This document shows, piece after piece, positions 1 through 64,000 of a stretch of 64,000 nucleotides of DNA (positions within the stretch are counted from its first letter, which is position 1; each line of letters begins with the position of its first letter). The translations under genes were made by a program, and so were the position numbers. Source of the stretch: Physcia stellaris (Eukaryota; Ascomycota; Lecanoromycetes; Caliciales; Physciaceae); assembly GCA_018902385.1 (NCBI GenBank), contig JABSSW010000040.1:393663-457662 (forward strand), in the 5' to 3' direction. Below the pieces are notes generated by a model. That model searched no databases. It was not told where the DNA came from and saw only the letters and a list, made by a program, of their open reading frames with translations.

Positions 1-1532
1 AAAGAGATCTGCGATTTCTATGATTTTGTCAAACCCAGGCGGTTCGAACAGATGGTACGGGAAGACATATTGGACAGACTTCAGGTGGCTGTGCGGCATG
101 AGATGCCAAACTGCGATGTACACTGCTTTGGGTCATTTGCTGCCGGCTTATACCTGCCAAACGCTGACATGGATGTGGTTGTTATATCACAGTCCTTTCG
201 CAACTACGGTGATAAGAGCGCATGCCAGAGCAATTCCAAAATGCGTGCGTTCGGTAGGTATATTGAGGGTACAGTAGCCGAAAAAGGGTCTGTTGAATGC
301 ATCACCGGTGCTAAAGTGCCCATCATCAAGTTCGTCGACCGCAGAACAGCCATCAGGGTTGACATGTCTTTTGAAAATGACACTGGTATCGTCGCGAACG
401 ACACCTTTTCATTCTGGAAACGACAATTTCCAGCAATGCCTATCCTCGTAACTGTTATCAAACAGTTTCTGATGATGAGAGGTATGAATGACGTCTCTAC
501 AGGGGGCCTTGGGGGTTTTTCTGTTACCTGCTTGGTAACAAGTTTGCTGCAGAATATGCCGCGTGTACAGATAGGGGAGGTTGTTCCGGAGCACCACCTT
601 GGAGAAATGCTAATTGAGTTCCTGGACTTCTACGGTAACCAGCTTGACATATCAAGGACGGGCATCATGATGAGTCCTCCCGGGTACTTTGACAAGGTAT
701 GCCGCCTTACATTTCCCGTCAACGTGACACTAATAATCTTTAGATCGCTTGGTCACGGAATAGAGAAGTCTATCAAGGCAACAGAGCAGATCGTCTAGCT
801 ATCATCGATCCCAACAAACCAGACAATGACATATCCGGTGGCTCTCGAATCGTGTCTCTTATTTTTGAACGCTTTTCCAGAGCACATGAAGAGATCATGA
901 TTGCTATGAAGGACTCACATCACTTTAGTCTTCTCGATTGGATGCTTGGTGGTGACTACGAGAATTTCGCTTGGCAACGCGACCATCTTCGAGATCTCTA
1001 TGAGAGAAGATGGGGTCGGATCGAGGCAGAGCCGCTGTAAGTCTCGCCCTACTGCAACCAATCGCGTCTCTGAGGGCCGCGAGCTAGGATTCAATTGCCA
1101 GCTGGACGCGAATACTTCTCAGACCATGCACAACATAATCAATTCACGGGCCTCGATGATCCATCGCATTTTGCTACAGCACCGATCGCAGGGCACAAAC
1201 AACCTACATTTCCAAATCAAACTCTCAGCGGCCGAGCAGACAGCTCAAAGTCGACACATTCTACATCTAAAAAACCTAGAAAAGGCCCTGGTCCTAACAC
1301 TGCTAAAGGTATAGCTCGAGCACAACGGTTAAGAGAGAAATATCCAACCATTCAGAATATCCCGGAATCTGTAGGTGCGAAAACGAACAAAACGTTGATC
1401 GCAAAGTACGATAAGCAGACTGGAAATCAAGTCAAGGGGAAGCCGTCGAAAATCTCGAAAGCCAGAAAACGTAAGATTAATAATGACAGACAAATCGGCA
1501 CATCCAAGAAAGACCCAATCACTATCGATTAG
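1..1532 (+). CDS. TRF4: TRF4/TRF5-type non-canonical poly(A) polymerase, 5'-truncated by the window
   Basis: Nuclear nucleotidyltransferase of the TRAMP complex, which adds short poly(A) tails to aberrant RNAs so that the exosome degrades them. The reading frame is open from base 1, so the N-terminus lies outside the window. Exons are 1-696, 744-1036 and 1088-1532; introns 697-743 and 1037-1087 both have GT-AG ends, giving 477 visible residues. The catalytic block FGSFAAG is at about residue 43, followed by the D-x-D pair (DMD) near 56-58 and a third Asp (VDMSF) near 121. Splicing intron 1 creates the Trf4 signature IDPNKPDNDISGGS, which strongly supports the model. The C-terminus is Lys/Arg-rich, as in Trf4/5 proteins. 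TRF4 versus TRF5 cannot be separated here; fungi of this group usually have one gene. Confidence 0.9.
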
Positions 1533-2823
1533 ACCACAGCAGCTAGAAGTACACCACCATTGGCGATCAAGCATGTCATAGATCTGGAATCGGCGAGACG
1601 TGGTATGAGAGATGAAGGTTATGGATGCCACGGGAAATTTTCTTCTTTGTTAGCATACCTTGTCAAGCATTCGGCTTACCATGAGCGATTAGGTACGGCG
1701 TTCTCAAGGTCGATACCCCCATTTGCATAGATATTGCTGAACTGTAGATGTTCACACGGCTGCCGAAGCACCCAAATACACTCTAAGAAACGGTGCCTTT
1801 CGAGTACTTGATGATACATCTTGTCCTCTGTGCTTCCTCTATGGTGCTGTTCGTACGATTCGATATATATTCAAAAATCTAGACGGTAAGAGCCGCTTCC
1901 TACTGACATCAACACGATTTCAGGGACTTGATCATCGCTGAGGGCTTAAGACACGAAAGATCGAAGGCTCGAAAGGCCCGAGAAATTAGTTCTATCTGGG
2001 GGCTGCCAAAGGCTCGGAGAGTCTCACGGCATTCAATGTCCAGGTTCATTGAATCCTCGCCTAATCGCGCATACTTTGTATTGACCTGATGGGACGTAAC
2101 TTCCCTATGCCACGGGTCTGCATCAGTGAGCGATATCCGACAACTTTTCTCACCGCAGGTACCTGCTTTAGGCAGGGGTGCAGAGAGGATCAACGTACAA
2201 AATATCAAGATATCACAACGAAATTACCCCCGAAAGCAGAAGCGAAAGCATTGCCAGCAAAGGATCATAGTGTTTCTATCGAGTATTGCTCATCTCCTCT
2301 CCGTGAAGCTTTTTGGGTGGCGCTGAAATAATTCTTTTCCTCCCGGCAGGCTATCCCTCGCGTCAATAGGCCGTGGCGGGGGCACATCGACAGCTGCCTT
2401 CGTACATCATACACCACAGCCTGCCGTCTCATTCCTTACCCCAGTTGAAATGAATCTCATTATACATGAACTCTATGCGATTTCACGCTTCGAAGCCGGT
2501 CTGAGACGATTAATTGAGATTGTTGGCAGGGGTAAAGTCGAGAGGAGATTAATCAAAATGACCGAAAGAGAAGCGAGACATGCAAAGATAAAGAGGCCTG
2601 AACGTCTACGGGATGGCGTAATAGGAACCCACGAATAGGTCATATGTTACTATGCAAGCGTGGAATCATCGATAATGCTCTTCCACGTTGGGGACTATTG
2701 TGCACTAGAGACCCCTAAGCTTCTCACCTAGTAATTGTGCTCTTCCATATGAGAATCGCGGCTCTGCCCCAGTTCGTATTGATACATTGCAAGTATTGCC
2801 TCTCCAAGCCATTCCCTTTGTTT
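1533..2823. other. Intergenic, no supported gene
   Basis: This 1.3 kb lies between the TRF4-like gene and the converging coiled-coil gene. It has normal gene-block base composition. Several 60-100 codon open frames exist on both strands (for example 2450-2638 +), but none resembles a known family or shows convincing splice structure. It probably holds the two 3' untranslated regions. Confidence 0.5.
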
Positions 2824-4863
2824 TCACTCATGACCCCTGCCGCTGCCCATCCTCTCAATATTCCTCATCATACCGCTCCTCCCAGCTGCGCTCCCACTTC
2901 TATCTCTGACGTCTCCGCCACTAGCCCTGGGATTCATACGTCCGATTCTGCTCTCCGCACCTAGAAAACCGGTTCCTGGCGCCTTTAAACCTGAAAGAGA
3001 TCTAGAGAATGTGCTCCTTGACGAATCAGTAGATCCATGAGCCAACACCGCACCCTCGGGTTCGCAAGACTCCAATGGAGGGGGTGGGCCTTGCATAGAG
3101 AGCTGCATCATTTCCTCTGTCGCGGCGACTAAGTTTGCCGTCTCTGTCCTCGCATTCTCGAGTTGATCTAGTAGTCGGCTGTTGTTATCTTTCACGCTCT
3201 TCATTTCGGCTTCGAGACCTGCAAGTCGGGCAGCTTGTTCCTCAATCCGTAGAGCATCAGCGGCTCGCACCTGTGAGTCAGTTTTGGCTTTGGCTTCGTT
3301 GGCTACAGACGGTATAGCAGAAGCGGGAACACGACCTGGTATGGTTGCGTCTCGATCAATACGCAGCTCTTCATTTTCACGGCTGAGCTCGTCAAGTCGA
3401 GATTCTAGGTCATGAATTTTCTTCTCCCAGCGCGCTTGGTACGACTTCTTGAGTGCCTTGACCTTGTCTTCATGTTTGTTCTTGTATAGTGTATGAAGTT
3501 CCTGCGCGACTCGTTCGACGGCCGCATCAACCGTTTTGTTGTGCGCGGCAGCATCTGACCCGTCCTTTGGCGGGACCGTAGAAGGCGTCCGCAATCCAAC
3601 AGCTCTGCTTTCTGCGTCTATGGCTCGCGCTTCGGCTTCCTCACGCTTTCGCTCGCTCTCCTCGAGACTTTGGCGAAGTTGCTCCTTCTCTTGTTCTTCT
3701 TTCATGATCTCCGCTTTCACGCTCCTCAAGACACCCTGCATTTCCTCCTCTCGCTTCTCCCAGTCCAATTTGCCGGCTTCTAAGCTTTCGCGCATGCCTT
3801 TCTCGTTGCGTAGTTCCTCCATTGCTTCTCCAACGCGTCGCTCGGCATCTCCGACTGCGTCCTTGAGACTGTTGATTTCCGCTTCCTTGCCGCTAACAGT
3901 AGCACGTAAAGAAGAAATCTGGGATAGTAATGTTGACTTTATTGACTCCACTTCGCGCGCTGTGATTGTAGGTATCGAACGGGGTGTTGGTACAGGCGGA
4001 AGGTCGAAGTCTAAAAGATTAGCAAGATGTCGAGATTCAGATGGTAAGCCTAGAGCTTTTCTACTCTTTGCGGGAGAAGGTGTGCGCTGGCCTTTCATAT
4101 ACTGAGCGAGATTTGGCTGTGTTTGTGACTTTTTAGGTGAGGGCCTATCAAATTTACTAGGTGTATCACGAGAACTTGACCCGAATGCGCTAAACTGCTC
4201 TGTGAAATCCACCAGTAGATTCGTGGTATCCCCATGACCAGATTTGGGCCGCCGCGGGGTCGGTGATGCAGAATTTTCGTCGTAGGATTGAGATTGTCTA
4301 TGGAGAGGGTTTGTAGGCGTTAGGCGGTGAGAGGTTTCCTCGTTGAAGGCCATGCGCGATGACTTGGCTGGACTTAGATGGCTGCTTTGGTCTGGAGAAA
4401 GCCCATTCCGAGCAAAAACGTTCATATCGACGTTAGGTACAGCTGAGAACGCGGTGAAGTGGGTGTCGTCCATTCCAGGGTATCCTGATGGCTCGTCCGT
4501 AACTGACATCGAGGTATCGTCACCTACGTCATGAACAACTGTCCCGCTAGAGCTACTCTCATTTGTCCGGGCTGCCTGCAGAAGGCCATCATTCTCCTTT
4601 AATGCGTCCTCGGTAAGTGGCATGAATTGAGCATCTTCCGGCAGCTTTTTGGTTGGCGACAATGGTTTGCTAGCTACCCTTCTCCTAGCAGGGGAGTACT
4701 CGACGATATCCACGAAGGGTGAGCTAGGAGGCTGATTTGGAATATTCTCGGCATCATATTGACTTGAAGATTTAGAGGTGGAAAAGGGAACGGTGGATTT
4801 TCTTCCAGTCGACGGTGTTGCGTTGGCATTAATAGTAGACAAGGGCGATAATGGCTGCGACAT
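2824..4863 (-). CDS. Coiled-coil protein, possible fungal TACC/Slk19-like spindle or kinetochore factor
   Basis: A single-exon protein of 679 residues. Residues 1-300 are Ser/Pro-rich and low complexity with many SP/TP sites (for example PLSPTKK, PTPRRPK), as in CDK-regulated cytoskeletal proteins. Long heptad-type coiled coil runs from about 300 to 420 and again from about 445 to 600. The stretch around 450-500 (RVAQELHTLYKNKHEDKVK) resembles the short conserved block I associate with fungal TACC/Slk19 proteins, but this is from memory and not certain. The tail after 600 is Ser/Gly/Arg-rich. There are no membrane segments. The start ATG at 4863 opens a plausible N-terminus (MSQPLSPLST). Other possible roles include any SPB, septum or polarity scaffold. 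Confidence 0.75.
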   Translation of the reverse strand: MSQPLSPLSTINANATPSTGRKSTVPFSTSKSSSQYDAENIPNQPPSSPFVDIVEYSPARRRVASKPLSPTKKLPEDAQFMPLTEDALKENDGLLQAARTNESSSSGTVVHDVGDDTSMSVTDEPSGYPGMDDTHFTAFSAVPNVDMNVFARNGLSPDQSSHLSPAKSSRMAFNEETSHRLTPTNPLHRQSQSYDENSASPTPRRPKSGHGDTTNLLVDFTEQFSAFGSSSRDTPSKFDRPSPKKSQTQPNLAQYMKGQRTPSPAKSRKALGLPSESRHLANLLDFDLPPVPTPRSIPTITAREVESIKSTLLSQISSLRATVSGKEAEINSLKDAVGDAERRVGEAMEELRNEKGMRESLEAGKLDWEKREEEMQGVLRSVKAEIMKEEQEKEQLRQSLEESERKREEAEARAIDAESRAVGLRTPSTVPPKDGSDAAAHNKTVDAAVERVAQELHTLYKNKHEDKVKALKKSYQARWEKKIHDLESRLDELSRENEELRIDRDATIPGRVPASAIPSVANEAKAKTDSQVRAADALRIEEQAARLAGLEAEMKSVKDNNSRLLDQLENARTETANLVAATEEMMQLSMQGPPPPLESCEPEGAVLAHGSTDSSRSTFSRSLSGLKAPGTGFLGAESRIGRMNPRASGGDVRDRSGSAAGRSGMMRNIERMGSGRGHE

Positions 4864-5113
4864 GTCGGAATCCTATTGAGGTCGTATGTCACACGGTTGC
4901 ATGTGGTCGATGTGGAAGGTTTAAGAGGCCGCACTGTGGTTCAGATCGTGAATGTAAACAAAGCTAGCAACATCGGTTTAGCCCGCGCGTCTAAATAAGC
5001 TTCAGACGCCAACACAGCACATTTACCTTATTTGCCTGCTACAGGTACAGTAGTACGAGTACTAGTATCTGGGCAAAGATTCAAGTTATCATTAATAGGA
5101 TAACAAGCTCACT

Positions 5114-5713
5114 CTACTTGTGGTTTGGTCCGTGTAGGTACGCGTTGTCACGTCTTCGTAATGCAAGGAATCTTACAGAGCGCGTTGCCTCCTTCAAACG
5201 TCGACGCTGATGGTTGGTCTTATTATCCACCTTCTTCTTCTTCTGTTTCTCAGGTTCGGGTTCGCTCTCGCTCTCGGGTTCCAAATCAACGTAGTCGCCG
5301 GGGCAGTACTCCAGACCTAGGCCCTCTTTCTGCAGATTCGTTATTCTTTCGAGGCGGATTTGGATTTCTGTAGGAATTTCCAGAATGAGTCTTTCCGTAG
5401 TCAGGTAAGTTGTGCGTTGCACGCCATTTGCGTATAGATGTGATTGTGGTGGATCACAAAGGACTTGGGCTCGGCTTCGATCCGGGAAATAACGTTGTGA
5501 GAAGAACTTACTTTTGAAAGGATCTAAACAAGCGCGAAAAAGCGGCCGCAAGGATAGTATGCTCAGCGAGCTTGAATGTGGGTGGGTTTCCCTCTCGCTC
5601 TTGGTGACTTGTTCGATGGTCCTTGAATACCAAACAAGTTCACGAGGTAAGTTCTCAAGTTCCGAAAGCGGGTACACGTCAGCTGCTCTGAGAAGGAGAG
5701 CTTGTTGGCCCAC
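5114..5713 (-). CDS. Hypothetical protein with unresolved 5' end
   Basis: I do not recognise this protein. About 200 residues are open, with no usable ATG in the open frame. The frame extends upstream through TWLELAKCR to an in-frame TAG at about 5740-5742, and five codons above that lies an in-frame ATG (MPLVE). Either the TAG is the end of an intron (it reads as a ..tag acceptor) and the true first exon lies further up, or an ATG-start gene has gained a nonsense codon. A possible 42-bp in-frame intron starts at a gtaagt near 5514. The C-terminal third is acidic (repeated E/P) then strongly Lys/Arg-rich. The N-terminal half (LLRAADVYPLSELENLPREL) looks like real protein rather than a chance frame. 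Confidence 0.5.
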   Translation of the reverse strand: MGQQALLLRAADVYPLSELENLPRELVWYSRTIEQVTKSERETHPHSSSLSILSLRPLFRACLDPFKSKFFSQRYFPDRSRAQVLCDPPQSHLYANGVQRTTYLTTERLILEIPTEIQIRLERITNLQKEGLGLEYCPGDYVDLEPESESEPEPEKQKKKKVDNKTNHQRRRLKEATRSVRFLALRRRDNAYLHGPNHK

Positions 5714-5983
5714 ACGGCACTTTGCTAGCTCGAGCCAAGTCTATTCAACCAGAGGCATGGTGGTTGAAAATAGAACCTCGAAGATGGGTTTGCGGCCAGT
5801 AGTCTTTTTGGGGTATTAAGGTTGTCATCCACACGCGCCTATCGATGTCCTGATCGTGGAATCAGGTTTGCGACTTGTTCCGCAGTCGGGCCAAGGGGCC
5901 ATGTGGTGTTTTGTATTCAGTCGGCCCGCGCAAAAACTGAGGGTATTCACAACGGCTTCCAGAACGCCACCATAGTCTGAGTT

Positions 5984-7006
5984 CTACTCATCCATCTGCC
6001 AAGCATAATCCAGCTCCTTAAGATTTCGCCTCTTGTTCTGCGCAGCAAAATACTCCTTTTCGAATCCATTTCCCCTATCGACCCCATCCCACCTGTGCCC
6101 CGGCCGTATCGCATACCGGTTCGGCATCGCCGCACCCTTGTAAAGTGGCTTGCCACTGATGCTCTTCTCCTGCTTCTTTGTCGCCAGAAATCCTGCGGCT
6201 GGATCATTCCACCGATCTCTCCCCTTCAGCTCCTCGTTCATCTCTACGTCATCCACATACCGCGCCACAGGCATATACTTCGCATCCTTGAGCTCCCCTT
6301 TTCGTCTTGCCGTCGCAGCACGCTGCACATCGCCCTTCTGCGCTTCAAGCTCAGCGGCTACTTTGGCTGCTTCTTCTTCGGCTTTCTTGCGAGCTTCTGC
6401 CCGTTTCATGGCAACATTAATGATACGCCCAGAAGCGTCGCGGTATATGGTTTCTTGGCTTTTACCGCCGTGAAGAGCATCGTCGGCCATAAACCGCGCG
6501 CGTTCCTCGGCTTGCTGTCTTCTTAATTGGAGGGTGACCTGTTCGGCGGTTTGGAGGCCTGCGTGGGCGCCAGATTGCATCTTGGCCCGTGACGGCTCAT
6601 CCTCGATAGTAGGAGCATCTTCATCGGCAGTAGAAAGTGCAAACTTTTCAGCTGCTGCGGAAGCGATTATTGCATCGGCAGCCGCTTGTTCGGATGAAGA
6701 AGGCGCAGGTGCGCCGATGGTTTGCCAGGTGGATTTTTTGGCTTTCCGAAATTCAGAGGTACGGCCAGTGACTATGTATATAGTCAGCTTCGGTCTTTGT
6801 TGGATCTCGAAACAGTTGAAGAACCGACCTGTGAGGGGGTTCTCTTCATCTGCGTTGATCAAAGTGTTCTGGCTCCATCCAACGGCATCATCGTCCGCAA
6901 TTACGAGACCAGAGGAGGTTTCTTTCCGCTTGCGCTTTTTGGACTTCTTGTCTGCTGTTGAGTCTGCTGTCAGATAGTTCTTAGCTAAGTAATCCGCCAA
7001 TGACAT
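5984..7006 (-). CDS. BUD13: Pre-mRNA-splicing factor BUD13/CWC26
   Basis: Subunit of the RES (retention and splicing) complex of the activated spliceosome. The protein begins MSLADYLAKNYL and ends with the family's hallmark C-terminal box (PNRYAIRPGHRWDGVDRGNG, then FEKEYF). The middle is a charged helical region rich in Ala, Glu, Lys and Arg. An in-frame 57-bp intron is likely at 6772-6828 (GT..AG with a GCTGAC branch-like site); removing it joins NPLT to VTGRTSEFRKAKK and restores the family's alignment, giving about 321 residues. A simple open-frame reading would wrongly keep 19 intron-encoded residues. Its neighbour ATL gene starts 227 bp away on the opposite strand. Confidence 0.95.
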   Translation of the reverse strand: MSLADYLAKNYLTADSTADKKSKKRKRKETSSGLVIADDDAVGWSQNTLINADEENPLTGRFFNCFEIQQRPKLTIYIVTGRTSEFRKAKKSTWQTIGAPAPSSSEQAAADAIIASAAAEKFALSTADEDAPTIEDEPSRAKMQSGAHAGLQTAEQVTLQLRRQQAEERARFMADDALHGGKSQETIYRDASGRIINVAMKRAEARKKAEEEAAKVAAELEAQKGDVQRAATARRKGELKDAKYMPVARYVDDVEMNEELKGRDRWNDPAAGFLATKKQEKSISGKPLYKGAAMPNRYAIRPGHRWDGVDRGNGFEKEYFAAQNKRRNLKELDYAWQMDE

Positions 7007-7184
7007 TGCTTCCTACGACGAATTGTTTGAAAGGTACGGAATACAAAGAGTCGCATGAGCCTAGGAAATCCGTGGACATAGCGGATTTACCGATACCTAG
7101 CTGTATGGTATTTTATCAACGCACTTACCTTATGCAGCCACCTTACGCGTACCTTAGGGTGCTGCACGCGTCGCACGAGTAGCT

Positions 7185-7223
7185 TGATCGAATCGTTTGC
7201 GAAGTGATCGAATCGTTTGCGAA
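7185..7223. repeat. Tandem duplication of a ~20-bp unit
   Basis: The unit tgatcgaatcgtttgcgaag (7185-7204) is followed immediately by a second copy, 7205-7223, identical over 19 bases. It sits between the BUD13 and ATL start codons and ends 9 bp before the ATL ATG, so it lies in the leader of the ATL transcript. Confidence 0.9.
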
Positions 7224-7232
7224 CTTTCCAGT

Positions 7233-7812
7233 ATGACTCGCTCCGATGAGGCTGAGTGGTGGTTCAATGCTGTCTACGAAGCCGTACAACAAGTTCCCTA
7301 TGGGAGGGTCACGAGTTATGGACATATAGCTCGCCTACTTGGAAGACGTGAGTCCTACTGACAAGAAGCCTGTATTGATAATTTGTTAAAAGACACTCGA
7401 AGCGGAATGTCCAAGGTACGTTGTTACGGAAAACTTAAAATGGAAGGCAAAAGCCTGATTACTGTATGTACATGTATAGACAGGTGGGAGTCGCCCTAAA
7501 GCATCTACCAACATTCTCATCCGATATTAATCCGCACTTTCATGATGGGAACGTGCCTTGGCAGAGAGTCATCAACGCGAAGGGGGTCATATCACCAAGG
7601 TCTGTAGGCCCAGTCTGGTGGAATGACTTCTACTAAGCTACAACAGAGGGCCAGGCGGTGCTGCGCGACAAGCGACCGCCCTCCGTCAAGAGGGAGTCAC
7701 TGTGGAGCTTGGAAGTTTGGGAGAGTTGAGCATCAGCTTTGGTGCCTACGGCTGGTTTCCAACTCGATTACCAAGTGAGGGAGCGGATGATGCCGAGTCA
7801 GATGAAGTTTGA
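7233..7812 (+). CDS. ATL1: Alkyltransferase-like protein (ATL), MGMT-fold DNA damage sensor
   Basis: ATL proteins bind O6-alkylguanine and flip the base but cannot dealkylate it; they pass the lesion to nucleotide excision repair. Four exons (7233-7347, 7393-7415, 7484-7599, 7647-7812) give 139 residues, close to the usual small size. Family marks are the N-terminal FNAVYEAVQQVPYGRVTSYG helix-turn-helix approach, VGVALKHLP, and NVPWQRVINAKG. In the last motif Trp replaces the acceptor Cys of true methyltransferases (PCHR), the defining ATL change. The C-terminal part (RQEGVTVE..) also fits. The 23-bp exon 2 is the weakest part of the model: it places Ser-Lys where an Arg finger is usual just before VG. 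Confidence 0.88.
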
Positions 7813-8550
7813 GAGATGGTGTAGATATATATGTACGTATGATGTAGGCTGTCTCGGCTGTGTCTACTAGGGTATCTCAGAGGACGCACGTGACCTACTC
7901 CAAGATCTTTCATTTTAGCCGAGGCGCAGTCATGGTCCCAAGTTGCAAGCAGCCGGTCCACGTTTCACTTCTACCTTGAACCTTGGTCACTCATCTCGAG
8001 GATGATGGACCTTATGATTCATGTGGCCATATGACTGCTGGAAATAGCAATCACTCACTGCTTCATCCCGAGACAGCTGGAGCTCCGACCATGATCCCAC
8101 GCGCCGACGGATGAGCAGGGCATGTGGCTGCTTCCTTATCGCCCCCCGCTTTCGTATGACTCTGTCTGATACCGCCAAAGAGCGCTTTAGGTTCATCTCG
8201 ATTGTCCCTGCCTTGCCCTTGCACTGACTCAAGCTTCTCACATCTCCCAGTCATCCGCCCTCGTTCCCTCTTCTCTTTGTTTCCATTGGGTGACTCAACC
8301 TCTTCCACCGACAAAGACATCCTTTTAAAGCTACCCATCTTCCCTCCTACCACGTGTACCTCGCATCATACTCCTTTTACATTGCACCATTTGGTGCTTA
8401 GATTTCTCATTCACCTTCTTGCACTCTCCCCGTTATCCTACCTCAAGTTAAGCCTCCAACACACTTTCGTCAGTACAAGCACGGCAACAACAGTTCCCCG
8501 AAGCCATCTCTTCCCATATCCTACCTCTTCGTTGCAGAAGACGAAACGTT
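7813..8550. promoter_or_regulatory. Promoter and long pyrimidine-rich leader of the 8551 gene
   Basis: There is no supported gene here. From about 8200 to 8550 the plus strand is strongly C/T-rich, a common layout of fungal promoters and 5' leaders just before a start codon. The first part (7813-8200) also includes the ATL 3' end. I see no clear TATA element. Confidence 0.45.
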
Positions 8551-9117
8551 ATGTCTGACTACAGCCTCAACGATGTAGCTAAGGATCAAAAGCTTGTCCA
8601 CGATCACAAACGTGTGCTGAACAGCAAGTACAAGTGGGCTCTGGGCGAGGCTGTCATCACCGCTGGTCACCCTAGCCGACGCCCCGTTGGGCCCAGAAGC
8701 TCTGGGTAAGTCCATCCTTTCCGCGGCTCATAGACGATTATCACTCACAGCTAGTCTCACAGTCAAGGCCGCGCTCTTAGTCGAGAGAAAGCATGGGTCC
8801 ATCAACACAGCACCACGCGTCTCCCTCGCAAGCATGGCGCAGATTTCGATGTCTCAGACTCGTCGGCGGAAGAAGATGTGCGTGAGGCTTCTGCTGCCCC
8901 CGAGCCGGATGCTGAGATCCTATACTCGTTCGACGCTCCTCGAGGTCCGGCTGAAGGCGGTCAAATTTTGAGCATGGCCCTCGCTAAGGCTGTTGAGAAA
9001 TTCGAGACCAAGGAGACCGAGAAACTGGTCAAGAACGAATACGAGGTTATTGGCAATGAGAAGGAAGACGGCCACGATGGGTACGCGGCGGACGAGGATG
9101 ATTTTCAGCTCATCTAG
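8551..9117 (+). CDS. Small hypothetical protein with acidic C-terminus
   Basis: Two exons (8551-8705 and 8763-9117, 57-bp intron with gtaagt donor and cacag acceptor) give 169 residues. The N-terminus (MSDYSLNDVAKDQKLVHDHK) is hydrophilic, with no signal peptide or membrane segment. The middle is basic (SREKAW, RLPRKHG), followed by an acidic segment (DFDVSDSSAEEDV) and a helical Glu/Lys tail ending DEDDFQLI. I know no function for it. Splicing preserves a sensible hydrophilic frame across the junction, which supports the model. It is the last gene before AT island 1. Confidence 0.7.
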
Positions 9118-9579
9118 ATGATGGAGCTGAGCGGAAGTGCTGAGCTATGATTATTCACACTCTCTTGGCCACGGTACATGATAGTCCCAAGCAAGGTCCA
9201 GGATAGGCTTTGGAGGAGTGGCGTTGCGACAGACCGGCCGAGCAGAGGATATGGAGTTTCGGCGGTTCTTTCTTCTTCCAGCACTTTCACTTTTCAACTA
9301 GCCGTACGGTGTCGCCTGAAGATCAAATGTCCTACAATTAGCATAATTACAAGCTAATGCCAACGACCCGGCGTGTTGGTTCATCTAACGAATCCTTGTT
9401 CTTATATGATGGTATTCGATTGTGATTTGTGATGTGTGGTGCGTGGTCTGGACTTCATGTCTTCTATCACGACACGAACCAGCAGGTCAGGTAAGACCTT
9501 GATGAACTAATACAGAGGATTTTTAGCAACATCATGTTAACACGGGTGGACTACTACTACTCGTACACCACTCGCACCA
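9118..9579. other. Intergenic, 3' flank up to the transposon
   Basis: Normal-GC DNA with no supported gene. It carries the 3' end of the small acidic-tailed gene and ends exactly at the 8-bp target duplication of the island 1 insertion. Confidence 0.5.
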
Positions 9580-9587
9580 TAAAGTAA
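9580..9587. repeat. Left 8-bp target-site duplication (taaagtaa)
   Basis: The octamer taaagtaa directly abuts the left TIR of island 1 and is repeated perfectly at 14087-14094 beside the right TIR. An 8-bp duplication is typical of hAT-superfamily cut-and-paste transposition, among others. Confidence 0.9.
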
Positions 9588-10268
9588 GGGAGCGTCTATC
9601 CGGACTTGAGATCGCTATTTGGACTTGTCAAGATTTTTATATTCGATATATCCGGTTTGCAGCACTCACTTTTCAACTCTCGATTTCATTTATTTATTCA
9701 TTTACTATTCATTTGCGTCGCGATTCAAATTTCTGCTATGATCGTTTCTTTTGATACGATCACGAAATTTTTTATTGTTAACGAGTATGAGTCGAAAACA
9801 ATTTTCAATGTTTTGCTTTTGTCGTCGTTGAAAAAAATATGATTCATGCAATACGATGAAAAATTTATTGATTTCACGACGATCACAATCAATTTAATGC
9901 GAATTATCATCGAACGCAAACGAAAAATCAACATCAATACAAATATCAACAAACGAACGAAAATTGATTAAAAAATGAAAAACATGCGAAAAATAAAAAA
10001 CAAACGAAAAAAAAATTTTTGCGATCGTGCAAATTTCATTTGATTGATCGAAATTCTGTTGTTAAATAAAAAATCGAATTTTTTTACATCAATATCAATG
10101 CAATTGATTTATTCACGTTAAATTCAATTCGATAACATGTACAATCGTGATATGATATTGAATCGTTCAAAATCGAACATTTGAAATCGTATGTTGCAAA
10201 TCGAATATATCGAATATAAAAAACTTGACAAATTCAAATAACGATTTCAAATTCGAATAGACGTTTTC
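9588..10268. mobile_element. TIR element copy 1 (uninterrupted, 681 bp)
   Basis: Left TIR at 9588 to about 9660 and a mutated right TIR at about 10190-10268. The internal part from 9735 matches 13544 onward in copy 2 with very high similarity, and the head before 9735 matches 10277-10428. This copy preserves the empty target (gctat at about 9733-9737) of the LTR element that interrupts copy 2. There is no coding capacity. Confidence 0.85.
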
Positions 10269-10276
10269 TATTATTA
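10269..10276. repeat. 8-bp spacer between tandem TIR elements (tattatta)
   Basis: Placing copy 1's right end at cgttttc and copy 2's left start at aaaagcg (mutated forms of cgcttcc and ggaagcg) leaves exactly 8 bp, the same length as the outer target duplications but a different sequence. Confidence 0.6.
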
Positions 10277-10428
10277 AAAAGCGTTTATTCGAATTTGAAA
10301 TCGCTATTTGAACTTGTTAAAATCTTTATATTCGATATATTCGATTTGCAACATTCATTTTTCAATTTTCGATTTCATTTATTTATTCATTTATTATTCA
10401 TTTGCGTCGCGATTCAGATTTTTGTTAT

Positions 10429-10600
10429 TGTTACAATCGTGCGTGATAATCGATATTCATTAAACGAAAATTCTAAAATTAGAAAAAAAAGATGTACAGA
10501 TGAAAATCGAAATGTTTGATGTAAAATTTGCGAATGTCAAAATTCTAATCACGTGTTTCTTTCAACTTTGCGACAATGTTTTCAGAACACGCTCGTAACA
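10429..10600 (-). repeat. 3' LTR of the island 1 LTR element
   Basis: A 172-bp repeat, TG..CA ends, near-identical to 13372-13543; differences are mainly transitions. Confidence 0.85.
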
Positions 10601-11005
10601 CTATTTTTTTTTCTTTGCAAATTTCGTTTCGAAGCGATTATTTTTTTCATATCTTTTTCATCGATCGACGATTTCAGAAATATCGTTGATTGAAACGTGA
10701 ATAATTGAACAAATCATTGCGAAAACTGAAATGATCGAAACAAATACAACAAACATGATTTGAAAACGAAAATCGAAAAAACGACGAAAATGTAAACGAA
10801 GACGTAAATCGAAATCATGCGAATGAAAATCTTGATGAAAATCTTAATTGCAAAAATGAAAATCTTGATTGCAAAAAAATGAAAAAAATGTCTAACTTTT
10901 TGTATGATGAAATGATCGTTTTTTTTGACAAAATCGAAACAAAACAACAGAACGATATCGATTTCGCAAACGTATGTTGCTGAAAATTCTTCGAATTCGA
11001 ATTTT

Positions 11006-11941
11006 TCAAACTTTGATTAATCGATGTTTTTTGATTGATTGCAAACAAAAAATATGCGATGATTCGAAATTGATAAAAAAAATTGAATCGATCAGATTGA
11101 CGATTTTCAAAACTATGTGAAAAAAAAAACGATTTTGATATTGACGTAAATCAAATGATTTCGACTTTTCAGCAAACATGCGACGAAAATCATGAATTGT
11201 AAAATACGATTTCGAGAACGATTTTCGAAGCAACGAAAATGTTGCGAACGAAATAAACAACGAACATGATGTCGATGCAATTTTCACACGTTTTAATATG
11301 CGTTTAAATGTAAATAATGAAAAACGCGAACGCATTTGTGTAATGACTGATTTTCGAAACATTGTTGTAAATGTTTCGAACGAAATAAATGAAAAAATAA
11401 ATGATGCAATTGTTACAAAAATGACGAACGAACTAAATGAATTTCTCGTCTGTTCTGAAAATGTGACAAATTTAAATATCGAAAATTTTGTTGTTGTTTT
11501 TGATGAGATTGATAAAATTGTTGAAATTGAAATGTTTGTTGAAATTGAAATGTTGCTTTTATTTTTTTCTTTATTGAAATTTCGTTTCGAAACTTTAATT
11601 ATTTCACTTTTCATTGATTTGATGTGATGTTGACAAACATGTTCGTGAAACTTGTTGTTCGATTCGAAAATTTTCTCGCAATGTTTGCAAACGACTTTCT
11701 TGCAAATTGATTGATTATGTTGCAACAAACGAATCAAAAACGAAAAAAACGCGAAACAATTGAGACACGAATGATATTGCGACGAAAAAGTAAATAAAAT
11801 AAACGAATTCGATGCGAAAATCTCGAATTTCGAAAAAAAAAATCTGCAAAAAATTTCGTAAAAAATGCAATGATCAAGATTTCTAGTCACTCGCTTAAAT
11901 TTTTTTTGACGATTTCGCTTTGATTTTGTTTCTTGTATCAA
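11006..11941 (-). pseudogene. Decayed C2H2 zinc-finger-like ORF inside the LTR element
   Basis: An open minus-strand frame of 311 codons on the element's sense strand. It has one clear zinc-finger-like block, VCKHCEKIFESNNKFHEHV then CQHH (C-x2-C..H-x3-H spacing), in a Phe/Ser/Ile/Lys-biased context produced by C->T and G->A mutation. Similar zinc-finger frames recur in repeat-rich regions of Dothideomycete genomes (family knowledge, not checked). It is unlikely to be functional, and no ATG-based start can be trusted. Confidence 0.55.
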
Positions 11942-12256
11942 ATCAATGCAAAATCACGTAAACAATCAAATAACAAAATCAACAAATCTGACTTTCGATA
12001 TTGATGTTGACGTTGTCGAAATTGTTGCAAAAAATTCGCAATTTCGCAAAACAGATTGAATTTCTAAATATCGCACAGAAAAGTTGCATCGAAATAATCG
12101 AAATTTGCAACAATTGAAATGAATTTGACGATTTCGAAAATTTCGAACTCGATTCGCTTGACGATTTCGAAAGTTTTCAATTTTGTTTGTTTGACGATTT
12201 TTTTCATGATTTCTGAAATTTCGAGTTTCGCTGTTTCGAAATGTAAAACGAGCGAA

Positions 12257-12650
12257 CAATCAAATGATTTCTGAAAATGCTTTTTGAACGATTTCTTACA
12301 ATTTCACTGAAATATCGATAGATAACAATGAATACATTTCGCTGTAACATTGTCGTAGTTTTGAAAGTCAACGACGATTATTAGCTTTTTAGCTCTATTA
12401 TCAACAAAAGTCGTTGATTCGTCTCAATTCTGTAAACTCGCTAATTTGTCTTCGTATGTGTTCAGAAATTCGACGAGTGAAACAAAAACAAAAAAAAATT
12501 CGATTTTCGACTCTGCAACAATGTTTTCTTCGTAAAATTGTAAAGCGAATGAGCAATGAAATAATTTCTGAATATGTTTTTTTAAAAATTCTTTGCAATC
12601 ATTGCAGAATAATTCTAGCGAGCAATGAATACATCTTGCAATGACTTCAC
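12257..12650. repeat. Internal degenerate direct repeats
   Basis: Segments near 12257-12340 and 12566-12650 are similar and in the same orientation. Both contain a caatgaatacat core; the second translates on + as LCNHCRIILASN, reminiscent of the finger block on the minus strand at 11.7 kb. Heavy mutation prevents exact boundaries. Confidence 0.5.
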
Positions 12651-12849
12651 ATCAATCATCGTCATTAAATTCAGCGACGATCATGATTTCGTTGTTAAAA
12701 CTTTTAAAACGATTTCAATTTCAATTATCGATTTGTAAACTTGTCAGTCGCTCTTTGTATGTGCTCAAAAATTTGACGAAAAAAGTGAAAATTGTTTTCG
12801 ATGAAGATTTTCGATACAAATTCATGACGTGCATTTTCGATCGAAAACA

Positions 12850-13080
12850 AAAAAAACGCGTCGATTTGACTTGCAAACGCGTATGTTTTGATCAAATATC
12901 TCAAATTGTGATGAGAATGCTCGTGCAAATTCTGAAAAAAATGAATTGTTGACGAACGAATCGATGAATCGTTTCGAACGAAATTGAAAAAAACGCGTTA
13001 ATTTGACTGACGAACGCGTATAATTCAAAATCTTTTTCGAATTGTAATGAATAAAATACTCGTGCAATCGTTGAAGAAAT
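12850..13080. repeat. Tandem repeat of about 137 bp (two units)
   Basis: Two units around acgcgt..atttgact..acgcgt..ctcgtgcaa start near 12856 and 12993. A short (aaat)n run follows at about 13090-13108. Confidence 0.6.
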
Positions 13081-13371
13081 TGCCGAACAAATAAATAAAT
13101 AAATAAATGTTGATTGCTCGTGCGATTGTTGACGAGCGAATTCAATTAAAAACGATCAATGAAATTGTACGATCTGTTGAATAAAATCGTATTGATGAAC
13201 AATTGATTTTGCAATTGATAAATCAAATATCTGATTCTTGATTGATTGATTCGATAAAATCGTTGATTGATGATTTCACTCAATCGTGTTGCTTTTCTTC
13301 GATCACTGATGATTAAAAAAACGTATACAAGTACACGTTTTCTGTTGAATAGAAATGAAATTTTAGAATAA

Positions 13372-13543
13372 TGTTACAGTCGTGCGTGATAATCGATATT
13401 CATTAAACGAAAATTCTAAAACTAAAAAGAAAAAATGTACAGATGAAAATCGAAATGTCTGATGTAAAGTTTGCGAATGTCAAAATTCTAATCACGTGTT
13501 TTTTTCAGTTCTGCGACAATGTTTTCAGAACACGCTCGTAACA
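13372..13543 (-). repeat. 5' LTR of the island 1 LTR element
   Basis: A 172-bp partner of 10429-10600, followed by the pentamer actat and then TIR element sequence. Confidence 0.85.
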
Positions 13544-14086
13544 ACTATGATCGTTTTTTTTGATACGATCACGAAATTTTTTATTGTTAACGAATATGAG
13601 TCGAAAACAATTTTCAATGTTTTGTTTTCATCGTCGTTGAAAAAAATATGATTCATGCAATACGATGAAAAATTTATTGATTTTACGATGATCATAATCA
13701 ATTCAATGCGAATTATCATCGAACGCAAACGAAAAATCAATATCAATACAAATATCAACAAGCGAACGAAAATTGATTAAAAAATGAAAAACATGCGAAA
13801 AATAAAAAGCAAACAAAAAAAAAAAATTTTTTGCGATCGTGCAAATTTCATTTGATTGATCGAAATTTTGTTATTAAATAAAAAATCGAATTTTTTTTAC
13901 ATCAATATCAATGCAATTGATTTATTCACGTTAAATTCAATTCGATAACATGTACAATCGTGATATGATGTTGAATCGTTCAGAATCGAACATTTGAAAT
14001 CGTAAAATATGCTGCAAGCCGAATATACCGGATATGAAGGGCTTGGCAAGTCCAAATAGCGATCTCAAGTCCGGATAGGCGCTTCC

Positions 14087-14094
14087 TAAAGTAA
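14087..14094. repeat. Right 8-bp target-site duplication (taaagtaa)
   Basis: A perfect copy of 9580-9587, directly after the right TIR. The BRL1 start codon is 104 bp further on. Confidence 0.9.
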
Positions 14095-14197
14095 ACAAAC
14101 TTGCAATCACGCTAAAGCGCGGCACGGAGATTCGGCGAAACCCGTCATTCGCTCTTTGTTGATACTGAACATTCTCCGTAAACACACTTTCACAGAC

Positions 14198-15636
14198 ATG
14201 GATCGACGAACTCATGAGAGTCCTATGGACTTCCAATGGCAATCAGGACATGGGCCATCCTCCGCTGATTCACCGTTCGTGAAGCAAAATAATAATATCA
14301 TGCAATCTCAGCAAGGCCCTCTGGGCCAGAAGCGTACGTTGACTATGCTTATCTCTTCACCAAAGGGGGGCTTCTAACGCTGACAAGCAATGGCGCAGGC
14401 GATTTTGACCACTTCGACTCACCTCAGAAGCCTTCACTACCTGCTCTACAGAAACCAAACGTGGCACCTTCTTTTGCTCCCTCAACGCCCAATATAAAGT
14501 TTTTAAACTCATTCCGCAATGCTGCGTTTACCACGCCTCGGCGAACGATTGATACGGACTTCTCCTCCGGCCCCGAGTACCAGTCCTCACCTCTTGCGGA
14601 TAACGAAGATACACCCGAGCAGCCTAAGAGAAGTGGTGCAGCTCCCACTAACGGCACCCTCGTCATGTTTCAAGGCAAAACATCTGAGAAGGGATCACCT
14701 AGCAAGAACTTCACTCGCCCGTGTACACCGGGATGGGGCGAGCGCAAACCTTACGTAAGCACTGCTGTAAGTCGTAGAGGGCTAAAGCGTCGGCGTCGAG
14801 ATGTCGAAGGTCGAGATACACGTCTTGCACGGAGACGACCAAGCGATGATTCAGATTACGAGGGTCATGATCTATCTCTTGGCAACTCCGCTCCTCCAAA
14901 GACCACTACGCCGCCACAGGAGATTGGTATCATACCATCCATACTCACGTTTGTAGACGCGCATCCAGATCTGCCCGATGTCCTCTCACGCTACGCCCAA
15001 TTCATGCTGAACTTATTCTTTGTGGGGTTACTAATGTTCATCGTCTATTGTTTCTTCGCAACGATCCGCTCGGATGTAGACGAGGCCTCGCGAGAAGTCG
15101 CCGCGGAAACCATGGCAGAGATGGTAGCCTGCACAAGAGAATTCAAGTCCAACAAATGCGACAGCGCGGACCGTGTGCCAGCCATGGAGAGTATGTGTAA
15201 CAGCTGGCAGAAATGCATGGATAGGGATCCGGCAATGGTCGGCAGAGCTCGGGTCAGCGCTCAGACATTTGCAGAGATTATCACTAGTTTTGCGGAAGGA
15301 ATCTCCTACAAGACAATGGTATGTAAATTATCTGATTTATGCGTACCACATAGTAAAGCTAACACTTCTTCGCAGTTCTTCTGTACTATCTTGTTCTTGG
15401 GCTTCTGGGGCATCTCCAATGTCAGTCTGTCTGTTTTCAGGCACAAGCGACAACACTATGAGCCAGACTTTCAAAACAGAAATCCTAATCCACAACAGGT
15501 GGGTCTATCTCGCGGTGGGTCAGACGCATACTTTCAGTACCCAGGTCAAAAAGCGCAAGTTAGTATGGGTATATCGAATCAGGGGTACGGCAGGGAAGAA
15601 ACGGAGTCACCTGGAAAGCAATCGGGATACCGATGA
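14198..15636 (+). CDS. BRL1: Nuclear envelope protein BRL1/BRR6
   Basis: Inner nuclear membrane protein needed for nuclear pore complex assembly and membrane lipid homeostasis. Exons 14198-14333, 14399-15318 and 15376-15636 give 438 residues; intron 2 (57 bp, gtatgt..cgcag) is in frame and would be wrongly read through in an unspliced frame. After a Ser/Pro-rich nucleoplasmic N-terminus, TM1 is at about 247-266 (FMLNLFFVGLLMFIVYCFFA) and TM2 at about 353-373 (FFCTILFLGFWGISNVSLSV). The lumenal loop between them carries the four family cysteines (VACTRE, KCDSA, MCNSW, KCMDR) thought to form two disulfides. The TE insertion ends 111 bp upstream of the ATG, so the promoter or leader must lie partly within or beyond it. 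Confidence 0.93.
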
Positions 15637-16546
15637 AGTAATATGGGATAATCGGTCATCAGATGTTCCATTGGCTTTACCTCGGCGCACTGTGCCACTG
15701 TACATACGTATCCTCATCGTGTATGTTGGTCGCCAAGATGAAACAATCATAAGGCTCTCCTGATGTGAAGGCCAAGGGAATCCTCTCTTATAAACGGCAG
15801 TCTACTCCTTCTGACCTCCACTTCAAGTTCCCTGTTTTCACTCGGATACTCAAGACTTGCGCTTGAGTTATCTTTCTGGTAGAAGTCTTTCTTCAAGCCA
15901 AACTGTCAACTATCGTCTTGCCTTCTTTCGGGTCCGCACAGCTGGGCTTTGCTTATCCTTTGCCTAGGCCTTCATCTAGACTCACTGCTAATCTTCAACG
16001 CATGGTGTGCCGACTTCATCTTCTGTGAATTCTCAACATTACTATTCCAGCAGGGTGAACAAACAATACTCCGACTCGAAAGATTCTTCAAACTCAAGGC
16101 TTCCTTCATATTGCATTGGTTACAACAGTACCAAAATGCCGGTTTTGACAAGGGGATTACCTGTCTTCGGCAATATATTGGTTTTCAAGGCGAGCGACCA
16201 TTGTATCACCCCGCATGAACGGAATTGAGTGCTGATTCTAGAATGAGTGATGGTTGGCCGGCGTAGGGATAACTTCGAATCTAAATCTCTACTCGTAATA
16301 GGTTCATAAGTGACACCTGAGACATGGCTATATTGATGGAGAAATCGAGTCACCATTGAAGCGACAACGTTATTGTAGGGGGTCAACGATGATTTGAGAG
16401 AACCATCGCTCCAAATGAATAATCTACTGACACTCTTAAGCTATAATTACTCAGCGCTCAGTGTAGGCGGGTTTCATCTTCGCTTTCATCGTCGTCTTGT
16501 CAAAGAACTCCGCTAATGTCTTGGGGGTTCGGGGTTTCTTCAATCC
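15637..16546. other. Intergenic between convergent BRL1 and anoctamin genes
   Basis: No recognisable gene in 0.9 kb. Frames of 60-90 codons at 15.9-16.4 kb show no family signature. A cttataaac motif near 15789 precedes pyrimidine-rich DNA, which could be a promoter for an unrecognised short transcript, but I cannot support one. Confidence 0.4.
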
Positions 16547-18933
16547 TCACTGAGTCTTCTTCCCCTCGGCAGGTGCCATCTTCTCAATCAAACCAGCGCC
16601 AACCTTGGCGCTCTCTTCCCATCCTTGTTGCCGCTTCCAGAAATGGTCCTGGGGGCCCATGGTGTGGAGGCTTCCCTGCCGTGCATCCTCTTCTAAGCTT
16701 GCGCGGGTAATCTTTTCCTCCGAGTGGCTCGGTGGTAGATCCAAAGCGTTTTCGCCAAGTGTCTCCTGGAGATACCGCTTACGCACCATGAACCTTTCAC
16801 CACGCTCCTTTTCCATGCCCGGTGAATTTATCTTGGATATTGCCGTCTGCACGCCCATGCGTAACAGGAGGTAAAAGTGCTCGGAAAAGAAAATAGTGAG
16901 TAGCAGAGCCCATCCTTTGATGGTGCTGGGGTTGCCGTCTGGTCCTAAGCCATCGTTGCTGAACAGATAAACAAGCGCTGCACTGGTGATGCTGCCGAGC
17001 CAGGTCAAGAAACCCAGACTATCTAACCATGGGCCGATACTGTCGGCACGGAAGGGCGTAGGACGTTGCATCTCTAAACAAATCTTTGCTGCATCCGAGC
17101 GAAGTTCAATCCAATTATTGATAATGAATGAAACAGGCGTCAGAGGCCAAACAACGGAGAAGAGGGAGAGATATCCATATTGTACAACCATTTCTCTCAG
17201 GTCCGTGGTCACATCGTAAGAATCCAACGTGGCTTCGTTACGGACTCGTTTAAGGAATTCAGCCTCTTCGGGTATATCCTGAACAGTAGACCCTGGAGAC
17301 GCTCCACCCTTCTTCGCTGCGCGCTCGGTCTTCATCTCTTGATACTTCGAGAAGCCGCGGCGCTTGATTATAGGAACAAGTGTTTCCATGGCAAAGTTCA
17401 CAATTTGAGCTGTGACGGTGAAGTAGATGACTTGCTTTCGCAAGCGTGCGGGATTGATCTCGAAGCCAGCCTTTGGTGTTTGCAACTGCTTCTCATTCTC
17501 CGCAAAGGGCCTGGCCGTCAGACTGAAGATATCAAGGTACGGTACGATCAAGCTACCGAATGGCACGTAGATGAAGGCGGTGAGAAGAATAGGCAGGTAG
17601 GACGTGACGAAGTTCAAGACAAAGATTTTCTGGGTCATCGCCGCTTCATAGCCTTCGTGGGTTTCGTAGTTCTCGTAATTGTTTAGCTGTGTCGCAACAC
17701 TAGTCAACAACGTTGTGAGTGTAGGTATTAAGGTCGTAAGCAGGCCTGTTGGTAGAAAAACCTATGCACCATTAGAATCTACAGGACACTTTTGTGGATG
17801 ATTAAAGGCGGTACCAGTATACTCTTGAACGGCCCATTGTAAATTTCAGAGAGGAAAACCTCGATTCCAAAACAAACAGCAATAAGGGTACCTAAAGCTA
17901 GACAAGCAAGTAAAGCGAAAGGTACTTGAAGAGCTTGTCTTCCCAACCTTTTTGTGGCTGGAAAGATCTGCACTGTCTCGCCAGTAACAGGGTCTTGGAT
18001 TTCCTTTTCATGCTGGAACTCACGTCTTTTCTGCTGCATGGCCGAGACTCCCTTGACACCCCATCGGACCCCCAGATCTAATTCTTGACGCTTCCAGTAT
18101 TCGATGAAGATAACACACCACAGGCCGTTGACGATCGCATATATGGAAGAGAAGTAACCCAATAAAACCCATGCGGAAAAACCGAATGCTGCAGGAAACA
18201 TTAAGAATTGGAAATATGATTGAGTAAATGCAAAATAGTAGGCAACCTGTAAGAGAGTTCAGCGTGTTACGATTTAGAGTTAGTGCTACTGGCAACTTAC
18301 CTTCTCACCAAGGCGATCCCTGATATCGTCGAGATCTTCGGACTTTAGGAAAGTAGTAGTGCTCCATTTCTTCATCCATTCTTTATTAAACTTGTGATCA
18401 TGAAGAGGAAAGACGGACTCGACATTTTTCCATTGTTCCTGGCCAGGTGTGATCCCAGCACCGCCGTCTTCCCTGCGATCTGTGATCATCTGATAGACAA
18501 TGCGGTATCGCTCCGCCTCGGTGAGTGGCTGTCGCGTCAAGGAAGAATGAGCCTCTCGATCAGGTTGAGCTGCTCGGACTCCGTAGAGCCAATCCCGAAC
18601 CCTGCCAACGGTGAGCGATCTACTTGAAGGCAAATCCGTCGATCTACAGACCTTGACTTGTAGACATGTCTATTCAAAACCTTGTTTGAAGATGGCTTGA
18701 CAAACACAAGAAGAGAGCAATTATCGCCGGTTCTGACCTCGATCTGTAGCCCTACTCGAGCCAATGCTTGCACAAGCCTCGCAAAGTCGTCCCTCGCCTC
18801 GGCTTTATCTGGAACCCATATCAGGAGAATCTTGCGCGAAGCTCTTGCGCTACATACCGGTATCAGTGAAACGGTAGACAATCACATAATCGACATCGAA
18901 ATTGGCGTGTAGAGCGTTGACGTGTGCGGCCAT
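16547..18933 (-). CDS. Anoctamin/TMEM16 family membrane protein (Ist2-like)
   Basis: TMEM16 proteins are multi-pass membrane proteins acting as lipid scramblases, ion channels or, for yeast Ist2, ER-plasma membrane tethers. Five exons (18858-18933, 18652-18808, 18301-18601, 17815-18246, 16547-17761) joined by 49-54 bp GT-AG introns give 726 residues. The cytosolic N-terminal domain starts MAAHVNALHANFDVDYV. Membrane helices include FPAAFGFSAWVLLGYFSSIY, VPFALLACLALGTLIAVCFG and NFVTSYLPILLTAFIYVPFG. Also visible are the family blocks EYWKRQE and NNYENYETHEGYEAAMTQK, plus FSVVWPLTPVSFIINNWIE near the transport-cavity helices. The tail is charged and short, unlike the very long C-terminal tail of yeast Ist2. 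It is divergent from the phosphoesterase gene. Confidence 0.9.
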
Positions 18934-19492
18934 GCTTCAAAGTTCGCTGGTGCTATAGCATGAAGGGGCTATTGAATCAGGCAAAGGCTGGCTTCGGTCA
19001 AAGCTACTTTGCATTTATGAGTGTGCCGCACAGTTGTGAAAAAGTTGCCGTGACATGCAGAGGAACTTGGAAGAGCCTTGTACGAGGTACGTCATTGTGC
19101 ATCAATATTAATGCAGATCATCGCTGTAACATAATAATGTACATACTCCGTAAGGGTCAACCTTTGCTCCTTCTGCATCTACGGATTCCTGCCATTGGAA
19201 TAATAATAATGATTCCTGTGAACCATTCCTACTAATAATCTTCTGCTCGTATCGTTGACAATGCTTGACTAGCCGACAAACTTTCATAACAGCAATCTAT
19301 ATCACATCTTTGCACAAGCTGAGCTTCACAAAAGTCCCCAAGCGTCCCATGGAACTTCATCTATGAGTATACTAGCACTGCAACGGCTTCACGTCTTGGG
19401 TATTTGATCGTCTCTTGCATCTTGAAAAACTCGCGGGGACTTCCGTCTGCTCAGCATCCATCTTCATTCGTCCACTTTCCTCCAGTAGTACC
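18934..19492. promoter_or_regulatory. Divergent promoter region (anoctamin / phosphoesterase)
   Basis: This 0.56 kb separates two divergent start codons. The last 100 bases before 19493 are C/T-rich. No specific factor site stands out. Confidence 0.4.
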
Positions 19493-20494
19493 ATGTTTTG
19501 GCATTTGCGAGCGCCATCGTCTCCCTTTGATCCTCCTCCTTTACTTTACTCAATCTTCACCTCTCCCCTTACCTTCATCATACATCAGACATATCACTTT
19601 CTTCTCTTACTTCGTGGGCCCTCATATTCCATATCGCATAAATCGGCACGCATTCGTCTCGTATGTATTTCAGACACACACACTCTCAAACCCTGTACAG
19701 CAAGCTCGACTACAGGGGCAGAAACCGTAGCCCTACCTTCGGGCGACGTCCTTATCCACGCTGGCGACCTCTCAAATGATGGATCCTTCTCTGCTATCCA
19801 GGATCAAATCTCGTGGCTCTCGTCTCTCCCGTATGAGCACAAGATCGTTATAGCGGGCAACCACGACAGCTATTTTGATCCTCGCTCCAGGCACCTGGAT
19901 GATCGACACAGACTTATAGATTGGGGCTCGGTCCACTACCTACAACACAGAACCCTCACCCTTGATTTTCCTCATCACGGTGGACGAAAACTGCATCTCT
20001 ACGGTGCCCCCCAAATCCCCGCGTGTGGCGGGATAGAATTTGCCTTCCAGTATCCGCGCGGTGAGGACGCTTGGTCTGGCACCATCCCACTAGGAACAGA
20101 TGTACTGATCACCCATACGCCTCCCAAATACTATTTGGACCTGCCGAATGCTATGGGCTGTGAGTGGTTGCTGAAGGAAGTCTGGAGGGTTCGACCACAG
20201 ATCCATGTCTTTGGCCATGTTCATGCCGGTTTTGGGAAACAGCGAGTGTGGTGGGATGGGGCGCAGAAGGCTTATGAACGAACCCGAGGAAGGAGAAGGA
20301 ACTGGTATGTAGCGGACTTCATGGATTTCAGGACATGGATAGATGGATTGAAGATAATATTTTGGGGCTTATTGGGAATTCTGTGGAGTAGGATATGGGG
20401 TGGCGAGAAAAGCGGAGGGCTTATGATTAACGCGGCTCTGATGTATAATAATTCAGGGCGATTGGGAAATTCTCCGACTGCGGTTGATGTATGA
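19493..20494 (+). CDS. Calcineurin-like metallophosphoesterase (MPPED/UPF0046 type)
   Basis: A single-exon protein of 333 residues. All dinuclear metal-site motifs are present in order: CISDTHT (D-x-H), HAGDLSN (GD), AGNHDSY (GNHD), ITHTPP and FGHVHAG (GH-x-H). This pattern and length fit the MPPED1/2-like branch, small phosphodiesterases of unknown natural substrate in fungi. The start is the first ATG in frame (MFWHLRAP); the open frame continues upstream without another ATG. The 60 residues before the domain contain a hydrophobic stretch (LLYSIFTSPLTFIIHQTYHF) that may be a membrane anchor, and a second hydrophobic patch lies near the C-terminus (IIFWGLLGILWS). Confidence 0.88.
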   Translation: MFWHLRAPSSPFDPPPLLYSIFTSPLTFIIHQTYHFLLLLRGPSYSISHKSARIRLVCISDTHTLKPCTASSTTGAETVALPSGDVLIHAGDLSNDGSFSAIQDQISWLSSLPYEHKIVIAGNHDSYFDPRSRHLDDRHRLIDWGSVHYLQHRTLTLDFPHHGGRKLHLYGAPQIPACGGIEFAFQYPRGEDAWSGTIPLGTDVLITHTPPKYYLDLPNAMGCEWLLKEVWRVRPQIHVFGHVHAGFGKQRVWWDGAQKAYERTRGRRRNWYVADFMDFRTWIDGLKIIFWGLLGILWSRIWGGEKSGGLMINAALMYNNSGRLGNSPTAVDV

Positions 20495-20940
20495 GTCTCG
20501 TCACCGTTTCTCGTGGTCCTCAAACCAGTATGGGTCAGCGAAAAGGCGAGTTCGAAGTATTGCACGCACAATTATCCGAGAGCTGTTTCCCACAACGCCC
20601 GTCGATGGACTTCTACCACACACGTAGGTCACAGGCTGGTACCCAAAGGTGCAGTTTCTTCTATTAGGCAGCCGACGGCCCCATTCGGGACGACACCAAG
20701 GGACATATTCACCCGTGTCGCAGTTTCATGCTCTGTTCCAAACAGGAGTGTGCGTCATATAAGATAAAATGGTAACCTCAATACCGGAAAATTCCGTAGT
20801 CCCCGTGCAGTAGCGCAGATTCATCATGCCAGTTCATGGAACAATTACAGTATTATGACCGAATCCCAGGGGCTTACATATGTACAGGCTACCAAGACTG
20901 GCAAATATTATATGATCCAATACACAAAGGTCAGCTCGGT
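20495..20940. other. Intergenic between convergent genes
   Basis: Holds the 3' ends of the phosphoesterase and the hydroxy-acid dehydrogenase. No gene or RNA is recognised. Confidence 0.45.
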
Positions 20941-22542
20941 TTACAGCCTCGACTTCTCTTGCAGCGTGGCTTTCTCCTGGGGGCCGACCAGTGGATCGTA
21001 AACACCCAAACCCAGAGTATCGGCAGGCACTGTTGTTGAATGATTACTCAGACCTCGAGTATCGACAAGTGTTGGATTCAATTGGTCCACACTCGAACAT
21101 CCAATAAGCCGCATGTTCATCTCCATCTCGTCTTTGAGCAGTTGCATAGCTCTGTCTACACCAGGTAGACCATATGCACTCATGGCGTACAGAAACGGCC
21201 TCCCGATCCCGACACCCTTTGCTCCAAGACAGAGGGCTTTGATAATATCTGTCGCTCGTCTGATGCCGCCGTCAACGTAGATCTCAATACGGTTCTCCCA
21301 GCCACGCTCTCGGAGTACAGGCATGACTTCTGCAAGTACTTCAATCCCCGAACGAGCAAAGTCGAGCTGTCGGCCGCCGTGGTTCGAAAGGACCACACCA
21401 TGAACGCCACATTCAATGGCACGGATAACGTCTTCAACCCTTTGAACACCTTTCAGCAATATTGGCATCTTGGTTATGCTCAGAAACCATGGAATGTCTT
21501 TCCAACTGAGCGAAGGGTCAATAAATGATGATATCGCTCGAGCGGCACCTTGAGAGCGATCGACATTGTCGCCGCCGGTGTCCTGCACATTTGATCCTAC
21601 GTCCTGGAATTTACTACGCATGTCTTTCTCACGACGACCAAGTTGAGGCGCGTCGACGGTGATAAAGAGACCTTTACATCCACGTTTCTCAGCATGTTGA
21701 ACTATACGTTTTGTGATTGCGCGGTCCTTGTTAACATAAAGCTGTAACCATTGAACTTGGCCGTCTCGTTTTTCATCGCAGATTTCATCAAAAGAACAGC
21801 TAGCGAGCGTCGGTATCATCTGGATTACATTGTGCTTGTGAGCACCTCTTGTAAGGATGACTTCGCCCTCAGGATTTCCTAATTTGCCCAAGGCTGTCGC
21901 AGTGACGTAGAAAGGGATACTAACATGGGTTCCGAGCATATTTGTTGAGAGGTCAATTGTCTCGACGTCGATCAAAATCCTCGGGCGAAACCAGATTTTA
22001 TGATATGCTGAGTGATTTTCCCTCATTGTTATCTCATCATCTGCACCACTAGAGTAGTAGGCCCAAGCCGTCTTCTTCATAACGCGCCGTGCCACGGCCT
22101 CAAAGTCCATCAAGTTGTAACATTGTTCCAGTATGGGCATACGCTTCATCCTCTCTTGGCGGTCCTGCTCGTCAGGATCCTCCTCGACCTGTTCGGCCTC
22201 AATAGTGTCCATGTCGACTTCGCCAAGGTGCTTATCCTTCTCGAGATACTTCTCGAGTGTATCAGGCGGGTGTATCGGATCTTTGGCCAGGTTAGATTCA
22301 GAGACCAGAATGAAGATAGCGGAGAAGGCAGGCAAGCCTTTCTTACCGTATGTCTCTGTCGCATCTTTACCTGCGTATTTAAGAATAATGTTCTTGCCAC
22401 CTGGATGTTCTTCTTTAAACTCAGTCACATCATATGCGCGTCCATGAATGATGACCCAGCAATCCCTGTCACTATTGTGTCTTGCCACTTCTTCGCCATT
22501 GAGTTTCTGGCCCTTTGGCTGTTGTTCTGGCTCGTGATTCAT
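20941..22542 (-). CDS. Cytochrome b5-fused FMN alpha-hydroxy-acid dehydrogenase (flavocytochrome b2-like)
   Basis: Oxidises L-lactate or a related 2-hydroxy acid with FMN and passes electrons through a heme b5 domain. Exons 22347-22542 and 20941-22280 (66-bp intron) give 511 residues. The b5 domain is at about 10-85 with heme ligands in EEHPGG and, restored across the splice junction, TYDPIHPPDT. The FMN domain shows the substrate/FMN block FITVDAPQLGRREKDMR, the catalytic His region SNHGGRQLD and the phosphate loop YVDGGIRR..GIGRPFLYA. The ATG at 22542 (MNHEPEQQPKG) gives no mitochondrial presequence; the frame above it has no ATG before a stop. A cytosolic paralogue of CYB2 is therefore more likely than the mitochondrial enzyme. 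The exact substrate is not evident. Confidence 0.92.
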   Translation of the reverse strand: MNHEPEQQPKGQKLNGEEVARHNSDRDCWVIIHGRAYDVTEFKEEHPGGKNIILKYAGKDATETYGKKGLPAFSAIFILVSESNLAKDPIHPPDTLEKYLEKDKHLGEVDMDTIEAEQVEEDPDEQDRQERMKRMPILEQCYNLMDFEAVARRVMKKTAWAYYSSGADDEITMRENHSAYHKIWFRPRILIDVETIDLSTNMLGTHVSIPFYVTATALGKLGNPEGEVILTRGAHKHNVIQMIPTLASCSFDEICDEKRDGQVQWLQLYVNKDRAITKRIVQHAEKRGCKGLFITVDAPQLGRREKDMRSKFQDVGSNVQDTGGDNVDRSQGAARAISSFIDPSLSWKDIPWFLSITKMPILLKGVQRVEDVIRAIECGVHGVVLSNHGGRQLDFARSGIEVLAEVMPVLRERGWENRIEIYVDGGIRRATDIIKALCLGAKGVGIGRPFLYAMSAYGLPGVDRAMQLLKDEMEMNMRLIGCSSVDQLNPTLVDTRGLSNHSTTVPADTLGLGVYDPLVGPQEKATLQEKSRL

Positions 22543-23434
22543 CCTTGGATCTGCAGTGCTGCAAGAGAGATTCAAACGGCGAATAACGAAAGCAAACACG
22601 AGATAATATGGTCAAGGAAGAAGAAGCTTGGGAAGTCTTCACAAGGCAAACAGGCTTTCCAAGCCCCCAAAACGCGTATCTGACAAGGAGAAGCCTCTAG
22701 GCAAGACGCCGGCAATATGGCCGGCTGAAAGATTGCTCTACTAGTGAAAGCTCACATCGTCCGGACCTAAGGTACCTCAGGTACTTTAAACTTGTAGCTT
22801 CGGTCGTGCGGAGACAGCCGAAGCTGTTGTCAGGTAGGGAAAGCGGTGCAAGTTGTAGTAACCGCTTGGCTCCAGCTACGCTAGAATGTTCCAAACATGC
22901 TAGGGTATTCCAATAGTAGACCTCTTCGGGTTTGTGGATGGCTTCTCCAGTCCCTCTTATGATGGAACGGCTACCAAGCAGGCTTCGAGAGAGGACCCAA
23001 CTTTCCCCGCGATGCCACGAGGACGGGCTGCTTGGCGCACGCAATCTTGCGTCGCTCTACTCTGATATTCGATCTTGACATCTTCCAAAGTCTGCCTGTT
23101 GATACTATCTCAAGCATCCAGATAACATATGAACCCTTTCTCGGTCTGAAGTGGGTGTAAAGAGGATGTTTTGTCCCGACGCTATTAGATGACGAGACTG
23201 CTTGCCGGAGAGGCTTGAGGCCGAGGCTACATCATGATGCTTTTCTTCCCTAATCCTTCGGTGCCAACGCCCAACCACTATCATTTCATCAACCACTCCT
23301 TTCGCAATCGTATTGAGCAGCCCTATATGACGAACGATTTGGGAATGCAATATTGGTGACAACCCAAGGAAATCTTTGCCAACGATCATGGAACATAGCC
23401 ACAGCCAGAACCGCGGTCAAAACAGGTGACGACC
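22543..23434. promoter_or_regulatory. Divergent promoter region (hydroxy-acid dehydrogenase / Rab)
   Basis: A 0.9 kb gene-free stretch. Frames on the minus strand at 22697-23489 lack any family signature. It must contain both promoters; no clear factor site is seen. Confidence 0.4.
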
Positions 23435-24518
23435 ATGGCCGGCAATTTAGAGGCAAAGATATGCGTTTTGGGCGCGCAAGGTATGTCATAGCTGCATTTT
23501 CTCTCGCGTTCCGTGGTCTTTTAATTCAAATTTTACATTAGGTGTTGGCAAGACCTCGCTCGTCCACCGATACGTCAAAGGAACCTTCAATCCCGCTACC
23601 ACAACTTCCACAATTGGAGCTTCCTTTGTGACGAAGAGAGTTCTCGATGTTGATACCGGCGTCGTTGTAAGGCTCCAGATCTGGGACACCGCCGGTCAGG
23701 AGAGATTCCGTAGCATCTCCAAATTATATTACCGTGGCGCGTCCGCCGTCGTTCTGGTTTACAGCATTTTGGATGAAGGCAGCTTTCAAGAGATGGGTCG
23801 GTGGCTTGCGGAGTTGAGAGATAATGTCGGGGACGATGTCATAGTCCATGTTGTTGGGACCAAGAGTGATGTAGTCGCACAAGAACCCAACCTTCGCAAG
23901 GTGCCTTTTGAAAAGTGCATGTACGTGTTTTCGGAGTCTCATATTCCTTCCAGAGTTCACTAATCAAGACATACTTTGAAGTGAACCCTTCGAGACACCA
24001 GTCTTGTAGCTCAACAATTATCCAACATTGACAATGCTGACTCTGACATCGCGAGTAGCGCCTATGTAGCAGACCATCTCTACCCGCACCTCAACTCTTC
24101 ACCTCCCATCAGTACTGGTGGTACCAGCGGCGTGACAAGTATGGATAGCAAAAGAAGCAGCGGCTTCTGGGGTCAAGACATCGGCTGGGACTGTTGCCAT
24201 GAAATCAGTGCTAAGGACGGGGAAGGCATCGATGAAGTCTTTCGCGTCATCACGAGGAAGCTTGTTGAACAGCGACAGAAAAGAGCTGAACAGGAGCAGG
24301 CCATGCTGGAAAGCACCACCCCAGCTACGGATCGAGGGCAAGCAGGATACTTCGATCGACCAGTTTCGACGGGTAGCTTCAGATTGGGGCATGGCGACAA
24401 GCGGAGAAGCTGGCTCGGCTTCCCGACTCCAGCGCTATCCATCGGTGAGGAGGGAATTACAGCAATGGATGGGGCTACTGGTAGTAAAGCGGAGGGGAAA
24501 AGGGGGAAGTGCTGCTAG
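23435..24518 (+). CDS. Rab-family small GTPase with an insertion before G5
   Basis: A vesicle-traffic GTPase. Exons 23435-23480, 23542-23920 and 24059-24518 give 294 residues. G1 spans the first splice junction (GAQGVGKTS), G2 has TTSTIGASF, G3 is WDTAGQERFRS, G4 is the variant TKSD instead of NKxD, and G5 is EISAKDG. The C-terminus GKCC is a typical double-geranylgeranylated Rab end. The G4-G5 distance is extended by a Ser/Gly/Thr-rich loop (STGGTSGVTSMDSKRS), and about 90 residues of variable tail follow G5, so the protein is about 80 residues longer than most Rabs. Intron 2 is long for this window (138 bp) and might hide a tiny exon. Subfamily is not assigned; Rab5/21/22-like or a fungal-specific Rab are possible. 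Confidence 0.88.
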
Positions 24519-25266
24519 CGCTTTCAACGGGGCAATCTCGTGATACGACTACCAATTTTGGAGCATGGTGTTGGGGTTTCTCGTGTTCCGTCCAGTGCTT
24601 GTATCGATATTGTAGTTCTATGGCACATGACAAACCCACGCTTGGAGCTATCATGAAGCCTGTACGTTCTTTTTGAGACCATGCTATCTTCGGGTGGTAC
24701 GAGTACAAGGCATACCCGCATATGATGGAATGAAGTATAAGTAAGAAAGAACATAGCTGAGGTATGTTTTTCCTTTCTAAAGTCGACCAAACTCGGGTAA
24801 TGGTCTATTTGATTGGGGGTCAGATGCAAGGCAGATCTGGGCAGTACTAGTGGGCAGATCTTCAGGCGATCAGTTAGAATCTATGTAAGCAGAAGGCTTT
24901 ATCCCGATGGAGCGGAGAAATCCGTAGTACACATTCCTTTTGCCTAAGAAGCCGAGCAGCCACACTCTCATGGGACAACATGAGATGGAGTGTTCTGGAG
25001 AAAGAAAATTATCGACAGCATTGTCCTCGATGGTTGTATCGGCGTCATTTTGCACGACTTGTAAGCTGCCATTCCAGCCACACACCAATAATGGAGGCCA
25101 GCTTTCTGCCCGGCTGTGCATGAAAAGTGAGGCTACATCGTGACCCACGTCCGTCCCATCCCTCGTCTGACCTTGGTCTTGATCCTCTGTACATCTTTTC
25201 TGGGCACTACATACTTTCCAAGGTTAACCTTTGATCTATTGCCAAAGCTTTATTGGCGAGAACGCC
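24519..25266. other. Intergenic, no supported gene
   Basis: 3' region of the Rab gene and promoter of the next gene, both on the plus strand. No RNA gene or conserved frame recognised. Confidence 0.45.
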
Positions 25267-27332
25267 ATGTCGGGTCTCGAGCTTATTGCCGTCGTGGCAT
25301 GCATTGGAGCAATAGTATCGGCTTACCACGATGGAGCGGAAATCCTGCAGCAGATCAAGGCAAAGAAGAAGGCTCGCAAAGCTGGCCGCCAGGATCTGCT
25401 GACAGAAAGCTCTACCCAGGAGCTCGAGCTCTCCCTACACCGAGGCGAAGACGTTGTACAGAGTCAATACGATAGGGACTACAAGCGCTTCGGTGCGGCC
25501 TTTGCAGATGGAGATGGTAAAAGCACAGACCGATTACGCAAAAGCCTCCCGCTGACTGAAGGAACACAGACATTGCGAGAGAGGCGCTAAAAGATATAAT
25601 AATCCATCTGCAGGGGCAGGTGATTGCCAACTTGAAGATTCAATGGCAGCAAGATACCTATGTCGACTTTATGGCTTTGCAAGACGCCTCCGATGCGAGC
25701 CAGGATAAGGCCATCTTAGTTTTGATGCAATTGCAACAGCGAATAATCACCTCAGGACCAATCGAGAACCTGAAGCCTCCCCCGCTCTTTGCGAGCTCCA
25801 GGTTGTGCGAAGAGAAGCCATCTTTACCACAGGCAGGCCTGATCACTGGACGTCGCGACCCACAAAAGGTTCATCCCAACGGATATCCGCCCATTGACTC
25901 TCCGGCAACCACGTCCCCTCCATCTTCTCCGTACGAGATTTACAGTGGTTACTCCCAACAAGCTTCTCCTATTCAGCTCAAGCCTCATTCGCCACGGTCT
26001 TCATTCTCTGGGCGGTATGACGAACAAATGAGTGGGCATCATGAACAGGTGACCGCATACCAATCCACGCCGTATCCTCAACAACCCCCTTTTATCCAGT
26101 CTAACGGGCAATTGCAGCAGCCCCGACCAATTCGTCGGAATGATCCTCACCGGAGTTCTCATCCGAGCCAAGCGCATCAGGTCACTGGGCAACATCAGTT
26201 TTCCTCCCAAGGCTACGTTGCGGAGATATCCAGCAATATTTCACCACGCCCATATGATGGCTCATGGACGTCGCCTCCTGCTTATCAGGAGGGGACATCT
26301 CCTGGTGCACCGACACTCCCCCTGAATGACGTGGTTGGAAAGAACGCAAAGAGCGAAAGGGGTCATTTTTCTTCGGTGGCGAAATTGAATTTATTCGGCA
26401 AGAAATCCAGAACAGCATCGATAGATGTCGCGAAAGATGAACCCTTTCGAAATCAGCACGCCCAGGGCTTAGCAATTCCAAAACATCTTCTACCAGATGC
26501 ACCTCCGGAACCGCCGTGCGACTCTACACCGTCTAGAAAAGCATCTGGGCCTCCACTGACGCCAAGCTCGTATGCAGGCTCGAGATTCAGTTCATTTAGC
26601 GTGAGCACAGCAACTACTCAGTCCTCTTATGAGGCTCCGGAAACTCCAGATTTTAACCCGTGGGCAGATCGTGGAATGAACACAGATTCGAGTTCAACCA
26701 TTAGTCGCAACATTAGCAAAGCCTCAAGTTCCGCTCAGACAGTTCGATCATCTGGATCCATACGTCGAGCACCTGAAAGCTCAATGAGTATCGCCTACAA
26801 TCCGTCCTCTGTTAGTTCCAAGGACCTTTTGCCTAGTGAAGCAAACAAGTACGCTGGTTTCTGCAAAGGCGCGTGGAGAGCCCAGATTGGCGACCGAAAG
26901 AAAGCCATGGACGAGTGTCAACGACCCGGAGGCGTGTACAGTGATGCTAGATTTTGGCGGTGTTCGAAATGCAAATTTGAAGGTCGTCTAGTCATGCTAA
27001 ATAAGAAGACCAAGGCCGTAGACAGACGAGTTCTGACAGCCGAAGGCGTCCAATTCCGGTGGGACTTTCTTTTCAAGAGTCACGTCGAAACAAAGGATGC
27101 AACATCAGACTTCTTGAAATCGACGTTTGGATGTATGTTTTGTACAGCTGAAGGAAAGGGGACGCCTACGTTTGGAGGAGCACAGATGCTCATGTCGCAC
27201 TTGCAGGAGCATCGTAGTCGATTACCCACTGGAGAAGTGCTTTACAGAATGAATTGTCTAGTGGGACCCCGAGCGCACCTGCAAGACAACTTTGACATCA
27301 ACCTTATTGGAAAAGAAGGTGTGAACATCTGA
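25267..27332 (+). CDS. Conserved fungal hypothetical protein with putative zinc-binding C-terminal domain
   Basis: Exons 25267-25516 and 25570-27332 (53-bp intron) give 670 residues. The N-terminus (MSGLELIAVVACIGAIVSAY) has a short hydrophobic helix followed by a basic helix (KAKKKARKAGRQ). Residues 85-140 are helical. About 150-500 is a disordered Ser/Pro/Gln-rich region. The C-terminal domain from about 505 is well ordered: KYAGFCKGAWRAQIGDRKKA, then WRCSKCKFEG (C-x2-C) and GCMFCTAEG (C-x2-C), then MSHLQEHR (H-x3-H). Those spacings suggest one or two zinc sites. This architecture recurs in Pezizomycotina as an uncharacterised family (recalled, not searched). No function is known to me. Confidence 0.8.
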
Positions 27333-27806
27333 TCTCAGTAAGAATTGAATAGCTATCGGATATCCGTGCAATTTGCAGTACTATATGCGGCAAAACAAAG
27401 ATGAGAAATGTAAAACTTAAGACTTTTAAGGCGTCAGTCACCCTATTCAAGGCAATCTTTAGTGAGTGGCCATAACCGGCTCACCTTCTGGTGGAGATAC
27501 GCCTACCCGGTCAACTCCCGTAAAACGCCACCCGGGTACGATAGTAAGACGCAACTTGATCTTTTCACATGTTTTGTCGTCCTGGTATCCCAGAAACTGA
27601 TCGTCATATACAAACGCAACTTGATCAATAACGAATTATGTAGGTGTTTGATGGTTTGGCGACTTGGGAACGTGGGCCTCGGATAATCGGTCGGATACCC
27701 CCTGCAGCGCTTTTGACGCAATAGTCATTACATTACCTTTTCGATGGTTCATAGTTGCCGAGTTGAGCTACCAAAGGGTATCGCCTATCGACGCCTTGTC
27801 CATGAA
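27333..27806. other. Intergenic between convergent genes
   Basis: 3' ends of the conserved fungal gene and YKT6. No gene is recognised. Confidence 0.45.
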
Positions 27807-28670
27807 TCACATTATCACACAACACGAGTTTTGCTTCTTGGCCTGCGTGTAAAACATCTACATGGATCATTAGCATGGCGCCTCTATAGGATGGGTACGA
27901 ATGCTGTATGTCCCATGGTTCAAATAAGCCAGAGAACATACCTTACTCTGCGCGCTCAACCCATCGCTCTTTTGCACTAAGTCGTCGATCTTTTCCCCTC
28001 GCTCCAGCACGCTCTCGATCGTTTTATGCAGCACTATTTTTGTCTCGTCCAACTCTTTCTGTATTTTCATAATGCTGTCCGCCTGCTGCGGATCCTGATA
28101 TTTGACGATGTATTCCTTCAGCGCAGGAAAATCAAGTGTGGAAGTGGAATTTGCGAAGGCGGAGCGTGGGTACTTTATGAGAAACTCGTCCACAACTTTA
28201 GACAGCAGTTGGTGGGCGACAAGAGCCGGGTAATCAGGATCGCTAATAATGATGCCTGCAACGCCTTCAGTGCGTCCGTAGGCGTGAAATGTGTATGCTA
28301 TGAAAGTATAGTGTCAGTTGCCGTGGCATTTAAAGACAAAATCCAAGTCTTGGCGAAGACACAGTACATTTTTCTTCAATATCTTGCCGTTGGCCTGGTC
28401 TCGTTCGCTCTGCCACAGTCTTGCTGAAAACGGACATGAATTCTCCATAGCTATCATGGCAGGCAATGTAAGTCTAATGATAGTACCTGAAGGTGAAAGA
28501 TCGGTCATTACTTTTGCCTTGTAAATCTTGAGTAACTGCTTAGATCTGTTTCTACTGCAAGCTCGTGCGCAGGCTTGGAGTCGTTTTTCAGTATCTTTGT
28601 ACAGGCATCAGCATTCAACAATGCAATGAAGACAGAATGACACGCATACGCCGATGTAGTAGAGCTTCAT
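27807..28670 (-). CDS. YKT6: R-SNARE YKT6
   Basis: A lipid-anchored SNARE acting in ER-Golgi, endosome-vacuole and autophagosome fusion. Five exons (28650-28670, 28512-28594, 28368-28450, 27942-28297, 27807-27857) give 197 residues, the family's normal length. The longin domain starts MKLYYIG, and each splice choice restores family sequence (RFTRQNYGEFM; IEEKSYTFHAYGR). The SNARE motif KIQKELDETKIVLHKTIESV carries on into LERGEKIDDLV with the central Arg of R-SNAREs. The C-terminus NSCCVIM holds the palmitoylation Cys and the CaaX farnesylation box. The first exon has only seven codons. It is divergent from SLH1 across 400 bp. Confidence 0.97.
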
Positions 28671-28865
28671 GTTGGTACGAGAAGAGTGGGCCTCAACGTA
28701 CGTGATCCCTGGATAATAAGCGCAATATGACTGTCGAGAAGGATTGTCAAAGGAATCGTGTATAAGGTCAAAGGTTGATGATGCTGTCTTCAGGAACGGC
28801 CGAGGGGGCAAAGCCACTTGGTAATTTGATTCGCTAGCGTCGTAATATTACAGCTACCGTTTGTC

Positions 28866-28881
28866 GATAAGATAAGATAAG
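28866..28881. promoter_or_regulatory. Triple GATAAG cluster in the YKT6/SLH1 divergent promoter
   Basis: Three overlapping GATAAG units occur head to tail at 5-bp steps. GATAAG is the preferred core of fungal GATA factors (AreA/NIT2, SreA types). Position: 196 bp from the YKT6 ATG and 190 bp from the SLH1 ATG, within the only shared promoter space (28671-29070). Confidence 0.5.
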
Positions 28882-29070
28882 ACAGTTTCACTACGATTAC
28901 TCTAGTCCAGTACTCTTACACATCAGATCTTGACATAACTTCTCCGAAAACCAATCTCACAGGCACAGTAACCAGCGGAATTTCACTCAAGACAATTGGC
29001 CTGGTATCAACGAGCGTATTTTGCACAAATTTAGGTGTTGTTCTGCGATATCAGGTTCCAGGTCACAGAG

Positions 29071-32000
29071 ATGTCACCACTATTGGATAGTATGGAGTCC
29101 GAGTGGCGTGCTCAGCTGAGATCAATGCGTGAAGCTATCGCCGAACTGAAACTTGATCAGAGGAATGGCGAAATTGAAGGTTATGGTCACGATATAGATC
29201 TCGACGGAGGCGACATCACTGGAGGAAGCGGAAGTGAGGATATCTGGGATGTATGGAGTGGCGAAGGAGAGACTGAGGAAAGTAGTGATATGTGGGACGA
29301 TTTCGGCGAAAGCCTTCCTGCAACTAACGATGTCCAAAATCACTACAATCGGAGATGGCTACAATTGAAGTGTGATTCTTTAGCTAAAGGCAGATCTGGC
29401 CTGGATGCGGGTCAGCTCGTGGAGTCGATATCAACAATATTAGAATCCGATATGCCAGGTTGATCTACCTCGTCCCGAGAGCGGCGATATCTTAACTAAT
29501 TACTTCAGACGATGAACTGCAAATGTCTCTTGCGGACATCATGGGCTACGGAGATCTAGATTTTGTGATAGAGTTGATATCGCACCGCAAAGAATTCCTG
29601 GTATCATCCACCACTAAGACTGAAGAAGCGAACGGCATCTTCTGGGGCCTACAAACGAAGGAACAACGTGAACAAACGCTTCGCCAACAGGACCTTGAAC
29701 ACAAAACTGCTAAGCTTGGTCCTGCGCTCAGCCGTGAAGGACCAGCGTATCCCCATGTGTACAGAGCGCACACCGCCGGTAATTCTTTATCTATCGGCGG
29801 ACGGCGGTATGGCTTACCTGAGGGCAGTAAGCAGACTGAACATGATAAGTATGAAGAAACATTGATCCCGGCTTCTAAGGTGGGAACACTAGCTGTGGGC
29901 CAAAAACTGATAGCGATCGGTGAGATGGACGAACTCTGCAGGCGGACATTCAAAGGATACAAGACCTTGAACCGCATGCAGAGCCTCGTCTACCCAGTTG
30001 CCTATAAGACCAGCGAGAACATGTTGATCTGTGCTCCCACGGGTGCCGGTAAGACAGATGCTGCTATGCTGGCAATCCTCAATGCAATTGGACATAACAT
30101 CAACCCTAGCTTAGTGGAGGAGCCTGACGCCACGGACTTCGTTGTCAAATCGGAAGACTTCAAGATTATATATGTAGCACCTATGAAAGCCTTGGCTGCC
30201 GAAATTACAGAAAAGCTGGGAAAGCGTCTTGCCTGGCTTGGCATCAATGTCAGAGAGTTCACTGGAGACATGCATTTGACGAAAAGGGAGATCGTACAGA
30301 CACAGATTATTGTGACAACGCCCGAGAAGTGGGACGTGGTCACCCGAAAAAGTACTGGAGATACTGAGCTTGTGCAGAAAGTCCGCCTGCTCATTATCGA
30401 TGAGGTCCATATGTTACACGACGAGCGTGGCGCCGTGCTCGAGTCGCTCGTCGCTCGCACGGAACGGCAAGTGGAGAGTACTCAATCTCTTATCAGGATT
30501 GTTGGTCTGTCTGCGACTCTGCCAAATTACATTGATGTCGCGGATTTCCTGAAAGTCAACAGATACGCCGGTCTCTTCTACTTTGATGCTTCTTTCAGGC
30601 CTGTACCCCTTGAGCAGCATTTCATTGGAGTCAAAGGCAAAGCGGGGACGAAAACTTCACGGGATAATCTTGAACAAACTGCTTTTGAAAAGGTCAAGGA
30701 GATGCTTGAACAAGGACATCAAGTCATGGTTTTCGTCCATTCGCGGAAGGATACTGTCAACACCGCCAGAACATTTATACAAATGGCCGTTGATCAAGAT
30801 TGTCTAGACTTGTTTGACTGTCACGAGGCCGAAGGATACAGCTCGGCAATCAGCCAGCTGAAAACCACGAAGGGGCGAGAGCTCCGAGAGCTGGTGCCAA
30901 AAGGATTCGGTACCCACCATGCTGGGATGCCACGCACAGATCGAAATAAAGTCGAGCTGCTCTTTACTCAGGGTCATATCAATGTACTATGCTGTACCGC
31001 TACACTGGCTTGGGGTGTGAACTTGCCTGCTGCAGCCGTCGTTATTAAGGGCACCCAGCTGTACAGTGCTCAGGAGGGCAAATTTGTCGACCTGGGCATT
31101 CTTGACGTTCTTCAGATCTTCGGTCGCGCTGGCCGACCTCAGTTTCAAGCCACTGGCATAGGGTTCATCTGCACTACTCAAGACAAAATACAACATTACC
31201 TCTCGGCCGTGACCCAGCAACAACCGATTGAGTCGAGGTTCTCGAGGAAGCTTGTAGACAATCTGAACGCTGAAATTGCGCTGGGTACAGTGACTTCGGT
31301 GCCTGAAGCTGTTCAGTGGCTCGGATATTCATACCTCTTCGTACGCATGCAACGAAACCCGCTCACATACGGAATCGATTGGGCTGAAATTCGTGACGAT
31401 CCGCAGCTGGTACAGCGACGACGTAAGCTGATTATCGACGCCGCACGCATATTACAACAGAGCCAAATGATCATTTTCAACGAGATAACGGAAGAGCTTC
31501 GAGCCAAAGATGTGGGTCGGATTGCAAGCCAATACTACGTGCTCCAAACCAGCATCGAGATTTTCAACGTTATGATGCGACCAAGGGCAGGCGAGGCTGA
31601 TGTGCTGAAGATGATCAGCATGAGTGGAGAATTTGATAATATTCAATCGCGAGATAGTGAATCGAAAGAGCTATCCCAGTTGTCCCACTCGATACCTTGC
31701 GATGTCGCTGGAGACACAACTTCCTCCTACGTGAAAACAAACATCTTGCTCCAGTCGTACATCAGCCGACAGCGGCCGGAAGACTTTACGCTGGTATCCG
31801 ATACTGCGTATGTGGCTCAGAATGCGGCGAGAATCTGTCGAGCACTTTTCATGATAGCGCTGAACCGCAAATGGGGCTATCAATGCCTCGTCTTGCTATC
31901 TTTATGCAAATCAATCGAAAAGCAGGTCTGGTCATTTCAGCATCCATTTCACCAGTTCGAGTTACCTCGGCCAATACTGGACCATCTTGATAGCAAAGAT

Positions 32001-35000
32001 AGTGTATCTTCAATCGAGTCCCTGCGAGACATGGATAGCGCAGAGATTGGCCAGCTCGTCAACAATCGTAGTATGGGCTCTACGCTGTCTAAGCTACTCA
32101 ACAATTTCCCTACTGTGACTGTAGAAGCAGAGATAGCGCCACTGAACCGAGACGTGCTACGCATACATCTTCATATAACCGCCGACTTCAGCTGGAACGA
32201 CAGACACAACGGCACTTCGGAATCATACTGGATATGGGTCGAAGATTCTGAGACTTCTGAGATCTATCACCATGAGTTCTTTATCCTGACTAGAAAAAGA
32301 CTTTACGATGATCATGAATTACATTTCACAATTCCGCTGACAGACCCGTTGCCTACCCAAATCTACGTCCGGGCTATCTCTGATCGTTGGCTAGGAGCCG
32401 AGACTGTAACCCCAGTCTCATTTCAGCATCTTATCCGGCCTGACACGGAAAGTGTGTATACTGACCTGCTTGACTTGCAACCACTTCCTGTAAGCGCCTT
32501 AAAGAATTCCCTTCTCGAAGAGATATATGGCAAGAGGTTTCCCTTCTTCAATCCAATGCAGACTCAAATCTTTCATACTCTCTATCACACCCCGGCAAAC
32601 GTCTTACTGGGCTCTCCAACTGGTAGTGGCAAGACGGTAGCCGCAGAGCTGGCCATGTGGTGGGCGTTTCGTGAGAAGCCAGGCTCAAAAGTTGTGTACA
32701 TCGCTCCAATGAAAGCTTTGGTACGGGAACGCGTACAGGATTGGCGTCAGCGCCTGACAAGGCAGATGGGACTCAAGCTTGTTGAATTGACTGGCGACAA
32801 CACGCCTGATACCCGCACCATTCGAGATGCTGATATCATCATCACAACGCCAGAAAAGTGGGATGGGATCAGCCGAAGCTGGCAGACGAGAGGCTACGTA
32901 CGACAAGTTAGTCTGGTGATCATTGATGAAATTCATCTTCTGGGAGGTGATCGAGGTCCCATCCTTGAGATCATCGTATCACGAATGAACTATATTGCTT
33001 CTCAAACCAAAGGATCCGTACGATTGGTGGGCATGTCTACAGCTTGTGCAAACGCTATGGATTTAGGCAATTGGCTTGGTGTAAAGGAGGGCCTGTTCAA
33101 TTTCCGCCATTCAGTTCGTCCGGTACCGCTCGAGATCTTCATCGACGGTTTCCCAGAACAGCGAGGCTTCTGCCCACTGATGCAGTCAATGAACCGACCG
33201 ACCTTCCTCGCGATCAAAACCCACTCGCCTGCTAAGCCCGTCATAGTCTTTGTCGCGTCTAGGAGGCAGACACGCTTGACAGCCAAAGACCTGATCAATT
33301 TTTGTGGCATGGAAGACAACCCCCGCCGCTTCGTACGAATGTCCGAAGAGGATCTACAATTGAATCTGTCGCGAGTGAAGGATGAGCCATTGAGGGAAGC
33401 TCTCAGTTTCGGCATCGGACTTCACCATGCAGGGCTGGTAGAGACAGATCGACAGCTTGCAGAAGAGCTGTTTGCCAACAACAAGATACAAATTCTCGTT
33501 GCTACCAGCACTCTGGCTTGGGGTGTCAATTTACCTGCGCATCTGGTGGTCGTAAAGGGAACGCAGTTTTTCGATGCCAAGATTGAAGGCTATAAAGACA
33601 TGGATCTAACAGACGTCCTGCAGATGTTAGGTCGAGCAGGTCGGCCCCAGTTCGATTCTTCAGGCATAGCCCGCATCTTCACGCAAGACGCAAAGAAAGC
33701 ATTTTACAAACATTTCCTTCACACTGGTTTTCCAGTGGAATCGTCTCTTCACAACGTCCTTGACAACCACTTGGGAGCCGAAGTGTCGGCGGGAACCATT
33801 GCCACGAAGCAGGATGCCCTCGACTATCTGACATGGACATTTTTCTTTCGACGACTGCACAAGAATCCATCGTATTATGGTCTTGATATTTCAGCTGAGG
33901 AGCACAACACTATAGCTGCTCAATCACTCGCAAATGACTACATGGTAAGCATGGTTGACAAATCCCTCGAAGAGCTTGGCATTTCAGGTTGTCTGGAACT
34001 CCACTCCAACGGTGAGGTTGATCCTACTCCTTTGGGCAAGATCATGAGCTATTACTACCTATCTCACCGTACTGTTCGTCATCTTCTCCGCCGTGCCAAG
34101 CCGCAGGCAACATTTGAGGAAGTTTTGGCTTGGATGTGTGGCGCTACCGAATTCGATGAGCTTCCCGTGCGGCACAATGAAGATCTAATCAATGCCGAAC
34201 TCTCTGCGCATCTGCCACTTGACGCTTCCATCATGGGATTGCCAATGCATGATCCTCATGTCAAGGCATTTTTGCTATTGCAGGCTTATTTTTCCCGTAT
34301 CGATCTGCCAATATCGGATTATGTAGGTGATCAAAATTCAGTGCTGGACCAGAGCATTCGTATCATACAAGCCTCGATTGATATATTCGCCGAGCTCGGG
34401 CATCTCTCGTCATGTCTGACCTTCATGGAGCTTCTTCAGTGCATCAAGTCCGCACGTTGGCCGTGTGACGGACCGATGTCGCTCATTCCAGGTGTCGAGG
34501 TTGAGAGAGAGCGTGAACGTCTTACCAGGACGAATATGGAGCCACGTAAGACGAGAGAGCTTCCAACTTTGACCAAGGAAGCATTGTCGGCGCTGTTCGC
34601 CTATCTGGGCATTCCTCGAAATATCCAACCAGACGCGCACGAAGTCGTCTACACGCTACCGAATGTAACCGTCAATCTCAGCGACATCAACGCTTTGAGT
34701 CTCACGGTTAGTCTGGCCCGTCTCAATCGATCTACCTCACCCGATTATCGCATTTACGCCCCCAAATTCCCTAAGCCACAATCTGAAGGCTTCTTCATCA
34801 TCATAGCCGAAGTTGCCAATGATGAAGTGTTGGCGCTCAAGCGAGTCAACTGGCCTTCTACCGATGGTAGCGGAGGGAAGGGAAACCGCAAGCCACACGC
34901 GCGAAACGATAGGTCAGGTGCTCGGGCAACTTTTCATTTGATACCCAAGATAACGGAGAGGATGCTGAAGGTTTACACCGTGAGTGATGCATATGTAGGC

Positions 35001-35072
35001 ATGACGTGGGAGTCAGACGTGGCGGTGCCAGCTGTTCCAAGCGTTGAAGACGATGGTAAGAAGAAAGGCTGA
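29071..35072 (+). CDS. SLH1: Ski2-like RNA helicase SLH1 (ASCC3/Brr2-type tandem helicase)
   Basis: Large tandem-cassette helicase of the RQT/ASC-1 complex that splits collided ribosomes in ribosome quality control. Exons 29071-29458 and 29509-35072 (50-bp intron) give 1983 residues, matching yeast Slh1 in size. Cassette 1 has Walker A APTGAGKT near residue 304 and DEVH near 427, then GLSATLPN. Cassette 2 has SPTGSGKT near 1165 and DEIH near 1269, but its motif III reads GMSTACAN instead of SAT, as expected for the degenerate second cassette. Each cassette is followed by a Sec63-type region (LGAEVSAGTI..). The lack of a long N-terminal region with PWI-like domain and the overall length favour SLH1 over BRR2. 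The N-terminus is acidic (DIWDVWSGEGETEESSDMWD). Confidence 0.95.
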
Positions 35073-35739
35073 AACACAAACGGTGCGATGCTCGCATACA
35101 GATCTTTCCCTATATAGTACTTCGGGAAGGCTGGCTAGAAATATCGTCCACTGGCGACAAATGATCACGTGGCACGTAAGCGTATTTGGAACGATCTAGG
35201 GATTAGGTACTGTCAGGATGTGGATATTGGAGGATGGTGTGATAGCATGGCGAGGGGGTATCAAGGCTTTGCTCTTTGGATCTATGTCACAATGTAAAGT
35301 CCCTCACCCATGTCTAGGTCAAATCCCTTCGATGATCTACGTATAGATAATACCCGATCTAGTATTGAGTGAAGTGGGTTTCCCACACCTGGTACGTCTT
35401 GGTATACGGAATACTCACAATCTGTTCTAGTCGAATGAATACCTAGAGTGCCCCTGCCCTAGCGTCTGCACTGCCAGCCAACGTAATGCGATGCCTCGGG
35501 CATTTCTTCGATCGTGTGAAGCCGTAATCATTCAGACCAAGCATGTTTGGGTGTGAGCACTGCTCTCGAAATAAATAGGCAAAATGTGACCTGCACAGGA
35601 TATCTCTAACCCTAGCTGGCCGTCACAACCCACAAAGTTACAGTTTTTGAACTAGAGCCATTTTCTTGCTATGGACGCATATCGAGTGTTTGTGCTCCGT
35701 ACGGAGTAAGCTCGGCGGTATTGCCATGAATCTAGGACT
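35073..35739. other. Intergenic between convergent genes
   Basis: 3' ends of SLH1 and of the conserved hypothetical gene. Normal composition; no gene recognised. Confidence 0.45.
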
Positions 35740-37768
35740 CTAGGCGTCCTCCAAAATCAGATGCTGCGACTTCCTCGTCGCGCGGTACCTGTCCTGCACA
35801 TCGACCACCATCGGTTGCTTCCCTGCCTTTGGAACGATAGGAACCAGCAAGTCTCGCTGTCGCTGCGAAAATGATATTTGGCGCGCAATCGAAACCTCGG
35901 CGGCCTTCTTAAGGCCCTCCGCCGAATTGGACCTAACGAGGGGCAACGTAGGCAGCAGCAAAGGGTCTTGCCGCTTGTTGGATGATTTGTATCTCGTCTT
36001 GCCGGGCTCAAATTGTGCGATACGAGGCGTTGGAGGGTTCAGAGTGAGGGGTTGTAAATGTGGGAAAGGTCTACCTCCGAGTCGATGCCCTGCGACACCG
36101 GACGATGCTACAGGCACGAACTGGGACGTAGCAGCCGGGGCATCAGCTACTCCCGGTAGCTTGGTGCCGTCTTGGGCGCTCTTCAACTGTTGACTTTGCC
36201 TAACACTGGTGGTTCGTTTCGGAAACACTTGTTGGTTAGCTGCGGGTAGGGTGGCAATCTGTATAAGTTGGGTTTCTAAGGCCGAATGAAAGCTGGCTTC
36301 TGTCGAGGTTTGAGAGGTTCTCCATGGGTTGTGGACGTTCTTTCGCCGCTGGGATGTCTCAAGCACCCCCAAGTCCTCTAAAGTAGTATGTACTGCCGAC
36401 AGGACCTCATTTTGCTTCTGGCTTCGGGGGGTGTCATACTCTGGCTTCAATCCCAACTCATAAGGAGAGGCAAGTCCAATTGCAGTTGCGGAGCGATGAA
36501 GTGGACTTTGCTTCAATGGCCGCTCCCAACTTGGACTACTATCACCGGTTGGCGGTGCTGGTGGAAAGAGAGATAATGTGGGTGACTCTGCAGGAAACGT
36601 TGACCGAGAGCTACCTGGTATTGGAAGATGCTGGCTTTCAATGGTGATGTTCGTCTGAGACTGTGAGATTAGGGCCCCGATATACATAGAAGCTCTCAAT
36701 CCTGTAACTTACCTTTAGCTCGGAATTGTTCATGGACTTGAGCTCGTCCAATTGTCCCCTTCTCTGAGCAAAGAGTACAGCTTGCGGCTGTGGTTGCAGA
36801 AGGTTTTCAAACATTATGCTGAATCGTTCAAGCTGTATACTTGGGATCTCCACCTCTAACAATGAACCGCCGTTCAACTTAACCATCACTGGCTCCCTAA
36901 TGGTGATGTTATCCTTGGGCGGAGGTGCTGGACTTTCTTCGCTTCCTTCTTCGAGTAGAGCCCCCAGCCGAGATTGCGGGTAGGTCGTACTTGAGGATGG
37001 CGCTTTGTTCTTCTCCCCCAATATCTTACGTAAACTTCTCTTTCTACGTGGGCCCCCATCCTTGGCTTCGAAAGGCTCCACGATTGGCGAAGGACGAGAT
37101 GGATTTCCATAACAATAGGGGGAAGTATTACCGGGGCGCAAATAGCGTCTTGTTTTCTTCGTTTGACATGATTGAGGGAGTTGAGAGTTTTCCCGTTGAA
37201 AGTGTTCTCCATGTGGATATGGCTTTGCCTGGTAGAACGGTATGGGAGGTGTGGTAACATTATGGACCTTCTTCCCTAGAAAACCTCCAAGGGTTTTCCA
37301 ATTGCTTCCTCTTGAGTTTTCGCTTTCTAGCTTATCTGTACTTGCTATCCCTCTACTCTGTACAGTGGAGACTGATGCTGGGGACTGATAACAGCTCAAC
37401 GAGTCATCTGTTCCGGCTGATGGCGGAGCTGGTAAAAGAATTTCACTGGGACTGCCGAGAGCAATACCGATCATGTTGTTATCGAATGAGTCGTAGTCTT
37501 TAGCCTGGGGTGCGCTGTCATTGCTTTGACAATTGTCTTGGTTGCTGCTTGTGCTACGATTAGTGGGTAGTAATAGGATTCTTTGATTTGATAAGGCTGT
37601 TGCCGTGGAATGTCTAGGAACACCAGGCCGTTGGCGCTCATAGCTCGTAATTCGATGGGATAAACCATCATGTGCAGTGTGCGAGGGTACGATGTGTAAA
37701 TGACTAGGCTTGTGACGCTTTCCCGAACCAAACGACTGGGCTCTAACATGAGATTCCATACCCGGCAT
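35740..37768 (-). CDS. Conserved fungal hypothetical protein, mostly disordered
   Basis: Exons 36713-37768 and 35740-36660 joined across a 52-bp intron (gtaagt..cacag) give 658 residues. The protein is Ser/Pro/Gln-rich with one ordered conserved-looking block at about 305-350: GGSLLEVEIPSIQLERFSIM, then FENLLQPQP, followed by a short helix ending at the splice site. Basic patches (RRKRSLRKILGEK; KKTRRYLRPG) could serve in nuclear import or phosphoregulation. There are no membrane segments or catalytic motifs. I recognise the general type as a Pezizomycotina-specific uncharacterised protein but not a function. The ATG at 37768 (MPGMESHVRAQSF) is the first in frame. It is the last host gene before AT island 2. 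Confidence 0.8.
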
Positions 37769-38613
37769 TTTGCGGACTGCAACAGAAAATCAAAACATCA
37801 ATATATGAAAATTGACATGCATAAGGAAGCTTTCAGCGTCCAGCGCAAGACTAACAACAATATAATGCCGTGTGAGAAAGATCGCATTACACGAAAAAGA
37901 TCAATCTTCGCATTAGACGAAGACAATGGAAGTAAGAAGAAAGACAGTTTGCGCTGTCTGCGTGGGAGGTGGATGTTTCGAGGTAGACGGACAGGCTGGA
38001 CTTAATAAGGTCGATCGCTGCAGGGTTGGCTGATGAGTCGGACCATGGATGACTTGGTCCCAAACGTCTCATATGGCAGACCACGGATGAAATGAGCGAG
38101 TAGCAGGTGCCTTTCCAGGCTGCGCAACGGAGCGAAATGAAAGTGGTTTGGCATTCGGGAATTTTGGTGCGAAGATGAAACAGGGTGAATGGCTGGCTAT
38201 TCGCGACGAGATTGCAGTGGGACCTCATCACCTGGTATAGTACCATTTTCCACGGGGCGTAGCTGTACGCGCGAGTCAAGAAAAAAGAAAGCGAGAAGCA
38301 TGACTGGGACAGGATGATGGCGAAGTTTTCGCCACCTGGTTACAGCAGACGGAAAAGATCCAAATTCTGAATAGACTAGTAGAAGGTGCAAGAGAGGACA
38401 GGATTGCGTACTTTATCTTTTCGAGGTTTCGATGACGCTGTGTAAAATGTAGGGATAAAGTGCAATGATAGCTAAAAGGTCCGTTGGACTGGAGTTTGGC
38501 AATAGGGATCGTCAGACCTCTTTTTCGCAAGTATCATGGGCCGTGCTTGGATAGACGTATTATTGGCTAGCTAGACGAAAACAATAAATCTGCAGAAACA
38601 AATAAGTACAAAA
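37769..38613. promoter_or_regulatory. Upstream region of the 37768 gene; transition into AT island 2
   Basis: Normal composition until about 38590, then an abrupt shift to AT-rich repeat DNA. No gene is supported. It should hold the promoter of the minus-strand gene. Confidence 0.45.
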
Positions 38614-39765
38614 TGTTGAAATTGCAAGCAATGTGCGACGCCAAATCTCAAATCACGTTAATTTCAACGTAAAATTAAAGCATAATTCGTTGTCCGATCA
38701 CATATCATATCAATTATTTATTTGTCAAATTTATTTGTCAAACATGTTCGTAACACTATTTTTCTTTTTTCGCGAGCGTCGTCTCGACGATTCGTTGTTA
38801 TTTCGAAATTGAAAAATTTTGTTGAAAATTTTGTCGATTGATTTGAATGTTTGCAAAATTCAAAAATTTCACGATCATCATTTTTCATTTTCAAATGTTT
38901 CGTTATTGTTTCAAAATTCGATAAAATTTGACAACAATTTCTGAAAATGTTTTTGACACGATTCAACTTTTCATGCGACGTAAATTCTGACTGTAAATAA
39001 CATCGAAACGATAACGAAAACTAGAAATTGCGAAAACGTTGCGAAAATGAAATCGAAATGAATGTATTGAATTCGAAATTTTCAAATTTTAATCGAATGT
39101 AATTTCGATTAATGTCAACATGACGATTTTTTTTCGAAAACGACGACGATTCATCGAGAAATTTGATTCGTTGACGACGTTTTGAAATATTGAAATCAAC
39201 GTTTTGAACGATTTTGAATTTGCAATCGTGAAATGAATGCGATAAAAATCGTTCATCACGTCGCGAACATTATCAAATTTTTCGTTGTCGACATAATATC
39301 ATGTTCGATCATGCGATCAATTCGATCAATTGACACGATATTGAAAACGATTGTAATGATATCGAAATTTCAAAATATCGTTCATTTTTCATTCGAGATT
39401 TTCGTTGATTATGACAAAATCAAAAAATTCATTGATTTGATTTTCGAATGAATCACGAAAATTTTTGCGCAAAAATCAACAATGAAACACATCGTAAATA
39501 TGCATGATTTCAAACAATTCGAGTCGATATGAATTGTTCATACGTTGTAATATTTTGTAAAAATTTAATTTTTTGTTATCGAATTTGTCAAACGATTTGA
39601 TCGTTTTGATGTTTCGTCAATCGAAAAAAACGAAATTTTTCTCGACGTATTTTACGATTTTTCGATATTTGTTGATTTGAATTGTTATACGTTTTTGAAT
39701 CATCTTTGCATGATTTCGTACGTAATTGAGAATATTTTGCATTGTGTCGATAATATTTTTTGTTT
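38614..39765 (-). mobile_element. Gypsy element C, 3' part (3' LTR and integrase end)
   Basis: An LTR ends at 38755 (..ttcgtaaca then ctattttt), the same junction that follows element B's 3' LTR at 39987. The LTR start is uncertain (38614 or 38632). From 38756 to 39765 the sequence aligns with B's post-integrase region and, near 39600-39765 on the minus strand, with the integrase C-terminus (NIIDTMQNILNYVRNH). At 39766 it is cut by element B. This is the oldest layer visible. Confidence 0.7.
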
Positions 39766-39770
39766 TGACG

Positions 39771-39987
39771 TGTGAAATGCTATGCAATGATATGATACTA
39801 CTACATAATTACACGAAAATATCGAAGTGAAAAACAAATACATGAAATTTGCAAAAACATATGTAAAAAATTTGATTTTTTGAATGCGTCAAGACGAATT
39901 TCGATTCTAACATTCGATGTGATAAAATAACGATATTAATTCGATATTAAATTTGTCAAATGTTGAATTCGATGTACGTTCGTCACA
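39771..39987 (-). repeat. 3' LTR of element B
   Basis: On the minus strand it runs TGTGACGAACGTAC..TTTCACA, 217 bp, preceded by a purine-rich tract (gaaactgaaaaaaaacg). It matches 54664-54900 and, inverted, the LTRs of element A. Confidence 0.85.
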
Positions 39988-41356
39988 TTATTTTTCGTTT
40001 TTTTTCAGTTTCGTCTCGAAACGATCAATTGAATGTTTTTGTTTTTAACGAAAAACGTTTTGCGCGATTTAAATATGTTATTGAATGACGTTGAATTGAA
40101 TGATTGATGAAATAAATAAATAAATTCGAAATGCTGTGAAATCGATTTCGTTCGCGAAATCGATTCGTCAAATATCGTGAAAACATCAAATCGATTTACG
40201 ATAAAATGAACAATTTGATCATGTTAATAAAATCATCGTAACAATGTTTAAAATTTTGATATTTTCGTGTATGCGAAAATTGATGTGTACATTGCATGCG
40301 ACAAAGCGTGAATGTAATGAATGTCGTGAAAAATGATCAATTCATACAATTCGTCAAAAATAATTTCGACGAACATTAGTAAACAAACAATTGAACGCGT
40401 CAACAATTTTGAAAATTTTTGTTACATCAAATTGATATCACGAAACGAACAGTTTGATCATGTCGAAAAAATTTTTATTATCATGATTAACGCGTTGATG
40501 TTATCGCATATACAATTTTTGATTCGTACATTGCATTCAATGAAATATGCACGTATTAAATTTTTTGAAAAACAAATATTTTGAACGAATTTTACAAATA
40601 GTTTCGCGTGTCATTAATAAACAATTGAAAATTTTGTTGACGAACTTGTAAATATTCGAATTTTTTTGACAATTTGCGTTCGCTCATTTCATTGCATGAC
40701 ATTTTACATTATCATTCATTGTTCAATAAAATTTGACGACAGTTTTTGAAAATGTTTTTGACACGATTCAATTTTTCATGCGACGTAAATTTTGATTGTA
40801 AACAACGCGAAATGATAACGAAACGAATGACAAAAAAAAAACATTGTTGAAATCAATTTGAAAATGAATTGTAACGAATTCGTTGACAATTTTCTGATCG
40901 ATCGTAAATAATAAAATTCATGATTTAATCATTTCGCAAAACAAATTTCGCTGTTTTTGAATTAATTTCGTGAAAAACATCGACGATATTTTGAACATTT
41001 TGAAATTCGTCGTCGTCGACGTAATATCACGTTCGATCGTGAAATTTTCATTCGAATCAATTGTAACGATATTATAATCGATGATAATGATATCGAAATT
41101 TCAATATATTATCGAATTTTCATTTCGACATTTCATTTGCAATAATTGATTTTGAAAAATCGTTATGTTGTTTTTTCAACGAGTTTTTAAAATTTTTTTT
41201 CAACAATCAAAAATGAAAAATTGAATGAATGTGCATGTCGTCGAACAATTTCAATTCATAAACGAAATTTTTTTTTTTGATTATTTTGTATGAATTCAAT
41301 TTTTTGTCATCGAATTTGTTTGACGAACGAATCGTTTTTATATGACGACGATTTAA

Positions 41357-42004
41357 TCAAAAATAATTTTTTATTTCAAAATTTATAAACAAACGAAATT
41401 TGTTGATTCGAACAATCATTTTTTGTTTTGCATCGACAACATTGATTTTGACATATTCGATGATACGATTTATTTTTTCGACAATAAATTCGTTTTGTTT
41501 AATCAACAAACGTTTTTTTGTGATTTCGTAATCATTTAAATTTGATTCGAAAATCATTCGAAAATGATATTCTTTATTGATAAAAAATGAAATAAATTTG
41601 ATGATTGTTGAAACATCGTTGTTGTCAACGAATTTCATTATATTTATTCAATCAATTCAATCGTTTTGACGATAATTGCAATACAAACGTAATCGAATTT
41701 CGATATTTTGATTGATTCGTTCGATTTGATCATCAATTTCAAATTGAAAAACAATGAACAATTTACATTTGATTTTTAATCGTTTACAAAAAATTTTTCA
41801 AACGCGATTTACGAATTGATTATCTCGATTTGAAATAATGAAAAAAAATAATTCATGAATACGAAATACGTAATGTATCAATATTTTTACACAAATTTGA
41901 ATTGTCAAATCATCGTCATCGATTACGCAAAAAACGTAATGTCGTTTTTTGATCAAGCGATCGATAATAATACAAATGACATTGTTGTTTTTGAAATCAA
42001 ACAA
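41357..42004 (-). pseudogene. Element B integrase remnant
   Basis: The segment 42004-41798 reads ICIIIDRLIKKRHYV and IISNRDNQFVNRV (integrase core, D in SDRG-like position); 41638-41357 reads MKFVDNNDVSTIIKF and EKINRIIEYVK, the C-terminal part of gypsy integrases. The intervening frame is interrupted. Confidence 0.75.
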
Positions 42005-43516
42005 TTCGATTATGAAATTTATCGATATATCAATTCATCGTTGACTAAAAATCGACAATGAAATTAATAATTCGTGACGATTATCGTGTGAAAACTTCGA
42101 TCGTTGATATTTGTGACAATTACGAATATAACGTTTGATGAATAATTTCATATTAAATCAATAATAATAACGTTTAATGAATTTTTCAATACGATTCATG
42201 TTCGAATGTGCACAGAAAAATTGATCGTGAACGTCACAAATTATTTCAATCATAAAATTTAATCGATTTGATATTCAAAAATTTTCGTTTTTAAATAAAA
42301 TTTCATTTCGATTCGAGCAAATTCGCAAATTTATTTTTTCGTTGATGATTTGATCATCGATCAAAATTTGACGATAATTAATACAATTTTCGTTTTCGCG
42401 ATTGATTTGCATGACACGTTCGTACAAATCATTTATCGCGTTTATTGAACAAAATTGTAATCGAAAAAAAAAAGCAAAATTTGTTTTTTATAAAGTTTTT
42501 TTTCGTCGTTTTTCGTTGAACGAAATTCAAACATTCGAATCAAAACATCAATTTTAACGTTTTTGACGTCGAATTGATATTGAATTTTGATATTGTAATC
42601 AATCAAAATTTCGATTCAACGCATTTGACGAAAAATGAATTTTTTGTTTGTCATAAAAATTTTCAAATTTTTGTGATCGATGTAAATTTCGACGAATTCG
42701 TCGATATTTTCGAATTCGAATTTTCAATGCTTTAAACATCGAATAATGATTAAAAATTTTTTGTCATATATTTCGTAATTGCATTCGACAGAAATCATTT
42801 TTTTGCTGAAAAAAATTATCGAATGAAAAATTTCGTCGTCGTCGTATTGAGAAAAAATTTCATTTAAACATCAATTCGAAAAATCGATTTTCAAAATCGT
42901 TTTACGATTGCGATCGTAATGTCGAAAAATTGAAATTTCGATCATTTGTTTTTTCAAAATTTCGAACGTTTCATTGATCAAATCGATTCATTCGAAATCA
43001 ATTTTTTTTTGATCATTCGAATTAAAAATTTGACGAATTTCGAAAATATTTTGATAAAACGTCGATAAAAATTGCAAAAATTTACAAACGTTTGCATTTT
43101 TTTGATGCAAATGAAACGAATTCAATTGATAATGTTTTGCATTTTTTTTGAATTCATGCGCAAATTTTTTGTTGATAATATGACGTCGAAAAAAAAAATT
43201 TTTGTTTGAAAAAATTCGCATTTCTTGATATCGATTTGAAATTCGACTTTTTTTAATTTTTGAAATATTTGAATAAAATGTCGTTCGTGTTATTTTCGAA
43301 TTTTGTTGTAAATGAAAATATCATTTAAATACATTTGACAAAAATGATTGATATATTCGAACAACAAATCGTTCATGTAATGTTGTCAATTGATCGAATC
43401 ATTGATTAATTCAAAAAACAATACATGATATTTGTAAATGTTTAACGAACATATGAAAATAATGAAATTTTCGCTTTGTGAATTTATTCGAAATTTATTG
43501 AAAACAAATATGATAT

Positions 43517-44029
43517 TCAATTTGAACAAAAATTTACAATCGATAATTTTTGCGAGAATTTTTCAATCAACGAAATACAATAATTATTACGTTTGATTAT
43601 AACGTTCAACTTTCGATAATCGACACACAAACGAAATTGTTCGTTCGATTTGACGACGAATAAAATGAACGAAACATAAAACGTTTTGTTTGAATTGATA
43701 AATTTTTTTTGAAAATTATCGTGCAAATATTTTTGAAAAATTTCGAATTTTTTAAACGATAAAGAATAGACTCGACTTCGAGACAATTGATTCGAATTTT
43801 TCGTCAATTCGATTTTGTGATCGTAAAATTTATGCGAAAATAATTTGTCGATTTTTTTCGAATTGAATACGTTTTCGAATCGTTTAAAAAATTCAGAAAT
43901 TTTACGTTTCAATTTTTCGACGATTGTTTTCATGATTTTAAAATTTTTTTTGAAATTCAAATCGAAATCAATTTTTATTTTGATTAAATTTTTTTTGACG
44001 TTGTCGATAATTTCGTTTAATTTTTTCAT
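43517..44029 (-). pseudogene. Element B reverse transcriptase remnant
   Basis: The clearest gypsy RT piece: FYDHKIEL, SRSRVYSLSFKKFEIFQKYL, FVVKSNEQFRLCVDYRKLNV and a following NYCISLIEKF, the N-terminal RT palm/fingers pattern of chromovirus-like Ty3/gypsy elements. The catalytic YxDD lies beyond the last intact stretch. Confidence 0.85.
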
Positions 44030-44384
44030 GATTAAAGAAAATGTTTTGATTTTTTTTTTTTTTTAAATTTTGTTAACGATTGAAAAGCAATCGCGTCAAT
44101 AAAAACGACATTTAATGATGCGTCAAAATTGAAATTTTGTTCGTCGTTTTCATGTTCGAAAATCGTAATTTTCGATTTTCAATTAAAACGTCGCGTAAAT
44201 TTTTTGAATAAATCGAATTTTTTGATCGAAACGTTGATCAAATTCGATTTTTGTGTTTCGCGTATTGTTTTCATTTTTTGTTTTTTTTTGAAAAATTTAT
44301 TCGAGAAATAGTTTTTGTTTATTTTTTCGATGACATATTTGAAATCGAAATTCAAAAACTTTTTAACGACGATTTTTTTTCGAT

Positions 44385-44957
44385 TCAGTTTTCAACGATA
44401 AAGCGAAAAACAATCGATCGAAACGAAATCGAAATTGATCGTTTTTGAAATATTTGATATTTTTGAACATTCGCAAAAAAAAACGACGTGAAAAATCGTT
44501 CAAAAAACGATAAATAAAGTGTTTTATTCGATTGTTTGTTTGAATTGAATAATTTTTGAAATATCGACGATCGAAACGATAAATGAAATGTTTCGTCATG
44601 ATCACAATGATTTGATGTGAAATAACATTCGTCATTGATCATGTTGAAAATCATTTTATGTTTGTTCATTTATGATTTATTTAAAATCAACGAATGTTGT
44701 TTTATTCTGATAATAAACAAAAAAACGAAAAATTTCGAATGATTTTGTATCGTCATTTTGAACAATATTTGATGAATAATAGATTTGATTTCTGTTTTTT
44801 CGAAATTAAAAATTTTTTTGAATTTCGATAAAAATATTGAAATTAATTTTAATTTATGACAAACTTTTTGCGCAATTTTCTCATTAATGAAAACATATTC
44901 AAAAATATCGATATCAATTAAATCATGAATCATGATTTTTCGATTGTCAAAAAACAA
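44385..44957 (-). pseudogene. Element B aspartic protease remnant
   Basis: Reads DIFEYVFINEKIAQKVCHKL followed by MTIQNHSKF and QHSLILNKS, then KHKMIFNMINDECYF, matching the gypsy protease-to-RT linker. The catalytic D-T/S-G reads as a mutated form (DIDIFE). Confidence 0.65.
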
Positions 44958-45269
44958 ATTTATTTTCTTAATTAAAAATTTACAAAAAAACTCGTTAAAA
45001 ATGTTATGTTGAAAATTTCGTGAACAAATTCTGATAATCTTTTTCGCGTTTTCGAAAAAAATAATTAATTTTTCGATTCATCGAAAAATGAAAAAACAAT
45101 GAATGTATTGTTAATATAATCGAAAATCGTTGCAATATTTTGAAAATTGAATATTTTTTTTTAATCAAATCGTTTATTCATTCGAATAACGATTTGTTTG
45201 ATTTGCATTTTTTTCATTAATGTTTTAAATTATCACAACGACGATATTTCTTTTTCACAAAAAAACGAA

Positions 45270-45721
45270 TTATGACAATTTTGTAAATTTTTTCTCGATT
45301 GAATTGATGTAATTGATAATCAATTTCGCAAAATATTTTTCGTTTCGACGAATTCGAAATATTTGTTTATGATTCGAAAATTTGAAAAAATTATCGTCAT
45401 CATTTTGAATACGTCGATGACGATTATCGATTGTTTGAATTTTTCGATGAAAAACATCAAACGAAATAAAATTATTCAAATTATTCATAATCAATTTGAA
45501 TTTAACGATAAATTTTTTTTTCAAGTTATGAATTTTGTCGTCATCAAATTTGTTGAGTAATTGATTAATCAATAATAAAAATTTTGAATAAAATTCGTTG
45601 TACACATTCGAGAATTTTATTCGAAAATCGTCGTATTTACGTCGAATATTTCGATCATGATTTGCATCGACGTAAATGATATCGAACAATTTGAAAATTT
45701 CTTGATAATCGAAAAAAAAAT
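45270..45721 (-). pseudogene. Element B gag, 3' portion
   Basis: A gag capsid-like frame (RRKYDDFRIKFSNVYNEFYS, KFLLLINQL) that is cut at 45722-45726 by insertion of element A. The 5' portion of gag resumes beyond 53382. Confidence 0.65.
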
Positions 45722-45726
45722 GACGT
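45722..45726. repeat. Target duplication of element A, left (gacgt)
   Basis: Pairs with aacgt at 53378-53382; the single difference is a G->A transition. Confidence 0.7.
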
Positions 45727-45952
45727 TGTAACGAACGTGCATCGAATTCAACATTTGAAATCAACATTTGATTAGTCATTAAAGTTAACACTTTTATCTT
45801 ATCACATCGAATGTTAAAGTCGAAATTCGTCTTGACGCATTCAAACGATTTAATTTTTTACATATGTCTTTACAGATTTTCATGTATTTGTTTTTCACTT
45901 AGAAATTTTCGTGTAATTATGTATTAGTTCAATCAATGCATGACATTTCACA
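45727..45952 (+). repeat. 5' LTR of element A
   Basis: 226 bp, TGTAACGAACGTGC..TTTCACA, aligned along its length with 53150-53377. Confidence 0.85.
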
Positions 45953-46801
45953 TTATTTTTAAATCATTTATTTTTTTCAGATTGTTCGAGATAAAACAGT
46001 CTATTCAATAAACAAAATTTCAAATCAATTACGAAAATTTAAAACGTCATTTTCAAAGTCAGACTGAACAAAAAAACTCGATTTTATTCAGCGAATCAAC
46101 AAAAAAAGAACAGAAAATTTAGCTCGCTCTAATGTTGTACAAAATTTTCAAAAAAGTGTTTATCGCGAAAATCGATGTATCAAGTCGAATATATCGAAAA
46201 ACGAATTGCAAAAATAATCGTCAAATTATCAATCAACAAACATTTATACGATAAATCGAAATTCAACATTCATCGTTTCATCAAAAATTATTCATCATAA
46301 ATCAACACGAATTATTTCATCGAAAATAACATTAGTTCAAAATTGTTTTCGTTGTTTTTCACGATCAAATTTTTAAAACACGACTATTTCTGAATATTTA
46401 TTGTCGAATCGATTGAAACGAAACTTTTTTTTTGCATTAAAGTTTCAATCATGTTTATTTTTATCAACATTTTTTTTGTGATCATTTTCTTTAAACTTAA
46501 ACGCAAAATTCTTAATCAAATTCAACAACTAGCAATTTTTTCGAAAAATGATCGAGCTATCGTCGATTCATTCAGATTGATAAAAGACATTTTTTTAAAT
46601 TACGTTTTTTCGAAAAACGCAAATTACAATTCGAACGATGCGAAACATGCGATAAACATTTGTATCGTCGAACAGTTTTAACAATGAATTCGCAAAAATT
46701 TCTTCACGATATTGCAAATGTTGAATCAATTGAAAATCGATCGTGACGCGAAAATTCAAACTGTTTGAAATTGAAACGTTCACGTAAAAAATTATAATTC
46801 G

Positions 46802-47919
46802 TTGATCAAAAATTTCGAAAAAATCGAAAAAAACAAAAAACACAATCGAGAAATCGTCAGCTTATTTCGACGAGAAAATAAAAATATAAATCAATTCAAT
46901 GTCGATAAATTCAAATTCAACATCGAGAATGAAAAACTCAAAGAAAATAATCAGACGTTGCGTGACGAGATGAATATTTTTCGAATGAATTTTACAACAA
47001 CGTTCATTTTTTTCATTTTTCAAAATGATATCAAATTCAAAATCGAAAATGCTAAGTTGATCAATCGCAATGTAAAATTTCAAAACGAAATAAATTTTTT
47101 AAAGATCACAACAACGTCAATTTTCAATTTCATATTGCTCATCGATAAAAAGAATAAAAATGTCAAAATGTCGAATTTTTTCAAATTCAATGAAAACATT
47201 TCAGATTTTTTTTACGAAATTTAAAAACAATTGATCAAAGACAAATTCATTGTTAACGTCGATCATTTCGTCGACGAATATATCAAAGCAACGACATTCA
47301 TCAATTGAATCGAAAACAAAATTCGTGATCATCTTTTCGCTCGACGTAAAATCGACATTGTTTATTTCAAAATTTTTCAAATGATTTTTGATGTTTTGAT
47401 TTTGATCTATATTGAAAAAAACAAGAAACGAAACGTACGCAATAAGTTCAAAATTTTTATCATGCGTATCAATCAACGTTTTTCGAAATTCTTTTTCGAG
47501 TTTTTGATGTTGTTCAGTCAATTGTCTCATTATTCAGAACAGAATTTGATCGATGAATTTCGCGAAAAGTTCATTTTTCAATTACAGCGAATCATTGTTA
47601 ATAACGATCGATTTGAAACAATCGAGAATTTAAAGAAACTAATTGAAAAAATGAATCAAAAATTACATTTTCTTGAAGTCACACGTTTCGAAAATTCGAC
47701 ATTTAGAAATATTTCACGAATTATTTTCAAAACATCAATTGTCAAAATCGTAATTCGTGATAGCATGTTCAACGTCAAAAAAATCATGTTCGTCGTCGAT
47801 CAAATGATCATGAAAATTTTTTATGATAAAAATGACATCGATAAAGATTGTTATCGTTGTGAAAATTTCAATCATTTGATACGAAATTGTTTTTTTTTTA
47901 AAATCATCGATATCTGATT
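46802..47919 (+). pseudogene. Element A gag remnant with zinc knuckle
   Basis: A Lys/Asn/Ile-biased frame with coiled-coil character (ENEKLKENNQTLRDEMNIF), then a capsid-like part, ending in a CCHC zinc knuckle at 47849-47890 (CYRCENFNHLIRNC, C-x2-C-x4-H-x4-C). The frame is interrupted near 47222. Confidence 0.75.
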
Positions 47920-48102
47920 GTTCAAGAAAATTAAACAAGAAAAAAACATTTTGACAATCAACGAAATGAATGAGTTTTTAATGAATTTTCAAATCGAAAT
48001 CGACTCAATTTCTTTTGATGATTATTTTAGTGATATTAACAACGAAACTTCTTCAATTCATGAGTCGAAAAACGTCTAAATCTTTTCAGAATCGCGGCGA
48101 AA

Positions 48103-48744
48103 ATGTTGTTTATTTCAGCAATGTCAAAAACATTCAACACGTTCAATAAATTTCAAGACAATTTTCTAATAATTAAATGTACATTAGTTTTCGATAAATA
48201 CGAACATAATTTGCAAACATTAGTTGATACAAATGTCACTGAATACGTTTTCATTGATGAAAAGATTGCGCAACTAGTTTGTGAAACACTTCAGATAATT
48301 TTTGTGATTTTATCACGATCGAAACTCGTCAATGAATTCGATGATCGCGAAATTAAATTCATTATTTATGTCATTTATTTTACATTTATCGTGCAAAATC
48401 ATTCAAAAATCACGATTTTCATATTCATAATCAAAATCGAAATTCATTCGTTGATATTGAATAAGTTTTGAATGAACGTTCACGAAATCATTCTCGACAT
48501 GAAAAACGATAAAATTATTTTCAAATTCGATCGCTGTTTTCATTTCGAAACATTCAGAATTTTTAAAATCAAAAACGAGCGTTCAATTTCGTTTAGAAAA
48601 TTATATTTTTTTTCATCAATATCGTCAAACAAATTTTCGATATCGATGAGTTTTCAAAAATATCAAATTATTCAAAGACAATCGACGTCATTTGTGTTCA
48701 AAATTAAATTTCTTTTTTTTTATCGTCGAAAACTTCGAGAATGA
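48103..48744 (+). pseudogene. Element A aspartic protease remnant
   Basis: LQTLVDTNVTEYVFIDEKIA preserves the retroviral-type protease pattern, with VDTN in place of the D-T/S-G-A triad, followed by VQNHSKITIF and EIHSLILNKF. Confidence 0.75.
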
Positions 48745-49099
48745 GAAAAATTTTTTTTTCAAAAACATATTGAACTTTAATTCTCGATATGCTATTGAAA
48801 AAATTGATAAAAAATATTTTTTTGTCAAACTTTCGAGAAAGAAACGACGAATTAAAATCATACGAGATTTTCAACAATTTACATTCGTGAAGATTTCTGT
48901 TCGAAAATCGAATTTAATCAAGAAATCTGCTCGACGATTTAGTCGTCGATTCAAAATTTCGATTTTTGATAATGAAAACGACGAACAAGATTTCGATTTT
49001 GATGTTTTTTTGAACGTCGCTTTTATCGACGTCGTTGTTTATCAATTCCTGACAAAATCAAAAAAAAAAAAAAAAAATCAAGACATTTTCGTTAATCAT

Positions 49100-51690
49100 G
49101 AAAAAACTAAATGAAATTATTGACAACGTCAAAAAAAATCTAATCAAAACAAAATTTGATTTCGATTTCGATTTCAAGAAAATTTTTAAAATCATGAAAG
49201 CAATCGTCGAAAAATTGAAACGAAAAATTTTGATTTTTTAAACGATTCGAAAGCGTGTTCAATTTCAAGAAAATCGATAAATTATTTTTTCATAAATTTT
49301 ACGATCACAAAATCGAATTGATCGAAAAATCGAAACAATTGTTTCGAAATCGAGTTTATTTTTTATCGTCAAAAAATTCGAAACTTTTCAAAAATATTTT
49401 CACGAAAATTTTCAAAAAAAAATTTATCAGTTCAAACAAAAGCATCGTACGCATCGTTCATTTTATTCGTCGTCAAATCGAACGAACAATTTCGTTTTTG
49501 TGTAAATTATCGAAAGTTGAACGTCATAATCAAACGCAATGAATATTTTATATCATTGATTGAAAAAATTTTTTGTTCGAATTATAAATTGCAAATTTTT
49601 GTTCAAACTGAACATCATATCGATTTTCAATAAATTTCGAATGAATTCACAAAACGAAAAGCTGATTATTATTTTTATATGTTCGTTGAGCATTTACAAG
49701 TATCATGTATTATTTTTCGAATTAACAAATGATTCGACGAATTGACAGCATTACATAAACGATTTGTTGTTCGAATACATTAATCATTTCTGTCAAATTT
49801 ATTTGAACGATATTTTTATTTACAGCAAAATTCGAAAAACAAACGACATTTCACACAAATGTTTCAAAAGTTGAAAAAATCGAATTTCAAATTGATATCA
49901 AGAAATGCGAATTTTTTCAAACGAAAATCTCATTTCTAAACGTCATATTAACGACAAAAATTTACGTATGAATTTCAAGAAAATTCAAAAATATCGTCAA
50001 TTGAATTCGTTCAATTTGCATTAAAAAAGTACAAACGTTTGTGAATTTTTGCAATTTTTATCGTCGTTTCATCAAAGCATTTTTCAAACTCGTCAAATTT
50101 TTGATTCGAATGATCAAAAAAAAAATTGATTTCGAATGAATCGATTTCGTCAATGAAACGTTCGAAACATTGAAAAAACAAATTATCGAAACTTTCATAT
50201 TTCGACATTACGATCGTAATCGTAAAATTATATTAGAAATTGATTCATCAAATTGATGTTTGAATGAAATTTTGTCGCAATACGATGACGAAAAAATTTT
50301 TCATTCGATGATTTTTTTCAGCAAAAAGATGATTTTTGCCGAATGCAATTACGAAATATACGACAAAAAATTTTTAATCATTATTCGATGTTTGAAACAT
50401 TGAAAATTCGAATTCGAAAACATCGACGAATTCGTCGAAATTTACATCGATCACAAAAATTTGAAAATTTTCATGACAAGCAAGAAATTTATTTTTCGTT
50501 AAATACGTTGAAATTCGAAATTTTGATCGATTATAACATCAAAATTCAATATCAATTCGAAATCAAAAATGTCAAAACGAACGTTTTGATTCGAATGTTT
50601 GAATTTCGTTTTGTCGATAACGACGAACGAAAATTTTATAAAAACAGATTTTGTTGTCGTTTTCTCGATTGCAATTGTGTTCGATTAAATTTTCAAAACG
50701 ATTTGTACGAACGAATAATAAAATCAATCGAAAAAATGAAAATTACATTAATTATCGTCAAATTTTGATCGATGAACAAAAATCATCAACGAGAAAATAA
50801 ATTTACAAAAATGTTCAAATCGAAACGACGTTTTTTTCAAAAACGAAAATCTATAAATATTAAATCGTTTAAAAAAATGATTGAAATAATTCGTGACGTT
50901 CGATATTCACGATCAATTTTTTTTTGTGTTCATTCGAACATGAATCGCATTGAGAAATTCATTAAACGTTATTATTATTGATTTATATGCGATTATTTAT
51001 CAAGCGTTACATTCGTAATTGTCACAAATGTCAACGTTTTAAAGTTTTTCACGATAATCGTCATGAATTATTAATATCATTGTCAATTTTTAGTCAGCGA
51101 TGAAGTGAATATTTCGATAAATTTCATAATCGAATTATTTGATTCAGAAAAAAACAACGTTATTTGCATTATTATCGATCGATTAATCAAGAAACGACAT
51201 TATGTTTTTATGTGATCGAAAACGACGATTTAGCAATCGAAATCTGCGTCAAAATATTGTTTCATTACGTATTTCGCACGCATGATTTATTTTTTTTATC
51301 GTTTCGAATCGAGATGATCAATTCGTAAATCGCGTTTGAAAATTTTTTTGCAAACGTTTAAAAATCAAATGTAAATTGTTTACGACATTTCAGTTTCAAA
51401 CGAAAATGATCAAATCGAACGAATTAATCAAAATATTGAAACTCGTTTACGTTTATATTGCAATTATCGTTAAAACGATTGAATTGAATGAATCGACATC
51501 ATGAAATTCGTTGACAACAATGACGTTTTCGCAATCACAAATTTCATTTCGTTTTTCATCAATAAAGATTATCATTTTCGAATGATTTTTGATTCGAATT
51601 TAAATGATTACGAAATCATTAAAAAACGTTTATTGATTAAAGCAAAACGAATTCATCGTCGAAAAAAAATGAATCGTATCATCGAATGAA
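49100..51690 (+). pseudogene. Element A RT-RNase H-integrase remnant
   Basis: RT start near 49255 (HKFYDHKIELIEKSKQLF). RNase H at about 50346-50500 ([18 protein letters not shown], then a stop, then YIDHKNLKIFM). Integrase zinc-finger and core at about 51000-51350 (NCHKCQRFK; IIIDRL), and C-terminal part 51501-51690 (MKFVDNNDVFAITNF). Frameshifts and TGA stops separate the pieces. Several stops sit where the family has Trp. Confidence 0.8.
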
Positions 51691-51939
51691 TCAAAATCAA
51701 TTTGTTAACGTTAAACAAAAAATGACGATTCGAATCAACAAATTTCGCTATTCGATCAATTTTGAAATAAAAAACTTTGTATTTTGATTAAATCGTCGTC
51801 ACATCAAAACAGTTCGTTCATTTGACAAATTGAATGACAAAAATTGAATTCATATTTCGTTGTCAAGAAACGAAACATTGTTTACGAGTTGAAATTGTTC
51901 GATGACATGCACATTCATTCAATTTTTCATTTCTGATTG

Positions 51940-53134
51940 TTAAAAAAAAATTTCAACGATTCGTTGAAAAAACAACACAACGATTTTTCGAAATTCGTTA
52001 TCGCAAATGAAACGTTCGAATGAAAATTCGACGACATATTGCAATTTCGATATTATTATCATCGTTTTCAATATCGTTGCAAATGATCGAGTTGAAATTT
52101 TCACGATCGCATTTGATATTATGTCGACGACGATGAATTTCAAAATGTTCAAAATATCGTCGATGTTTTTCACGAAATTAATTCAAAAACAACAGAATTT
52201 GTTTTGCGAAATGATTAAATCGTTTGAATTTTATTGTTTATGATCGATCAAAAATTGTCATCGAATTCGTTACAATTTTTAGATTGACGTCAATAATTTT
52301 TTTTTTTTTTTGTCATTCGTTTCATTGTCATTTTGCGTTATTTACAGTCAGAATTTACGTCGCAAAAATTCTGAATCGTATTAAAAACATTTTCAAAAAT
52401 TGTCGTCAAATTTTATTGAACAATAAATAATAATGTAAAATGTAAAAACAAAATGATATGAATAAACAACAAAAAAATTCGAACATTTGCAAATTCGTCA
52501 ACAAAATTTTCAACTGCTTATTAATGACACGCGAAATTACTTGTAAGATTCGTACAAAATATTCATTTTTCAAAAATTTAATACATTCATATTTCGTTAA
52601 AATGATTGTACGAATTAATTGTTTTATATGCGATAACGTCGACGTGTTAATTGTGATGACAAAAATTTTTATCAATTTGATCAAATTGTTCGTTTCATGA
52701 TATCAATTTGATATTTTGCAAAAATTTTCATGTTTGTCGATACGCGAAATCGCGTCATCAATTATTAATGTTTCGAAATTGAAATTTTTTACGAATTGTT
52801 TTAATTGATCATTTTTCAAAACATTCATTGTTTTCAAAACGTTTTCGCGCATGCAAAATACATCGATTTTCGCACATTCGAAAAAAAATTTCAATGCATT
52901 AAAAGTTGTAACGACGATTTTATTAACATGTTCGAATTGTTTATTTCAAATACGATCATTTTGATGTTTTCAAAATCTCGACGAATTTATTTCGTTGACG
53001 AAATTTATTTCGCGACGTTTCGCGTTTATTTTTCTGTTTCGACGACAAATCAATTCAACGTCATTCAACGACATATTTACATCGCGCAAAACGTTCAAAA
53101 AAAAAATCAATTAATCGTTTCGAAACGAAACTGA
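51940..53134 (-). other. Antisense open segments in the 3' region of element A
   Basis: Three minus-strand frames (52894-52703, 52684-52406, 52173-51940) lie antisense to the element, downstream of integrase. The same segments occur in antisense in element B (about 40240-41160 +) and partly in C (39233-39451 +). They include a Cys-bearing part (FECAKIDVFCMREN) and a hydrophobic part (FIVVDIISNAIV). Shared ancestry alone could explain the match; coding is unproven. Confidence 0.35.
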
Positions 53135-53149
53135 AAAAACGAAAAATAA

Positions 53150-53377
53150 TGTGATTTGCGTGCGAATTCAATCGAATTCAACAAAATCAACATTTGATCA
53201 ATTTAGAATTAACATTTTTATTTTATCATATAAAAATGTTAGAATCGAAATTCGTTTTGACGCATTCAAACGATCTAATCTTTGACATATGTCTTTACAG
53301 ATTTTCATGAATATTTGTTTTCATTTAGAAATTCTCGTGTAATTATGTATTAGTTCAATCAACGTTTACATTTCACA
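53150..53377 (+). repeat. 3' LTR of element A
   Basis: 228 bp, TGTGATTTGCGTGCG..TTTCACA, followed by the target duplication aacgt. Confidence 0.85.
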
Positions 53378-53382
53378 AACGT

Positions 53383-53680
53383 TAAATTTTACGAAAAACG
53401 TCAACGTGTTCGACGATTTTGTTTTTTAATCATTAAACGATTGAATGATTTTTTGTTGTTTTTCGAAATATCAATTCAAACGATTTTCAATTTATTTACG
53501 CATTTATTTTTTCAAATATCATATCGAATTAATCGACAAAAAAACGTTTGAATTTTTATTGTTCAAAAAAAAAAAAATCAATGTATTTAAAAATCAATTT
53601 TTTGTTTTTGAACAAATTTTGAAAAAATTAATTTTTTCGTCATAATTGATTTTTGAAAAAACATCGAATTTTAATCATTC

Positions 53681-53713
<33 letters not shown>

Positions 53714-54663
53714 GTTTACGATTAACGATGAATCGTTTGTCGATTTTAATACGATATTTATGAATTTCAATTCGATTTGTTTCGAATTGAACGTTGATTT
53801 CATCGAATTTAAAAAATATTTTAAATTTTCGTTTTGATAGGTATTTTTCGCGATTGTTTCAAACACGAATGATATTGATATTTTTATTTTTATTTTTTCG
53901 AAAAAAATTTCAAAATTTTCAAAATCGTGCAAATTGTTCAAAAGTCGTTTTTAATTTCGAAAATTGAATATGTCAATTGACGTCAAAATTAATGATGAAA
54001 TTCGATTTTGTAAAATCGATGTTTGATCATTAGAATATTTAAAAAACGTTCAAAATCATCGATTTTCTGATTAAAATCGAAAATATTCAACTTTTTTGTT
54101 TAAAATTTGACGTTTTTTCAAACGAGTTGAAAAAATCATAATGATAAAAAAAATAAATGATTGATTTTTAAAAAAAAAAAAAAAAAAATTCGAAATATAA
54201 AAAACTTAAATAATCGATTGAGTGTAATGTCGTTCGAAATGATAAAAAATTGAAATTTATTGAAAATGAAATTTTTGATTAATTTTCGTTTTTTTTTACA
54301 AATTCATTTTTTCGAAATGATTTCGATATGTGTTTGATGATATATTCGACGTCATTTTGTGTAAAAAATTAATTTGTCAATTAATAAAAAAACGAAAATT
54401 GAATCGACGTTCGAAAAATTATTTTATTGACATCGAATCGTTCAAAATTCGTTTGTCAAAATATTCGAGAATCGACAAAACAAATTTATTATGTAATTTT
54501 TCGCATTCAAAATCAATTTGTTACGTTTTGATTATTTTTTTGAATTTCGTTAAATATACGAACTATTATGTTTTTCAAATTTTTTGATTTTGAAATTAAA
54601 AATTTTGTTTATTTGAATATTTGTTCATAAACGAACAGAAAAAATGATTTCGATATATTTAAA
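53383..54663 (-). pseudogene. Element B 5' internal region (gag start), displaced by element A
   Basis: Lies between element A's right edge and B's 5' LTR. A minus-strand frame at 53941-53711 (MNNLHDFENFEIFFEKIKIK) is a plausible gag N-terminus. It contains a T28 homopolymer at 53685-53712. Confidence 0.5.
53685..53712. repeat. T28 homopolymer
   Basis: Twenty-eight consecutive T on the plus strand, the longest run in the window. Its length may be unreliable in an assembly. Confidence 0.9.
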
Positions 54664-54900
54664 TGTATGCGAAAAAATTGAATATGACATTATTACATAA
54701 TTTACAACGAAAATATCGAAAACAAAAACAATTTTTGAAATTTGCAAAAAATATGAAAAAATTTGATTTTTGAAATCAAGAAAAATTTCGATTTTTTTTA
54801 ACAAAAATTTTCGTTTCAAAAATTTTCATAATCGACAAATGTTAATTCGATCGTTAAATTGTCAAAAAACAAAATACGAATTCGATGTACGTTCGTCACA
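54664..54900 (-). repeat. 5' LTR of element B
   Basis: 237 bp; the inner boundary is set by alignment to 39771-39987. It is immediately followed by tgacg, the target duplication. Confidence 0.8.
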
Positions 54901-54905
54901 TGACG

Positions 54906-55720
54906 ATCAAAATCGCTTTTTCGTTGTAACATACGAAATTTTGCAATTTTATACGACGTTTTGAAAATCTTTTCGATAAAAAATTTAATTAATTGAATAA
55001 TTAAAAAATATTTCGTGAATTGATTTCGCAAATTCGATTTTGAAAAAAAAAAATCGTTTCAATTTTTCAATAATTGCAATTCGCAATTGTTTTTCGATAT
55101 TTTGATTGATTTTTCGATTTGAAATCGAAATTTTTTTCAAATTCGAAAACGATAAAAGTTTCATTTGATTTCGAAAATTCGAAAAATGTTTGTCGAAACG
55201 AACGAAATCGAATAAAAAATTTCGATCAAACGTTATCGAAAATGTTTAATTGAAAATTCGAAATACGTAAATATTGACGACGCGATTTCAATAACGATAT
55301 TTCGTCGTCGACGAAAAATTAAAAAAATTGTTTTTTCAAAATTTGTCAATTATTTGCAATGACATTGATGATCGTGAACGTCAAAACAATTCGATAATGA
55401 AATTCATTGATATCGATTCAACGTTGCAAAAATGATCAAAAAATAATTAAAATCGTTTTTCGTTTTTTGAAAATTTTCGAACGTTGAATTCATAAAATTA
55501 CGCATTTTATCGACGAATTGTTTTCGCATGTTGAATTAATAATAATCACGAAAATAAAATTTTTCATGCGATTAAAATTTGAATGATTCGAATCAAAAAA
55601 CGAAAATTTTTTTGAAAAATCAACGAATAAAAAATTTTGACGAACAGCAGAATCGATTTTTTCGATAAAAATAAATTTCAAAATTCAATGCGATAAAAAA
55701 ATAATTTTTTAAAAACGAAA
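54906..55720 (-). mobile_element. Gypsy element C, continuation (pol remnant)
   Basis: Resumes beyond B's target duplication. About 55330-55450 aligns with B's integrase-core region at 41980-42070 (shared caattcgat..atgaaatt..tatcgat pattern). The minus-strand frame 55681-55490 (FIFVIIINS after FFDSNHS) resembles the RT/RNase H junction. It is shorter than in A and B, so deletions are likely. The right border is not resolved. Confidence 0.5.
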
Positions 55721-56102
55721 AATTTCGATGAATTTCAATAAATGCAAATCGTTAATTCGAAAAAAATGTCAAGAACAATATGTGAAAGAATGAAAAAAAT
55801 TTGATTGTTAATTTTTCGAAAAAGTTTCGAAATATATATTGTAAAATTATGTGACAAATGATTTATTTTTCAACGACAAACACGTTTTAGTTTTCAAATT
55901 TTGTCATTGACAATCGTCAAACAAAAAATTTCATAGTCGAAAAAAAATTTCTAACTTTTTTGTTTCAATCAAAATAGACGACGTCGTTTCGAACTTTTAG
56001 TAAATGTCAAACAATATTCGCTATTTCTAATTTTTTTTTGAAAATTCTTGAAATCGATGAAAACGACGCATCAAAAATTCAATCGCAAACGTCGACGACT
56101 AA

Positions 56103-57270
56103 TCAAACGAAATCAACGAACGTTGACGAAATCGTGATCAATTCGATTGTGATTGACTTTCGAATCAAAACAAATGTTTCGATGTCGAAATTAACGAAAA
56201 TGTCGTGTTCGATTTGCGTGAAATGACAATTGCGAATCGTTGATTTGTTGATGATTGAACAAGACGTCGATGATTCTAATTGTGAAAAACTTTTATTCAT
56301 TGAGATGTCAAACGATTGTCGAAAAGACTTTGACGAAATGACAATCTTGATCAACGAAATGATGAAAAATTTTTGCAAACGATTTGACAAAAAAACGTAA
56401 AACGTAACGCGTTTTCGTAATTTGTACAAAATTTTGAACGTCGTCGAGTTCTGATAAATTTCGTTTAAATCGTATTGTGATTTTGTAAAAAAGTCTTTTC
56501 GTTTGACCAAAATATTGATAATCGTCAAACGACGTTTGATTTGAATTTTGTTGATAAATTTTTTCAATTTAATGATTTGTTCGATTCGTTTTTTCAAAAA
56601 CAACAAATTCTGACTGATTTGAACGTGAACGATGAAAAATCGTTTGAAAAAAAACAAATTTCAATTGAATTATAAATAGAACAAAAATGTATACGTCGAT
56701 GATTCGAAAATTTCAATCGATATGTCAGATTGTCAATTTTTTTCAAAAATTTTGAAAAAATCGATATATTTGATTCGACTTTTTATCGAGAATTTCGTTG
56801 TCGATATGTTTAATCGTGATGCAAAATTAATCAATGCATAATCGTCGATTTTCATGAACAAAAATTGATGTTTGCGATCATAATAATATTTGCTGATTAT
56901 TTGAACGAATGCAATGAATCAATTTCAAAACGAAGCACGAATAATTGCATTGAAAAAATCTTTGCGAAAGATTTTCGATTGTTTGCGAAAAATTCTTTCA
57001 AATCGTCGATGAAATCGGATGTTTTAACGAATTGACGAAACATGTTCATTTATTATAACGAAATGAATTCGTAGAATGTTTCGTTGAATGTCTTGTGAAT
57101 AGTGACAAAATGAAAATTGTTGAAATGACGTTGTAATTTGACCAGTATTCTAAATCTTCAATTGAATTTTCATTGTAATCGAGATAAAATCGAAAAACAA
57201 TTTCAATCATTTGATCAAGTTCGTTCGAATTGATTTTCAATTTGAAAATGATATAAATTGAATAAAGCAA
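56103..57270 (-). pseudogene. Integrase and downstream remnant of a second gypsy type (element X)
   Basis: On the minus strand, 57270-57046 reads DQMIEIVFRFYLDYNEN (after the core His-Pro-x-Thr-Asp region) and about 56960-56740 reads ISKYYYDRKHQFLFMKIDDYA, the Tyr-Asp-x-x-His-Lys step of integrase C-termini. The segment 56657-56103 may continue into a chromodomain-like tail (LVKRKDFFTK), but mutation makes this uncertain. The sequence is clearly different from the A/B/C integrase end. Confidence 0.6.
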
Positions 57271-60200
57271 ACGAATTTCGAACTGTTTGAAAATTGTTGT
57301 TTACATATCAAACAAAAATTTGCGATTTCGATTCGAAATTATGATTTTCGATATATTTCAGTCAACAACATTTAATTTGTCGATTAACGCGATTTTTCAT
57401 TTCAGCGACAAATCAAATCTTCTTGTCGACAATGAATGTGAAAAAATGAAATGCATTGACAAACATCGTGATATTCAGTTCGTCACGAAAAACAAATAAA
57501 ATCAAAAAAAATTGCAATTATTGATTGTACGAAAAATGAAATCGACGAAATTAATATGAATTGTAACGAGTCATACGATGCGTGTTTTTGATTTGATACA
57601 TTTCAACATTTCGAACAATATTTCAAATAATTACGCAAATAACGAGACAAATCGCGAATATAATATGGGCGAACATTTTTTCGAAACAGTTTGACATAAT
57701 TCGCATGTTCGTCGTCATGAATTAATCGCAAAATGTTTGATACAACGAAATGAAAAATGCAAAGTCGACGAAACTCGTAAAAAAATCATCAATGATAAAA
57801 TTATTCGAACGAAAAATCAAATTATTTTTTTTTTTATAAAAAGATAACTTTGCGACGTTCTCGTCGTCAACGTTGATATTTGACTGATTTTTGTCAATTC
57901 AAATCAATTTTGTAATCATCGAATATTCGATTGCGAAAATCTTTTTTCATTTCGATTAGTGAAATTGTGAACAGAACATCAAGTTTATTTTATCAAAAAA
58001 TTTGAAACGTTGATATTATCGCTGATTAAACGTGACAAAACGTATCAAAAACAATGTGTTGTTTTGTTTGATTTATGTCGAATATCGAAATTGAAAATGT
58101 AATGTAAAATCATTAACAAAACGTAAATTGCATTTGTCGATTGAAATTGTTATAATTGAATCGTGATTTGATTAACAATTTCGAATGCAAATTTAATCAA
58201 TATAAACGATTGTTTTGTTTGACGAAATTTGACAATATGTTTTGTTTTTTTTGAATATTCGATGTTTCAAACATTTGTTATTTTCAATTCAATAAATCAA
58301 TATTTTGTTTCGACATCGATGAATAATCGACTAAGAAAAAGTATCGATTTTATAAAAATTTTCGAAAAAATATTTGTTTGATTCGAAAAAATTTTTGACA
58401 TAAATAAAATGACATCGTTTTCGAACTTTTTTGTTAACATTCAAATCAATGAATAAATGACGTTTGAAATTCGAAATGAATTAAAATAGAAAAACATTTT
58501 TGTCAAAACGATTTGCAAAAATTGAAAAATGAATCTTTCAATTTTTGTTGTAAAATGTTTCAACGCGTGTTTTCGAAAAATAAACGCGTTTAACATTTTG
58601 CAATAGAATTCGTTACGCAATACAAAACTTCGTTTTTTTTTTGTTTTGTAATGATTTGAAAATGTCAACATAATGAACAATATAATCGTTGATTTTAATT
58701 TCAGTCAATCAAGTCAAAATACATTTCGAATTTTCGAAAAATGCGAAAAAAATCGAAATTTGACAATTGTTTTGAGTTTTTTCGAATGTGAATTAAATCG
58801 CGTTCGAAATCAATTTCTGATTTAAAAATGAAATTGATGAATAACAATCAAAAAAATTTTGATAAATTTGATCGAAATGTTGTTTTTGTTTAACATTGAA
58901 AATATCTTGTTTTGCAAATGAGTTTCGTGTTCGATTTTTGTACGAGAAAAATTTTTATATCGTTTAAATTTTGACAAAATGACGATATTCGCGAAACATT
59001 TCGATCAATTTGACGTTGCATGTACGTCGATAAATTTTTGTAAATGACAATCACGTTGAAATTTTTCTGATTTTTGTGATTTGACAACAATAAGTTTGTG
59101 TCGATCATTTGAATGAACTCGTCATTGATAAAAAAATCGAACAATCAAATGATTGATATGTAATCGCAATTTCGCATTGCGATTATAATATCTGTTTGCA
59201 ATGATAACGAATATGCGTCAAATTGTGTTATGTCGTTGAAATTTTTGATGTTTATAATTACACGATTTTTTTCGTCGTTAACGTTTTTCAAAAAAAGCAA
59301 AAATAGAAAAATGACGTTGATTGATTAATTCAAAACATTCGATCAATGCGATACAAATCGTCGAAAATCTTGTTTATCAATTTTCGTTTTTGCATTCAAA
59401 AAATACATTTTTGTCTTTTCTGTTACACGTTTTTTAAGTTATTTTTCAATGATATTTTCATTCAGCATTGTTTTTCGACATTTTGACAAAATCGATATTT
59501 TGTCAAAACGTCGAAAACTTTTCAACAATTTTGACGAATGAGTTTAGCTCGTCGAAATTGTAAACAATAACGTCGTTAAACAAAACGATTTCGATAAATG
59601 AAATAAAAACGTTTGTAAAAAACTTTTCGAAATCGTTACATCGATTTTAATTGTGAAAACTTTTCGCAATTCAACAACTGACATCGAAACTTGTTGACAA
59701 AATGATTACAAATGATGTTGACGATTGATGTTTGTGACAAAATGATTAACGACGATGAAATAACAAACGTAATCGAAAATTATTATCGATTGCAACGACG
59801 ACGACGTAATCGCGACGCAAACGAAATGAATTTTTGAATCAATCATTTTTGTGAATGAATTTTGATTTTTGACGACGAAATATCTGACATTTTCGTCGTC
59901 GATATCTATATGAAAATTTTCAAAAAAATCGATTTCAAATATTTTGTCTAGTCGAAAGTTTTTAAAAATCATGATTGAAAATTTTTATCGTTGTTCTGAC
60001 AATAAATTTCGTAAACGCGTCAACGAAATGTTTACAAAATGAAATTGAAATTGTCGTTCGATTCAAACAGAAAATTTTTGTAATCGACAAATCAACATGA
60101 TAAATGACGACGAAATCATTCGACATGTGACGAAATAATTGTAATTTTTTGAAATGAACAAATCGTTGAATCGTCAACTTGCAAAAAAACGTATTTTCAC

Positions 60201-60900
60201 GATGTATGATTATGTCGATACTATTTATCGTTGCGTGTTTTTTAATCATGTCGATAACGAAATTTTCGAATTAATGATATCGTTGTTTAAAAACGTTTGA
60301 CTTTCAAATTGTTTACGAAATGAATTTCGCGTCTGACAACGACGTGATTTTTGATTTTTTTTCAAACATGTGAATATAATCGATTTTCAAAACTTTCGTG
60401 TCGATTAATGTTTAAACGCACGCGTTTGAAATGACAAATCATGATACAATTGAAATATTAAGTGTTTGTGTTTTGAAAAAGTTTCGATTCGATAAATAAA
60501 ACGTTGATCATCGATGTTCAAACGTTCGCGTCTTTTAACACGACGATTACGACAAGTGAAATTTTGATTTTGACGTAATTTTCGTTCGAAATTCGTATTT
60601 CGTTCAATATTTTTGAACGAATCGACGTTAAAACGAATAATGAAAAATTTCGAAAGCAAATAAAAAATTCGTAAATTCGCAAACGTGACGATTTTCGACT
60701 GACTAAACTCGAATTTTTTCGCGTCGAAAATCGATTGTAAATGAATTGACATTTTTGACAAGATAATTTCGACGTCGTTAAAAAATTTCGATTTTGAGAA
60801 AATCAAATTACAATCGACGAAAATGACGATGTAACTCGTTGTTAAATGTAAAAGTTTTTTTTTACGAACGACGAAAATGAGATAACAAATTATTGATTTG
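57271..60900 (-). mobile_element. Decayed retroelement DNA, probably pol of element X
   Basis: AT-rich, CpY-depleted DNA with fragmented minus-strand frames (58680-58441, 59144-58890, 59972-59706, 60249-59962, 60806-60405). Its position between gag-like and integrase-like remnants on the same strand suggests protease/RT/RNase H, but I could not identify motifs with confidence. Confidence 0.4.
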
Positions 60901-61096
60901 CTGAATTATTGACGCAATGAAATTGACGAAAATTCGTTCTTCTGATTCGAATTGTAGTAATTCAGATTATTCGTTTTCAATATAGTAATTTTCAAATTGC
61001 TCGTTGTGAAAGTCTTTTCAAAATTTTTTCGTTGTTATTTTTGATCGACAACAAAAGTTCTAATTTTGTCGTAAACGATTGTCAAATTCGTTTCGA

Positions 61097-61574
61097 TTAT
61101 TTTTGTTTTGTGTCGTTTGTCGATCGACGTTGTGATTGATTTTGAGTTTGAAATTCAATCACGTTTTCGAATTTCAATTGCAAAAATGTCTGATTGACAA
61201 AATAAAAACGACAAATGTTTTGAAATGCGTTTGAAAATTGATATTGAAATTTCTGATATTTTTGATAAACATTATTTTGAAACGTCGAGTTTTGATATTG
61301 ATATAAGTTGTAATTTGATGATGATTTCGTACGAAAAATAAAATTGAAAATATTCGACGTCAAATTGCTGTTGATAATCGTTTTGTCGTTCGCGATTTTG
61401 TTTATTGATTTGACGTTGTTTATTTTTGATCAAAATTAAAATTGACATGTTGAATAAATTTATGAGCAAATCATTTTCTATCGAAATACTAGTCTTGACG
61501 TCGACGAATCGAAAAATGAAATAAGAATAATAGTCGTAATTGATTAATATTTGCATTTTGAAATTGAAATTCAA
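61097..61574 (-). pseudogene. Gag-like remnant, probably element X
   Basis: Minus-strand overlapping frames rich in Gln, Tyr, Asn and Ser (KQRQINKQNRERQNDYQQQF; YQYQNSTFQNNVYQKYQKF), the composition of the linker region in retrotransposon gag proteins. Confidence 0.45.
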
Positions 61575-61599
61575 ATTATTTCACGTCATGATTAGTGAT

Positions 61600-62800
61600 T
61601 GTAAATAAAATTAAATTCGACGATTTTAAAATGACGCATGATGTTTTTGCACGTACGTTCTAAACGTTTTATCATTGCGAACATCTTTCGCTGATGTATT
61701 TTTTTGTTTGTAAATTTTGAAAGTTTGTGAATCGCGTTTTTGAATCGACGAATCAAATCACGACATCATTGATTCGTTGATGCGTATTTATGTGTAAGAA
61801 ATTTCGTTGTTTTTTATGAATGATTTCTGATCTAAATACAGCAAATGTCGAAGATCGACTAAATTTCTTTCGATTAGCTTTGTTGATGACTAACTAGTCG
61901 TAACAATAAGCACGTAACAAATGTCAACAAACAAGAAAAATCGAAACGTTTTCGCTGAATTAAATACTAATAGTCATGTCGGATTACCTTAACAAATTCT
62001 GTCGATCGTTTCATTAATCGTCGTTTTTTCAATTTTTAATTTTGATTCTTCACGTTACGTTTTGAATTCGTACAGCTTTTTAACTTCGATGTTTCACGTT
62101 ACGTTTTGAATTCGCTATCGATTTGATAATAATGACTATTCGATGACGACGACGACGTGCTAGTGGCCGCTCGCGATCACGGAATGTGACTTTCGCGAAC
62201 GAAATTGTCGATTTGATTTTATCGCGATAACTATCGACTTTGTCGCGACAAAAATGATTAGCGCAATTACAGTAAAAAACGACGTAATGACAATTTTCTT
62301 TTCAAAACGACGACGATGTTTAATTGATTTGATATTGTTTTCGAATTGTTGAGTGATCGTAATTTTTTTCGATCGACTGAAACGATACGTCGAAAATTGA
62401 TGCAAATGTCATTGTTAAAATGCTGTCGTTGTAATTTTCAACAAAGTCGATAAATTCGATCAATTTAACAATGTTTTTCGCTCGTCGTAAGTTGATTTTG
62501 ATTTTTTCAGCGTATCAAATATTGTGTCACAGTAATTTTATTGTAAATTCGGAAACGTTTGTTTACTATGATTTTTTTATTTCGAAGTTTTCGAATTCGA
62601 TATTAAACATTTTTATTTCAATTTCGTTTGAAAAATCAAATCTGAAACGTCGATAAGAGTTTTTTTGACGATGTCGATTTTAATTGAGTGACGAAAATGA
62701 CGAAATGAATTTGCGAACGAAATGACAAATCTAGCTCGTAAATCAAACGTTTTATTCGTCGTTTGACAAAAGAAACGAATCGATGCGTTGATTGAACGGC
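61600..62800. other. AT-rich repeat DNA, unresolved LTR/boundary zone
   Basis: Somewhat less depleted in CpT/ApG than neighbouring DNA (for example ctaactagtcg near 61890), so it may be LTR or leader DNA between elements X and Y. I could not pair it with another repeat in the window. Confidence 0.35.
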
Positions 62801-62855
62801 TTTGCGTTAAATTTACTAGATAGAGTGTATTTTTTTGTGTAGTCGTAAATAAACT

Positions 62856-64000
62856 TTATCGTCTGACTTGAACAACAAAAATGTGACGTGAATCGTATAT
62901 GATTTTGATTTTAATCATGACATATGAAATAAGCGTCGATTGTTTTCGTTGATGTCGAAAACGTTCAAAATCGATATCGTCGATTTTGATAGATTTGCGA
63001 GTTAGAACGATTAAAACATCGCGTAATTTGAATTCATAAATCATCTCGTTGAATGAACGATCGATGATAACGTTAAATGCGTTGTTGATTAAATTTGCAA
63101 AATTGACAAAATTTCAATTGATCGATGTTCGAATTTTTCGTGATTAGATGTCGCAAAACGATTTTTCACAATTTGATTTTGATCGTTTTGACAAGTCGTT
63201 TGTTTGTGCGTGATAAACGTTGCTCGTAAGTAAAATAATGTCTAATTTAACAAAAAAACGATTCAAAAAAGTCTGACGTGAACTTTTTTGTCTCGATCGA
63301 AAATAATGATCTTCCGAAATGTTTTGATTCGTTAGCAATAATCTATCAACAACAGCATTAATTAATTTGAGCGACAATCAATTTGCTCTGTCGGTATGAC
63401 TTGTAATTGACGTGAAATCTTGTTCGTCAAATTGAATAAAGTGTTAAATTCTTTGTTTAAACGATAATGTCAATACGAAATTAAATCGTTATTGTATGAA
63501 AGAATAATGACGACGTGAAAATGAACATTAATTAAATGCAGTACGAACTATGTCGTTTGATTTGATTGAATTGGCATTCAAAACAATGTCGCAAATCATT
63601 CGCAATTTTCTCGACATTGTTGACATGTATATTGTTTTAAATTTAATCGTCGATAAACACGATGATGATTAACGTGAAAATTGTCGTCGTCGCGTCATCT
63701 TGAAGACGTTTTGCTGACAAATTTCGAATATACATAGTTTAAACTGTTCAAATTCATGTCATTGTTTCGTAGATATGATAGATTAATTCGTCGATTAATT
63801 GAAAGTTAATGTCAATTCGTCGATTGTTAATTTGACGATCGATTTGTGATTTCTGCGACAGATTTTTGTGACAGATTGTGATGTAATCGATTGTTGATTG
63901 GCAAGACGTTAATTGATTGTCTTGTCGTTTGCGAAAGACTTTCTGTAATTGACGATTGTGTAACTGAATTGTCGAAAGACTTTTGCAAAATTTCTTTTTT
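62856..64000 (-). pseudogene. Integrase remnant of another gypsy element (Y), continuing past the window
   Basis: On the minus strand, 63377-63144 reads FLNRFFVKLDIILLTSNVYH then AQTNDLSKRSKSN, the mutated HPQTDGQSER-type core of gypsy integrase. The segment 63044-62856 reads SYVMIKIKIIYDSRHIF, its C-terminal part. The 5' part (RT, gag) should lie beyond base 64000. Confidence 0.65.

Follow-up and report, generated by a model that had tools for sequence, protein, structure and literature searches.

RIP in Neurospora uses its target sites in the order CpA > CpT > CpG > CpC (PMC5496416), and a kingdom-wide survey published in 2025 gives the CpA preference as common to RIP-like defences (PMC12543289). 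A change of CpT to TpT is the main or second signature, tied to RID-class genes, in Botrytis, Sclerotinia, Magnaporthe and Anisogramma anomala (PMC4352252, PMC10998396), and CpC depletion or double changes of CpC to TpT are described in Stagonospora nodorum and Monilinia (PMC2621366, PMC8959702). The window analysed here is a stretch of 64,000 nucleotides from Physcia stellaris (contig JABSSW010000040.1, positions 393,663 to 457,662), in which transposon DNA is almost devoid of CpC and poor in CpT, and in which CpA and CpG are preserved.

Hypermutated islands in the window

The following features are referred to throughout.

38551..64000, no strand: hypermutated island with GC 0.21-0.33, CpC/GpG almost absent and CpT/ApG scarce; it reaches the contig end
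9651..14000, no strand: second island, hypermutated in that same context and delimited by 1-kb bins and C/(C+T)
39771..44467, minus strand: mutated gypsy-type retrotransposon copy, recognised by inverted-repeat alignment and Pfam matches of the frames within
48653..53377, plus strand: another mutated copy of that element, in inverted orientation, recognised by alignment
42442..43494, minus strand: remnant reverse-transcriptase RNase H region (PF17919, PF17917) with 7 TGA in frame, read as X
41072..42487, minus strand: remnant integrase region (PF17921 above and PF24626 below the cut-off) with 9 TGA in frame, read as X
9736..10270, plus strand: left copy of the direct repeat of the second-island element, mutated along its whole length
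13545..14088, plus strand: right copy of the direct repeat, mutated to about 14.0 kb and sharing 91.5% identity with the left copy
14010..14088, plus strand: outer end of the right copy, free of mutation, recognised by comparison with the left copy
9587..9664, minus strand: inverted counterpart of that outer end at the left edge of the second island, partly mutated (GC 0.42 vs 0.51)

The two gypsy-type copies are 81.8% identical over 4785 aligned columns. The contig itself also begins inside an island (L019).

In both islands the fate of a cytosine depends on the base that follows it. Before C, the proportion C/(C+T) falls to 0.003-0.014, and before T to 0.010-0.089; when A or G follows, it is close to 0.5 and resembles that of the gene DNA of the window (0.41-0.68). 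The island 1-kb bins have a GC content of 0.21-0.33, with CpC making up 0-2% and CpT 2-19% of the C-dinucleotides, compared with 16-30% and 21-31% in the gene bins, which are as rich in both as the initial annotation had stated. The depletion is thus graded, with CpC emptied more fully than CpT. CpA and CpG are preserved, including TpCpG (C/(C+T) = 0.517), and TpA is low with no rise (observed/expected 0.30-0.53), in keeping with the earlier impression that CpA was common and TpA was not enriched. That impression came from a few 120-base lines, and our recount agrees with it: the segment 44101-44220 contains 15 C and 17 G and not one CC, CT, GG or AG, and the lines at 9961, 50401 and 60001 have 1, 2 and 1 CpY/RpG respectively. 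None of 2000 base shuffles was as low for any of the four lines (shuffle means 13.2-16.6). It had also been predicted that standard RIP indices would overlook such DNA, and this is what we find, with none of 56 island windows and none of 65 gene windows scoring as RIP-affected (product >1.15, substrate <=0.75, composite >0); the median composite index is -0.96 in the islands and -0.56 in the genes.

Context of the C to T changes

An unmutated member of one gypsy family served as the reference, and 20 diverged copies of that family from the same genome were aligned with it. They had the highest scores among 38 diverged matches, with 40 of 226 candidates scored, a choice biased toward less-changed copies. 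C to T changes were found at 3043 of 3218 sites before C (94.6%), 3235 of 4166 before T (77.7%), 226 of 3827 before A (5.9%) and 80 of 3317 before G (2.4%). The unmutated control copy L040 has few in any context (CpC 5/178, CpT 7/214, CpA 4/194, CpG 1/168). With both strands counted, each copy carries 233-356 C to T changes, compared with 7-19 T to C changes and 8-26 transversions. Both strands are changed about equally across the 20 copies (CpY 0.56-0.93, RpG 0.67-0.95). A process acting on both strands with specificity for C before a pyrimidine, as initially proposed, is therefore borne out in this family, with the refinement that the specificity is graded. Slow neutral drift toward AT is ruled out by the small number of transversions and the near-intact CpA and CpG.

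The initial annotation had set two outcomes against its own reading, CpA as the main mutated context and a family consensus already poor in CpY; the counts for CpA given above dispose of the former, and the latter disagrees with two unmutated copies, L039 and L040, which have a GC content of 0.46-0.58 and ordinary CpC and CpT. The composition of these copies together with the 20-copy alignment rules out an original consensus poor in CpY; this is a mutation process and not an odd family consensus.

The second island shows the context in a different element. Between the unmutated outer end at 14010..14088 and the left repeat copy there are 20 differences, 19 of which are C to T changes on either strand before C or T and one before A. 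Over the whole end repeats there are 37 differences between the copies, only 26 of them before C or T.

Stop codons and protein remnants

Stop codons within transposon remnants are predominantly TGA. In 150 reverse-transcriptase (RVT_1) matches, scored from 527 candidates and including the window's own copies (L026, L033 and L038), there are 250 TGA, 33 TAA and 3 TAG. Ten DDE_1 transposase matches contain 44 TGA, 3 TAA and no TAG, a total in which two of the rows, on one contig, overlap. A stop-free DDE_1 copy (L061) was aligned to L062-L064, and only L064 matched, at 57% identity, which is too distant for reading the context. Taken together, a near-saturating C to T and G to A change on both strands in the CpC/CpT context is seen in the gypsy family and the end of the second element, with a TGA excess in RVT_1 and DDE_1 remnants, and a further tract of changes, between the copies L041 and L042, lies on a single strand.

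Proline and glycine are likewise lost in 73 of 83 homologous database proteins. In the first group of metagenome proteins His is read as Tyr at 15% of sites, which could be either CpA change or plain divergence, and a second set of database proteins may point to a related variant of the process, one striking CpC but little CpT.

Methyltransferase genes

A search for RID and DIM-2 genes had been suggested, and the genome encodes two RID-class proteins (RID-A and RID-B) and one DIM-2-like methyltransferase. The catalytic loop of RID-B is PPCQSFSPAQ, where Aspergillus, Cyphellophora and Xylona have PPCQxFSPAHT. RID-A has an altered motif in common with Gyalolechia, Usnea and others. This motif alone cannot account for the context, since it is also present in Gyalolechia, one species of which is rated RIP-affected by CpA-type indices. 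A quick tree built from 56 selected rows places P0244 within the RID-B clade; its branches are long (10 for P0244, 3.98 for DIM-2). A review gives methylation activity of RID in vitro as not demonstrated (PMC13297926).

A probable RIP-like process and its alternatives

We consider it probable that P. stellaris has a RIP-like genome defence that changes C to T in transposons and ranks its sites by their 3' neighbour as CpC > CpT >> CpA, CpG. A RID/DIM-2-type cytosine-C5 methyltransferase would make or guide the change, presumably in duplicated DNA before meiosis, and an altered reading by the enzyme of the base 3' to its target may yield the CpC/CpT context. Transposons are disabled by TGG to TGA stops together with loss of Pro (CCN to TCN or TTN) and Gly (GGN to GAN). 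Several points stand against this reading, among them the review statement on RID in vitro and the RID-A motif, both given above. The CpA preference that is the usual mark of RIP is missing. In addition, although the targets observed are transposon families, L039 and L040 are 95% identical over 3.5 kb and both are unmutated, which counts against an efficient homology-triggered process because such a process should not spare copies this similar; the Neurospora threshold is at least 80% identity over at least 400 bp (PMC3017866). One possibility is that L039 and L040 arose recently; another is a process that is now weak or inactive.

The damage is graded among the 20 copies (CpC 81-98%, CpT 48-89%), as it might be if heterochromatic 5-methylcytosine, placed mainly at CpC and CpT by an enzyme such as DIM-2, deaminated slowly over evolutionary time with no dedicated mutator. 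A DIM-2-like gene is present, and the Neurospora enzyme favours CpT according to a review (PMC13297926). However, 94.6% of CpC sites are changed in copies having transversions at only 4-13 sites per ~1.45 kb, change at CpG and CpA is low, and one pair of copies appears to record something more abrupt. L041 and L042 are otherwise near-identical and differ by a tract of 29 C to T changes confined to one strand, 28 of which have C or T as the next base, compared with 4 A to G and 3 G to A; this looks like a single event, and we regard slow deamination as rather unlikely. The same strand-confined tract is what a DNA cytidine deaminase of the APOBEC/AID kind might leave on exposed single strands of transposons, and the genome has eight PF00383 deaminase matches, known only at family level. 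APOBEC/AID enzymes read the base preceding the C. Here it is the base after the C that sets the context and the base before it has hardly any effect: split by the 5' base, the proportions changed in the 20 copies are 0.92-0.96 for CpC and 0.72-0.84 for CpT. Editing of one cDNA strand is also unsupported, given the balance between strands and the TGA excess shared by DDE_1 DNA-transposon remnants, and a deaminase origin seems very unlikely to us.

It is barely credible that the islands are an ordinary AT-rich repeat, an artefact of sequencing or assembly, or a family lacking CpC and CpT from the outset. The contig both starts and ends in islands, so the assembly breaks there, and it was built from Nanopore and Illumina reads (PMC7513301). 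Such explanations are contradicted by the family alignment with its unmutated copies of ordinary CpC and CpT content, by the element end that passes from mutated to unmutated, and by the recurrence of the Pro and Gly loss in database proteins.

Significance

Surveys based on TpA/ApT, CpA or TAA/TAG stops would call a genome of this kind RIP-free. A broader proposal, that a CpC-first repeat mutator driven by the diverged RID-class protein RID-B makes up a branch of fungal genome defence that is distinct and widespread, is possible if doubtful. Were it true, the branch would have gone unnoticed because the usual indices seek CpA and TpA, and its ruins would enter protein databases as Pro-free and Gly-free proteins with TGA read as Trp. 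On the main reading, that of a RIP-like defence in P. stellaris, the preference of fungal repeat mutation would be reversible, with the least used site of Neurospora becoming the most used. A natural change of specificity in a genome that encodes two diverged proteins of the RID class turns the role of RID and the reading of the neighbouring base into testable questions.

Comparison with known systems

In the open-access literature that we searched, as far as its accessible texts go, we did not find CpC described anywhere as the main target. Its appearance as a lesser target is in Stagonospora nodorum and Monilinia, where CpA to TpA is the main or classical change (PMC2621366, PMC8959702). In Botrytis, Sclerotinia, Magnaporthe and Anisogramma anomala CpA accompanies CpT, whereas in P. 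stellaris CpC leads and CpA is spared; the term 'CpC' is absent from the texts of the two papers concerned (PMC4352252, PMC10998396). The context-specific C to T change in transposons is shared with the CpG-type hypermutation of Microbotryum and rusts (TpCpG) and in part Tuber, but here CpG is near-intact (80/3317) and TpCpG is kept in the islands (0.517). In the lichen Cladonia rangiformis, RIP islands are likewise low in GC, transposon-bearing and sharp-edged, in a genome with RID and DIM-2 homologues; they are defined by GC content, and the main text of the paper is without CpA, CpT, CpC or 'dinucleotide' (PMC12542154). With Neurospora crassa RIP (RID, DIM-2) the P. stellaris islands share C:G to T:A change in transposons, action on both strands, AT-rich islands and the presence of RID-class and DIM-2-like genes, and they differ from it in the order CpC > CpT >> CpA, CpG, in TpA that is not raised, and in RIP indices that pick out no island window.

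Composition of the islands

The genome analysed spans 43.97 Mb in 147 contigs, with the window at G000:C40:393663-457662, and one of its methyltransferases has as its closest database protein Physcia stellaris G7Y79_00005g016670 (99% identical). For this lichen-forming fungus (Physciaceae, Caliciales) a genome of 46.57 Mb and 43.32% G+C is described (PMC7513301); the accessible text of that paper does not contain 'cytosine' and has word-initial 'rip' three times. Two mutated islands are delimited in 1-kb bins:

~9.65-14.0 kb of the window: first island
38.55-64 kb of the window: second island

Counted on both strands, C/(C+T) in the islands is 0.003-0.014 with C as the next base and 0.010-0.089 with T; with A or G next it is 0.48-0.58, provided that the base ahead of the target is not C. 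The latter values lie inside the range for gene DNA before A or G (0.41-0.68), and the initial annotation was right that the islands are stripped of CpC and CpT and keep CpA and CpG. Following a surviving C the values before A or G are 0.039 and 0.061, which is expected because that C itself precedes C or T. Median (CpC+GpG)/(TpC+GpA) is 0.00 in islands and 0.765 in genes, and median (CpT+ApG)/(TpT+ApA) is 0.064 and 0.99 respectively. TpA is low in the islands (1-kb bins); it shows no gain, as first noted, and the forecast that standard RIP (repeat-induced point mutation) indices would miss them also held: product >1.15, substrate ≤0.75 and composite >0, the thresholds given in PMC7882544, coincide in 0 of 56 island windows and 0 of 65 gene windows (overlapping 1-kb windows). 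Within 60001-63000, both the CpA share (0.37, 0.32) and the substrate index (0.92, 0.87) of the 60- and 62-kb bins are below those of the rest of the island, perhaps reflecting another family or some CpA change.

Sixteen ten-kb stretches of the genome (L008-L023) were chosen solely for their position. Low-GC bins occur in three of them, L022, L023 and L019 (which is on the window's contig), and in none of the other 13. These bins have the context of the islands, with C/(C+T) 0.000-0.031 before C, 0.02-0.11 before T and 0.45-0.51 before A or G. L019 (C40:1-10000) places a mutated island at the start of the window's contig, and another lies at its end, so that the assembly may be interrupted at such islands and their extent underestimated.

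The first island lies within a 4.5-kb element (9587-14088) with direct repeats of ~540 bases and inverted ends of ~78 bases; Pfam gave no match for two of its long frames read with X at TGA. The mutation context is visible in this element as well. The terminal ~80 bases of the right-hand repeat are unmutated, and 20 differences set them off from the left-hand repeat, 19 being C>T on one or other strand before C or T and one lying before A. Elsewhere the two repeats have 17 further differences, of mixed kinds. In other copies of this element end mutation varies from none (CpC changed at 0/11) to the level of L027 (see table).

Target context in a gypsy family

Two gypsy copies of ordinary composition are spared among the many mutated relatives that fill the genome:

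C5:1165001-1168500: L039, stop-free reverse-transcriptase region, alignment reference
C12:58801-62300: L040, 95% identical to L039 over 3.5 kb

Queries with these gave 40 genome matches among 226 candidates, and the best 20 of the 38 diverged matches were aligned to L039.

C>T changes by 3' neighbour
Comparison: before C; before T; before A; before G
Best 20 copies vs L039: 3043/3218 (94.6%); 3235/4166 (77.7%); 226/3827 (5.9%); 80/3317 (2.4%)
L041, least changed of the 20 (G+C 0.346): 81%; 48%; 3%; 1%
L040 vs L039, control: 5/178; 7/214; 4/194; 1/168
Reverse, L040 to L039: 14/190; 11/213; 2/186; 8/184
L027, element end: 9/10; 3/10; 1/8; 0/10

The C>T process specific for C before a pyrimidine (CpY) that had been proposed is evident in these copies, and CpA is not their main mutated context. 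The profile of L041 indicates that CpC is mutated first. The preceding base has little effect (CpC 0.92-0.96, CpT 0.72-0.84), and both strands are acted on, as proposed, about equally (CpY changed 0.56-0.93, RpG, the same sites on the opposite strand, 0.67-0.95). The reverse comparison perhaps shows a faint trace of mutation in L039. The most likely explanation is a putative RIP-like mutator of repeats whose dinucleotide preference is inverted; it is set apart from classical RIP because the CpA preference customary there was sought and not found.

Residual CpT sites mostly differ between copies (mean pairwise phi 0.15; >0.8 in 1 of 190 pairs), so most copies were probably hit independently. 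L041 and L042 have nearly all mutations in common outside one tract, with 4 ungapped differences there. In the tract (~1041-1325) one strand of L042 carries 29 extra C>T, of which 28 precede C or T; the other differences comprise 4 A>G and 3 G>A. On the affected strand L041 has 2/44 sites changed and L042 has 30/42; the figures for the opposite strand are 26/35 and 24/35. This fits one event along a single strand, although gene conversion of the tract may also account for it; it is the only strand-confined case in the 20 copies (of 280 windows tested, 3 overlapping ones reached p<1e-3, all in L041).

Stop codons and database proteins

Of 527 candidate reverse-transcriptase matches genome-wide, 150 were scored; 138 contain TGA and 10 are stop-free, with 250 TGA, 33 TAA and 3 TAG in total. 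Ten DDE_1 transposase matches have 44 TGA, 3 TAA and no TAG (one stop-free). TGG>TGA is the expected product of GpG>GpA.

A mutated frame of the window, with X at TGA, matched 83 database proteins (P0121-P0203), 73 of which have Pro+Gly <1% yet Trp 0.9-5.2%, as though gene callers had translated TGA in mutated transposons as Trp. In group 1 (P0121-P0159; 35 depleted, 32 aligned) Pro positions have Phe (40%) or Ser (36%), with Arg 7.2% and L/F 0.93, which may be read as mutation of CpC and CpT; Tyr is opposite 15% of His, as either CpA change or divergence would give. In group 2 (P0160-P0203; 38 depleted and aligned) they have Ser (51%), Leu (16%) or Phe (6%), with Arg 4.7% and L/F 1.9, and judging from these residues CpC seems mutated and CpT little touched. 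The search favours query-like sequences as well as frames without TAA or TAG, and so the counts do not measure how common the process is.

Candidate enzymes

Of the genes suggested as worth seeking, presumed RID-class and DIM-2-like ones are present. There are three PF00145 methyltransferase genes (four matches, one gene being in two exons), with names that we presume from motifs together with a quick tree:

DIM-2-like gene: 1118-residue open frame, motif LENV, DUF7893
RID-A: PPCQFFSDAHT, LEQT
L001:844-2055 (C6): RID-B, PPCQSFSPAQ, MEET, altered catalytic loop

In the tree RID-B belongs to one clade (13 rows, support 99), Heterodermia being the only other named row, and RID-A falls in a separate clade (27 rows, support 98), which includes Usnea, Lasallia, Gyalolechia and the non-lichen Xylona. 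Our guess is that the catalytic-loop changes alter the mutation context. The genome also has eight PF00383 (putative deaminase) matches, and we note that the best (G000:C64:178666-179121) has four internal TGA, reflecting either introns or a mutated copy.

Comparison with other fungi

The portions of the literature available describe several preferences. The order in Neurospora is CpA>CpT>CpG>CpC, and CpC is also last in Trichoderma reesei (PMC5496416). CpA, CpT and CpG signatures are linked to RID or Masc2 classes in PMC4352252, the available text of which lacks 'CpC'. CpC is depleted in Stagonospora with CpA dominant (PMC2621366), and Monilinia has double CpC>TpT changes alongside classical CpA (PMC8959702). 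A kingdom-wide k-mer survey concludes that RIP-like defences have a CpA preference in common (PMC12543289). A survey of Ascomycota finds CpT>TpT dominant in RIP-capable controls, although its indices are CpA-based, and places Gyalolechia flavorubescens and Cladonia metacorallifera among the moderately RIP-affected species (PMC7882544). Searches of an open-access library turned up no report in which CpC is the leading target. Whereas in Neurospora CpA is used most and CpC least, the order in the Physcia stellaris gypsy copies is CpC > CpT >> CpA, CpG.
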